Source of the DNA: Sipunculus nudus
Lineage: Eukaryota; Annelida; Sipuncula; Golfingiida; Sipunculidae
Direction: 5' to 3'
Assembly: GCA_026874595.1 (NCBI GenBank)
Contig: CM049309.1
Span: forward strand, 55,712,079 to 55,776,078
Length of the DNA stretch: 64,000 nt
How positions within the stretch are numbered: the stretch's first letter is position 1; the number at the start of each line of letters is the position of its first letter. Under the pieces are notes generated by a model that saw nothing but the letters and a program-made list of their open reading frames with translations, was not told the DNA's origin and searched no databases. Both the position numbers and the translations under genes were made by a program. Positions 1 to 64,000 of the stretch are shown here, piece after piece.

Positions 1-496
1 ACAATTTTCGCCTCTTGTGTATTTGTATGAACAGTCCTTAAAAGAATGAATGGGCATATGAAAAGGTCCTCTATATCGACCTTGTTAACTTTTATTAAAT
101 ATATGTATATAGTGTATAATCCGTTACCCGCTATATTCCCATTTATAATATAAAAAAAATAAGCAGTTTAATTCCAAATGCGAAGAGTGTAAAGATAAAA
201 TGAGGAACGCCTAATTAGCCATAACGGAACCATCAACATATGCAAATAATTTATCATCTGAGAAGTTAGTTGGTACTGTTTTGTCCAACATTTCCCCCCA
301 AATTACAAGTTCTTCTCATTATAATAAATTAATATCAGACCTCTGAATATTTTCTCACCAGTACTTTACTGTTTGAAAATTACGCTTGAGAGAACGCAAG
401 CCAAATATAAGCCAACATCTTCCTGTGGAAACTATAAACAATTAAAGGATAACATGGGCTCTCTTGTATCATGATTGGAGTGATTTTAAATTGCAG

Positions 497-662
497 AACC
501 CCTCCTCTTCTTCTGATGTCAATTGACGCTTTTCATACTGATTATCTGAAGAAGAATCTGACACCGACCATCCAAAGGCTGTATGATTGTGGAACGTCGG
601 CCCCGGCCATGAGGAGCGTATATCCCACCGTCACATACCCTAACCATTATTCTATTGCTACG
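497..662 (+). CDS. Gene 1 exon 1: start of phosphodiesterase domain
   Basis: Follows ttgcag and ends before gtcagt. Encodes PPLLLMSIDAF with the first metal aspartate and VTYPNHY with the nucleophile threonine (Y replaces the usual F). Begins with the third base of a split codon. Confidence 0.
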
Positions 663-2202
663 GTCAGTATCTTTATCATTATTACACCTGTCAGGGGTTA
701 GACAGTACTGACCTATTTTAGATCAACGACAAGTAATAACCAGCCAGAATTCATCAACATATCCACTGCCGCCATTTCTACTGTGATTTTTTTTTTTTGG
801 TAACGTATCAGTTAGGTAATTAGTAAATTACATGTATTACTATTATGTAGTTATTATTTCAATTTAAAGTTATGTTAAACCAGATATTTAGTGTAAAAAT
901 ATCTTGTGTGTACAACTATTTGTTCATAAACAAATCTATTTAGCAATGATATAGGTAGCCGTCAAGAGATTGTTGTAAAATGTCATTAAAAATGACAATG
1001 TCACAAAAAGCTACACTATTCCAGAAAAAAATCATTAATATTTAGCAGACATAAATGAGGAACATGCGGACTTACAATATACCAGTGACTAAGTACATTG
1101 TTTAATTATTATTTATTTTATTTTATTATTATTATTATTATTATTTTGCTTTTGCTGGCCTTGAATGTCGAAACCATCTTTAAACATTTGTAAAGTCATT
1201 GGAAGTAGCCACATGACAAAGCAAAATAATGTTGAAATCAGAGTTCCAAGAGTTTCATGTTAGGGGTTAATTCCACGTATACCCAGTCATTAGAACCAAG
1301 CGACATTTGCAACTGAGAACCAGTATAACCAGTGTATCTAATTCACTATTAACTCTTATCAAATCTAAATGACCTCTTACCCGGCCATGCTCAACGTGGC
1401 AAGTAAAGGCAGAAAGGTTCCCTTACCGTGACTGGTGAATTGGGACACAAGGAATGATTCGATTTCTTTATGAATTTATTTTGTTTTTGTTATATGAACG
1501 TCCACTCGTTTTATTTTCTTTTACAGGGCCTGTACCCCGAGAGTCACGGCATTATCGATAACAGCATGTATGACGTGTCGATGGGCGCGTACTACTCTTT
1601 CCCAACAGACAATAAAACAGATCCAAGATGGTGGCATGGAGAACCAGTATGTCGGCCTCGTGGATGAATATGAAACTCTAATACCTAAAGCGGAATCACA
1701 AAAACAACTAAATTGCTTATCCAATTGACCTTATTTTAATAATAACATCAGACGATAGAAGAAATTACTTCATTTAGTAAACATTTTCTCTGCGAAGGGC
1801 AGTAATTAATCAATTTGCTGATGGTTATTTTAACTGCCCAATCACATATTTTAATAAGATGTTGAAAAGTTTTGTTTTCTTTAAAAAAGTGGAATAAATA
1901 CGTCATCATTACTTTAACTACAACTACATTAATATGTTTTATGTACTTTTAATGATTATCAAATTCACATATATTTCGTCTGTGTTAAGCTCTGGAATAC
2001 TGTGGAGAAAAATAACAAGACCAGCATGATTATTATGTGGGCTGGAGCTGAATCTGCAATACAAGGTAGATATCTCTTGATTTACCGTCATCACAGTTCT
2101 CTTAATGTGTTCCTCACCGATTAACGGGACTTATAACAGGTAATGTTTATATATTATTTAAATGCAAACATTTTTAAATCACCGTGCACTCACACTTATA
2201 TA

Positions 2203-2243
<41 letters not shown>

Positions 2244-5200
2244 CCTTTGTCGGTTTTTTTTTTCAGACATGAGACCGACACGTTATTATGAGTATAACGA
2301 GTAAGTGTATTTATTTACTTTTTTTCTTCATTTATTTACTTTTCTTCATAGACATATTCATGTAGATATCAGAGAAGGCACCAATAATTGTCGTTTTTTT
2401 TAATAGTGAAGAAATTTTCTCTCTCCAGACGAAAATGTGAATGTTGAAGAATCATTGAGTATTGCTAAACATTGTCAACGAAAAGAAAATCTTGATATTT
2501 CTCAGGGACATCCGAGAGAGAGAGAGAGAGAGAAAGGGGGGGGGGGGGGGGGTGATATTAAACAACTATTAATTCTAGCATAATTAAGTATACTAGTAAG
2601 ATGTTGCCATAGATGTTCTGCGCTCGTAATGCGGGACTAAACTTCTTATGATCAGTTTGTAACAAGTATGTTTAATTATTTTATTACAAAATGATGGATT
2701 ACGATGACCGGATGGACACGGTCCTCCCGTAACTTGTCTGATCTGAGGGCGTGAATGGGCCAGACATCATCATTTTCAACTGAAGCTCTGATGATTCTAC
2801 GCGCTGGTTATGGTGGTAGTCCATCTGTCCGAAGAAGAAGACTTTCATTCGCCTACAGCATTTCTTCTTTGGATTGGAATGTGGCCCATCGGCCCTTATC
2901 AAGAGGCAATGGACAGTGGGGGCATTTGACGGCTGACAGAGTGTCTTTGCGGAGTTGTTCCTATGTGGTCCTCCCAAGCCTTTGCGCCGGTATTTTTACC
3001 AGTTAGAAGGTATTTGCTGGGCTACTTCTCCAGCTTCTTAGGTTTGCCTGTGCTCCACTAAAGGTTTTTTTTAATGATACACTACGCATTTCTTTGGTCG
3101 GCCTCGATATCTTTTGTCCCGTGCGTGTTCTGCATACAGTAGGCGTTTGGGTATGCGGTGTTCTCCCATCAACCCATCGTAGTTTGATCTGTTTAACTTT
3201 GGATTCGATGCATGATACAGTGAGCTAAGTCCGAGGACCTGAAGGTTGGAGATACGACCCCGCCAAAGAGTTTACTTGTGTCCGTTTTCCGAAGTTTTGT
3301 AAGTGTAAGTGTCGTAAGTTTTGTTCTCTAAGCGAAGTGTTATGAAGCCGCGATAGAGTCCGACTTGTATCGCTGATTCAAGAATCAAATTCTTTATTCA
3401 ATAAGCCGTCGTGGTACCTACCACGTACTTGAAGCCTTAATGTTTTTACCTTGGCACCGTCTGTAGTTATAGCTGGTGCTGGTTGCTTGGTGTTTGACGC
3501 GGTTTGATTGTGCATTTGCAAAAATCTGTGGAGCAAAGAAGACTCGATCAAGCTGCAAGCTGTAATATGGCTGCTTATTGGTTTCTTTCCTCACAATCGA
3601 AGAAAAGTGTTTGCTTAAGCATATCTTTTTTGTTATTGTTCTCGCTGTAAGGTGGTTATGGTCAAATAGTGAACAGTCAATATTGTCAACCTGTCAACAG
3701 TGAACAGGTCAGGTACATCCTTTTCGCTTTTCGCATAAGACAGCCTGCCCTTGAGGAAAATATCGTAGAAGACAGGATTTGGTATGTAGCATTATTTCAC
3801 ACAACTGCTCATTTTCAAAGCTGCTGTCATATCTCAACATAGATGACGGGCCCAGTGAGGACTTTATGTCTTCTACAACTCATGTGCGCTGACTTCAGGT
3901 TCAGATCACAGGCGCTTGACCCAAAGTCAACAAACTTGGCGACAATTAGAGGGTATTCTGAATATAAATCAATGCAATCTAAATACTTGGCCGGTCTTCA
4001 GGTTGACCTTTTTATGGTAATGAACATACACATCCCTGTGTTTGCTATAGACATATTAATTACTGTGTCTAGTGTTTATAATATTTGAATATTCCTATAC
4101 ATTTGAGACGAAGTCTTAGCGCGTTATCTCGATCCAAGATGGCAGGATTCATACCTCGTGGTTGTTAGTAGGTTGACGGGATAAGTTATAGAAGTGTTAT
4201 AGATTGAAATTCAAAATAACGTGTTTTGTTGGGACAAGATGGTTTATTTAAGGTGTGAGACCCCTCAAAGCGTTAAGGATAAACGAGTTTAATTAGTGAT
4301 AATCTGATAGAAAGGCCGGTGTGGGCCGGAGCCATATTATCCTGTAATTGTCGCCCAGGCCAATTTTTGTTGACATTGTCACAAACGCCTGTGGTTCAGA
4401 CTCCTATATTAATTGCATTTACAGATATGTTCTCCTTAAATTTTAACGATGTACATGGAACGAGGCACGCCATTTTGAAACCAGTATAGATTGGAGCTGG
4501 GCCAGACAGAGAGGGTGTTTTTAGATAGGTAGTGTTTAAACCAGTTTTTCTACGCCCTTCCCTTTCCCATTGTAGGTTGACAGCGCTGTCATTAAGAGAT
4601 GGTCGCCTTCGTGCAGGATTGTGACTGCAACGATTAGTAGTCACCTCCACCTGTTGCTTTGTTACCAAATTAACAAGCAGAATTTGGATCGTATGTGCAC
4701 ATTAGCATACAAGTATTAAATGATGAAAGTGAAAAACGAAACCTTTCGGGGAGAATTTATATTTGGCGAATCATAATTATCTCTTGTTTGGGAGCCTTAA
4801 TATCGAGGGGCGTAGAAAGACGAGGAACTTTCAACGTGCACGACACCTCTATAGCTGAGATCCCAAGTATTCAGGATGGGTCCGCAAGGTACACAGTTAC
4901 CATTTTGTGCCACTAAAAGGCATTAAAGGAATCTAAAGGTACACCACCTCCCACAGAAAAGACTCAGGAATTGAATCACTTTGTTTTTTTGTATCCTAAT
5001 ATTTATTTCAGAACGGTAGATAACGATGACTGGATGGACATGGTCCTGTCGTGGTTAGACGGTTCTGAGGGGGTGAGGCCAGATTTTATCATCTTCTATC
5101 TGAAAGATGTTCTTGATGCTGCGGGTCACAAAGCAGGCGCTGAAAGTGGAAAGGCAGGTTTTTCATGTTAAAATTCATGTTTATGGTTCACCTGTAAACC

Positions 5201-5451
5201 ATGTTATAGGACAATCTCGTTGGTGCATGTTAATGTTTATAATACTCAAGAGTTTTCATTGACGACCTGTTTAATATTTTGAATAATGAACATTATGCAG
5301 GGAACATTACACGTCCTCATATTGACATTTATATCATATATGTGCATCAGCCTGTCCTTTAGTGCGGACCGTGCTGACAAAACCCCTGCTAAACCGCCTG
5401 GACTTCTTTGTCTTGAGGAAGACACGTCTCCTTAAGTCCTTCTTCGTGACG

Positions 5452-5503
<52 letters not shown>

Positions 5504-8500
5504 TATACAGAGCTATTAACTTCGATAATTGCAACAGACCCGAGTTCAATGTCCTCTAACATTGCAATTACAAATTTCTAAGAAGGATTGTACTGACGGT
5601 CACAGCAGGTTGGATGAGATTCTCATTACCTTCAGAAGCAATATTGTTATGACGTTGACAGGTAGATGACGCATTGATTCAACTTGACAAGTCCACCAAG
5701 AGGCTGATGGACACTTTATACCGACGGAGGACACATAACTGTGTCAATATCATCATTGTTTCTGATCACGGTACGTTTCACTGTAAAAACAAAGTATCTT
5801 AGTATTTTTTGTTGCATTTGGCACATGGAAATAGTGATTTTGTCTTAATATTCATAAATCATATTTTTTGTTGTTTGCAGAGAAAAAATATCAAACAATG
5901 AAATACAGAAATGCAGTGGTCGTGACCACCACACAGTACCACATGTCTTTTCCAACCAACCCAGCAAAAAAAACATAATTCAGCAAAAAGTATGAATTTT
6001 TATTAATGAACGTTTCATTTGATACCTCAGGAATGAATGACGCAAATTGTCAAGAAAGACAGTCCGGCGTCCGTAATCTAATCGACGAGAGAAACATGTA
6101 CGTGTGGAAAGGCGCAGCGGGCAGGCTCTCTAACAAGTACCGCAGTGATAGATACGACGGACCCTTCTACCATGTCGACCAGGTGGACCAAGGTGGGAAG
6201 CAGAGGCACATACAAAATGAACTCATTACAATCTGAGCCAATATAGACACATACAGACAACGTACCATTTTACCCCGTAGACCAGTATGGGTAACAAGGA
6301 GAACACGTTCGGTAGATATTCAATTCTCAGTTAATAATTGCAGACTGCACAGGTACTGTCAGAAATTACCTTCTTTTTCCTGCTTGGACAGTATTTTAGT
6401 TAGCGGAGTGAGTCCTTTTTGAGTTAAATGTATTCTTGATTTGAAAAGACTCGATTTGTTGTTAGTTAAGGAATACTCTGCCAAAAGCTTATTTTCAAAA
6501 TATTGGAAAGGTGTTTATATCATTTCAGTGCCTGTCGATAGATTTATTGAGAAGCTTGAATGTAAAGTCGAAGGCGTGAAAGTTTTTGAGAAACAAATGT
6601 TCCCAAAGAGACATCACTATGCCAACAGCATTCGAATTGATGACGTTATCCTTAATGTAGAGGACAAATGGATGGTTGCAGAGTAAGTGGCAATGTGGCT
6701 TCAGGTGAAATGCTTATTGCATTATTTCTGTTCGTAAAATTGAATGCTTTTCAATGTCTATTTTTTTCTACTAAGCTGCTCATGTAAAATTACGAAACTG
6801 GAGAAAGAGATGATTTTTTATTTGTAAATAAATTTTCTTTTCTGGCAGATGGAAGAACGCTACTGGATTATGTGTTTTGAAGGGCATACATGGTTACGAT
6901 GAGGTTCTACCCACGATGAAAGTGAGACAGTTTTTCGCGCATGTTTTCACAACCGTTTCTCTAGTCTCGCAGGTGTTTTAATCATATTTTCATGTGTCAT
7001 ACTATATCTAGCCCATACGGCAAACATAGAAATCCGTATCATTGGTGGATTTGGAATTTTATTTCTATGATATTTTTAGGTATTTGTGTCATTTCAGGCT
7101 TTCTTTATGGCACATGGCCCTGATTTTGCCAAAGAAAAGGAAATTGAAGAATTTGAAAATATCGAACTATATAATGTCATGGCACGTAAGTACAATTAGC
7201 ATATTATTTTTATGACTCATTTTGAGATGGTTTTGATAAAAAGTGTAAATCAAATCTGCGTAGATTTTCTACCAATTTCCAGGAGTGTTAGATGTCCCAC
7301 CGGTACTAAACAACGGCACAGAAGGGTCCTTGTACCCGATTTTAAGGAACCCTCCGTCACTTCCGGTTATAGATACAACAGACAGGTACAGCGTCTGTGA
7401 CTACAGAGAGTTAACTGGACACAACAACTCTTGTCCTTGTAATCTTGTGAGTATGATTGCTTTGTTGTTGTACGGAGACACCTCCGTCACTTCTTCTTGT
7501 AGATGTACAACAAATAGGTACTACATCTGTAACTACAGGGATCCATAAGTAAAGGACTATGAGTATCCCTGTTTGCTGACCGGTTTTCTTTTGGTGGATC
7601 AACATATACTTGTTGTTCGTGAATGAGGAACGATTCCGTCATTAGTCAACAGGGGCAATGGAACCTGAAGTGCAAATGCAGAATAATACAGTTATTTTTC
7701 TCCGAATAAACGACCACACAAAGTCCGACGAATAGGGATTGGTGTAGTAGTATGGTCGATGATAATGGACCAAGCAGGTATACGCGTCATATTACAAGTA
7801 CGATGGCCGTAGATTGGATATTTAAGTGAAGTAACAGATGTACAGATAAATTAATAATATGTTTAACTGAGCATTGCATGTGAATTTATTCAAAAAGGGA
7901 GAGTTAACAAGGGTTTCCCGGAATCCCTAAATATGACAACGCTCCTGTCACAGATCCTGTTTGATCTTATGTTTATTAGCCTATTGATATTACGAATCTG
8001 CAGAATGCGTTGGTACTTCATTATCAGCTCGATAATTTGGCGTTAGTAATGCTCATGTATTGATTTGTATCCTATAACCGCAGAGCACGTGACATGACAC
8101 GCATGTTAGTTTCTCATAAACCTTTGTAATATTAACTCATAACGTCCAGTTTCCTCTATTTCACACATGGAATCATTATTTTTTATTTTCATTTTTTCGG
8201 GATGTTAGGAAACAACAGCTGAGCTGAACGAGAGACTGAACAGAACAGAAATTCAAAACAACCAAAGTGTATCTGACCATCTGCCTCACGGGATGCCCGT
8301 CCTGAAAAACAACGACACAGTCTGTATCCTGTACCACGACGACTACGTCTCAGCCTACAGCCATCAACGCAAGATGGCGCTCTGGTCAGCATTCACCCTC
8401 AACAGGGATCAGGTGATGTTCTTGTCTTAATCAAAGTGTATAGCAAAAATGCATCTGTATACACGGTAGACAATCTATCGATGGAATAAAAAAGATTGTA

Positions 8501-11500
8501 TCATAAGCAAGTTAATCGATCGAGTAAAGTAATATCCTCGCTGTCTCCGCTCCTTAGTTCGAAATAGGCTTAGGCCCACGTGGAGAGAATACATATATAC
8601 ATTTTTGTAAAACAACTTTAGCAAAGTTTACCAGTTTGCGCAGATGTTTCGTGGAAATCACCGCTATCGCAGAAAGCGGGATCCAATTTAAATAATGCTT
8701 CAGTGCAACTCATAAAACACGAAGTAACAAAAATAAGCGGCCATGAACATGATAAAGTAGTTGTTAAATATACATCAACGTCTGTACAGAATTAATTCAT
8801 AGCCTTCTGGAGTGAAAGTTGCTTGCTGTTTACGTCAGATCTCAGCTTAGCTGTTATACTAACTGTTACACATATACAGCTCTCTGATGCCGAGACACCA
8901 TGTATAGTTTGTTAAATCTGACCCTTTTGTGGACTATTTGATAATTATTTCAAATCTAGATTTTAATACGTTTAATACGTTTAATGCTTCGACATGGAGA
9001 TACCAGACTGCGTTAGGTCTGATCCAAGGGCAGACCATATATTATTATTCTAACTCTATGTTTAAATACGTTTATAGCTCTCAGAGGTGGAGATACATTG
9101 TACCAGACTTTGTTTGATCGGACTACCCGGGTAGACCTTTTGTTTATCAGTATTCTATGTTAATGTTTTAATACCGTTATAGCTCTCCGAAACAGAGATT
9201 CCGGACTGCGTTAGATCTGACCCCCGGGTGGACCACGTTGACCAGACGACCTGCGATGATTATTCGTCCATAGAAGATCAGATGATCACCCGAGCCAGTC
9301 TTTTCCCGCCACAATTCAGCTCCTCAAATCAGACGATATACGACGCCATTATCCTCACCAACAGCGTCCCCATGTACAAGGGATCAGGTCAGAATGACTG
9401 CTTGTCCCAATATGCGTGTATTTTAAAACTAAAACAAAGGGAAATCGCACCTCAAAATATTAATAACCTAATTACTGTATAAATCCTTCCTTTAAAACTG
9501 TTATTTAACAGAGACTTGTATGCATTGTAGGTTACCAAAAATACATGAATTATCGCCCTTTCTTATTATGTGATATACACAGAATATTTAAAAAAATAAA
9601 TATTAAATACTGTAGATTTATTATCCACAAGGGTTGTCCGCTACAGCGTTTAATGTGCAGAATATACCACAGTTTGTCAGTTTTAAAATCATATTTTTAA
9701 TTCTAATATTGATGTTGCTTTGAAAATACTTTTTATGGCAGTCATTATGGCATATAGTAAACCTGCCAGAGTTATAATTTCCTATGACAACATCTGTCTT
9801 TTGATATCTTATAACTCCCTGCAGTGTTCATCCTAGTGGATAAAATAATTATAGTAATCATAATAATAATAATACTTATAATAAAATCAAACACGTGCTA
9901 TTTCCAGTGATATGGGATCACGTGATTACGTCCGTGGCTAGATGGACACGTGATTACGGCCAGCTTCACGTGATAGTTGGACCTGTGTTTGATTATGATT
10001 TTGATGGTCACTGGGACCCAGTCAGTTTATTACAGAGGTAAGACGTGGGGTCAGAAAAACAAGATTTATTAATCACCTGTGAATGAGAAATTATCTATAT
10101 ACTTGTCGAACATTTACCACATCCATTTTTCGTGTGATTTTTCTGTTTGGTATGGTTTTTTTTTTAAATATATTGAGACACATGTACACAAAGACTAATA
10201 AGTAATAACTTTAAGTTAACTAATGTAATGAAAGAAAAAAAAATAGTAATATCTGGCTGAGACACATCAATAGAGGATCGTGCTTACACAAACAGTTTTT
10301 ACATTAAAAACTGATATAATTCACAGAGTATGTTTACAAGTGTTTGAAGTGAAGGTCGATTTATATGAGACCGTAGCTCTGTTACGCTCCCCAGGCAGCG
10401 GAAATCTTGCGCTTCTAAAGAAGCAACTGATCTCACGCTGCCAGCTTTGACCGTTTATGATATATTTAGACACCAGATGGCGGTTCGTTGTCTGCTGAAA
10501 AAAACGTGCGTATGATGTGACAAGCAGCCAACCAGATGCCAATAAACAACCACTCGACAGGCCTCCTGTCATCGCCCATAGCTGCGATTCAAGCGCCGCT
10601 TGATGAGAGTTTACGGTCGAATTTTAATGCTCCCTCTGTATTCTCGCATCATCGACCAATTCGAATATGTCATTATGACTGTGACTGTGTGAGGTGTTAA
10701 AATCATTTTCATGTTTGATATCACCGAAAAGTTCTTATCCACAAATTATTCTGTGATTGCATTACCAAAGAAGTTGCATTATAATGACAGTTGAAACAGA
10801 ACTGGGCATCATATCTTGTGCAATATTCCCCGTTGACCGTTCACTGAACTAATTGAAGTTGCCTTCTCCTTATGCTTTAGTGGTGGAACTCTTGTAATTC
10901 TGTTATTCTTGTCCAACAAAACGTAACTGCCCGTGGAAATGTTTCATATTTCGAACTGCTTGTCCTGAATGAAGCCCAGTCTACTCGATTAAGCTGTTAG
11001 TTAATAGGATTCCTGTATTAACATCTCTCCTGGACACAAATTTGCCAGATTCCTGGAAAGATTAAGTATCCTCACAAGAAAAGGGTCCCTGTTTAGCTCA
11101 AGAAAATTATTAGGCCTATTTTTTTTCTAACTAGAAATCTTAATTCAAATTAATGCAAGTCTCCTCCATGTGGGGTCCCAGTTGTAGATTGCTCCATTCA
11201 CTTATTCTGAGCACATTTACAGATCCATTCGTACATAAGTGACTTTACATTTGTAAATATTCCTTGAAGACGAATCTAAAGCTGAATCATGTGCCGGATC
11301 CACACCAAAATTTAAAAGATTCTTCATTGGCCCATTTAAAAAATGCCCTGAAAATTTCATGAGACTCTGTTCATGATTGAGTTATATTGTGAAAAACACA
11401 CAGACACACACACGAAAACCCACACGAACGGAGATAAACGATGCCCTGCTGTCGGAGGCACAAATGTCAGCTTTCCCCTACTTTAAATTAATTATCATAT

Positions 11501-13391
11501 GGCCGATCGTATCACGGGACCATCTATAAATGTAATATCGATAAAGTTCAACGACACAACACCATCAAAGTTTGACAGGACGCACATTGCGGGCATAATT
11601 GGCAAAATAAGACGCCACACCAAAGAACCTACTGTGAGTCAAACTAACTCCTGAGCTTCAAAAATCAGCATTATATTTCTGTGAAATATGATTTTATACA
11701 GCCATACAAACATAATAAATAAATAAAATTAAGATGAGCAGTGTTCGCTATGCTCAGTCGTGACAACAGCCTTAATGGACAACAATGAACTACAGTGCAA
11801 AACAACATAATTAATACGTTTTCAGCCTAATATATGAGGTATTATAAACGCGGGTTCAAGGGGAATGAGTGGTACAAGAAGACATTATTCATCTCGTTAC
11901 AGAGACCAGGTAAACATCACGGTGTACATCCCCTCCCACTACTACCTTGTCGCCCTGAAATGTAACAAACCTGACTGTACAGCAGACATGGATTATGACG
12001 TACAGGCGTTTATCTTACCCAACATCGACAGGACGCTCAACTGTATGCAGGTAGGACACATTAAAATAAGTTATTTTTCAAATGTGTTATCGATTATAAA
12101 GGAAACTACCAATTCCATGTAGATACACAAAGAAAAAGTGGCTCTTAGAAAACACAGAACATATTTATATGCACGTGCACACGGGATACCATCGCGTGCA
12201 CACGCCAAAGTTCCTCGTGCACGCGTGATAGTATAAATCTCGTGCTTGCGATAAGTATCTCGTGCGCATGCGTTAATATATCATGCTAGATGAAGCCCTG
12301 ATTTGGGTATAAGGATTTCTGTTGTGTGTTCTCTAAAAAGCCTCTGTATGTATAAGATATAATTAAATTGGATATGAATGTGTGTTTATACGCCCTATGT
12401 TATGTCATAAATTTTACAGCGTCATTTCCTGATTTATACTAGATTTAAAATAGGATATACCAAAGTGTATGGTTAGAGCTAGCTAACTTAAGAGTTAGGT
12501 ATAGGGTGTTACAATCCCAGGTATACCAACCATGTAAACAAATCTGTCCCTTTGTATTATATCTCCCGGGAAAACTTCACAACGAAACTGTAAGCCATGA
12601 CACGGCACTGCAGGCTATTATGAAACCTCGCGTAAAAGCAAAACCTGACAAAATACGCCGTTTTCAAAATTTTATCTTATGACTTGCATATGCATATACT
12701 TTCCACAAAGTCAAGGGGTTTTATAAATGTTAAAACATCAAACATTTAATATTTTGGTTCATTATTGCATTGTTTCAAATTTAAACGCATTTATAATCAT
12801 ATGAAGGAAAAATGTTTTTCTGTCTATATTTATTTTACATGTGAGCACGCAATAGAACAAAAATAATTTTCTGTGTTCTGTACGAGCCAGCGCACAAAGA
12901 GGTCCACGTGACTTTGAGAAAATAAAGAAAACGCAACATTTTCTCCATGTTATTTGGTGAATGTTGCATGTTTTCATATTTGCATTTACCAAAATTTATA
13001 GAGCTGAGACAGAACCTCTTGCGATTTATTACATGAGGGTACATATGGATGAAACGTATGTTATAAGGAGATGTCTGGTCGAAAGAGTATGCTTCTATAA
13101 TGAAGATACTGGGCCAAAGTAAGCACCTTTGATCGTCATGACAACAAAGCTTGTCGGTTGCTTTCTGTGGTTCTGATGCTGAGCGGCAAGATGGCACCAC
13201 ATTAATTAAAGTTTGTATATTTTACTACTCTGTTGTTTTAGTCCCGCCTTGACGATTACCTGGTGGATAACACAGCACGTATCCGGGACATCGAGCTGCT
13301 GACAGGCTTACAGTTCCTGACAGCACACAACACTCAGCAAGGATTGCTGGCTCGGCTGCGTCTTCAACAGCGACTGTGGACCAAATCATAA
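497..13391 (+). CDS. ENPP: ENPP gene 1: phosphodiesterase plus nuclease-like module, 5' end outside window
   Basis: Sixteen exons join in a consistent reading frame (707 codons plus stop): 497-662, 1527-1646, 1990-2065, 2267-2300, 5012-5153, 5662-5770, 6031-6192, 6529-6682, 6849-6921, 7098-7185, 7283-7446, 8209-8412, 9183-9387, 9908-10037, 11903-12050, 13242-13391. ENPPs are ecto-enzymes that hydrolyse nucleotide pyrophosphate or phosphodiester bonds with two zinc ions and a threonine nucleophile. Visible active-site motifs are SIDAF, TYPNHY, LDAAGH, SDHG and IHGYD; the nuclease-like domain has the DYDFDG calcium loop and ends with the family motif IELLTGL. The first visible exon begins inside a codon, so the protein continues upstream of the window. 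No anchor or somatomedin-B exon is seen. Exons resemble module B of gene 2 far more than module A, so this is probably the second module of an upstream bimodular gene. Family call near certain; substrate unknown. Confidence 0.
663..1526 (+). other. Gene 1 intron 1
   Basis: AT-rich intron with a short (TTA)n run near 1,127-1,145. I see no exon or element here. Confidence 0.
1527..1646 (+). CDS. Gene 1 exon 2
   Basis: Phase-0 exon of 120 bases encoding [16 protein letters not shown] and a WWHGEP end, the typical ENPP segment after the nucleophile. Acceptor ttacag, donor gtatgt. Confidence 0.
1990..2065 (+). CDS. Gene 1 exon 3
   Basis: Encodes [13 protein letters not shown], then WAGAES, matching the ENPP W-P-G-S strand with proline changed to alanine. 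Same length (76) as the equivalent exons of modules A and B. Acceptor is a weak ttaag. Confidence 0.
2198..2241. repeat. (TA)n microsatellite
   Basis: TA repeat with one interruption, just upstream of the gene 1 exon 4 acceptor. Confidence 0.
2267..2300 (+). CDS. Gene 1 exon 4, 34-base microexon
   Basis: Encodes D-MRPTRYYEYN; flanked by tttcag and gtaagt. The 34-base size is identical in modules A and B, which supports this very short exon. Confidence 0.
2513..2552. repeat. (GA)n and poly-G tract
   Basis: About ten GA repeats followed by AAA and a run of about 17 G. Confidence 0.
2690..2835 (+). pseudogene. Decayed duplicate of gene 1 exon 5
   Basis: The stretch around GATGACCGGATGGACACGGT matches exon 5 and its module B equivalent, and similarity continues to a GYGGSPS-like end. 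It has an in-frame TAA and no intact acceptor (ttacaaa instead of an AG), so it is a dead exon copy 2.2 kb upstream of the used one. Confidence 0.
2850..3240 (-). mobile_element. LINE 3'-end relic
   Basis: Read on the - strand, about 3,050-3,210 encodes pieces resembling I-K-L-R-W and PKRLLYAEHARDKRYRGRPK, the C-terminal signature of many non-LTR retrotransposon reverse transcriptases, followed by a cysteine- and basic-rich tail. Frames are broken and the borders are uncertain. Confidence 0.
3241..5011. other. Gene 1 intron 4, remainder
   Basis: Part of the LINE relic may extend into 3,241-3,500. The rest, to the exon 5 acceptor, holds only short chance open frames that I do not recognise. 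Confidence 0.
5012..5153 (+). CDS. Gene 1 exon 5: second metal-site segment
   Basis: Encodes DDWMDMVLSWLDG and VLDAAGHKAG, which supplies a zinc-binding Asp and His. The donor is AAG|GCAGGT, a GC-AG intron; the phase is fixed by the next exon. Confidence 0.
5453..5500. repeat. (TA)n microsatellite
   Basis: Perfect TA repeat of about 48 bases inside gene 1 intron 5. Confidence 0.
5662..5770 (+). CDS. Gene 1 exon 6: DHG motif
   Basis: Encodes VDDALIQLDKSTKRLM and CVNIIIVSDHG; the Asp-His pair binds zinc. Acceptor gacag, donor gtacgt. Confidence 0.
6031..6192 (+). CDS. Gene 1 exon 7
   Basis: Encodes GMNDANCQERQSGVR, then the segment ending GPFYHVDQ. Length (162) equals module B; module A has 147. 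Acceptor ctcag, donor gtggga. Confidence 0.
6246..6299 (+). repeat. Echo of gene 1 exon 7 3' edge
   Basis: Starts 54 bases after the exon 7 donor. ATTTTACCCCGTAGACCAGT followed by ..AACAAGG resembles the exon end (..CTTCTACCATGTCGACCAGG..CCAAGG), so it looks like a decayed tandem copy of the exon edge. Confidence 0.
6529..6682 (+). CDS. Gene 1 exon 8
   Basis: Encodes [14 protein letters not shown] and [18 protein letters not shown], the family P-K-R-x-H-Y/F strand before the last metal ligand. Confidence 0.
6849..6921 (+). CDS. Gene 1 exon 9: last zinc-ligand histidine
   Basis: Encodes LKGIHGYDEVLPTMK; the His of I-H-G-Y-D is the final zinc ligand. Acceptor ggcag, donor gtgaga. Confidence 0.
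7098..7185 (+). CDS. Gene 1 exon 10: end of catalytic domain
   Basis: Encodes [15 protein letters not shown] and [11 protein letters not shown], the strongly conserved end of the ENPP catalytic domain. Confidence 0.
7283..7446 (+). CDS. Gene 1 exon 11: linker to nuclease-like domain
   Basis: Encodes VLDVPPVLNNGTEGSLYPIL and a cysteine pair in NSCPCNL. The N-N-G-T sequon is family-typical. Donor gtgagt. Confidence 0.
7479..7546 (+). repeat. Echo of gene 1 exon 11
   Basis: CACCTCCGTCACTTC, then AGATGTACAACAAATAGGTA and CTGTAACTACAGGGA repeat the middle of exon 11 (CCCTCCGTCACTTC, then AGATACAACAGACAGGTA). It lies 32 bases after the exon 11 donor. Confidence 0.
7547..8208 (+). other. Rest of gene 1 intron 11
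   Basis: AT-rich; no exon or repeat family recognised. Confidence 0.
8209..8412 (+). CDS. Gene 1 exon 12: nuclease-like domain
   Basis: Phase-0 exon of 204 bases: [40 protein letters not shown]. Nearly identical to module B exon 12. Confidence 0.
8413..8874 (+). other. Gene 1 intron 12, 5' part
   Basis: No coding or repeat signal recognised before the exon 13 echo array. Confidence 0.
8875..9178 (+). repeat. Array of about three decayed copies of the exon 13 5' edge
   Basis: Segments near 8,875, 8,985 and 9,066 repeat the acceptor plus start of exon 13: an AGCTCTC or GCTTCG start, GGAGAT..CCAGACT(GC/TT), then a ..TCTGAcCC-like end. Spacing is about 85-115 bases and the real exon follows at 9,183. 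Confidence 0.
9183..9387 (+). CDS. Gene 1 exon 13: nuclease-like domain
   Basis: Encodes LSETEIPDCVRSDPRV, a two-cysteine stretch and [11 protein letters not shown]. Preceded by several mutated copies of its own 5' edge (separate entry). Confidence 0.
9388..9907 (+). other. Gene 1 intron 13
   Basis: AT-rich intron with a short ATAATAATAAT run near 9,860; nothing else recognised. Confidence 0.
9908..10037 (+). CDS. Gene 1 exon 14: calcium-loop exon
   Basis: Encodes [13 protein letters not shown] and GPVFDYDFDGHWD; the D-x-D-x-D-G loop is the EF-hand-like calcium site of ENPP nuclease-like domains. Confidence 0.
10038..11902 (+). other. Gene 1 intron 14
   Basis: No exon seen. About 11,330-11,460 resembles an interspersed invertebrate repeat (AAAACACACAGACACACACA tract, then ACGAACGGAGATAAACGATG); family not identified. 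Confidence 0.
11903..12050 (+). CDS. Gene 1 exon 15
   Basis: Encodes ITVYIPSHYYLVALKC and AFILPNID, the I-P-[ST]-H-[YF]-[FY] strand of the nuclease-like domain. Acceptor ttacag, donor gtagga. Confidence 0.
12168..12290. repeat. CGTGCACACG degenerate repeat cluster
   Basis: Four to five copies of a roughly 30-base unit around the near-palindrome (T)CGTGCRCACG or its variants: GCACGTGCACACGGGATA, CGCGTGCACACGCC, CTCGTGCACGCGTG, CTCGTGCTTGCG, CTCGTGCGCATGCG. Confidence 0.
12291..13241 (+). other. Gene 1 intron 15, 3' part
   Basis: AT-rich; the open frames on the opposite strand near 12,762-13,200 look accidental, with no recognisable domain. Confidence 0.
13242..13391 (+). CDS. Gene 1 exon 16, terminal with stop
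   Basis: Encodes TARIRDIELLTGLQFL, then a basic and glutamine-rich tail ending in TKS and TAA at 13,389. Unlike the last exon of module A it lacks a following C-P-A-G linker, so translation ends here. Confidence 0.
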   Translation, partial: SRLDDYLVDNTARIRDIELLTGLQFLTAHNTQQGLLARLRLQQRLWTKS

Positions 13392-13445
13392 ACTGTGTCG
13401 AACAGTCTGAACAAGCATATCATATAAAGGATCATATACCATATC

Positions 13446-13451
13446 AATAAA
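13446..13451 (+). terminator. AATAAA poly(A) signal of gene 1
   Basis: AATAAA lies 55 bases after the stop codon. An A-rich tract follows at about 13,470-13,488. Confidence 0.
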
Positions 13452-14759
13452 TGAAAAGAGTTCCTAAAATTAAAAAAAAAAAAAAAAATACCCAGATCTT
13501 GATCTTTCTTTTATAATTGGTTTTGCAGATGTGAACAAAATACATTGTGAAAAGTCGAAAACGGTATGGCTGGAAATAATTGACAAGCGTGTATCTCATT
13601 TATTATGATTTTATTTCGTATTATTTTGGAAACCTGCTCCCCCCCCCAAATACGCCCCTGGAAATTGGATAAAAATAATTCCTGTGACAGGTAAATACCT
13701 ATTTTTACTTTTTTTTTCTTGTTGAAATTCCTGTAACATAAACATTCTGAAAGCATGAAGCACCTTCAACATGTACAACTGATTTGTTTTATTTGTCCAG
13801 AGAGAAGTAAAGCATCAACAGCCTGGCAGACATCTTGCATCAGGAGGCAGTCAAGTATAATGCTTCAGGCTTGTGTATTATTATGTTCATATTTTCACTT
13901 CCTTAGTGCAAAATATTGCTGAGAATAAAACATTAATGTTTTTTTAGTGGTCAATACACATAGATGTACTGAACATTAATCAGTGGATATATGGTAAATC
14001 TCACAGCTGTGTATGGAGTGTTATAATCACAGTTAACTGCAGGGGCAATCTATAGACTCCACAATGCGCTTTTCACTAAAAAAGCAATTGAGGAGACCAT
14101 ATGTATGGGCTTAGTCCACGGGACACCGTTATTGCTAATCTCAGACGAGGAATGTATTTCACAGTCGTACAGGGTGACCGCTCCCCAGGTTGAATGTGAA
14201 GGGTGTTTCCAATAACCGTGCAAAATTCAGAAACAAGTTTCAATTTGAGATTTTCCTCAGTGTAATGACCCAGCATGTTAGTGATTATACACCCACGACC
14301 AAGTCAAAGGGTTATGAATGAGAGGAGGTGTTTGAGACTTGCCCATTCATGGAGCTCCATGAAGAGGAATTCTGAAGATGTACATACAGATTAAGATTAG
14401 TTAAGTAAGCATTTGATTACACCTGTAAAACGTGTACTGTTTAGGGAGTCAATACAGAAAGGGCTAGGGGCTATTTATATACCTCCCCAACTTTTCAGCA
14501 AAGGGGAGATGGTAAATGTAGTCATCCTCCTGCTATTCAGAGAATAATATTTATATATTCGAAATGAAATATATTAAAATTAGAAATAACAAACTTGGTT
14601 AGATTTCTGATTTTACTTTGATGTATTTTTTTATCTAAACCCGGTTTAAAAGTAAAAGAAGTTATCTATAAAAAGTTGTCCAAACTTTGATAACCCTCTA
14701 ACTCCGGGTCATTCCCCACCCACACCTGAAGATAAAATGACGTCTCTGTACCTGTTTAT
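13452..14759. other. Intergenic sequence after gene 1
   Basis: No gene recognised. About 13,725-13,785 carries a segment (TTCCTGTAACATAAACATTC.. to ..CACCTTCAACATG) that recurs near 15,378-15,445, so both belong to one interspersed or tandem repeat family. Confidence 0.
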
Positions 14760-15195
14760 CCTACCGACTGTGATTATACCTGTGACTCTAGCAGATGTGA
14801 TCATAGAAGAATGCTTGTGACTCTGGCAGTACGATCATACAGGTGTGTTTGGAATCCTGGCAGTGAGATAATACAAGTCAGATTGTGACTCTTGGAGCTG
14901 TGATCATTCGGTGTGGCTGTAACTCTCGCAGTTGTGATCTTTCAGGTATGGCTGGGGATCTAGCAGTAAGATCATCCGGTGTGACTGTGCCTCGAGTGCT
15001 ATTATCGTACAGCTGTTAACATGGTACAGATGAACTCTAGTTCTTTGGTCATATATTTGAGGCTGTGACACTAGCAGCTGTGTTCCCATAATTATTACAG
15101 TCACTTTACCATGCATGGTTATACAGGTACGTCCGTTACATAAGAAGCTATGATCACACAGTTTGGTTGGGATTCTGGAAGCTGTGATCAAATAA
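14760..15195. repeat. Degenerate minisatellite, ~45-base unit
   Basis: Repeated units resembling GTGACTCTAGCAGCTGTGAT followed by CATACAGGTGTG, with strong divergence, at least eight copies. Confidence 0.
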
Positions 15196-15302
15196 TTTTA
15201 TTTAAAAAGGTAAGAGATCGTGTCCAAGCTTATGTTCTTTAACACAAGATTTTAAAACATCAAATCTTATACTGAAAGATGGTGTTTAAGTTCCCTACCA
15301 CG

Positions 15303-15490
15303 CAGTTGATATATGTCAAGCGGTTGCCATTGTATCCACATGTAACATACCTATTTTCACATTTGTTTCATGTTAAAGTTCCTGTAACATAAACATTCTG
15401 ATAACATTCTGAAAGCATAAAGCACCTTCAACATCAACAACTGATATATGTCAACCTGCTGCCATTTTATCCACATGATGCCCTATTTAC
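15303..15490. repeat. Diverged direct repeat of ~140-base period
   Basis: GATATATGTCAAGCGGTTGC..ATCCACATG at 15,307 recurs as GATATATGTCAACCTGCTGC..ATCCACATG at 15,447. Confidence 0.
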
Positions 15491-17559
15491 TTGATTCAAA
15501 AAGCCGTGAAATAACCACTAGCTCATAAATGAGTAGAGTTCCAAACGGGTTTTGCAGTATGGCCCTATATGGAAATACTTTAATGCATAGAACTTTGAGT
15601 TCCTAAATGAATATAGTCAGTTATAGTATAAACACAAGAAGGAGAGAAGGTGCTTCAAGAGAGGCCCCTACTGAATAATTTCTACATTCCTCACGCAGCA
15701 TGAATACACTGCAGTCGTTCCAAATATCCTTCGTTTTAACCGCTGCTTTGTATAGCAGGATTTCCCGGATCTCACCACCAGGGCTCGCGCAGGGCAAACA
15801 ATTGTAATAAAACAAACAGAGCGTGGTATCGCAATGTGTTTCAAACTCCATGTTTTAAATCCGCGACACCCCGCTGTCTTTGGTCTGATTCCTGGCCCTG
15901 TGCCAGCTCTGGTGTCAAGACCCCGAAAAACTTGCTTAAAAGAAGCGATTAAAACGGAGATCTAGAACGGCTGCAGTGTATAGTAGCTGCGTGAGGCGTG
16001 CACATTATCTCATGAGCTAGATCATATGGAATGTTTTACTGATTATCTGTTGTATGGTTATTTGATGGCCCGGAACTGCGATGAGAGCCACCCGCCTTAG
16101 CTCACCATCACACATCCAGAGGCGTCTTGATCATGTGCTATTAAATTACTGCGGCCGCAACCTGCACACAAAGTAAACTTAATCTATGAGTAGGTTTGGG
16201 TTATTCGCTGATGCGCGGTTGATTAAAAGGCGTCACTTATTATGGTAGAATAGTACATACTATATGTGGTCTTTATTTAATCACTGATCATAGAATATAA
16301 TTGACCGAAGAATTTCATGATGAGGCTGGAAATTTGTTTGTGGGGTCTGTTAATTTCATTTAATAAGACTTATATTCCCAGAAAAAAATCATGAATTGCA
16401 TGTACTGTTGTCAGTACACAACTACACGTTGTTCACTAGCAACCCATGAAAGATAAGTTACTTGATGTATAGGTTACTCCCGATGCATGCTCAGGTAGAA
16501 ACTATTACTAACAACGTTAGCCTGTGTATATTCATTGCAAGATCCAGGAGTGTCGGAACAGTCCGTGAGTTAAATATCAGACGAAAGATACAGTGAGCAA
16601 AGTTATAATGTGGTTACATGACAAACACCTGGTTTTATATGAACCTGCCATATACCGCACGTTACGTCCCTGGGCCCTTCAGAGAGGATTTCACTTCCGA
16701 TGCGTGCAATTCTGTTTGACCTATTTTGAACGCAAAGTGACATGTCATCCTTCACGGATACCTAGAGAAATATATTCCTTTGCAAAGTCACAGTCGGCTG
16801 ATGTCATCCCCATTACCCGGTTTATCTACACCCATGTGTACGTATATGTGTGTGTGTGTGTGTTCCGAATGCGCACCTCATATATATATATATACATAGC
16901 ATATATACCGGTAAATCTAATGGATCTACTGTACATATCTGAAACCATGTGTACCATGAAAACGATATCAGTGGTATACACTTTCTAGTAATATTTTCAT
17001 ACCAATTCGCATAAAATTTCCCTTACCAAACCATTGTCATTTTCCAGTTTACACGGGTACAAAAGAGCTTGACAGTTGTACAAAGCCAGACTCCATGGGC
17101 ATTTCCCCTTATTATATTTGGAAACGCATTAGGGAAATCTGGCATCTGAGATGGATTACTATTGTAAATTGAGTCCATCACCGTTTGTTCTTAGGGTTGT
17201 CAGCAGATGGCATGACCAGTTAAACTCATCTGAATCAATCTTCTATTTTAACAAATCATGTAAAGTATAAGGAATGATTTGTTAGCGAAATTACACTAAA
17301 AGCAAGGGTTATCTAGCTATATAAGTAAATGTATATATCATTCGGAATTATTCCCGAAGATAAGATCTACTGGACTCACGTTTAATTATCTTCGTTCCTT
17401 ATATACTGAAACAAAAGATTACACTTATGCGTGGGGAAGAGATATTCAATAATGATGGCACGTGCTACCTACGCACTCACGTAGAGTATGTTGGTAAATA
17501 ACAAATATGCGTATTTATTTTTGTGTATTTATAATAAGAGTAGTTACTCTTATTATAAT
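15491..17559. other. Intergenic sequence without recognised gene
   Basis: Contains short open frames (longest 131 codons at 16,593) without a recognisable domain, a (TG)n run near 16,849 and a short (TA)n near 16,880. Confidence 0.
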
Positions 17560-18050
17560 ACAAGAGCACCGCAAAGTTGCATAATACGCCTGTCGTGTAA
17601 CTGGTGACCTCTGACCTCATTAATAATGTGTGAATTTTGATGAAAAGGTAATTCAGGTGAGAGAAGAGAAACTCTATTTGTAAATATATGTATAATGAGT
17701 GTCATGAAATCCATAAGATTTTTTGGTCTGCACCAAGGTGCCTCCAAATTGCGGTTACCTCAGACCTAATTAAATATGCATAGTTTTTGCTGGAAATCAA
17801 GCTTAGGCGAGATATTTTATAGATTAACATTTCGGATGAGTTTTATAAAAATCCTTCATATTCTTCATAAGTTATCGCAGCGACACCACAAAGTAGCCTG
17901 TGACCCGAGACCTTAATAAATATACGTGGATGTTATCCATATTCGAACTCGGTCGAGATAATCTGTTGGTAAGTAGTTATGGTTCGGCAAGTGATCGCGG
18001 CGACACCAAAAGTTAGCGGACGGACAGACGGGCGGACGGACGGTTGGTAT
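17560..18050. repeat. Interspersed repeat with GGACGGACGG tail
   Basis: Two to three diverged copies of GTGACCTCTGACCT..TTAATAAATATGCATAG..GAAAT / GATCGCGGCGACACCAAAAG, ending in GGACAGACGGGCGGACGGAC. Tails of this type are common on short dispersed repeats in mollusc genomes. Family unassigned. Confidence 0.
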
Positions 18051-18918
18051 ACCATATGATAATACTCCGGTCATATGACGGGCATGTAAAAATTATGAAA
18101 GATAAGGGTGACACAATTTCAAGTGTCTTTTAGTACTGCAAGCCCTATATACCTGACCTTATTGACACATGTATACAACGGAAACCGCGTAACCCGCGGC
18201 CCTTGATCAACGGAGAAATATCCCTGGATTACTAAGCCTGGTGCAGGATTAAACACTGACACCACACACAAACACGAGGCCGTATAACTTAATTTATCAT
18301 AGCTTTGCTCATCGCCGGGATATAAAATGATGCATATTTTGACCAAACGGCAAAATATGGTGAAAACAAAAAGAACTGCACCCACATTTATGTTTTGTAC
18401 TTGATGGAAAGACTGTTGTGCCGTGTGCGTGTATGTGTGTGTATGTACACAGCAGTGACACAGCAGGGGTCTGGACATTGTGTATATCGTATTTCTGGGT
18501 TTGTGTATCGTCACTCCATTCTGAAGCAACCTCTCATGTTTCACTGCACACCACAGTAAACGCCTGATGAGCACTGTACCAGGGAATCTCAGCCACACAG
18601 CGAGTACTTCACAGTCCGAGTGTCATCTTTACTGCTTCGGTCTACAATGCCTGTAAGTTATAATTTTTTTTTGTTGGAATGTAAAAGAAATTTTATTAAT
18701 GGGGTATCTGTTTTGAGTTCAAGAAATTATTTCAAACCGTACTAACATCAGCATTTTTCATTGCTTGTTGATTTGTCCACATACAAAGTTCAGGGTCAGT
18801 TGATGGGATCCCTTGATTGTCAGCCCATGCAGGAGGTTGCCCTTTGGCCAACAGTGGCGGATCCAGAAGTTCGAGAACAGGAGGGCGCTAATTCTGGGTC
18901 AGCGGTTGATGCGTATTA

Positions 18919-18920
<2 letters not shown>
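18051..18920. other. Intergenic sequence before the LTR
   Basis: Holds a 159-codon open frame on the - strand (18,119-18,598) that has no recognisable domain and includes a low-complexity (TG)n part; I do not call it a gene. Confidence 0.

Positions 18921-18954
<34 letters not shown>
18921..18954. repeat. (TA)n at the LTR border
   Basis: TA repeat directly abutting the TGTTAC end of the LTR, which hides any target-site duplication. Confidence 0.
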
Positions 18955-18958
<4 letters not shown>

Positions 18959-19713
18959 ACGGAACCTATTATAAACAGATCACGTATGCGTGATGAACAC
19001 CAATTTTTTAATGGAGATAAAAAAAACAGATTTTGTAACACTAGGCAGCGGGAAATGTCTAGGGGTATGAATAAAGAAGTCAGTGTTTTTTTTTTGTTAA
19101 CAAATAACTATAAGTTATTCCTAAAAACAATCCTAACAATACAATACACTAAATCAATACAATTATACAGTGAAACAGCGGTATAGCTACAAGTCAATAC
19201 AATCACACAGAAAGATAATGGTACAGTACCTCGAGACCAACAGTGTCACCAAGATTACCTTTGAATGTAAACTCTCGGAGAATGACAGTCTAGTGGAAAG
19301 TTCTTGCAACAACACAGAAAGTCCAAAATATAAAATCCAGGAAAGTTCTAGAAAATATCTATAATTGCCGCATTCGTCGGATAAGATCTTAGAATCTAAC
19401 ACACGCATCTGCGTCCGCTGGTATCTGCTCTGCTGTCTGCCCCCTGGTTCTAAAAAACAGCCCTTTATATACCTTCACACCCTAAGCCGGGAACCTTCTA
19501 CTTCTCGAACAGTCTGTAAGGACTTGCATGACACGCGTTTCAGGAATTATGTAGAAAGACATCGCTGTGTATCTCTACACATACCAGGCTAATCACGTGA
19601 CCCAGTACCAAGCGTGAAAACTCAAGGCCCACATGAGATCGAGAGTTCAACCAGTACGGCATGTAACAACAACACGAGTTACGCCCGTGTCACATAATAG
19701 AGCACCTGTAACA
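18955..19713 (-). repeat. 3' LTR of the Gmr1-like element
   Basis: Starts TGTTAC and ends GTAACA on the + strand, a 759-base interval with inverted TG..CA ends, directly next to the polypurine tract. No second LTR copy was found in the window. Confidence 0.
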
Positions 19714-19725
19714 CTCCCCCTCCTG
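19714..19725 (-). other. Polypurine tract
   Basis: Reads AGGAGGGGGAG on the - strand immediately before the LTR, as expected for plus-strand priming in LTR elements. Confidence 0.
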
Positions 19726-19845
19726 TAAGAAAAAGGAAAGTTTTCACAGAAAACAGTCTTTGTGCGATCACAATCACTAAAATTTTTACAACATCTCAAA
19801 ATCATCTTATCTACAACATTACATAAACATCTTGTTTACATCATT

Positions 19846-20225
19846 TCATAAACATCTCGATAAGCAATCAGCAAGTATATTTTCTTTCCCTTTAATGTGT
19901 ATGATATCAAGATTGTATTCCTGTAAGAACAAACTCCATCTCAACAATCTTTGATTTTTACACTTCAACTTGTTCATGAACGTGAGGGGATTGTGATCAC
20001 TGAAGTCAATGATAGGCCTGACTGATAAAGTAACATAAACTTCAAAATGTTGCAACGCCAAAATCAAATCCAAACAATCTTTTTCAATAGTGGAGTAGTT
20101 TTTTCTGGTTTGCATTAAACTTTCTTGAGAAATAACAAATTGGATGATCTATGCCATCATTGCCTTCTTGTAACAACACAGCACCAGCAGCAGTATCACT
20201 AGCATCTACAGCTATTTGGACAAAA
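19846..20225 (-). pseudogene. RNase H domain of the Gmr1-like element
   Basis: Encodes AVDASDTAAGAVLLQ, NYSTIEKDCLDLILALQHF, DHNPLTFM and HIKGKENILADCLSR, the standard Ty3/Gypsy RNase H landmarks, ending at a stop at 19,846. A deletion joins it directly to RT sequence (..GYYRKFCPN near 20,240), so the connection region is missing. Confidence 0.
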
Positions 20226-20344
20226 CTTCCTGTAGTACCCAACCATACCAAGAAAACGCATTATTTGCTTTTTGTTTTCTGCTCAAGGAAAGGCAGAAAT
20301 AGCACTTATCTTAGCATTAACAGGTTTTACCTGACCCTGCCCTA

Positions 20345-20937
20345 CAATATGACCAAAAAAGTTACTTGTGCATGACAAAACTCAGATTTTACTAAGTTGA
20401 CGGTCAGACGTGCTTCACTGAGTCTTTCGAAGAGGTCGCGAAGAATTTGCAGATGTTTCTCCAAGGTGTCGCTGTACACGATAAGGTCATCAATATATGC
20501 GTCGCAGCCCTGAATGTCCTTGACAACCATATGGATGAAGCGCTGGAACGTGGCTGGCGAGTTTTCATGCCAAACGGCATAACTTTATATTGGTACAGTC
20601 CTTGCGGCGTCACAAATGCGGACACTTCTTTCGCTCGTTCTGTCAGCGGAACTTGCCAGAATCCTTTTAGCAAGTCAAACTTGGAGACATATCTGGAGCT
20701 ACCGACTCTATCAATACAATCATCGATTCTCGGAATCGGGAACGTGTCAGTCTTGGTGACAGAGTTCAGTTTTCGATAATCTGTGCACATACGGTAACTT
20801 CCATCAGGTTTTGGCACAAGAATACATGGTGAACTCCAGTTACTGTTACTAGGTTCAATAAAATCATTGTCCAGGAAATATTGAATCTCATCCTGTAGAT
20901 ACTTTTGCTTTTCTGGATTCAGTCTAAATGGATGTTT
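20345..20937 (-). pseudogene. Reverse transcriptase domain, frameshifted
   Basis: Encodes WSSPCILVPKPDGSYRMCTD, KFDLLKGFWQVPL, PFGMK, then after a one-base shift near 20,562 continues as YIDDLIVYSDTLEKHLQ with the catalytic Y-I-D-D at 20,486-20,497. A second shift near 20,350 breaks the F-G-H-I-V-G strand. Confidence 0.
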
Positions 20938-21239
20938 CTTGACTGCGCTTGCCTCGCCAACATCGACGTCATGGCACAACATGTTAGTTCGCGTTGGAAT
21001 GTCACTAAACATCTGTTCATAATTCCGCAGCAGGTTCTTGAGGTTTTGTTGTTTTTGTGCGGTAAGGTGTGACAGTTTGGCATCCTGGCTTTTAAGCACG
21101 TCTGTGTTTTTTAATGGTACTGTACCACACTGAATGTCTACATCACACTTACAATCAGTATCAACTTTTACTGGGTCAGGGTCAGTTTTTACACAATTAA
21201 CAGCAGTAACATTTTGTACAACATCTGATGTGCTATTTC

Positions 21240-21600
21240 TGTCATAATATGGTTTCAACATGTTAACATGGCACAGTTGTTTCTTCTTACGTCTATCTGG
21301 TGTCAACAGTGTGTAATTTAAATCACTGACTTTCTTGTCAATAATGTAAGGACCAACATACCTAGCTTGCAGAGGTCTGCCAGGGATGGAAAGAAAGGCA
21401 AGGACCTTTTCACCAGGCTCAAACGTCCTACTTTCAGTGTGCTTGTCATACCCTGTTTGCATTTTACTTTGTGCAGATTTTAGATTTGACTTTGCAATCT
21501 CACAAGCATTGAGTAGTTTAGTGCGAAAGTCTGAGACATACTGCAGTAAACTAAGAGAATCAGGATTTTCACACAAGAGTTTTTCTTTAAGCAATTTCAA
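21240..21600 (-). pseudogene. Integrase C-terminal GPY/F module fused to RT
   Basis: The same 398-codon frame (21,600-20,404) reads FEPGEKVLAF, QARYVGPYIIDKKVSDLNYT and CHVNMLKPYY, the GPY/F chromatin-end module of Gypsy integrases, and then runs on into RT. This continuity proves the integrase-before-RT order. Confidence 0.
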
Positions 21601-22324
21601 TGGTCCGCAAACGGGGTGTCCAGAACTAGTTCAAAGGGACTGAAACCCAAAGACTCTTGAAAGGATTCTCTGAAAGCAAACAACAATAGGTGGATTCCTT
21701 CATCCCAGTCTTTTTGTGTGTCATAGCAGTAAGTTCTGATCATGTTTTTTAATGTCTGGTGAAAACGCTCGAGGGCTCCCTGACTTTCAGGATGGTATGG
21801 CGAAGAGCTGTACTGTTTTATACCTAGCTCAAGCATAACTTGTTGGAATAAGCCAGACATAAAATTAGACCCTTGGTCAGACTGGACGGATTTTGGTAAT
21901 CCAAAAGTTGTAAAAAAACTTGGTCAGAGCTTAGACAACACTTTTGGCATTAATTTTGCGCAATGGTATTGCCTTAGGGAACCTGGTAGATGCGTACATA
22001 ATTGACAGAAAGTACTCATGTCCAGATTTTTTTGGGCAGTGGTCCAACACAATCAACAATAATCCTACTGAATGGTTCCTCGAAAGCAGGAATAGGCCTA
22101 AGTGGGGCCTGAGGAGGATTCTGATTGGGCTTGCCTACCATCTGGCATGTATGGCATGATTTATAATATTGTACAACATCTTTCCTGAGGTTAGGCCAAT
22201 AGAAATGTGTACTTACTTTCTGATAAGTTTTACTTATACCTAAATGGCCAGACAAAGGAGCCTCATGTGCCATGCTTAAAACGTCATTGCAAAAGCTTTT
22301 GGGCATTACTGTTTGATGGCCCAC
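21597..22324 (-). pseudogene. Integrase zinc-finger and catalytic core, broken
   Basis: HHCC finger: MAHEAPLSGHLGISKTYQKV, then C-H-T-C. Core: IIVDCVG (first Asp), VQSDQGSNF in a shifted frame near 21,870 (second Asp) and PYHPESQGALERFHQ (Glu). Frameshifts between 21,860 and 22,020 separate the halves. Confidence 0.
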
Positions 22325-22699
22325 TCATCATCAGCGCATACATCAGGTGGTCGCCATTTACGCATAAGCACTCCATTTTTGACATTGAAACAAACTGGGT
22401 TCTGTGACAGCTCATTCTTAGAAACTGCCCTGGGAAACAAACATGAAATATCAGGGTCCTTATGCTGTTCCGCGATAAGTTCTGACCTTGAGAATGCTGC
22501 ATCCTGTACGGGCGAGTCGTTAGACGAGTCACTTATGACTACCAGAGTGTTATCATCTGAATCATTATCCTCATGTGTGTTTTTCTTGGCCATAGATCTA
22601 GTTACAGCACATGAAGGATACAAACAAGGGATTTCCTGAATTTCCGGATCAGTGTCCTGATCAAGTGACGGCTTTTCTGTCACTATTGGTACAGGCTGT

Positions 22700-23045
22700 A
22701 CTCTATCACCTGCAACATCATTGCCTAGTAGCAACTGAATTCCCTTAAAGGGTAAAGTAGTTCTTATGCCCACATTAATATTCCCTGAAATCAAATCTGA
22801 CTTTAAATGGATACTGTGAAGCGGAACTGAAGTGTGCCTGTCTGAAAACACATCATTTAACAAGTGCATGTGCACCAGTAAAGGACCTATTAGAAAATGG
22901 CAAAGTGTTTGCTAACATGAGAGTCTGGCCTGAACCAGTGTCCCTCAAAATTCTAATAGGGGTAGAACCTGAAAAATCACTTAAAAGTGATACAAAACCA
23001 TCATGTATGAATGGCTCAAATAACCCCATTTCAGAGTCAAGAGAC
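22700..23045 (-). pseudogene. Aspartic protease domain
   Basis: Contains RDTGSGQTLML (catalytic D-T-G, 22,925-22,942) and LLLGNDVAG, the two conserved blocks of a retropepsin; a frame change near 22,870 separates them. Confidence 0.
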
Positions 23046-23053
23046 TCTTCTAC

Positions 23054-23600
23054 CTAAACCTCATCAAACAAAGAACTGACATTGAAGGTGTCAGTCATAA
23101 ACTCTGTTTCAGAGTCATCTAAGGAATCTACATCCTTACCAAACTCCTCATGGGAGTCAACAGAGGAATTTTCCTCAGCAGAAACAAAATTGTGTTTGTC
23201 ATAAAAGGACCTGGCCTCATTTGAAATACTCTCGCAAGAGTCATAAAAGGACTTAGCCTTATCCAGAGAATACTCCACGCAGGAGTCTTGCAAGGACCTA
23301 GCATTATTTAATTCCTCGCAGGAATCAACTGAGGTTTTTACCCCGCAAGCTACGGATTCTTCTTTGGATTCGGACAGCACTTGGGCCTCCGTAGCATCAA
23401 ACTCTATATTTGAGTCAACAAAGGAGTTGTACCCCTTATTTACATGAAAAGAGCCTGGCTCTTGTACTATGCTATGCATAGATTTTGAAACAAACCCAGA
23501 AGGTTTGCTATTTGGTCTATTCGCAAGTTTCCAGCAGTCAGATATTAGATGACCTTCCTTCCTGCAACCATAAAAGATATGAGGATTTTCTGTTCATCAA
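23054..23600 (-). pseudogene. Zinc-knuckle remnant and acidic spacer
   Basis: An open frame down to 23,054 starts with a degenerate zinc knuckle (FYGCRKEGHLISDCW, first Cys lost) followed by about 140 residues rich in Asp, Glu and Ser with loose repeats of the form S-x-D-S-C-E-E and A-R-S-F-Y-D. Probably the gag-pol junction; the function of the acidic part is not known to me. Confidence 0.
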
Positions 23601-24277
23601 CAACTGTTCTCTAAAATGTTCTCTTGGATAAGGTAGTCAAACTTCACAGGGTGGAGGTTCACGCGTGGCTGGCTATAATATTTATATTTCTTCAAAATTT
23701 GGATATTAACTGGAAATTAAAAAAAAAATCAATCGTTTTAATATGTTGATATCTATTTTTGAAAAAGCGTTTCTACGTTCATAACTTGCAATTTATCATC
23801 GCTTTATTGTAATGCTCGTGGTAGTATGACTGATATTTTCAAGTTGCATGTTTAACATTTTACTGGCTTCTGTGATCCAGGCCGCGCACTGGACTCAACA
23901 GAGCACAGGTCGTGAGTTAAAGTATTAGCCGAGGAACCGTGAGATACGGAGAGACTCCCTCCCTCAGAATATATAAAAATTTAATCACAGGGCTGTTTGT
24001 TTATATCCTTAACTTATGAATTGGTATGCAATTAACTGTGGATACATTAATAATTCAATTGCTAGGGGAAAAAATACATAACAAATGAAAATTAATAATG
24101 AATAACTGGGAAAAGAATAAATAAAATATCAGAGATGTTACTGCTCAATAGGGCGGGGAGGGGGGGGGGGGGAGGGCGCTCCGAGGGCGCCCCCTATAGA
24201 TCCCCACTGCTCAAATTGTTCTTGTAAAAACAATAATTCTTCAGAAATATTTAATTTTGATCTTTAACTTATTTGTC
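23601..24277. other. Sequence between the retroelement and gene 2 promoter
   Basis: AT-rich with a poly-G tract (GGGCGGGGA then a G run, 24,151-24,174). No exon recognised. Confidence 0.
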
Positions 24278-24285
24278 TATATAAA
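24278..24285 (+). promoter_or_regulatory. TATA box of gene 2
   Basis: TATATAAA lies 74 bases upstream of the inferred ATG, with possible CA initiators near 24,311. The placement fits a core promoter with a roughly 40-base leader. Confidence 0.
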
Positions 24286-24351
24286 TATATTAAATAGCCC
24301 TCATACATCGACGTTCATCTGTCTTTCAGAACACATTCCTTATCAGTGAAG

Positions 24352-24368
24352 ATGGTGAATCGGCCGAC
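24352..24368 (+). CDS. Gene 2 exon 1, start codon
   Basis: ATG in good context (A at -3, G at +4) and 17 coding bases before GTGAGT. Encodes M-V-N-R-P plus a split Thr. Confidence 0.
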
Positions 24369-25073
24369 GTGAGTTGCGATTTTACAATTAGCATCGCCCA
24401 TGCATTTAATTATTTTACTTTTCAGTCAAACTAAATACTATGTACAGTTTGGAAAGACGCTTTACGTCAAATTCTTTTATGGGAAACCAGAAAATTCCGT
24501 GTGCTTTGTTGCATATTGGAACTTATGAATTAAGTGCTTAAAATACTTTGACCGAAATGTCCATTTTCAGGATTAAAAATGAAAAAAATATAAAAGTGTG
24601 TTGGTCACATGTTGTGAAGATTACAGAATGATCAGTGGGGAACCCAATATAAGACAGACGTAGAGTGTGTATGCTTCCAATCGTACACAGCTACACGCGT
24701 GTGTATGTCCAAACGAACATCATGGACAATATAAAAACCGTTACCAGTGGTTAGTTCATATGACCAGGGCCAGTGTAAATTCAGATTCTGTATGCTTCAC
24801 CAACTTTTCTATTTCACTCTACAACAGGTTCGTCATAGATCAGCTCGCCGCAAGAAAATTGTTGTCGTATTTACAGTAGCCACATTAGCGGTGAGTTTTC
24901 AAACCTATAGAATGACAGTATGACAGATAAGCGGGGGTGACTTACTCAGTTGCACGTCTCATGTATGGATTTTGAATCTGACATGTTGCTTCTATTATTG
25001 CGAATTTGTCGGCCAACTAAAGGGGCTGAAATTTTTATTAAATGATGATGATGATGATAACAATAATAATAAT

Positions 25074-25151
<78 letters not shown>

Positions 25152-25610
25152 TTAATATTCTTTTGGTGAAACTGCCAGTTTCCTAGGTTCCATCAAGGGT
25201 GTATGCTTATATTGGGAGGGAAATTATCAGTCGTGGACGGGACAGGGTGTGCAGGTGGACTACTTGGTATACAAACTATAATTGTATGTTCAGGTAATAG
25301 CCCGGATGTTAGCAAACATTATAAATAACATCGTCTTCTATTTAAAAAATATAACCTGCAGATATTGTGCGTGGCACTTATCGTCGGACTCGCTCTGTGC
25401 TTTGGTTCATCACCTGTTGATGGTGCAGATTTTGCTGCGGCCAGTGCTAAAACAACAGCTCCGAAAAATACCAGATGTCGTACCAAGCAGGAACTACAGC
25501 CGGGCAATATGACGTCACCACGGAAGCGATGGATGGACACTGATTGTAAAAAACCAAGCGTCTGTCCTGAAGGGTCTGTTCCATTTAAATAAACTGCTTT
25601 CTTGTATATA

Positions 25611-25662
<52 letters not shown>

Positions 25663-28600
25663 TAAACATTGAACCAGATAAAATGTGAGCCATTTTTCGT
25701 TACCACAGCCGAATATAGTAAGCCTATTCTGAAAGTATGACTTTGCTTTAATATACCCTGTCTCTGTTCTAGAAGAGTTTAAAGTCCCTCCTCTGCTTGA
25801 ACAGGTAACCCTGAGATTTTTCCGTTACATGAGCGACAAATGTGGGCGATGATTTACTCTAAGAATCTAGATCCGTAGCATCAAGAAAGAATCCTAACAC
25901 ATCATACAACCGTCACGCGCATTGCAAAAACTGCTGTTACATCAAATTTAATATTAAGTCACATTTGCATGTCTGGAGACAGGAAACCAGCATAAATCTC
26001 TGAAATCTCTCATGGGACCGTCAAAAGCACATAACAGAGAATTTCATCACCCAGTTACATAATATTGTACTCCTAATCTGTAATCTTATCCCTCGTAGGT
26101 ATTTGTCATGGGACCCGACGGTGAATTACATTAACGTCATGGAAACGTGTTGCACGGAATTGAGAACATGCCCCCTCGAACAATAAAAACAGAAAAACAC
26201 GTCACATAACTGACATTGTATACATTAATTATGTTCACAAATGGTTTATGGATGTTTATTCCAACGGTTTCAGATAAAAGTGTGGTGTACTTGACTTAAT
26301 TATTCCTAAACACACTGTATTATTATCCGTTTGTCGACTGAGTGCTTTCAAACCACAGTCCGGCCTTCTGACCATGCATGCGTATAATTAAGCGGTACGG
26401 CCTTTTCACAGTAGGCGGCGTGCGCGTAGCCCATAGTCAGCTTCGGTCTAAAAGTGCGTGTTTATCTAAAAGGGACATAATCAGGAACAATATTATTCCT
26501 GTTCTTTCACACTATCAGCTCAGTTTTGCTTTATACATACGTTTCCCAGCAAAACATTCCAGAGCACAGTCTCATTTCCTCGCATACGACTGTTTAACGC
26601 CTTGTTATAGGCCTTCGTGTTAGTAAACACAGTCTGTTTAACATTACAAGACCGCGTGACCGGAGGTCTGATTAAGAGGGGCAACACGCAATGTTTCAGC
26701 CAGCGGGAACATGTATTGCATTTTTTAGGCCCAGTCAGTCAGGGCATCTCCTGATTGGCACGTGTTGTGGCTCCGCGCAGCACACGACCCGAAGCACTGT
26801 GTTTATGTTGACACTGCGATCGCGCCCGGATCATTGTTTAAACACTCGTTTACAGGAGTAAATAAACGGTTTCAAGGCAATATTTTGGCAGGTACAGATT
26901 TATTTTAAAGGGAAGAAGCTATTTTTCGTGTTAACTCAACATGTTTCATGGGTGATTGGGCCCCTTTAAAGTTGTTTAATTTTTATCAATGGAAGTTTTC
27001 AGTAAATTGTTTCATGGGCTTGAACAAACTGTTATAAGTTAGATCGCTTTATTCACGGTTAAAGGGAATGATCTGATATTTGTTTATTATCTAGAACCCC
27101 CCCCCCCCCCCCCCGCCCTTTTGAAATACGTGCGCTTGTGGTCAACATATCCATTCAAACGAGCCAGCTTGTTGTGAGACCCTGGCTATAGGAAAACGGC
27201 TTGCCAGGATAATGGCGAACAGAAGGAGAGGGATCTGGGAAGACTATTCATGGTTGAAAAATTAAACTTTAAAGCGTTTCAGATACCGTGGCAAGTTTTA
27301 TTTTCTACCCAAACTTGTTAAAAATTATGTATCATTTATACCCAGTTGTCACTTTTCCATCGGATATTTAGGCTCCGCAAAATTATTTTGCGCGACGCGT
27401 ATTTTGCACCACGAAGAAATGAATGCTTTTTCCAAAACTGAAGTAGCCTAGCACTTCAGTCTTGATCGAGAATACGTAGGTATAACCTATAATCTGCAAG
27501 ATTTAACATCGCTGATCTCTGGCTTTATGATTACTTAGAAGGCAAAGTTGATCCAGTCACCCGTCAGCCTTGGCTTTACACAATAGTTTACTCTTCCTTT
27601 CAGTAAATCTCTCGAAAAGGTGAGTTCGTCCTGCGAGACTTTGACCTATAAGGCCGCCGGGCCAGCTATTTCTTAAATTTAAAAAAAATACGGTTGAAAC
27701 AGTCACGTTTCTCGCATCTTTACCGTTTACGCACCAAACACAACAAATATGTTGCTATATATTTTAAGATCTGCGGTCTTGCAATGCCAAAACGTCTTCG
27801 AGAATCTGACGAACAAGTGGTAGCTTTACCTAGCGCAATATCGGCCCACTAACCTTAAGCCCGGATTAATGGCTGTCAGAGTGCCATTACATCTAGGTCT
27901 GAGGAACGCATTATAAGGCCCTATGAGGATGCAAATATTTTCGTCAATTTTTGACAAGCTTCATGGCCTACAGGTACACTGTCTATTGGCAAAACCAGAC
28001 TAATCGTTAGCATTATTAGTGTACTTTCTAACAACACCAAACATGAGCGAGAAAAGTTCCGTTTTAACTCAGCATATTGGTAAACACCTCCGCATGTTTG
28101 TTGACTTTCTGACCGCATGAATATATGACTAGCATGGGTTACTTGTCGCAGCCAACTTGTACGCGATACAGGAAATGATTCGTTACAATAGAGACGGGGT
28201 TTCAGTTTTGATTGGGAGTTCACTTGTATTCTCTTGTATAAATTTATAATTCGTAGCATAATGTGGAGATTATGGGCTGTATACCACAAACAGAATGCAA
28301 CATGATGGAAGACCACTGCGATGCATTCCTCGATATTGCTTGTATCACGACTCATATAGGCTTACCAGCCCAATTATCATTGCCTACTGAGTCGGGTTTC
28401 ACGGCTAGGTTAAACCTAACCCGAAACTGGCAAAGCGGTCCGGCAGAGCAAAGTCTCTGGAGCCGGGGCTTAAGAAGAAGATTTAAAGGCATTTTTTTTT
28501 GCAGTCGGGCGCCATGTGGAAAAGAAATATGGCCATGGTAAATCATGCAATATATATATATGCCCTTTCGGTGACAGGGTGTAATTTCTGTGGGCTCTTC

Positions 28601-31600
28601 AACAGAAGGCAGGTGCCGCTACCGCTCTGATCTGTGCGTCACCCTTCCGCCAGATGTCGTTTCGTCTCAAGACGAACCTCTACTGTTTGGGCACTGTGGG
28701 ACGGCAGGGACTACTTGTCTCAACTGTCAAACTTCAAAATCATTTTTTTTACATTTCAAGGAAACACTTTCTGTTCAAATTTCACATGCACATGCTTACA
28801 AAAAATACTTATTCCTTAAAGTTCTTATCACAAAAACACCCAATGTTCATGTAATTTGTTCCAACATACTTGAAAAGAACTACATCGTTCTCTTCACCAC
28901 TTTTATACCTACGCCGCTGATGTATTAAGAAGCCCCGGTGCAATATGGGTGTCAGATTTTTTCTCCAACAGTCACTAAACAGCAGAGTCGTACTCTAATG
29001 ATTCCGAGTCTGCGCAGTGTGAGCTGTGCGTATGCGCACCATTTTTGAACAATGAAACCAGAAAAACGGATGTCTCGTTTTGCTTGTCCAAAGAATCCCT
29101 TCACGCGAGGTCAAACTCTCCAACAGACGCTAGGTGTCGCTACCGTAAACCAATAGACAGTTATTTCCTGCCAGGTATCCAACCCCTCTCCAATTTAGCA
29201 GTTATTCTTCCTGTGTGTGTTTATAACTTGCTTCCACAAAAGGCAGAATTTGATGTTGTTAAATATATATACATTTAAGCATTAGAACCCTACGAACAAT
29301 GTATGGTTATTTACTGACCGAGCTGAGTCATTTGAGGGCTTCCCCGGTCTTGACCAATATTGAAAATCATTCTGAATTCAGCCTGTTGGAGAGGGCAACG
29401 ACATCTGAACCGTCACAAAGTGTATATATCGTAGACCTACATTTATTTACAGATTCAGCCACAGTTTTCTCCTATTCATTTCTCTAGAGTGGTTTCCTAA
29501 CATAAATCATGTTAAGTAATTACTGACTTTCTTTACGATTCAGTTCTCCTCCTCTCCTGCTGATCTCCCTGGATGGTTTCAGAGCAGATTACTTGTTGAG
29601 GAACTTCACGCCAACCATTAAGAGACTGAGCGAGTGTGGTGTCCATGCCAAGCACATGAGGTCTATTTTCCCCAGCAATACTTTCCCCAACCACTATTCG
29701 ATAGTTACGGTAAGAATGTAAACATGTATATATAAAACAAATTCTTAAACTATTTGTAACAGTGGGCTATGTACATTCTAGGACACAAGTGAAAACATCT
29801 CAATGTTGCCAATGAACTATATACTTGTACAAAGCAAGATTCTTGCTTATCAATCATGTTTATCAAAATATATAGAATACATTTAAAAATACAATAATCT
29901 CTGAACGTCACTTGTAAGTAACCAAATGAAAAACACCAATATTTCATCAACACTGAACGCCACCAGTATAAAATACGTCAACATCTCTGTAATCCATGTA
30001 CCTTGAACTTCACCGGCATGTATCAACATAAAAAACGCCAACATGTAATCACCAGTAAGTATAGAAACTTACAAATGTCCAGTATGGAGCCTAGACAGCT
30101 ATGGACGTCAATTTTTTTTCTGTTTGTTCAGTATTTGAAAATAATGGTTATGAAGAACACTTCAGTTATAGTCGCATGGGATCACACTCAAACCATTTAT
30201 ATTAAGACCAACCAAAAGCAATGCGTTAACGTTATAAAAACTTTCAGAACTTATATGTCGATAATTAATAATTAATTAATGTTTCTAATATCAATAATTT
30301 CATATACCATTATATCATGCCTCGTTTTTGTTCTAGGTGTATGCCATTTGCTTTCAATTTACAGGGTTTGTATGCAGAATCTCACGGCGTCATTGACAAC
30401 AGAATGTACGACAGAGAGAGGAAAGAATACTTCAGCCTCGCCAGTAAAACTAAATTTGACAGTCACTGGTATGGTGGGGAGCCGGTGAGTTAATTAAACA
30501 TGGCATATAAGCATACTTTACGGGAGCAACATCTGATTTACGATGTAACCTTGCGCGCAAGCATGTACTTTGATAAATGTGGTATTACCCATGTAAGAAC
30601 TATTTACGTTTGTAACGCCTCAACGTCAGTTTCGATTCCCGCGTGACCTCAGCTGATGCAGTAAAACCATATCGCACATACAGAAATCAATCTTGAGCCG
30701 GATTTTTTCCGACCTATTTATTGTAAGCGACCGGACAATCTAAAAGTCTCGCCGGCCATCGAGTTCTCGCGCACCTACCGATTTTCCATGCGGATCACTA
30801 TATTTTCCCGATCATTTTGGGCACTTTTGATTTCGTCATCAGGATTGTTATTGGCGTCAGGAATCATGAAAAGAAGGAAAAGCAGGTAGTAAATCAGCCT
30901 ATTTTTGGGGTTCCGTCATTACATCTTCCAAATTCACCGTCCGGATAATAATCGGCCGAAAAACCCTTGACATTGTCAAGGATATTTGCAGCCGATTTTG
31001 CCAGGTTAGGTGAATAAAATAAATGACCGAGAGCACCCTCTCATCTACCGGCTGGAAAAAATCGGTAGAATTTAGGCCGGCTTTCGTCGGACATCCTGCT
31101 CGGGCGACATTTGTCCTGTTCCATGACAGAGTCGGGAAACGTTTCAGTTATGCACCCTTTATACGGAAAATCATTTGCAGCACGACACTTAATAAGGTCG
31201 CAGTTAATGAAGGAAAAATTTTAAAAATTTTAACCGTTCAGGCCGAATAACTTCCTGTGATGGAAATTCCAATTATTAGACGATACCGTAAAAATACGAT
31301 AAAAAACAGTTTTATAAAAAAAGGTGTCAGAGCATTAAAAAAAACTATGATCTTACTGTCCAGTTAAGGTAATTTACCTGGAAATACCCGGCTCAACTGG
31401 AAAGAATTCTTCAACCATTCTGTACAGACCACTTACAGCAACTTCTTGGTGGTCATATTTGCAAACGTAAGTGTACATCTTTATCTTGTATATATGATTT
31501 TCTGTTTTGTAATTTAACTTACAATTTAACTGCTTCTTTGTATGCCTATGGGCCTGAATATAAATAGGCGTAAGGCTGTACGTGTTACTGTTAGGATGTT

Positions 31601-31693
31601 TCTATGAATTCATTTTAGCACATTATGCGGAGATCCGTGCATTGTTCAAATTATTAAAATTATGAAACTAATCATCATGGTATGAATAATGCG

Positions 31694-31740
<47 letters not shown>

Positions 31741-32156
31741 GTTAAGGGGCAGCATGCGTGTATCTGTGACAGCAACACCATAGCAGCAGAAATGTAAGAA
31801 ATGTGTCACTGCCAGGCCAGTGCCCTAAATTAAGTCAACACTTATCAGTACGGTAGGGTATATACCCCACTACACATTTTTCCATGTGCCATAAGGTTAT
31901 TTAGCATTGACAGACATAGTAGTCACGATTATATTTGATGTCGAGAGCGAAAGTTGTAAGCTGAAAACTTTCCTTGTTTTGATATGAATAATATATCAAA
32001 GAGAGGCCTTATATAACAGGCATGTTAATGGAACAATCATTTACGTTGTATGAGATAGAATTAACAGATATCCAGTATGCAGAGCAAGATACAATATATG
32101 AGCTATTTACACATATCAGGCAAGCCTGTGTGGCTGTATGAGTAGGCTTTACTGAT

Positions 32157-32208
<52 letters not shown>

Positions 32209-35200
32209 AGTAAGATTTTGAGTTAGACACAAATCACATGATTTCAGATATTTTTATTATCAGTTAATTAATTAGCATGGTTACTTAAAACTAGGTACAG
32301 CAATTCATTTCTCTCTCGGTTTCTTTATTTTCAGGCACAGCCCACTATGATACAGACATGCAGATGCATGTGATGGTAGATATCCACGCAGTTTGAAAGG
32401 TATATTCACATTGCAGTTATACTCGTGTTCATTGTCTCACTTCTTACTGCGTGTCTGACACTTGTGTTGGAATATATATATATATAAATTTCTAATCTTA
32501 ATAAATCCATAAAATATAAGGTTAACGTTAACTGTTTTAGCGCTTTTCATAATTAAATCCATTAAACGTTTGCATTTTATTTCCTGAGTATATGTATTAT
32601 TTTCAGGTGATACATGGATACAACCCCAGACGGGGACCGAAAATGACCAGAACGAATAAAATACAGATAAGAAAAGCCGAAATCTGTCAAGAAATCTGTC
32701 AGAGCTTGCTTAGATAGAATAGATGCATTGCATAAAAGTCGCCGTGCACCTTGAATAATTCTGGATATGATACAAACTGCTGTTAGAAAGACTTGTACTC
32801 CGACATGAGAATCCGGGCCAGGAAAAAAGGATATTCACAGAACAATGAAATTTATGCATATGTAGATGCATAATGTGTGGCAAGGATATATTTTCTTTTT
32901 TCGAAATTCATTTTTTTTTTATGAAAAATGCACTTAGACCGAAAAATTGTATTCCTTACAAAGATGCTCCTGTATATATGTGAGCGTTGCTCTTACTAGA
33001 AACAACAAAAATATAAATTGTATTCTGACTTACTACCTTACCAAGGCTTTAACATCAATACATGTATTTAAAACTGTTATCATGTTTCATATAACAAAAT
33101 CTATGAGATCTGTGTTGATTATTATATATATGTGTGTGTGTTGTGTGTGTGTACGAGTAAACGAGTGAATAACAGAATATGTTGTATTTGTAAGAGCATT
33201 CCTCTTTTATTCAACCCAATATTCACTTTAAGTAATACACTGCCCCTGTAATTTAAATAAACTGTGACGTCTAAATTGCATTTGGAATGTACGACATAAC
33301 CGCATAAATTACGGTAAATAATCAGTGGAAAAATTTACGGTATATTACCGTTATTTTTACGGTCAATGTTATTCACATTTACGGTCATCGTTAAATTTAC
33401 GGTATTTCTTTGGCAGCCATAATTGACGGTATTTTACGGTAAATTTTAAGGTCTGTGTCTGAGAGTGATATATGAGAGTATGGATGTTAAGTAATATCTT
33501 CATATGACGCAGTATGTATATATGTTTTTCGGGTGCAATTACAGACATGTCAAGCGTATTATCTTATCACTTCACGCTGAGATGACATCTTATCCCCCCA
33601 ACCGGGAAAAGTAGACACTGCCAAGATAAGATAAGATTTCCCTTGTTATGGAGTGCTTTTATCTTTTTAGCAAAATATTTCTGTTAATATCATTCTTTTC
33701 CCTGATCATATGAAATTTTTATCGAAACATACAAAAAGGTAAAAAAAAAATCGCCCGCCCGCACCGATTTCTGAAAAAAAGTGCCTGACAACCATACCTT
33801 TTTTTGGCCTTAGAGTTATTACAGGTCATGATATCGATTTTTGTGCATTGACTTGTTTATTATTCCTCTGCTTTAGATATGGCTGACGGCAATGAAACAA
33901 GGGAAGAGAGCAGCTACGTTTTTCTGGCCCGGAAGTGACGTGCCCATTAAAGGTCAGCAGGAAAATTATAATTTAATATTAAGTACACGCCACGTGTAAA
34001 ATGTGACATCATTTGAAGAGGTATTATAGACATGCAAGGAGTAGGTCAAATACGGCATAAATGTATCTAGTTATATCACGGTATAATGCCTAAAGATCAT
34101 AGTCAGCTTTTCCCTAAAACTGTGATTTTGTATACTATTCACACACGAAAAGCATTTCGTTTCTTATTTTATATAGCTATTCAACTCTCTAATTTTCTAC
34201 TAGATAATTTTAACCAAGCTCTTGATCATGTGAAATATTAAGTAAATAAACAATATTGACGAATTGCAAAGAAAATATAAATAAATGCATTTTGAATTTT
34301 ACAAGGTTGAATATTTCTTGCAGGAGAATACCCGGATATATGTTATACATATGACAGGTAAGTGGTTAATGATCTTTATAAATAGTTAAGCAAAAACATA
34401 TTGACGCCTATAAGTTTTCCATCGAAACGGCGATAGTCAGCTGATTAAAAATTAAGTTTTGACTTCAACACCTCTGTCTGCAGTGCATGCTGTAGTGTAA
34501 ATATATATAAAATATCCCCGATGATAGTATCAGGCGCTCAGCAATGATATCAGATTAGGCAAAAAAAAAAAGGTTTGATTCTCAGGCACTTTTTTCAGGC
34601 ATCAGTGCGCGAGGGCGATATTTTTACCTTTTTTTGTATGTTTCGATAAAAATGTCGCATGATAAGGGAAAAGCATGAAAATATAAAAGAATTATTTTGC
34701 TTAACAGGTAAATGCACTGCATTACAAAGGGAATCTTATTAAAATTGGATTATATTATGGCTTTGAAAGAATAATCCGAGCGGCTGGAGCTCAAAATTGT
34801 ATCAAGTTTCTATTGAAAATCAAAACCTTACCTGAGAACCTTACCTAAATTTTATGGCCTTACCTGGTTCTTTTTTTTTGTAGGAGTATTTCATTCAGGG
34901 ATCGTGTTTCTCAGGTCCTGGGCTGGTTGGATTTACCGAAAGACGAGCGCCCCGATATTATGACTCTGTACTTTAATGAACCAGACAAAACGGGACACAA
35001 TTACGGTCCGTATGGTGATAAGGTAGGTGTAGACATACATACGTGCATACATACATACATACATTACATACACATAAAATAAAAATAATAAAAATAATAA
35101 TATCATAATATTATGATATTATTATTTTTATCATTATTATGCCCCCCCCCCCCCCCGGGGAAAATTTGTTGATTTAGGTGCCATCGTCTGTCGTCAGTCG

Positions 35201-36334
35201 TCGTCTTTAGGATATCTTGCGAACGCGATTACTATGAAGGGCTGAATATTTTTCTTCAACATTTTTAACACTCATTGTTTCAACCGAAATCTTGGACGAG
35301 TTTGAATTCCGGTGACCTTTACTTTCATCTTCAAGGTTAAATCTGCCGAAATGTAAAATTCTTTTGAGCCCCATAACTTTTGAAGCGCTTCACATTTTCC
35401 CTCAGATTTGTACACAAATTTTTCCTACCAAGTTCTTCGCCGAGTTTGAAAACCGGTTACCTTGACCATGATCATCAAGGTCAAATCAGCTGAATTATAG
35501 TTATTCCTTTGTGAACGTGAGAAGTTTTGAAGAGCTGTATATTTTCCTCCAAAATTTAAAAAACTGGTGATCATGGCCTTCATCTTTAAAGTCAAATCTG
35601 CCGAAATGTAAAATTTTTGGTAACCCCATATATTTTGAAACGCTTCACATTTCTCACCATGTCTTTATTGGTACAACCTATATGCAATGGGGGAGATATA
35701 TGTTTTTGCAAGTGCGAAAACAAGCCATTCTAATTTTTATTTGACGACTGAATGATTATTGTTAAAACCCAGCACATTTATTGTTGCCATGGATACAGAG
35801 ATATTTATGTCACACACCTGTCATTGCTTCCATGCAGGAGCTTAATTTTCTTGGTAAACTTGTAAACATACCATACATGGAAGATTATAAAAGGCTTACG
35901 CATTACATTAATATATTTAGACTGCTTTGACACACATATACATACATGTACATTCCACAAAGAGTTATACAAATATGGAACTGGCAGTTGTACTCTGTCT
36001 AATTGCAGTTACAGCAGAAGCTTGTGGAAGTTGACGGAATGCTGGAGTTATTACTGGATGGACTTGTCAGGCGGAATCTGGATAAATGTGTCAACATCAT
36101 CATTGTGGCTGATCATGGTAATGTAGCATCCAGTCGCTCTCTATTATAATCGTTTATTAAGAGTTTCTCTCATATATCACTTGTGGTATTGCTCCTTCAC
36201 CAAGGAATAAATCTGATATTTTCATTTTATAATTCATTGAAGTTATCTGTTATAAAAATATCCAAATTCCTTTTATATGATAGTATGATATTAATGAAAT
36301 AAAATCGTTTATGAGAGGGAGGTCAAAACTGAAA

Positions 36335-36397
<63 letters not shown>

Positions 36398-39300
36398 TAT
36401 GTGTGTGTTGTGCATTAATTTTAGGTATATTGTAGGTAAATATTGTAGATATTTGTTTATTGTAGGTGTATGTTGTAGGTATGGAAGGAGTGAACTGTAA
36501 ACGTTTAGTCAAGTTACAGTCTTATATTAAAACCAACGACTACTACATCTATGAAGGGGCGTTTGGCCGTGTAACAAGCAGCTATGTATACAGAAACAGA
36601 CAGATTGTACCACAAACAGACGGAGGTATAAGTCAGATTACAGATAACATCATAGTGTCTTCTTTTAGAAAGTCAATACACCATTCACATGCTGGCACTC
36701 TTTAACTCGTTCTTCTGCCCTATTGATCAACGTTTCACCAGAATATAACCGTGTTGACAAATGATGATATTTTGTTGATACTTTTATATTAGTATTGGTG
36801 GGAAAATGCGTGACTTACTTCAACGAAAAGTGTATCATTTGTCTTTTTTACATCGAAATAAAAGAAGACTCAATGTTGCCCAACACAAATAATCCTATTA
36901 TACCTTAAATATCTCCATACTATTTGAAAAAAATATAATTTTTCTTCTGGTCATGGCGAATTTTCTTTCCTGTACAATTCCTATTTAAGTATACATAGCG
37001 TGCTTGATATAATTTATTTATTACCAGACACACCTGACGAGATTGTGAAAAAGTTGGAATGCAAGAACGAATATATGAATGTTTATAAGAAAGAAGATTT
37101 GCCGAGAAGACACCATTTTTCAAATAACAAACGCATTGACGAGGTCATCATGACTGCCAAGCCAAAGTGGCAAATCAGCAGGTACATGTAATTAATTACC
37201 AATGTTGGGTGTACTGTGGTTTATACACTAAGGAGGTATAATTGACTTGCTTCCTATGTCCCTCTCCATGTCCATTGTGGTATACAGGGCAATGCACTAA
37301 ACCCTTCAGCTTCACTAGGTAAATGGCAACTCTTTCCATCCTCTTTCGGGATCTCCTTCTCTCAACTTCTGCTGTCGTTTCTCAGTTATTAAGCCTATTC
37401 GGTGTATGTCTCTATGTATTTTCCCTGGCGGTTCCTAAGTGAAAGCTACATTTATGAACTATTGGCCTCCTTTCTAGGGACATATCCGAGCCACTTTCAC
37501 CGTCTTACTTAAATATAGTATGTTACTGAAGTCACTTTGATATTTTTGTTTACTTAATTGTATCTGCCAAACCAGAGCTTTCAGCCGACCGCCGCCAACT
37601 CTGCCGCCACATAGGTTTCCGGAGGTTAACTCCGTAACCACTGGACGGAATTTTGATCGGGTCACATGTGAACTGCTGCGCCTTCATTTTGGGTTAACCT
37701 CTGATATTTCCTGTCCGGACAGGTGTCACCACTTATAACCAGGGCACAGCGGCGATAACAGTCATGTTTAAATGGCAGACATCCAAGCTAATATGCAAAC
37801 CTTCGTAAAGGGTCAAAAGTCTATTTAGCCAATGAAAGGAGACTGCCATTTGATACGGACTAAAGCATGTTTGACCTGACATTTGACCGAGTCAAGGCCT
37901 CACTTAGGTGATCAGAAAATGTAAACAACATTGGACTCTCGATCCCTGGGGACTCATATATTATTTCAGCATACAATAATGGTTAATCCCTCAATTCATG
38001 CAGGTTATCCTTTTGCATAATGTTTAAGGACAACAAATGTCCCTGCTGTATTATCGTGCATTAATGTCTGCAACAATTCTGGCACCATTTTCTTTTAAAT
38101 GTGGTTGGCTTTTTCATATCTGCTTTTCTTTTAAGTTCCTGAGTTATAAATAGTTAAATTGACAAAACATTCTCCTCGAATATTCTGAACGTTTTGTCCG
38201 TCTTTCATTTCATTGATTTCCATGATAAAGGTGATAAAGTTTATGAGGTAATAAAGTTTTAGTTATGCTGCTCACATTTCCATTGATCACCTTCCACCAA
38301 CTTCTGCTCCGACAGATATGTTACCCCTTCATCATATTTCATTTCTTTTCCTCCGATCGATATAAAAAAGTTCTGTTGTTAATTCTTAAGAACTCTATTG
38401 TTTATTTCTAAAATCCAACTAATCTTTCTACCTTTTCAGTTGTTCATTACGTTCTTGAATTTACGTGCGATTGTTTGTTAAAAGCACCTTTTCAGTTACC
38501 TGGTATGTTAAATATACACGAACTTCAATATTCTTTCCCTAAAATATTATGATTTCTGACAATATTTCGCTCTAAAACCGTTCCTTACTTCTGTACAAAA
38601 GTAGAAAAAAGTGCATCCGGGCAAGATAAGCGGTGCAAAATACAAGTATATTTATATAGCGCCCGCTTCCCGCCGATTACTCTTCTATGTTCCTTCTTTT
38701 ATGTTACTTTTCCCTGCTTGTCGCGCATGCGCAAGACCAGACCTATAGTCATGCAGTCTTGTTATGATAAACATACTCATCGTACTGTTTTTACTTACAC
38801 ACAGAACCATATAAACGTATAAAGTAGGTGAACTGGAGAGGGCAGATCCGTGTACCCGGATGGTTGTGCTTGGAAAAATTTTGTATTCAGCCAAAATGAA
38901 CTAATGGCATGAAATAATGCCCATATTATAGCAAATAATAATTTACCTTAAAAGGTGCTATTTTCATATAGATATTCAAGGTCGTCTTATAATGCTGTAT
39001 AATTCAGATCAAGTTCCTCGTCTCTTTCCTTCAGATTTGCACTCCATCAATTCCACTACTATTATAAAATTAATCCTGATCACATCTTAGGTGAGCCCGT
39101 CTTAATATCAAACGCCAGCTAAAAACCTTCGTCTCCTCCTCGTACACCCTTGTATATATGGTAGTTATTGTAAATAAACTGTAGTACCTATGAATATCTT
39201 AAACCCTGTCCATTCTCGTATTGTCAAACGCCTTCGTGAAGTGCATAAAATTTATATTTAAAAGAACCTGCAATTCAATTTCTACCTTCGTTATATTTTT

Positions 39301-40489
39301 TTTTTTGCGACCTGTGGTTCTTTTTTCCGCTTTAAATTATCTCTTCATTTTATAGGGGTGTCTGTATATCCCTTTATCTTTTCTCTTAAAATCATCGCCC
39401 GGATCAAACCGAAATGAAAAAGTTTAGAAATGAAACATTTTGTAAGGTCTCCTGTTTTGGTACTTTGGTTATCAGACATTTTTCTTAGTGTTTTATCTTG
39501 TGTATATTTACATTACGAATATTCACAATAATCTCCCTACATTAACGACATTTTAAGTATTAATGTTCTCAGATTGCCTTCTTTGGCTAGCTCTCACTCC
39601 GTTGTACGTTCTTCTCATTACATTTCTTCCTGATTTATTCTTGTTTTCTCCAGCTTCATTTGCATACCTGTTGTGACTTTAGATTTCATTTCCTTGTTTT
39701 TCTTTTTTTGTTTTCGAGTTTTTTTCTTTTTTTTTTAACACTTTTACCCTCTAAGATATCGCATAAGAGTTTATACAGTATGGATAAAGCGTACACCTTT
39801 AATTATATGCCAATTGTATGCCACTTGTATGTAAGTGTACTCACTGGCTGTAGACAGAGAACTAACAGTGACGGTAATTCTTATTGTAATTTAGATTGTC
39901 ATTTGGCGCATATTGTGAACTACAGACTGTAGATTTATACATTTTATATGTAGCGTGTGCTGTGATTTGCAAACGGTAATTTCTACAATACAGATCTGAT
40001 ATAGTTAACACTGAAAGTATTAATCATCATAACGACTGTCAGTATGTTTTAATGCATATATTGATTATTTTATATTATATTTGATTAAAAATTTGTCATA
40101 TAATTTTACATATTGGTTTATTTCCCAACAGAAATGGAAAGCCGAACAAGTTTTGTAAAGGTGGAGGGCATGGCTACGATACCGTCCTGCCAAGCATGCA
40201 CGTCGGTATCAAAGATAACTCTCCGCCGTTTATTTGCCTATTTTAGTTAGCCATTGTTAAATTTATAATAATAATATATTTGATAGAGCTGATATATATG
40301 AAAGATTTAAGAGGAAAAGCGGGATTTTTCAGCAACTGATTCAGTCTACTCGAAATAACACTAACTTCGCCTATTTTTTTTATGCATTAATTATTTTCAA
40401 CTTTGACGGGCAACAACGTTCCTCTCATTGGTAGCCTCGCTTCCATTGGAAAACTGAAGTGGTCGTATCATAAAGACAATGGAAAATGA

Positions 40490-40526
<37 letters not shown>

Positions 40527-43500
40527 CGTTATATCTAAATTTAGTCTATGTGAATTCTCAACAAATTCTCTTTTTTTCGAATTATCATTTGCGTTATCAG
40601 TAAATAATTCTGAGACAAAAAGAGTAATAAGATACTTTATAACTGTACCTTTATACATAAAAAAAATATATCCATGTTTCAACCTTACTTGTCCTATTAC
40701 AGTCTCTTTCTATTACAGTCACTGTTTATGGCCTACGGACCAGACATTGCTCAGATTGGAGAGGTGGATCCATTCGACAATATTGAGATCTACAATTTTA
40801 TGGCTGGTACGTAATGAGATGTATCGGTTTATGTCAGTTATGTATACAAATATAATATCTTATGGCTGGTACATGAGATCCCTTCGACAGGCCTGACAAC
40901 TATCGAGCTTTGCTGTTGATATATTTTTCAAAACATAAATAACCAATCATATGACCGTTACGTAATGAGATCTACAATCTCCTTACTAATGTCAGATAGG
41001 CCACAAGATATTCTGTAATTTAATAACCTACATGAATCATGTGAACTGATAGTTTAATTTCAACATCCATAACCTTATGACTCGCCGGTATCGATACCTA
41101 TGCCTCAAAGGCTTTATGATATGGTGATATAAAGCGTTTGAAGGTATCGAGGTCTATAACTGATGACCGGTAGGTATTGAGACCAAATAACCTTATGACT
41201 TGTTGGTATCTGGAATATAACTGATGGCTGGTAAGTATTTAGACATACACTTTATAATCGGTTGGTAGGTCTATCGAGACCTATGACAGTATGGCCTGAG
41301 GATATGACAATAAAAACCCTTGTGCTGACAGGTATTGAGACCTACAGTATTATGACTTGCGGATCATATGGCTGTATAAACCCCAAGAGCCGGTAGGTAT
41401 CGAGGTTTATAAACTGATGGCCACATGACAGCCGTTGGGTATTGAGGTTTCTGTTACATGTAGTATTGCGACTACAACACTATGGCTGGTAGGTGAGGAG
41501 TCCTATAACTCACTGTTTTATATGTCATAGGTAACTAGATCCCTTATCTTATGGTCGTTAGATACTGAGGGGCCTTTCGCAGTTATCGTGAAAACTGTTG
41601 TAGGTAGTTTTCGAGAAATACAGCCTTATAACTGGTAGAAGACCTATAAACTTACAATCAACAGCTATAGAAATATTACGTTTAACAAATATATTACATA
41701 TCAAGTGATACATATCATCTCCGATACTATGATCAAACAGATCTGTGCTTATTTAAGATTTGTTGGGTGTGACGCCTGCTCCTAATAATGGCACTGCAGG
41801 ATCGCTGAGACACCTGTTGAAGAAGCCAGCAGATCTGTGGCTTAAACCCCCACCAGAGGGCGCTTACTCCAACTGTCCGTATCCATCCGTATCTGAGGAA
41901 GAAAAGCGGCTGACCAGTAGTAACTCCTGCACGTGTCCAACAAGACAGGTACTTATTATATCAAAGCTTTAAATTACGCTGTAAGACGTGGTATTATTGA
42001 GAAAATGTATCACACCATAGTTTGTCATCATCTTTCGAATTAATTCAATATACTTTAGGTATATGAACACTTTTGATAGTTTTGTTGCGATCAAATGTAT
42101 AGGAGGCTTTGCTGGGACATGTTCTGATACCATATATTCTCTATTAAATGGCAGCATTTTACCAATGTAACTGTGATGAAACTGAACAGCCGACTTGACC
42201 TGAACCAGGATCAGATGGAAGCCGCCTCAAAACAACACCTCCCTACAGGGGCACCCGAGATGAATATGGTGGACACGAAGCCCTGTCAGCTCACACACAC
42301 AGATTATATCAGCGGCTACAGCCACGAGTACCGAATGCCACTTTGGACAGCGTTCCTGCTTAACGGAGAGGTAAGACAAAGTGACGTCACGTGAACGTGA
42401 TATGACGTCTTTCAGATATGCATATACTGACACATTAGATCAGGGGCTAAAGGCACGAGTAGCGAGTGCCCCTGAGGAATGCCACTGCTCACCAACGTAA
42501 CGTGTATCACGTACAGTGACGTCATTCATACATAGTGACAGACAAATAATATTAGCAGCTTCAGCCACTGTAGAGGACAGCTTTCCAGCTTGACGGAGAG
42601 GTAAGAAATGGTGACGTCACGCATTGTGAAGTCACGGAAACATACTGATGCGTTTAAAATGATGCATATTTCATTTCCCAAATATAACTTGCCAGTTTAT
42701 TGCCACTCTGGACAAAGCTCTGGTTCATGCGTTCTCAGTCTCTCTGTCAACACTAGTTAAACGGTAATGGTTGGACTGGATTTCAGCATGCAGTACTCAC
42801 GATGTTTCCATCATTCGGGTCTTAATTATGACGTCCTCCTAGATCCGATACATTTTCTGGGTACTCCGATAGGGAGGACCGTTTGACAAAATGCAGAAAC
42901 TGTTTGAACATTTGTATTTCAGGACGATTTTGGAAGGCCAAACGTGAAATCCCGACTCAATCGATTGATCCCTGATTGCTCACGAGCGGATGTTCGTCTT
43001 CCTGTCAATAGGAGAACCGAGTGTTCTTCATACATTGATCCGGATAAAGACATAGTGCCGGGCTTCCTCTTCCCACCAGGTCAGTAGTATTTATTATAGG
43101 GAGATCATGCAGCTCTTTTAGTACATATTTTATCTATATAGGGTTAAAAGATAGATCTATATGTGGTGCTAAGAGACTTCGACGAAGACATGTTTTATAT
43201 CATGGTAATGTTATCTACCTTTACAAAATAACAATTCACCAACCCCTGAAGTACTTAGTGGGGAATTATGAATGGCCTCCATTTCCATTATTCCGCTATT
43301 AATTCTATTGTGACTCGTTACCTGTTTATCTACAGTAGGCCTATTCTGTGTGTGTTTGTGTGTTTCAGGGTTTGCAAGCTCGACTGAGTCACAATTTGAT
43401 GCCTTAGTCTCATCTAACATTGTACCGATGTACAAAGGATTTGCAGAAGGTGAACCATCTCCCGTCTCTGAAATCGCTACTAAGTAAAATTAAGACACTG

Positions 43501-46500
43501 AGAACATGATTCTTATTCATTTAGGCATTTAAGTAGAATAGAGGGATAGGGCGGGGGGGGGGGGGGGGTAAATGGATGAAAATAGCGTGTAAAGTCTCAT
43601 AATTGATGATGCGTTGTAACCTAATAATGATAATTTTACCCAGAACAGGTGCTCTAGTAAAGTACCTCGTGAGGTACCTCGTTTTCTGGGCAGTATGTAG
43701 CGCTAGACATAGGGGAAGTTAAAGTAGTGTAGGGACAACCTCTGACTAGCCCGATAGGTATCACACAATACTTGAAGTACATAATCTAAACTTTATATGA
43801 GGAGAAAAAAGCAAAACATGACATAACTTGCATATTTGATGTTTATAAATTTTACAGGAGTGTGGCGGGATGCGATGCTACTTGTTGAAGAATATTCATT
43901 TAAATATAAAACTGTCCACGTGACGGCCGGTCCTCTGTTTGATCACGATGCTGATGGACTCAGGGATATCCTGGAGTCCATTGAAGAGTGAGTATTTAAG
44001 TATATGTAAATCTGTTCAAGTGACCGCTGGTCCTCTGGTTTGACGCTGACACAAATGATATCAGATTGAAGTTGCCGTTATATGGCTTCTAGAGGTCTCT
44101 CGCTAAATATGGCCTATCGAAGAATAAACTAAAAGCCTATATATTACCGGTAAGATATGTATGAAGTTGTATGTATTTTGATATATACGACGTATCTTAA
44201 TACAGACGATAATTACAGTTAACGCCAACCCAAAAACCCAAACATGTGTTTTATAAAATAGAAATAGAAAAGACCCTGTTCCTTATATGATATAAATTAT
44301 ATATGTATCTGTAAAGGTATTTAACAGCACCATACATACTAAGAAAACCTCATTATCCAGGGCACCTGTTCCATTGTCGCAGTGTCTAACATTTAGTGGT
44401 GTTACCTATGTACATGATATATGTTATTCACTCTATGAAGTTACAAGGATCTACTTTTTTCTTGCCTTCCAGACGAGCTGGAGATGATAAAATACCAGTT
44501 CCGTCACACTTTTACGTGGTTCTGACAAAATGTGACACCAACCCTTGCACGACGAGACGCCAGCCGATGACAATAGTCATTCCTCACAGGAAGAAGGTTG
44601 ACAACTGTCAGGTAAACCTAGTTGTGTTTGCACAGATTCAGAATTTACGCACATTAGCAATATAACGCAGCAAATACTTATTATTTATAAATATATTGCA
44701 TTATATTAATGTAACCGTGCGCACAAAGGCGTTCCTACTGGCCTTGGAAATGAAGCTTGCTTTTCTAGTGAAGCGGTATGAACGCCACACGTGCGCCGTG
44801 GATTTTGGTTCGAATCCAGGACCGGCTCAATATTTCCCCGGGAAGAATGATTTCGTGATATATGGGGGCTCGTCCGGGAAGACGTCCAACTTTGGGGCCC
44901 GGGGAAATGTGGTTGGAAGTAATTGGATAATTAAAGCCACTTAGGTCACAAAAAGTGCCACTTCTAGGTCTCGCTCTGAAAGCAGGACACTCTTAGGAGG
45001 GAGTGTGTTACGGGATGCATATAAAAAGAGGACAGAACTGTCTCGGTAGGTAAGCTTGCTTTATTAGTCTAGCAGGTAGAACATTTTACTTGTAGGTCAC
45101 AGGTTACGGGTTCGATTTCACATTCAGCCCTGTTTGTGTTTTCACCAGTTACAAAGGTATAGAGCAGCGGTGGGATCCTTTGAATTTGAGCGTAGCTTTA
45201 TGTCCCGAACTGGTCACTAGTTTGAATCTCGGTATGGCTTCGGAAGTTCTGAGTAACATAGTTCTAGGAGAGATTGTTAATATAACTGCATACACAAAAG
45301 CGTTCCTACTGGCCTTTCTAGAGAAGCTTGTATTTTAAGTCAAGCGGTAGAAGGTCGGAACTGTGTGTCACAGGTTGCGGGTTCGAATCAACATTCAGCT
45401 TTATTTCTATATTCACCCTATACATTAATCACACGGGATTGAGCATCAAGTCAAGCAGCATTCCTTGTTGCCTCCCTTCTAAGTGTTTCTCAGTGCTTTA
45501 AAAGAGAAGACTTTGCTGGTATTTCTCACATTAGGACAGAAATTAATAATTGAATGATTGCCTCCTCGCTTCTTTGGCTGATGGTCTTGCATTTGAACAG
45601 CCAGTAGTTTGTCACAGTCTGCGGTGAAGTACGATCATTCGGAGACTCCATTAGTTTTGAGCGACCATGTCTCCAGCAGGTGCCCCTTGGTCCCATTTAT
45701 GTTAGCAGCGTATCCGAGGCATGGAGGCTAGTATCCATGATTTTCTGTCACTATTAAAATCAGACGGATGATAGGGTGTTTTCAGCATGAAATGTACCAG
45801 ATGCTTTCACTGAGACTGACATAGAACTTAACCAGAGTAGAAAAAAGCGTCCCACCTTCACTATATATAAAAAAATATCGTATGTATTGGCACAATACTC
45901 GCGTCTGTTCCATCTGTGTCTCAGGTTTTAACAACTAATCTTTGATAAAATTATGGTATATCAGTTATTAGCTAGTTTTTTGTTGATACTCTTCCCAGGA
46001 GAACGACACGTTTTCTTACTTACAACTGAACACAGCCCGGGCGCGGGACGTGGAGCTGCTGACCGGACTCAACCTGTTCACCTCCGTCTCCCAGCAACAA
46101 CGAATACAGATGTTGATTCACCTGGAAGAACATCTGTGGGACAGAAACTCCTGGTTAGACACGGACACGTGCACTGTACACGACAACAGTAACTGTCCGG
46201 CGGGGTGAGTTAAAATTACGATTAGAGGGGTGTTCAGCACCAGTCAAATCGTTTGAATACTGACGTCATGTTATTGTTTAATGATTCTTCACGGTAAAAA
46301 TTTGTGACGGATGATATCGAACACAATGGACTAGTATCAGCAAATATTTTTTGCGTTTTACTATGACTTTTATTTTATGGGCTTTATTTTATGAGCCTGC
46401 TTAATGCTACAATATAGTAGAATTCTATTGTTTTGTTCTTCCACATAGCCAGGGTTAATGGTGAATTTATATATTTACACTTATTCAGAAGACACCCACT

Positions 46501-49500
46501 GCTGCTGGTGTCCATTGATGGGTTTCATCCTGATTATCTGATGAGGAATCTGACACCGACCATCCAAAGGCTGTATGACTGTGGGACGTCGGCCCCGGCC
46601 ATGAGGAGCGTATATCCCACCGTCACATTTCCTAACCATTATACACAAGTTACTGTGAGTCATCATTATCACACCAAACCGTCGGACAAAATATGTTTTA
46701 GGCATTGTTGTGCCGAACACTAGATATTCATATATTTGGTAGAACTCACATAGTTTAGCTTAAGGTTTTGGTGGCTGCTTCTCTGTGATCACGTTCATGC
46801 TATGGGTCTAAAGGCTGAAGTGTCATGTCATATTTTAATTGAGAGCCTACAAGAAGTATAACGGTTAAGCCAACACAGTGTATTCTTCTTTCTACTCTGT
46901 CCTATACTTGACCTCAGAATATATCCATCTTTCAATCTTCTTCCATTGACCAATCACTCCACTGTACCTATGCAGTGTATCTTCAGCCTGTGAATCAATT
47001 TTTCTTATATTTTCTTTCATATTATTTATCACATCCTTGTAAACACATCATTTCAATAGATTTGCCGCTTTTATCATTTCATATTCTTGTCTTTTTTTCA
47101 GTGTGCTCAGTACGCGCTTCTTAGATCATCACATTTCAATCTTTGTGTAGATCGTAGAATTTCGTATTAGCGGCTGGATGTTACATTAGTTTCAGTGTGT
47201 GATCAGGACGTCGATCTTATTTAGTTCAGTGCTAGAACTGCAGAATCCCGTATGGGGTGGCTAATCCTCATAAAAATTCAGTGCTCGAATCGTAGATATA
47301 TGTATTTGGGGCATCATGGGTAAGGTATTTTGATACTATCCATGTCCAGTGAGACACTGCATGGGATATGTTTTTAAAGCAAGGTTATGAAGAGGGAAAA
47401 TTAAATCAAAATGATTGTAATGTATACGAGAAGTTCGATGGGTAATCAATATTCATCAGTTTTCCCTTACTCTGATTTTTATATGGCAGGGTCTGTACCC
47501 CGAGAGTCACGGCATTATCGCCAACAGCATGTATGACCTGTCCATTGGCGCGTACTTCTCTTTATCAACAGACAACAAAACGGATCAAAGATGGTGGCAT
47601 GGAGAACCTGTGCGTGACAAAACCTTTTTTTATTTCTCCTAAGATAATATGTAACGTTCCCAGATATATTGAAAATCAGATCTTGCTTTGTATATGTTTA
47701 TTTATGCTTCTTTATGAATAATCTGTATTATCGTGCAGGCCATATTTATTTAATAATTTCCACATTATTTTATCAGTAATATATTATGTAATTATTTTTA
47801 TTAAATAAATAAACAACATACTTCGAAGGCACCGGTGTTATTAAAGAGAAACATTATGTTTTATAAATGTGTTAAGTTCAATAATTTCTTTGTCCTCCGC
47901 TTTAGCTATGGAATACTGTTGAGAAAAACAACAAAACCAGTATGACATTAATGTGGCCTGGAAGTGGAGTGGAAATTCAAGGTGAGCGACAGATATATCT
48001 AAACTTAATTCAGACACCGGTCCACCAGGTGTTTTACCTGGGGATGATGAATATATATATGTTATATGACTCATACAGAGCGTCTTTAGCTTGAATTTTA
48101 ACGGTTTTAAATTTAATTTCAATAACCATAAACATTAAGAATAATTGACTGACCTTAATTTTTCCACCATCTATCAGTTTTCTCTTATGTTTACCGTCTT
48201 CGTTGAAGACACAGCTTAATAGCATATCATCGAAACAAAGTTTAATAAATAATGAGTTTTTTTTGTATTGCTCTTGACAAAATGTACTCCCCTTTTTTGT
48301 TTTGCTTTAGATGTTCTGTATTCCCTCTTTTGTATTGTTCCAGACATTTTGTATTCCTCTTTTTTGTACTTGTATTTCGCCAGACATTTTGTATTCCTGT
48401 TTTAGTATTTGTATTGCTCAAGACATTTTGTATTCCTCTTTTTGTACAAAGTATGTATTGCCCAGGCCATTTTGTATTTCGCTTTTTGTATTTATATTGC
48501 TCCAGACATTTTGTATTCCTCTTTTGAGGATATCGTTAAAATGAATAAAAAACATATAATAAAAACTTCCTTAAAATTTGGCGGAAAATCTGACTTCTCC
48601 CAACGATTACAAAAAATATTTGTCAAACGGGTTTCGTGCAGGTATATTGGTGAAAATACAGGAAAAAAAAACAAGTTGTTACAAACGTATCCTCTTTACA
48701 TAAATTTCCAAATTTATTAGATCTGGTCGACCAAGAAAGGGCCTTTGACACCTTAGAAAAAGATTTCTTATGGCAAACGTTAAATGAATACAGTATACCT
48801 AGTTACTACTTGGAATAAGTCAAGGTTCTTTAACCCGAAATAAGTAAGTGTATAATGAACAAGTTCAACAAGGGTGTTCATTATCGCAAATACCAAATTT
48901 ATTTTGGCACATGAATTATGGTCGATTAATATCCTAATCGATAGGTCAATAAGAGGGGTTATTTTTGTAAATTGGAAATAAATATTTCACAGTTGGCGGA
49001 CGATACCACTTGTTTTGTTGCTGATTTGGTGTCGAAAACGGCTTCTTTAAACTTTTAATCATTTTCATTTTTAATCAAAATCGGATCTGAAAAAAATCTG
49101 ATTTGGTGTCAGGAAAACGGCTTCTTTAAACTTTTAATCATTTTCATTTTTAATCAAATTCGGATCTATAAGTAAATCTAGAAAAACGGAAGTCCTCTGG
49201 CTAGGCTGTAGAGCAGGAAAAAAGAATGGCGATCTACCAGTTAGTTGGACAGTTACAGAATTTCCTGTACCGGTAAAAACACTTTGTAGAAGAGAACGTG
49301 AATCTGTGGAATATACTATAAAGGGGAAAATATAGAGAATGAAGTTACTGTTTAAACCATTGTGTCGTGGATCACAAACTCTTAAGAGCAAGATTTTAAT
49401 CACCAAGAATATCGGTCTGTCACAGCAAATGTGTTGTATGTCCCTGGGTAATATACCAGATTTATATATAAAAGAGGAAAAGCGCAGTATCCATTCATTT

Positions 49501-52500
49501 ATATAAAAATAACCGACCATCAAAGATAAAAATACGACAGGTGATTAGGACATTTCATAAAAGGGGTTTAACGCTTCAAGACATAGAAATTCAAAACAAA
49601 ACAATAAAGGTTAGCTGAATTAGCAAAACCTTGGAAAGACCTTATTACTCAGTTATAGGAAAGCTAGTTAATGTTTACCTGGAGAACGATTTAAATTCTT
49701 TAAAGATATACTTCAGAGTCAATGCTTCCTTTACGTTCCATCTTCTTATGTGAATGTGATTACTACGCTTAAAGAAATTCGTAAAGAAATAATATGGTAA
49801 AACAAATTTATAATGACCATGCAATAACGGACAAAAGGTATATTTTATAAATAAAATTTTATTTTATAAATGATACAAAGCGGGGATTCTACGTGTCAGG
49901 GACTTGACTATGAATAGTGCCATATTATCAATGGAACGTTGAAACAGAATTTTAAGATAGTTCTAAATTTAATTGAATATTATAGTATTGTTAAAGCAAT
50001 ACCGAAACATTGAAGAAGTGAGTTAATCCAAAGACCTATAAGACTCGACGGTCAAATCAGCAGAGAAAACAAATCGATAAATGTAAACATATTTATAATA
50101 TATTGATAAAACGAAATACGAAGAACGAGTAGTATCTGCATATTGCGAACAAAACTACAATATCAGTCTTGAAAAGTTTAATATATTATTAGCGATCCAC
50201 TGAAATATGTGATCTGTATCAAAACAAAAAAAAATCCTTTTAGATTTATGCATAAAATAAACATTTTGGAAATCTTGAAAGTTATGGTATGATGAAACTG
50301 TCATTACCACCCGACACAATTATGTTTGGGCCATATGATAAAATGAAATCAATTCATGTTGATAAACTGAATTTTTTGGAACTACAAGCTTAAATGTTTA
50401 TACACAAAAATGTTTTGAAAAAGATTTTTTTTCAGTATTTTTCCTAGTCAAATACGCTCTGGGTTAATCTGTATTAAAATAACTCTGTGCATTACAGGAG
50501 AAGAAAAAAAAAGAATTACTTAAGAATGAACAGGAAGTTCATGTATATTGATGTTTATATATGTATGTATATATATCTTTGTATATATATGTAAATGTAT
50601 GTCAACGTGATTGTGCATGTAATTACTTCGCATGTTGACAACCTTTTTGATAAATTATCATTATAAAAACTGAAACATTGTGCCACGCGCGAACAAAATA
50701 TTTATATATACTAATTACAATATATTCTTTAAAACCTATATCACAGTATAAATTCGTTGTTATTATAAATCTACATCTTTACTCTTGTTTTGTCAATGTA
50801 ATCAATTAAGTGTCATCTTGTTCATTACGATTCGACGTCGATGATGAAATATATTACATCAGTTAAACAAGTCTGAGATAAAAAAAGAGAAAAATTCCCC
50901 TTTCTGTATTGTTCTAAATATTTTTATTCCTCTTTTCGTGTTTGCTTTAGACATTTTGTATTTCTCTTTTCGTACTGCACTAGACATTTTGAATTCCTCT
51001 TTTTGTATTGCTCTCGTCATTTTGTAATCCTCTTTTTTATTGCTTTAGATTTGTTGAATTCCTGTTTTGTATTTCTCTCGATATTTTGTTTTCCTCCTAC
51101 TTTTTGACATCGACATTTTGCTTTCCTCTTTTTGTGTTGCTCTCGACATTTTGTATTTCTCTTTTTGTATAACTCTAGACATTTTGTATTCCTTTTTTTG
51201 TACTGCTCTTGACATTTTGTATTCCTCTAGACATGAGACCGACTCAGTACCAGGCGTACGGCAGGTATGTATAAATTTTCTGTTGATATTAACTGGTAAC
51301 TGTAATTATTTTAATTACCGGTACCAGCACTCTACTTACATCATTGAAATACGGGGTACTGAAATACAGGATCATGTGTAAATGATAGCTCCATGTTAAA
51401 CATGGGTACGATTAAAGTTTGGCAGACATGGTAAAATACGATCATGATTAATAGGCGTTCTTCACATTTTATCTATATATAGTCCTATACTTAGCCGTGA
51501 ATATACGACTCGGTAGGCAATTAAATTGCACTGGTGAGCTTAACTCTAGTCGTGATACAAGCCGTATGGGGGTCCAACGGTCACACATTATATTATATTG
51601 ATATTGTGGTTCACAACCGGTAATATTAATATAAGGGTATGAGTGATCGATTAACAAAAAGAAATCATGTGAACTCACAAACTTAACTGAGAATCCGTCT
51701 CTATAGTAACGAGTCATTCCCTGTATCGCGAGCAAGTTAGCTATCGCGCAGTGACCCGTTCGAGCCATACTTTTATTCATGAGGTCAGTATTCAACAAAA
51801 TGCAGAAGGGTTTATTAATATTCTGATCTGAAACTCAATTCAATAGAACTTGTTTTTGGAGAGTATGCTAAAACAACTAGCAAATGGTCTGGTTCAGTCA
51901 AGTGACAGTTTACATGTAGGACACGAGGCGTTGTTAAAATGACGAAAATATTTGCATCCTCATCGAGCGTTACAGTGCAGTCCTTGTTGCATGATGTAAA
52001 GATATAGTTTGCTGGTCGTAGGCTCTCTAATGTCAGGAGACCAAATGGCTGAGCTATTATGAAAGAAATGCTTGTCCTCAGCGGAAAATTATTCTTTTTA
52101 GTATCATGGATAACGATGATCGAGTGGACACGGTCCTTTCGTGGTTCGACGGTGCTGAGGATGTGAAGCCGGATTTTGCGACTCTTTATTTCGATTCCGT
52201 TGATTTAGCGGGCCACTATGGAGGTCCCAGAAGTCCAATGGTCAGTAAGTTTTGCAAATATACATATTTGTATTTTTTCATTATCTTTCCATTTACGATG
52301 AAGATTTTGCTAATGGGCTGAAATAGAAATATCTCAGGGAAGGACTTTTTTAAGCCTATAACATCCAGGAATCCCAATGTTTACTAGCAAGAAGTGAAAG
52401 GACGCCGATCGCAGCTCACTCGCGTAATCTCAGATATCACAGATAGAGTGAAAAGCCTTGCATATTAAACAACAAAACATTTTTATGTAAAGTTGCTCAC

Positions 52501-55500
52501 CTCAACAGAGCACTGGGATTTCCAAAACCTTACATAAATAGTCAGCTAGGAACATATTGATTCAATATCAATCCTGTAACGGGTTCCAAAAATTATTTGA
52601 CATATTTATACAAACGCGTTAACAATGAGTCCTTACAACAACAACAACACGCATTAACAGTATACTTAGAGGACAATGCAGCTGCATTCTTAGTCGGCGA
52701 CACTAAAAAATGCTGTTATGGATATATCTGGATTTTTTGGGGATATCTTTGCGATTATACGTGTATGAATAACATTGTGATATAACTGGCTAAGTGAAAA
52801 TATGCAGAGATTTAGAAGACAGTTGTTTGAACTAAGTCCTTATGGTTTTGTAATAGGTCGATGACGCCCTGACTGAGATAGACAGTAGTATTAAGAGACT
52901 GATGGACGGCTTGTACCGACGGGGGACACATAACTGTGTCAACATCATCCTCGTCTCCGATCACGGTGAGTTCGCTTCAGCAATCAGTGGCTCGGTAAGT
53001 ATTTGCTGGTACGTAGAGATATAATCCAGATAGTAGCTCATATATAAAATTAAAGATTCATTACTTGTGAATATATTGGTAATTACTGACATCTCGTTTG
53101 TCATAACTTTTACGCGTTTTCATTTTCCATTTGAAGAATTTCAAATTTGTATTTAAAAAATTTTGAGACATACTGATGCACTACTGCCCTCGGTAAAATG
53201 TGTGCAACCTTACAGGAATGAATGACATCAACTGCAAGGAGAGACAATCCGGGGTCCGAGAGTACATTAACGAGAAAAACATGCATGTATGGACAGAGTC
53301 AGCGGGTAGAATCTCGAACAAGTACCGCAGTGACAGGTACAATGGACCCTTCTACCCAGTCGACCGGGAGGACCAAGGTATATAGTTACTTATAGTTAAG
53401 ACGAACTTCGGTAAAAGGGACCCCATTGAAACCCAAACCACAATTAAACAATTGAAGGTTTCCTGAATTACATCTGGTTGTTAGCGAACCTGTGAGCTTA
53501 TGCGATGGCGCAGGGTCGTCCATCCACCAATGTCCGTACGTTAACCCATGCTATCTCAAAAATCGTTGGAACTACCATCACCAAATTTTATGAAAAAAAA
53601 AATCAGTCATCTTAAAAACTATATGGGATTTTGCTTATTTTTTCTGTCTCCATTTACTTAGATTTTATAAGGTAAAAGTAAAAAAAAAAATCTTCTTCTC
53701 CGAAAATGTCCAACCGAATTGTTCAATATTTCACAGAAATAATCTCTGAAATCATCTCTTTCAAATTTGTTCGAATGGTTCCAGTTCGTTGAATAGATTG
53801 GTTTCATTGATTTTTGGTAGAGTATAGTTAGGTGGAGTTGGTCTTATGGCTAATAGTAAGCCTATTTCAAACTGAGGGCTGCAATAGTCTTCTTCTGATA
53901 AAACTGTTGTTTCAACATTGCACAAAAATGATTCTTAGGAGGCCTTTGTTCAAGTTTACTGAAATAATTTTTTTGCAAAATTACTAGACCTTTAACAATG
54001 AAAGGACATTATCTTTTATTATTCTAAACTTTTGGTAAAAAAATCTTGTGAATTTGTCAGCTTGAAAAAAAAGTATTGTAGCCAAAGTCTTTCAGTATGT
54101 TGAAACAGATTTACCAGCAGGGCAAGATTGTGTCTGTATCAGTAAATAGCATGGCACACTGCCAACTATTTCAGAATTGGCAAAAGGCCAAAGGTCAGTC
54201 TAGATCTATTTATAGCTTTGGTAGACTGTCATCTGTATCGAAATATGCAACAAGTCAAGAGTTTACACAGTGCAGCCAGGTACAGGTCAAAAGTTCACTC
54301 AGTGCAGCCAAGTGAAGGTCAAGAGTTTGCTCAGTGCAATAGCTATAGCTAGCAATTTGATCCGGTCAACTCGGGGAACTGCCTTTCTCACCTAAGCCTG
54401 GTCAGCCCAATGCACCTAACACAACAGAAGGTTGATGTATTGGCCTGATATTTTGACCTGACTGCATCTTTAATGGCTTTCTCGTACACAAGAATGGTGT
54501 CGCCACCTACAATGACCCTTTGCACAGTGTACCTGCTTATTTCTCAGAAGGGATTTGATTTATCAGCCTGAAATTGTGAATATTTATACATATCGGATAG
54601 CTTCGTCGTATACAAGACTGGTGGCGCAACCTACAATAATTGTAGCAAAGTGTATGTCTCTGCTTTTTTTAGGATGAATTTGATATATCAGCCTGAAATT
54701 GATAGCTTTGTCAAATGCAAGACACGTGGCGCCACTTACAATATTTTTGCAGTGTATGCTCCTGCTTATTCCTCAGAAGTGATTTGACATAAAAAAAACC
54801 TGAAATTATACAAGTCTATACATCTCTAACAGTTTTGTTGTATACAAGACTTGTGGCGCCACCTACAATTGTGTCATACAGCTGAGCACATAGCCGAAGA
54901 GTGGTTTGAAGTATCTGAAATGTTGCATGGCCGTACATCTTTGATGGCTTCCTCCTACACTAGACTTGTGGTGCCTTGTGTGCACCAGTACCAGTATTTC
55001 TGCAGTGACGTTTATGTAATTGGTGCATGTACTCGGGTTCAAATGTCTAGTGCTTGCATTATACCTATACATATCACATTTGTACGTGAAAAATTACGGT
55101 CCAGCATGGAAGCATTATACCCGATGTATTTCCCATTGCACAGGTTCGCATTAGGCCTGTAGGCCTTGTTTAAATCATGCTTTCGTAAGCGTGAATACTG
55201 GCATTAGTACTTAATGGATTTTAGGAACAGTCTATGCATGACAACTATAGTGAGGCTTAATATATTTTAATTTTCTTAGAGCTATCATGGTGGTTAGGTG
55301 TAGTCCTGCATTTGAGCATCTTCAGCTCCTAAATTAATTATAAAACAAAGTATCCAGAACGCCAATATTTTTTAAACGCCGTCTTTATATTATTGGATAT
55401 AAAATTATGTACTTTAATGTTTTGTTGTGTTATGTTATTGTTGTTCCGCAGTGCCTATTGAAAAGTTTATTGAGAAGCTTGAATGTAAAATTGAGGCTGT

Positions 55501-58500
55501 GAAAGTGTTCGAGAAATCGATGTTCCCAAAGAGACACCACTACGCCAACAGCCACCGAATTGATGACGTCATTCTTGACGTGGACGACCGATGGTTGGTC
55601 ACAGAGTGAGTCATGTGGTTTATGATATACATACATATCATGCCTATCTTGAAATACATGTACGAATAAAGAATAACGCATAAAAGAAGAAAATAAGGAG
55701 TGTTTTTATGACTGAAACACAGATGTTTCTTTTACTGAATTTAATACAGATTAGGCACGTTTACGTATAGAAACGTATAACCTATAATCCTACAGTAACT
55801 GTTGAGAATTTCAACAGAAGTATGATTTGATTACACATATTACAAACCAGATAACGAACATTCGTCAGAGACCAGTTATCACTAGACTCGGTAACCGCAT
55901 CTGAGTTAATTATTTTTAAAACATTTGCACTTTAATGTACTTCTTTACATTGGAGCCTATCTCCTTTTGGATGGGTTTGTAAAATGATATATACATGTGT
56001 TTCAATGAAAGACGCAAGAAGGACCGGTATTTGTGTGGATTGAAAGGTATGCATGGCAACGACGAAACACTTCATACAATGAAGGTAAATATTGATCACT
56101 ATATAAACATTTATCATTAAAAGTGATACACAGATACACGTACACGACATACTTATGTGCATATACACGCATACACAAACATTCACTTGTGATTATACAA
56201 TAAAATGGTCTTTATATATAATTGACCTATCCACCACAGCCCATATGCTCCGCCCTTTTAACCTAATTATTATAATGAACCCCCAAAATAATCCCACACA
56301 GATGGTCTTCCGTGCCCATTGTTACGAGAGCTGTTTACAAGACAATTATGACGATGACGTTTGACGTCGCTTTGACTGATGTCATCAACCAGAATCACTG
56401 TTCTACATTGTCGAATATATCGCAGTCATTGTGAAATGAGTTGCAATATTTTGGATTATTTGTCTCATACGAATTACGTGCCAGGTAAAACATTATTATT
56501 CACTTGGTAGTCGGAGGAATCGCTCCTGCAACCTTTGGCATAGAACTTTTTATACTGTCTCTTTTTTGTATAAAAAAATTTCCCGGATAACATTCCGACA
56601 CTGGTACTGGTACAGACTACATGTGTTCTGTTTGGCAGAGCTCTGCCAAATTTTGCAAATGTTGTGCTTGTCAGATGATTTGCGGTTTACCAGGCCACGG
56701 TCATCTGATTGGTTGGACGTAAGTCCAATGCTTATGATTATTCATTGAATGAATATGCGATTAAGGTCACATAGGTTTTCAAACAGAAACGCTCATGTAG
56801 TTCTCATGGTATTTTCCTTTATTTGACCGATGAAATATAGGAATATCATAAGTACTGGAGTCTTGATATATCACTTATCTTGCTGTAATGGTGTTAGTCC
56901 TGTATGCATAATTGGAATATATCAAGTTTTTGTAATAAAATGAATATAGAATTGAATTATGTTACAATGTGTTTCGTTGGAAATGGCATTACGGTATTAC
57001 ACAGCTATTCAGTTTGCTCTCCTTGTGTAGTGCAACGTGCTTATAACATGAGTTTCAGACTTCTTTCAGTTCAAAGTTTTTATTTCTCCTTTACAGGCAA
57101 TTTTCATGGCACACGGTCCAGATTTTGCCAAAGAAAAAGGAATTGAGGAATTCGAAAACATCGAACTTTACAACATAATGGCCCGTGAGTGAACTATAAC
57201 CCATTAGAGAATGATATAGTGAGCTTAATATCCAAATCGGAATGACGGCTGAAGATAATTGTCGCCACATGACTGGGTAAAATTAGACCATGCCTATTCT
57301 GTATCTTTTATGCATATTGGTATATAAGTCTGGCTCATTTCTCGTCTTACGAGATCACGTGAGAGAGCGCCAGTCCACAGTTCCCATCAGGCATGCGCTT
57401 CCGGTTCCCATAAGAGCATACCAAATGTTCGTGCCACTGATTCTGAAAACACTGCCGCATCAAACAACGTGGGCAATAATGCAAAATACCAAGGCCTGGC
57501 CAGCAGTACTACTCCAAGTAATGGTGAAGTGTCCACTTCAGCCAACCCTGCCATGCTGGATTCACAGATTCACAGCATACAAGGCCTCATACTTTCTCTG
57601 ATGAGAAAGAAGAAACAGAAGCATTTGATCAGGATGCAGAACCGGATCAGCTTCTGGATCCAGGTACTCAAGACTGAAGTCATTTATGATTTCTCTAATC
57701 AAGCAGGAACAGCTTGGCACGGAAGTCACGCCTAAGCTTGCTGACTTGATTAACAATTAGCTGGCATCTGGATCCTCAGATCAAGTGAAGGAAATGCAAA
57801 ATTCCATCCTAACCTCTGCTTACCGTACGGGCTTAACTACTACTTAGGTGTACAAAGAAATGTGGACTAGACAAAGAAATTATACAAAACTGAGTGATGG
57901 CAAAATGAAAAAAAGTGCAGTAAAGAATCGTAAAAGGGATGTAGCCTCTGATCACTGTTGCTGACTCCCTCCTTATTGTGAAGCAAGGTAAGCTACCTAT
58001 CAATGACTTAGACCTGGGATCCCTAGTTGAAACCTAACGGACAGTCTGGCTATATTTGGTCATCAAAGCATAAGCTTAACCTACGAAAAGGAGAGCTCCT
58101 TCGTGGAAACCTGCATGGAAAATATAAAGTAAAATGTGTTAGGCAGACGTGCCCATTACTGACATGTTATTCGGGGACAACCTTTTACAGTCCATCCAGA
58201 AAATTCAGGACTCCAACAATGTTGGAAGACGGCTAGTAGGACCGACCGCTGAGTGAACAACCAAATTTCATGAAAAAGGTTCAGCAAACCTCAGTCGTTA
58301 AGGCAAAACACCTACTAGCAAGAATTTTAAGATCAGACGGCCAGGTTAGTCTTTAAGCTGAACAAGTCGGGCCACAATAGACTATACAGCAAGTAAAAGA
58401 CGACACTCAAGTAACTTCACAGGCAAGTAGGATTTCAAACACTTAACTCACTAATAAACGATACAGACTCTTCAAAATTGGCGGAAGACAAAGGCATTTC

Positions 58501-61500
58501 ATCAAGTAATGGGAACCAGTTTCATCTGACCCAATTTAATCTTAGCATGGTAGAAGGAATGGAATTAGAATTTACAGACCATTTGACTGTGCAAAATTCG
58601 TCCCTGGGCCCATACACTTTAATGACAAAGAAAAATCTATCATTAGAGGAGAACGTTGCTCATTGTTTGCAAAGGATGGATCACACAAACTGAGTTTGAA
58701 CCGGGAACTACTAGCAAACAGTTTCATTAGGGCCAACAAAGAAATGGGTCTTACAGAGTAATACTCAAAGCGGCCCAACCAAAACATTGAGTATCACCAG
58801 TTTAAAATGGAATCCCTTCAAAATGCCATTGACCTTGTATCTCCGTACTCTTTCTTCGCCTCGGTGGATCTTAAGGATGCTTGGTATAGCGTTCCCATGC
58901 ATAGAGATTTCCAGAAATTCCTCACATCCCACTGGGAAGGGAATTGTTATAAATTGACATGCTTGCCCAATGGTTTATCTTCGGGACCTAGAGTGTTCAC
59001 AAACTTGGTTAAACCGGTGAACGCATGGTATAGACAACAAGGCCATATCACTGTGACATACAAAAATGACTCCTTGCTCATTGGAGACAATCCTGCGGAA
59101 TCTTCCCGCATTGTAGCAGACATAGTGCGCCTGTTCAAAAGCTTGGCTTTGAAATACACCAGGACACGCCTGTTTTAAAGCCCTGCAAATAAATAAAATG
59201 TTTTGGGTTCATTCTAGATTAGGATAACATGACTGTTTCACTCACTAGTTCGAAGGCAGTTAACTTAACTGGAAAATTATTCGCACCAACAATTAGGAGA
59301 GTTTAAGAGGTCTTGGGATACATAGTTTCAAGCTGTCCCGCCGTTAGCATTGGGCTCCCTATGTGTAGGTGGCTAGAATTAGACAAGGCACCGGCTTTAA
59401 AAGGCAGTAAAGGCAATTTTGACACTATGACCATATGTAATTCAGCTAAATCTGAACTGGTCTGGTGGGTTGATAATGCACATATTTTGGACAAGCCCAT
59501 AAAACAAACTAAACCAGGTTTCAATTGGGAAACAGGTGCAAGTAAACCTGGCTGGGGTGTTGTTCTATGAAAACTACTGGGTTATGGTCCAGCAGTGAAA
59601 CAGATCAACACATTAACTGGCCAGAACTTATTTCATTTTCTTAGGACTTAAGGCCTTATATTGAAACCTCCAAGGTGTACATGTTAGGGCTTTGGTAGAC
59701 AACACCACAGTGGTGACTTACATTTAAAACAAAAACAAAAAACAAAACCTAGCTTTTTAAAAAATGACAATATTAATTTAGGACTGGTATCGCCATATAT
59801 GGATACATATGGACATCAGCAGCGCATATACCAGGCAAAGATAATGTGCAAGCAGACCTGCTCTCAAGGCTGGTTAATTTAGATGCTGTGTGGCAGCTTC
59901 TACCCTCAGTGTTTCAGCGCATTACCTTAATTTGTAATTGACTGAATTTAGACTTCTTTGCTTCGAGGATCAACCACCAATTACCAAAATATATGTCATG
60001 GAAACCGGACCCCAACCATGACAGTTGATGCAGGTCCTCGCATATGTTCTATGCTTCTCCGCCTTTCAGCATTCTGAATCAAGTGCTAAAAAAGATCAGG
60101 CTGGAAAACACAACGGAAGAATTAGTGTTACAATGGTGGACGACAAAGCCGTGGTTCCCAATGGCAAACCTCATGCTGTAAGACAAGCCGCTGATACTGC
60201 CGCACAGTGAATTAATACTCCAGTTACCACAGAACAAGAGCATGTCGCACAAACTAAGAAACACCTAGCATGCCGCTTACCCGGCAATCCCTGCGCATGC
60301 GTTCAGTTTCGGACCGAGATTCGCAAATTATTCAACAGTCATTGTGGAAAACAACAAATAGACAGTATACACTCTACATCAAACGAAGGGAAAGATACTG
60401 TAGCGTGAGAGGACTTGGATCCCGTGTGTCCCTCTATAAGTCAGTCTTTGGACTTTCTCGTAGTGGCCTGCCATCCCAAAACCCGCTGGTCACTTGGGAC
60501 ACAAATATTGTACTCAACTACCTAAAGATGCTTTCTCCAGTTGAGTCGCTTTCATTCAAGGATCTATCACGAAAATTATTTATGTAACTATAGCTTTGTT
60601 AACCGGGCAGAGAGGCAATACCTACACTGCTAACATCACAGTATCATCTTCATCAGTCAAACTACGCATTGGAGAAATGGTCAAGCAATCATCACCACCA
60701 CACAAGCATCAATCAAAGATTACTTTTAAGGCGTGCGCCCCTGACAGAAGATCATACATAGTGACTGTTATGACAAATTTTCTGGACAGGACTAAACCCC
60801 TTAGGCAAAATGACTACAAACTATTTATTAAGCTTTACAACCCTCCCACACAGCGGTTTCGAGGGACACCATCTCAAGGTGGTTGAATTTACTCTGCAAC
60901 AAGCTGAAATCGATATGAGTTTCTTTACCCCTCACAGCACGAGGGTAGAAGCAGTTTCGTCTGCCAGTAACTGTAACATTCCTGTTACTACCATTCTCAA
61001 AACAGCTGTTGGTCTTCTGAATCTACTTTCACAAAATAGTATAAAAACCAGTCACTTCTCCAGACTATCATACTTAACACATGCATTTTAAAACTCTCAC
61101 GTGATCTCGTAAGACGAGGGGTGAGACAGAATCCCATAGTTAAACGAGAGTTACCTGTAAATTGAAGTTTGAAGAGAATTCTGTTTATCCTCGAGCCGAT
61201 AGTGATTTCTAGCATGTTTTTTCGCTGAAATTTGTCTGATTGTAACTGTCGACTGGCGCTCTCTCACGTGATCTCTAACGAGTCGAGGATTGACAAAATT
61301 CTCATGAAACTTGACCTTACAAGAAAGTCTCGTTTAATAATGGAATTCACTTGTATATATAACGTATTGACAGTTATAAGCTTTAGATATTCCGTTGTTG
61401 TGCACTGAGGAATGTCAAGCAAATAATCTTAGGAACCTCTTTTGCAGCATGACTACCTGTTCTTGGTTAAACTTAAGGCTTTATTATCGCAACAGACCGG

Positions 61501-64000
61501 ATTTGATAAAAATTTAAATACAGTCATGATGCATGAGTTTAGGTTGCTCTATAAAACTTAAACCGACTTATGATTTCCATGCATATACCTAATCGTGTGT
61601 ATAACAAATTGATCTTGTTATTACTGATTTCTGAAGATGTTTTGGGTGTCCCGCCGGCGCCCAACAACGGAACAGAGGGAGCTCTGTACTCCATTCTGAG
61701 AAACCCTCCGTCACTTCCGGTTATAGACACTACAGGCAGGTACAGCATCTGTAGCTACAGAGGGCCGACTGCGCATGACAACATCTGTCCGTGCAATCTG
61801 GTAAGTTTACCTGTTTCTTCTGTGTAATTTTCATTCGTTTGTTCACCAGTTCAGAGATTTACATAAGAACCATATGTTTCTACAATACGCTTTAAAAACA
61901 CTTTCAATATATTGCATGCAGAAAACAATAGCAGCTCTGAATGAGAGACTGAACAGAACAGAGATCCAGAACAGTCAAAGTTTATCTGACCATTTGCCTC
62001 ACGGGATGCCCGTCCTGAACAACAACGACACGGTCTGTATCCTGTACCATGACGACTACGTCTCAGCCTACAGCCATCAACGCAAGATGGCGCTCTGGTC
62101 AGCCTTCACCATCGATAGAAATCGGGTGAGAATTTCTTCGTTTGCCAGTCATGTTATTTATGGTTATCTTCTAATACACGTCACGATGTTTGTTGTCAAT
62201 AACTCGACAACACAGGAATAAATCTTTTTATTTTAATAGCTGAAATGAGATGTATGACAAATGTTTTGTTTACTAATATGTTTCAACTTCCATTTCCCTT
62301 GATAAACATTAATGTAGTCTGAGGTATATATTTAACAAGATTATACGTTTGATCTTGGGCCTGGTGCCTCCATAGATTTCCGCCATAGATATATTATGCC
62401 GTCAGTTAGATCCGACCCTTGCGCCACTGCGGCCCAATGTTTTACAAAGTCTAGAAGCCTTGTGTTTATTAATTATACTACCGGTATGTTTATGTTTTAA
62501 TACTTTTACAGTTCTCCGACATTGAGATTCCAAACTGCGTTAGAATTGACCCCCGGGTGGACCAGGTTGACCAGACGACCTGCGATAATTACACGTCCAT
62601 GGAAGATCAGATGATCGCCAGAGTCAACCTGTTCCCGCCAAAATTCAGCTCCTCAAACAAGACGGTACACGACGCCATGATCCTCACCAACAGCGTCCCC
62701 ATGTACAACGGAACAGGTCGGAGACAAATAAAATATATTTAAAGGTGCCACATCACCTACCTTTTGAAAAATAATTATGTGATATCTGGCTTCCTCTGTG
62801 TATATATTAATGATCTTAGGGTTTTTTTTTTTGTGAAAAAAATCTTATTCGGCCTTCGTGAAGGATGTGTGAACTTGTTTACCATAAACATGTTTGTTAA
62901 CACAGTAATGTTGACAAATGGGAAATATATGTTACCTAAGGTGGTAGGCCGCATATATGCGGAGGTAGAAAGGTCATTCGCAATTTGCAAAGCTCTGGCT
63001 TATCTGACTTGCTGCCAGATGTCCTTGTTGTATTTGTTTTGATTATTTGAGCGGGCCCCACATAAACATGGTGATAAAAACAAAACAAGCAGCCTGTGTG
63101 CGATGATATCCACGTTTCATTGCCTATTTTTAAGAAAGCTCCAAGGGATTGACTTTAATTTATAAAGTCAGATAGGTGATTGGGCCCCGGAAAACAATTG
63201 TTATAATATCGTTAATTGCCAGATTATTTCACTATGTTTATTTACGTATAACCTCGAGATGATTTTTTATTGTAGGTCAGACCTGGAGACATCAGTCCCT
63301 TGTCATAACGTCATGTGTATATGTATTCATTTAAATCACTGTAATTAGGAATTTTACCTCTAAATGATAAAGATTAACTCTAACTGAATCTCTTCATTTG
63401 CAATAATAAAAAGGGTTCATTGTTTCATTGACTGTTGTTATCATCTGTAAATTCCAATTTCCAGTGATTTGGGATCACGTGATTACAACTGTGACCGAAT
63501 GGGCACGTGCCTACGAACGGCTTCACGTGATAATGGGGCCGGCGTTTGATTCCGACTTTGATGGGCACTGGGACCCAGTCAGTTTATTACAGAGGTATGA
63601 CAAGTGATCATAGACTTAACTATAATAAACGAAACGTGTAGAAACGTGTGATCAGCAGATGACTGATGTGTTTAGGCTTAGTACAGAGACCAAGCTTAAT
63701 GTCTTTAAGGATATAAATCGTCATTGATGGTATTTTTATGCTAACTGCTCAACAGAGATAACATAATGGTGCCTACCATCGGATTATGCACATTGATTTT
63801 CAAATACATGTTATCACAATGTGTTTAATTTTGCTATATACATTGTAAATATAAATATTTCAACGCCCTTTTTTTTGCTTTATCCCCGTCCACGTGTTTC
63901 TCTTCCATTTGTGTTGTGACGTCACTTGTATTTGCTTTATTGGTGTTTTTACAGAGAACATATAAACAACACGGTGAACATCCCCTCCCACTACTACCTT
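24352..64000 (+). CDS. ENPP: ENPP gene 2: membrane-anchored bimodular phosphodiesterase, 3' end outside window
   Basis: Thirty-five exons in one frame (1,458 codons visible). N-terminus: M-V-N-R-P, an R-R-K-K stop and a ~26-residue hydrophobic helix, giving a type II anchor as in ENPP1 and ENPP3, but with no cysteine-rich somatomedin-B domains. Module A (about residues 94-834): D104, T140, D260, H264, D307, H308 and H422 match the zinc ligands and nucleophile of human ENPP1 (D218, T256, D376, H380, D423, H424, H535) with nearly constant offset. Module B (from 835): D845, T881, D1001, H1005, D1048, H1049, H1169. Each module has its own nuclease-like domain; B is cut at the window edge. The modules are joined by a C-P-A-G linker spliced in the same phase as C-P-E-G before module A. 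Expected role: ecto-hydrolysis of nucleotide pyrophosphates or phosphodiesters; substrate unknown. Alternative: two genes, with A ending at TGA 46,206. Confidence 0.
24839..24890 (+). CDS. Gene 2 exon 2: basic stop and first half of membrane helix
   Basis: Encodes [17 protein letters not shown]. The acceptor used must be the TAG at 24,838; the CAG at 24,827 would shift the frame into a stop. Donor gtgagt. Confidence 0.
25042..25152. repeat. (GAT)n/(AAT)n trinucleotide repeat
   Basis: GATGATGATGAT grades into about 30 AAT units. Confidence 0.
25362..25573 (+). CDS. Gene 2 exon 3: rest of membrane helix and linker
   Basis: Continues [15 protein letters not shown], then a Thr/Ala/Lys linker and a [13 protein letters not shown] end, equivalent to the short Cys segment that precedes the catalytic domain in ENPP1. 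Ends before GTCTGT; reading through would hit TAA at 25,590. Confidence 0.
25604..25656. repeat. (TA)n microsatellite
   Basis: TA repeat with one TG interruption. Confidence 0.
27097..27114. repeat. Poly-C tract
   Basis: Eighteen C followed by GCCC; possible i-motif/G-quadruplex-forming run. Confidence 0.
29544..29709 (+). CDS. Gene 2 exon 4 (module A start): Asp and Thr active-site exon
   Basis: Encodes [17 protein letters not shown] (metal Asp104) and [13 protein letters not shown] (nucleophile Thr140). Same size (166) and phase as gene 1 exon 1 and module B exon 1. Confidence 0.
29710..30364 (+). other. Gene 2 intron 4
   Basis: AT-rich, no exon or repeat recognised. Confidence 0.
30365..30484 (+). 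CDS. Gene 2 exon 5 (module A)
   Basis: Encodes [16 protein letters not shown] and HWYGGEP; 120 bases, phase 0, like the corresponding exons in the other two modules. Confidence 0.
31700..31736. repeat. (GT)n microsatellite
   Basis: About 18 TG repeats followed by CGCG. Confidence 0.
32157..32206. repeat. (TA)n microsatellite
   Basis: Uninterrupted TA repeat of about 48 bases. Confidence 0.
33297..33455. repeat. TTTACGGTA motif cluster
   Basis: At least eight forward or inverted copies of T-T-A-C-G-G-T within about 150 bases, several paired as TTACGGTATATTACCGTTAT-type hairpins. Likely a small palindromic element. Confidence 0.
33626..33800 (+). repeat. Left arm of inverted repeat around exons 6 and 7
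   Basis: About 170 bases whose reverse complement is found at 34,571-34,741, e.g. TTTTTATCGAAACATACAAA here and its complement near 34,640. Ends 76 bases before exon 6. Confidence 0.
33877..33952 (+). CDS. Gene 2 exon 6 (module A)
   Basis: Encodes [20 protein letters not shown], close to the ENPP1/3 W-x-T-A-x-x-Q-G-x-x-x-x-x-x-F-W-P-G-S strand. Acceptor ctttag, donor gtcagc. Confidence 0.
34324..34357 (+). CDS. Gene 2 exon 7 (module A), 34-base microexon
   Basis: Encodes [10 protein letters not shown] with split codons on both sides; size conserved in all three modules. Confidence 0.
34571..34741 (-). repeat. Right arm of inverted repeat around exons 6 and 7
   Basis: Reverse-complement match to 33,626-33,800 with moderate divergence, including the A/T-flanked GAAAAGCATGAAAAT and AGTGCC blocks. 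Lies 214 bases after exon 7. Confidence 0.
34884..35022 (+). CDS. Gene 2 exon 8 (module A): second metal-site segment
   Basis: Encodes [20 protein letters not shown] and [12 protein letters not shown]; Asp260 and His264 bind zinc. Very close to vertebrate ENPP1/3 in this segment. Confidence 0.
35088..35131. repeat. Perfect 44-bp palindrome
   Basis: Twenty-two-base arms with no spacer, centred between 35,109 and 35,110 on ATCATAATATTATGAT; AT-rich and able to form a cruciform or hairpin. A C15 tract (35,142-35,156) follows. Confidence 0.
35160..35665. repeat. Interspersed repeat with internal direct copies
   Basis: AAATCTGCCGAAATGTAAAA..CCCCATA.C.TTTGAA.CGCTTCACATTT occurs at about 35,340 and 35,586, with related CAAGGTCAAATC segments between. 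Opens with GTCGTCAGTCGTCGTC. Resembles dispersed mollusc repeats; family unassigned. Confidence 0.
36009..36117 (+). CDS. Gene 2 exon 9 (module A): DHG motif
   Basis: Encodes [11 protein letters not shown]-like helix sequence and [11 protein letters not shown] with Asp307 and His308 as zinc ligands. Acceptor ttgcag, donor gtaatg. Confidence 0.
36338..36394. repeat. (TA)n microsatellite
   Basis: Uninterrupted TA repeat of about 56 bases, 85 bases before exon 10. Confidence 0.
36479..36625 (+). CDS. Gene 2 exon 10 (module A)
   Basis: Encodes [17 protein letters not shown] and [11 protein letters not shown]. Five codons shorter than the module B exon. Acceptor is the last of several TTGTAGGT-like motifs in a row. 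Confidence 0.
36626..37027 (+). other. Gene 2 intron 10
   Basis: AT-rich; nothing recognised. Confidence 0.
37028..37181 (+). CDS. Gene 2 exon 11 (module A)
   Basis: Encodes [38 protein letters not shown]; the L-P-[KR]-R-x-H-[FY] strand of the family. Length 154, as in the other modules. Confidence 0.
37182..40131 (+). other. Gene 2 intron 11 (3.0 kb)
   Basis: About 38,000-39,750 is pyrimidine-rich on the + strand. Read on the - strand near 39,220-39,260 it gives [16 protein letters not shown], the K-A-F-D block of a non-LTR retrotransposon RT; the rest is too decayed to align. No exon seen. Confidence 0.
38900..39330 (-). mobile_element. LINE reverse-transcriptase relic
   Basis: F-x-x-F-x-K-A-F-D on the - strand (AAGGCGTTTGAC at about 39,223-39,234), followed by further RT-like but frame-broken sequence. 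Borders not definable by eye. Confidence 0.
40132..40201 (+). CDS. Gene 2 exon 12 (module A): last zinc-ligand histidine
   Basis: Encodes [20 protein letters not shown]; His422 in G-H-G-Y-D is the final zinc ligand. Acceptor aacag, donor gtcggt. Confidence 0.
40499..40525. repeat. (GA)n microsatellite
   Basis: About 13 GA repeats inside intron 12. Confidence 0.
40719..40806 (+). CDS. Gene 2 exon 13 (module A): end of catalytic domain
   Basis: Encodes [15 protein letters not shown] and [11 protein letters not shown]. Two near-identical CTATTACAG acceptors sit 16 bases apart; the second keeps the frame. Confidence 0.
40807..41650 (+). repeat. Minisatellite built from the exon 13 donor edge
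   Basis: At least twelve diverged copies of a unit like TTATGGCTGGTAGGTATTGA followed by GACCTATAAC, matching the end of exon 13 (..ATTGAGATCTACAATTTTATGGCTG|GTACGTAATGAG). Most copies keep GGTA[AG]GT-like or GGTAT donors. Confidence 0.
41758..41948 (+). CDS. Gene 2 exon 14 (module A): linker to nuclease-like domain
   Basis: Encodes [20 protein letters not shown] and SCTCPTRQ, very like the ENPP1/3 linker. Acceptor tttaag, donor gtactt. Confidence 0.
42155..42370 (+). CDS. Gene 2 exon 15 (module A): nuclease-like domain
   Basis: Encodes [48 protein letters not shown], matching the ENPP N-L-T...L-P-x-G and S-G-[FY]-S strands. Start chosen at 42,155 because that acceptor alone keeps phase 0. 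Confidence 0.
42431..42730 (+). repeat. Three decayed echoes of the exon 15 3' edge
   Basis: Copies at about 42,431-42,527, 42,548-42,628 and 42,700-42,730 repeat the ATCAGCGGCTACAGCCACGA..ATGCCACTTTGGACAGCG..GACGGAGAGGTAAGA end of exon 15 and its following AGTGACGTCAC. The second copy still has GACGGAGAG|GTAAGA at 42,600. Confidence 0.
42923..43079 (+). CDS. Gene 2 exon 16 (module A)
   Basis: Encodes [44 protein letters not shown]; the D-C-x-x-x-D-x-R-[VL]-P block of the nuclease-like domain. Confidence 0.
43369..43449 (+). CDS. Gene 2 exon 17 (module A)
   Basis: Encodes [20 protein letters not shown]. Exons 16 and 17 together correspond to one exon in gene 1 and module B. Confidence 0.
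43553..43568. repeat. Poly-G tract
   Basis: Sixteen G in intron 17 following GGGATAGGGC; potential G-quadruplex. Confidence 0.
43858..43987 (+). CDS. Gene 2 exon 18 (module A): calcium-loop exon
   Basis: Encodes [20 protein letters not shown] and [19 protein letters not shown]; the D-x-D-x-D-G-x-x-D loop is intact. Confidence 0.
43992..44070 (+). repeat. Echo of gene 2 exon 18
   Basis: CAAGTGACCGCTGGTCCTCT followed by GGTTTGACGCTGA copies CACGTGACGGCCGGTCCTCT..GTTTGATCACGATGCTGA of exon 18, starting a few bases after its donor. Confidence 0.
44473..44611 (+). CDS. Gene 2 exon 19 (module A)
   Basis: Encodes [19 protein letters not shown] and [16 protein letters not shown], matching I-P-T-H-[FY]-[FV]-V-L-T-x-C and the I-[IL]-P-H-R strand. 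Confidence 0.
44727..44825 (+). repeat. tRNA-like SINE copy 1
   Basis: GTTCCTACTGGCC leader, TAGTGAAGCGGTATGAA (A-box-like) and GGTTCGAATCC (RNA polymerase III B-box consensus). Confidence 0.
45051..45132 (+). repeat. tRNA-like SINE copy 2
   Basis: TTAGTCTAGCAGGTAGAAC fits an A box and GGGTTCGATTTC a B box, separated by about 30 bases as in a tRNA. Confidence 0.
45288..45400 (+). repeat. tRNA-like SINE copy 3
   Basis: Same GTTCCTACTGGCC leader as copy 1, AAGTCAAGCGGTAGAAGG and GGGTTCGAATCAACATTCAG, the latter shared with copy 2. Confidence 0.
45401..45998 (+). other. Gene 2 intron 19, 3' part
   Basis: No exon or repeat recognised between the last SINE-like copy and exon 20. Confidence 0.
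45999..46204 (+). CDS. Gene 2 exon 20: end of module A and inter-module linker
   Basis: Encodes [16 protein letters not shown], a glutamine-rich helix, then [16 protein letters not shown]. The last two bases (GG) precede GTGAGT and pair with the A that opens 46,489. If the intron is retained the frame stops at TGA 46,206. Confidence 0.
46489..46654 (+). CDS. Gene 2 exon 21 (module B start): Asp and Thr active-site exon
   Basis: Encodes [17 protein letters not shown] (Asp845) and [14 protein letters not shown] (nucleophile Thr881). 166 bases, same phase as exon 4. No signal or anchor exon can fit in the 284-base gap upstream. Confidence 0.
46655..47489 (+). other. Gene 2 intron 21
   Basis: Its first bases resemble those after gene 1 exon 1, as expected of paralogues. 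No exon or element recognised. Confidence 0.
47490..47609 (+). CDS. Gene 2 exon 22 (module B)
   Basis: Encodes [16 protein letters not shown] and WWHGEP; 120 bases, close to gene 1 exon 2. Acceptor ggcag, donor gtgcgt. Confidence 0.
47906..47981 (+). CDS. Gene 2 exon 23 (module B)
   Basis: Encodes [13 protein letters not shown] and [10 protein letters not shown]; the W-P-G-S strand is intact, unlike gene 1 exon 3 (W-A-G-A). Confidence 0.
48265..48535 (+). repeat. ATTTTGTATTCC minisatellite, left block
   Basis: Tandem, diverged units of about 50 bases built on GACATTTTGTATTCCTCTTT and TTGTATTGCTC. The same unit resumes at 50,905. Confidence 0.
48540..50890 (+). mobile_element. Decayed LINE between two blocks of one minisatellite
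   Basis: + strand reads [18 protein letters not shown] near 48,730, QQGCSLSQ-like sequence near 48,870 and [13 protein letters not shown] near 49,000, the conserved RT blocks of a non-LTR retrotransposon (A-D-D is catalytic), followed by a [17 protein letters not shown]-type stretch. Frames are broken throughout. Probably inserted into, or captured with, the minisatellite. Confidence 0.
49021..49168 (+). repeat. ~75-bp tandem duplication inside the LINE relic
   Basis: CTGATTTGGTGTCGAAAACG to ..TCGGATCT repeats almost exactly as CTGATTTGGTGTCAGGAAAACGG.. to ..TCGGATCT at 49,098. Confidence 0.
50905..51230 (+). repeat. ATTTTGTATTCC minisatellite, right block
   Basis: Units like GACATTTTGTATTTCTCTTT..TTGTATTGCTCTA repeat about eight times; the last unit, ATTTTGTATTCCTCTAG, serves as the splice acceptor of exon 24. 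Confidence 0.
51231..51264 (+). CDS. Gene 2 exon 24 (module B), 34-base microexon
   Basis: Encodes [10 protein letters not shown] with split codons at both ends. Nearly the same as gene 1 exon 4. Donor gtatgt. Confidence 0.
51265..52101 (+). other. Gene 2 intron 24
   Basis: No exon or element recognised; a 109-codon frame on the - strand (51,469-51,798) has no known domain. Confidence 0.
52102..52240 (+). CDS. Gene 2 exon 25 (module B): second metal-site segment
   Basis: Encodes [16 protein letters not shown] and [15 protein letters not shown]; Asp1001 and His1005 are the zinc ligands. Normal GT donor, unlike gene 1. Confidence 0.
52241..52856 (+). other. Gene 2 intron 25
   Basis: Nothing recognised. 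Confidence 0.
52857..52965 (+). CDS. Gene 2 exon 26 (module B): DHG motif
   Basis: Encodes [16 protein letters not shown] and [11 protein letters not shown] with Asp1048 and His1049. Acceptor aatag, donor gtgagt. Confidence 0.
53216..53377 (+). CDS. Gene 2 exon 27 (module B)
   Basis: Encodes [18 protein letters not shown] and [17 protein letters not shown]. 162 bases, as in gene 1. Confidence 0.
53378..54430 (+). other. Gene 2 intron 27, 5' part
   Basis: About 53,500-53,760 contains CCATCCACCAATGTCCGTAC and a GGTTCCAGTTC-like dispersed sequence; not assigned. 54,240-54,330 has short AGTTTACACAGTGCAGCCAG / AGTTCACTCAGTGCAGCCAA direct repeats. Confidence 0.
54440..55010. repeat. ~125-bp tandem repeat, about five copies
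   Basis: Each unit carries TACACAAGACTTGTGGCGCC-like sequence, ACCTACAAT, GCAGTGTATG..CCTGCTTATT and GATTTGA(T)..TATCAGCCTGAAATT. Divergence is substantial. Confidence 0.
55011..55451 (+). other. Gene 2 intron 27, 3' part
   Basis: Nothing recognised. Confidence 0.
55452..55605 (+). CDS. Gene 2 exon 28 (module B)
   Basis: Encodes [17 protein letters not shown] and [18 protein letters not shown], very close to gene 1 exon 8. Donor gtgagt. Confidence 0.
55606..56011 (+). other. Gene 2 intron 28
   Basis: Nothing recognised. Confidence 0.
56012..56084 (+). CDS. Gene 2 exon 29 (module B): last zinc-ligand histidine
   Basis: Encodes [19 protein letters not shown]; His1169. Asn replaces the usual Tyr in H-G-Y-D. 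Acceptor gaaag, donor gtaaat. Confidence 0.
56085..57096 (+). other. Gene 2 intron 29
   Basis: No exon or repeat family recognised. Confidence 0.
57097..57184 (+). CDS. Gene 2 exon 30 (module B): end of catalytic domain
   Basis: Encodes [15 protein letters not shown] and [11 protein letters not shown]; 88 bases as in both other modules. Confidence 0.
57331..57377 (+). repeat. DIRS left inverted terminal repeat
   Basis: Contains CTCGTCTTACGAGATCACGT then GAGAGAGCGCCAGTC. Its reverse complement recurs at 61,094-61,118 (25-base exact match) and, with a small change, at 61,251-61,287. Confidence 0.
57400..58600 (+). pseudogene. DIRS gag-like region
   Basis: Contains fragmentary open frames such as 57,469-57,735 with an [13 protein letters not shown] helix. 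Assigned by position only; no strong motif. Confidence 0.
58620..59270 (+). pseudogene. DIRS reverse transcriptase
   Basis: Frame at 58,807-59,178 reads [56 protein letters not shown], all standard DIRS RT blocks; continues as [15 protein letters not shown] and then a stop. Confidence 0.
59300..60020 (+). pseudogene. DIRS RNase H region
   Basis: Reads [23 protein letters not shown], then in broken frames [18 protein letters not shown] and [18 protein letters not shown], typical of the DIRS RNase H to methyltransferase-like junction. Confidence 0.
60270..61085 (+). pseudogene. DIRS tyrosine recombinase
   Basis: Begins [20 protein letters not shown] and ends [20 protein letters not shown] with the H-x-x-R box; the final tyrosine region is degraded (SHFSRLSYL). 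Several stops near 60,587-60,780. Confidence 0.
61094..61118 (-). repeat. DIRS internal complementary repeat
   Basis: CTCTCACGTGATCTCGTAAG then ACGAG, exact reverse complement of 57,341-57,365; positioned just inside the right terminal repeat as in DIRS1. Confidence 0.
61251..61287 (-). repeat. DIRS right inverted terminal repeat
   Basis: GACTGGCGCTCTCTCACGTG then ATCTCTAACGAGTCGAG, reverse complement of the left repeat with two short changes. Confidence 0.
61637..61800 (+). CDS. Gene 2 exon 31 (module B): linker to nuclease-like domain
   Basis: Encodes [20 protein letters not shown] and DNICPCNL; 164 bases as in gene 1. Acceptor tgaag, donor gtaagt. Confidence 0.
61922..62125 (+). CDS. Gene 2 exon 32 (module B): nuclease-like domain
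   Basis: Encodes [44 protein letters not shown]. Nearly identical to gene 1 exon 12 at DNA level, indicating recent paralogy. Confidence 0.
62371..62430 (+). repeat. Echo of exon 33 5' edge
   Basis: TTCCGCCATAGATATATTAT then GCCGTCAGTTAGATCCGACCC resembles the first 45 bases of exon 33. Gene 1 has echoes at the equivalent place. Confidence 0.
62512..62716 (+). CDS. Gene 2 exon 33 (module B)
   Basis: Encodes [20 protein letters not shown] and [12 protein letters not shown]; one 205-base exon where module A has two. Confidence 0.
62717..63464 (+). other. Gene 2 intron 33
   Basis: Contains a 92-codon chance frame (62,764-63,042); no domain or repeat recognised. Confidence 0.
63465..63594 (+). 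CDS. Gene 2 exon 34 (module B): calcium-loop exon
   Basis: Encodes [20 protein letters not shown] and [13 protein letters not shown]; intact D-x-D-x-D-G loop. Confidence 0.
63595..63954 (+). other. Gene 2 intron 34
   Basis: AT-rich; nothing recognised. Confidence 0.
63955..64000 (+). CDS. Gene 2 exon 35 (module B), cut by the window edge
   Basis: Encodes [15 protein letters not shown], equivalent to the start of gene 1 exon 15. One further exon (the L-L-T-G-L exon) is expected beyond the window. Confidence 0.

What the first reader, a model, noticed from the sequence alone, without database searches (positions are those of the whole stretch)
24352..64000. Single-chain ENPP with two complete catalytic modules
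Exons of two successive phosphodiesterase plus nuclease-like modules lie in one frame after a single promoter and membrane anchor. Both modules keep every zinc ligand and the nucleophile threonine (D104/T140/D260/H264/D307/H308/H422 and D845/T881/D1001/H1005/D1048/H1049/H1169). The ENPPs I know (vertebrate ENPP1-7) have one catalytic domain. A two-headed ecto-phosphodiesterase could process a substrate in two steps or act on two substrates.
Basis: partly seen in the sequence, partly recalled or inferred. Interest (0 to 1): 0.9.

Follow-up and report, generated by a model that had tools for sequence, protein, structure and literature searches.

The report
Two-headed ENPP ecto-phosphodiesterase gene
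An animal gene, possibly from a mollusc, appears to encode one membrane-anchored protein carrying two complete copies of a nucleotide-cutting enzyme that is normally single, made by the fusion of two neighbouring genes and kept in several copies.

Summary
The window gene has an open spliced frame with two full ENPP1-3-type modules (A, then B; each phosphodiesterase plus nuclease-like): 34 matched exons, no stop, Asp/His zinc ligands and nucleophile Thr intact in both. It runs 2.56 kb past the window (stop at 66,558-66,560). The decisive evidence is comparative. The genome holds six such A-B units (five in tandem, one 16.6 Mb away). In 6 of 6, A's last exon does not stop: it runs into a W-L-D..C..C-P-A linker, homologous to the segment before the PDE domain of ENPP3, then splices in phase 2 to B. 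A's own N-terminal exon uses the same phase at the same place. B ends with a stop at the homologous position. A and B form separate clades (100/100), so the fusion predates the copies. The junction exon is under purifying selection (dN/dS 0.15 at dS 1.36, U5-U6). No anchor exon was found before any B module. No ENPP1-3-type C-terminus was found outside these units; the other ENPP loci tested (4 of 6) are ENPP4-7-like. One unit looks degenerate. No RNA evidence was available. What the heads do is inference.

The parts
24828..24890 (+). exon 2 (probable): cytosolic RRKK and first half of the transmembrane segment, entry and donor phase 0; exon 1 not identified
   Evidence: counterparts upstream of A in U1 and U6; acceptor scores; not found by that motif search in U2, U3, U4
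25362..25573 (+). exon 3: second half of the membrane anchor and C..W-M-D-T-D-C..C-P-E-G pre-PDE segment, donor phase 2
   Evidence: homologues upstream of A in 6 of 6 units; boundaries
29544..29709 (+). A exon 1: Asp104 and nucleophile Thr140
30365..42370 (+). A exons 2-12 (30365-30484, 33877-33952, 34324-34357, 34884-35022, 36009-36117, 36479-36631, 37028-37181, 40132-40201, 40719-40806, 41758-41948, 42155-42370): rest of the PDE domain, zinc ligands, start of the nuclease-like domain
   Evidence: spliced alignment
42923..44611 (+). A exons 13-16 (42923-43079, 43369-43449, 43861-43987, 44473-44611): nuclease-like domain; the intron at 43080-43368 has no counterpart in B
45999..46204 (+). junction exon (206 bp): last exon of A's nuclease-like domain continuing without stop into the [20 protein letters not shown] linker; donor GGG|GTGAGT, phase 2
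   Evidence: 6 of 6 units open; linker aligns to the pre-PDE segment of ENPP3
46205..46488 (+). 284-bp junction intron; no AATAAA/ATTAAA, no in-frame Met before B exon 1
46489..46654 (+). B exon 1: first Asp ligand and nucleophile Thr of module B
47490..57184 (+). B exons 2-10 (47490-47609, 47906-47981, 51231-51264, 52102-52240, 52857-52965, 53216-53377, 55452-55605, 56012-56084, 57097-57184): PDE domain B
   Evidence: same phases as A
61637..64000 (+). B exons 11-15 (61637-61800, 61922-62125, 62512-62716, 63465-63594, 63955-64102, the last running past the window): end of PDE and nuclease-like domain B; final exon 66408-66557 plus stop lies in L029
497..13388 (+). B module of the upstream, separate unit U4 (its A module starts in L030, outside the window)

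Best explanation
It is a two-headed, membrane-anchored (probably type II) ecto-phosphodiesterase of the ENPP1-3 kind: anchor, PDE-A, nuclease-like A, short two-cysteine linker, PDE-B, nuclease-like B. Inferred origin: two tandem ENPP1-3-type genes fused when the stretch from the stop of the first to the anchor of the second was lost inside one exon, leaving the second copy's pre-PDE segment as the linker. The fused gene then multiplied to six. Shown by sequence: the architecture, the conserved junction, selection on both heads, and intact active-site residues. Inferred: that one mRNA and one protein carry both heads, and that both heads are active. A keeps more ENPP3-like sequence around the pocket (for example the WPGSDV loop and EPDxxGH) and is probably a nucleotide pyrophosphatase/phosphodiesterase releasing 5'-NMPs. 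B has diverged there (SVDx[11 protein letters not shown]), so it most likely has another substrate preference, working next to A on extracellular nucleotides or oligonucleotides.
For: Open frame through both modules in 6 of 6 units (U6 held only to the start of its B nuclease part, U3 with gaps). Junction exon without stop in 6 of 6, 70-100% identical, nowhere else in the genome. The B end exon, found 8 times, is followed at once by TAA in the five units read, and in all 8 the stretch homologous to the linker holds a TAA. Linker aligned by phmmer to the pre-PDE segment of ENPP3 and venom PDE. The phase-2 introns before PDE-A and PDE-B fall at the same position. No anchor exon in 6 of 6 junction introns; it lies before A in 6 of 6. 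Tree: A and B monophyletic, 100/100 each. dN/dS in pairs without U3 where dS was measurable: PDE-A 0.07-0.16, PDE-B 0.10-0.18, junction exon 0.03-0.17. All six Asp/His zinc ligands and the Thr nucleophile present in both heads of 5 of 6 units.
Against: No transcript or protein data. The first exon and promoter were not found. U3 looks decayed (A zinc His to Gln, B nucleophile Thr to Ser, A exon 7 and the B exon of the FPVIWDH stretch not recovered). The nuclease-like part of B is less constrained (dN/dS 0.23-0.49 without U3, 0.66-0.75 with U3). Junction introns of five units contain poly(A)-like hexamers (AT-rich DNA), so an A-only product by intronic polyadenylation is possible. The U6 junction intron is 4.6 kb with a weak acceptor score (-0.4). 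Three of six B first exons have a short in-frame stretch with a Met upstream. Substrates are not inferable from sequence alone.
Confidence: 0.85

Rival explanations
1. Two separate genes: A and B are transcribed independently and only look fused because they are adjacent.
For: Tandem duplication is plain here; three of the six B first exons have a short in-frame upstream stretch with a Met (U1, U3, U4).
Against: A has no stop codon in 6 of 6 units; the linker is conserved coding sequence ending in a donor; no anchor-exon homologue in 6 of 6 junction introns (best chance match E 0.039); in U5 the whole gap is 284 bp with no Met and no poly(A) hexamer.
Confidence: 0.05
2. One gene with two products: a full two-headed form and an A-only form made by polyadenylation in, or retention of, the junction intron.
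For: A stop follows at once after the junction donor in U5; poly(A)-like hexamers in 5 of 6 junction introns.
Against: None in U5's intron; hexamers are expected in AT-rich introns; a conserved alternative end was not sought.
Confidence: 0.1
3. B is catalytically dead and serves as a scaffold or regulatory copy.
For: B has a longer stem branch than A and changes beside the zinc site; in U3 its nucleophile is Ser.
Against: B keeps all six Asp/His ligands and Thr in 5 of 6 units, and PDE-B is under purifying selection (dN/dS 0.10-0.18 in measurable pairs without U3).
Confidence: 0.15
4. The array, and so the repeated support, is an assembly artefact.
For: In U3 the B exons from the DRVD exon to the end recur three times at 15.43-kb spacing, nearly identical.
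Against: The other units differ from each other (dS from about 0.15 to saturated, by region) and U6 lies 16.6 Mb away on the other strand with 63-70% identity.
Confidence: 0.03

Closest known systems
ENPP3 / ENPP1 / ENPP2 (autotaxin) and snake venom phosphodiesterase
   Same: PDE plus nuclease-like domain, six Asp/His zinc ligands and Thr nucleophile, WPGSDV loop (A), pre-PDE Cys segment; for A and B these are the best solved relatives
   Different: two catalytic modules in one chain; no somatomedin-B domain found
ENPP4-7
   Same: same PDE fold; separate loci on C6 and C12 of this genome match these or bacterial NPP best (4 of 6 loci tested, three of them by one exon)
   Different: no nuclease-like domain (recalled); score far lower against A and B (E 4e-39 to 5e-61, against 3e-106 to 6e-151 for ENPP1-3 and venom PDE)
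Somatic angiotensin-converting enzyme, sucrase-isomaltase (recalled, no call)
   Same: ectoenzymes that became two-headed by tandem duplication and fusion, with diverged specificities
   Different: unrelated folds and chemistry

Membership tests
ENPP1-3 subfamily | PF01663 phosphodiesterase domain | tested here: met
   two stretches, 633 bits in all
ENPP1-3 subfamily | Thr nucleophile and six Asp/His zinc ligands | tested here: met
   both modules of the window gene; both heads of 5 of 6 units
ENPP1-3 subfamily | C-terminal nuclease-like domain | tested here: met
   two stretches of PF01223; alignment of B to ENPP3 through both domains
ENPP1-3 subfamily | two N-terminal somatomedin-B domains (recalled as typical) | tested here: not met
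   none in the model; no PF01033 hit within the two clusters (where 150 of 441 candidates were scored); exon 1 unknown
ENPP1-3 subfamily | single N-terminal membrane anchor (type II in ENPP1 and 3, recalled) | tested here: inconclusive
   TM-like exon 3 before A in 6 of 6 units, exon 2 seen in 3; start codon and topology not shown
ENPP1-3 subfamily | one catalytic module per chain | tested here: not met
   two modules in one frame in 6 of 6 units
ENPP1-3 subfamily | hydrolysis of nucleotide phosphodiester/pyrophosphate bonds | not testable with these tools
   needs enzyme assay

The most novel reading that the evidence does not exclude
In this lineage the fused two-headed enzyme has replaced every single-headed ENPP1-3-type enzyme, and the two heads are specialised to cut one substrate in sequence (for example the two bonds of an extracellular cyclic dinucleotide, or pyrophosphate then phosphodiester), so that the intermediate is passed between heads on one anchored chain.
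Probability: 0.15. Interest if true: 0.85.

Novelty: new variant of a known kind. Interest (0 to 1): 0.66.

Why it matters
ENPPs control extracellular ATP, pyrophosphate, lysophosphatidate and 2'3'-cGAMP in vertebrates, all with one catalytic head (recalled). A conserved two-headed version is a natural experiment on how the specificity of ENPPs diverges when two heads are tethered, and the junction gives a readable record of how two tandem ectoenzyme genes fused. The genome also has STING-type exon hits at several places on C10 and C16, so degradation of cyclic dinucleotides is a testable role.

Tried and rejected
My searches for a conserved ATG exon were inconclusive. Separate genes: rejected, see rivals. 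Mollusc identity: the molluscan haemocyanin domain PF14830 was not found, in a search whose control rang nowhere and which the tool says shows no absence; one myosin exon matched PDB chains 3i5f, 2ec6, 2os8 and 1dfk (squid and scallop, recalled; 192-194 bits) about as well as vertebrate cardiac myosin (193 bits). So 'mollusc' is plausible, not shown. A third head was looked for: B ends in a stop; U3's extra B exons lack the first B exons in what was read (fetched only to 55,670,000) and are best read as a partial tandem duplication. Literature: nine answered searches, each listing at most 20 papers, showed no paper on an ENPP with two catalytic modules; I saw titles and starts of abstracts only, and of PMC4460706 the passages found by 'ENPP' and 'phosphodiesterase' (441-residue ENPP5-like snail proteins). 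Public eukaryote proteins and transcriptomes could not be searched, so predicted proteins of this architecture may well be deposited.

Full report
What was checked. The finding claims one gene with two ENPP modules. Open frames shared by the two halves showed exon-by-exon identity of about 39-62% (simple-repeat matches set aside). A spliced alignment written for this purpose, guided first by rat ENPP3 pieces and then by the window protein, gave module A (29,544-46,204) and module B (46,489-66,557), without stops. B's 16 exons enter in phases 2,0,0,1,2,0,1,1,2,0,1,0,0,1,2,0; A's 17 exons are the same with one extra phase-1 intron (43,080-43,368). Two micro-exons of 6 nt put in by the script (26,996 and 54,280) are treated as artefacts. 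Pfam finds two PF01663 and two PF01223 stretches and no somatomedin B.

D104, T140, D260, H264, D307/H308 are reproduced; the last His is at 424; B's are shifted by one to three. These differences come from small choices of splice site. Exon 2 was not seen in U2, U3 or U4 by that motif search. The initiator exon and the promoter remain unknown.

Six units. The whole genome (1.43 Gb) was scanned with PF01663: 12 first PDE exons lie in pairs on C4, five pairs at 55.48-55.78 Mb and one at 72.34-72.37 Mb on the minus strand. The same spliced alignment gives an A-B protein in each of six units: U1, U2, U4, U5 from the anchor exon to the end; U6 only as far as the DNA held (its B end exon is at C4:72,334,964); U3 with missing exons. 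The window holds U5 and, at 497-13,388, the B module of U4.

The junction. In 6 of 6 units the last exon of A goes on past the nuclease-like domain into NSWLD..C.....CPA and on to a donor in phase 2; B exon 1 is entered in phase 2 (for U3 the script first chose a donor 2 bp earlier, and at the phase-2 donor its last linker codon differs from the Gly of the others). The exon before PDE-A ends in the same way, W-[MI]-[DN]-T-D-C..C-P, then phase 2. A phmmer comparison of linker plus B aligns the linker with the residues just before the PDE domain of ENPP3 and venom PDE. So the junction exon is an in-frame joint of the terminal exon of one ENPP with the pre-PDE exon of the next; there is no intron at the joint. 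In B the same place holds TAA in the five units read. A genome-wide search finds six junction exons and eight B ends (two of them in U3's partial repeats) and one weak match elsewhere (E 0.27). The anchor exon is found before A in 6 of 6 units and in none of the six junction introns (best match there E 0.039, 13 residues on the wrong strand). In U5 the junction intron is 284 bp, without AATAAA/ATTAAA and without an in-frame Met before B exon 1. Against this: three other units have a short in-frame stretch with a Met before B exon 1, five have poly(A)-like hexamers in the junction intron, and U6's acceptor scores poorly (-0.4; median of 190 modelled introns 2.9).

Selection and age. A and B rows form two clades with support 100/100 each (13 rows). 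Of the order among units only A of U1-U4 together is well supported (97/99), and the outgroup is a long branch. The duplication into heads therefore predates the six units. For U5 against U6, synonymous change is saturated in PDE-A, NUC-A and PDE-B while amino-acid identity is 63-66%; the junction exon has dN/dS 0.15 (dS 1.36). Between U1 and U2, dN/dS is 0.15 for PDE-A and 0.13 for PDE-B. The nuclease-like part of B is looser (0.23-0.49 without U3; 0.66-0.75 with U3). The 18-codon linker alone is too short for a ratio; in pairs where it could be computed it ranges from 0 to 0.70.

Active sites. The six Asp/His ligands and the Thr are present in both heads of U1, U2, U4, U5 and U6. The column that labels 'oxyanion N' was set one residue too far; in the printed alignment the Asn of IIDN/IIAN is kept in all 12 modules but U3_B. 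U3 has A His to Gln, B Thr to Ser. B differs from A beside the zinc site (SVDxAGH for EPDxxGH in most units) and at IIANSMYD, which is why I infer another preference; this is not shown.

Is there a single-headed ENPP1-3 in this animal? The other PF01663 hits are on C6 (two loci; one tested, nearest ENPP5/ENPP4), C12 (four loci; one exon of each of three tested: nearest ENPP6 in two, bacterial NPP with ENPP6 close behind in one) and one weak hit on C8 (E 7e-4, not followed). No further ENPP1-3-type C-terminus was found. The tool scores only its best candidates, so this is a strong hint, not proof.

Most likely working. One membrane protein, probably type II, exposes two PDE heads. Each head uses Thr attack on a phosphodiester or pyrophosphate with two zinc ions (knowledge of ENPPs). 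A is probably a general nucleotide pyrophosphatase; B a diverged head with another preference. Sequential action on one substrate is possible and untested.

Novelty. By sequence this belongs with ENPP1-3 but breaks their one-head rule, and no SMB domain was found: a new variant of a known kind. Two-headed ectoenzymes by tandem duplication are known elsewhere (somatic ACE, sucrase-isomaltase; recalled). Nine answered paper searches listed none for ENPP; predicted proteins in databases could not be searched.

Noticed in passing
L031-L034 joined and reversed, 26686-28535 (C4:72,350,466-72,352,315): 25 head-to-tail matches at about 75-bp spacing that repeat the end of B exon 1 of U6, including the nucleophile motif [15 protein letters not shown]; apparently a minisatellite born from an active-site exon, lying just after that exon.
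   Followed up: no
C4:55,631,000-55,679,000 (L025-L028): In U3 the B exons from the DRVD exon to the end occur three times at 15.43-kb spacing and nearly identical: recent partial tandem duplication or assembly artefact.
   Followed up: partly
window 45999-46204 and 61922-66557 compared with U1, U2, U4: Synonymous distance falls from 2.0-2.5 in PDE-A and about 1 in PDE-B to about 0.2 in the junction exon and nuclease-like B, as if gene conversion had homogenised these parts.
   Followed up: partly
window 20404-21630, minus strand: 408-residue open frame that looks like part of a Gypsy-type retrotransposon polyprotein with reverse transcriptase (by eye, recalled; described only), between U4 and U5.
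   Followed up: no
G000:C2:44845229-44856291: Myosin heavy chain gene with several copies of the exon around positions 109-153 of the head, which suggests mutually exclusive exons.
   Followed up: no
G000:C17:20317000-20390000: A regular array of somatomedin-B matches at about 8.3-kb spacing on both strands.
   Followed up: no
window 29538-29544: U5's acceptor for A exon 1 has shifted by 6 bp compared with U1, U2 and U4 (the AG used there is changed and the next AG is used).
   Followed up: no
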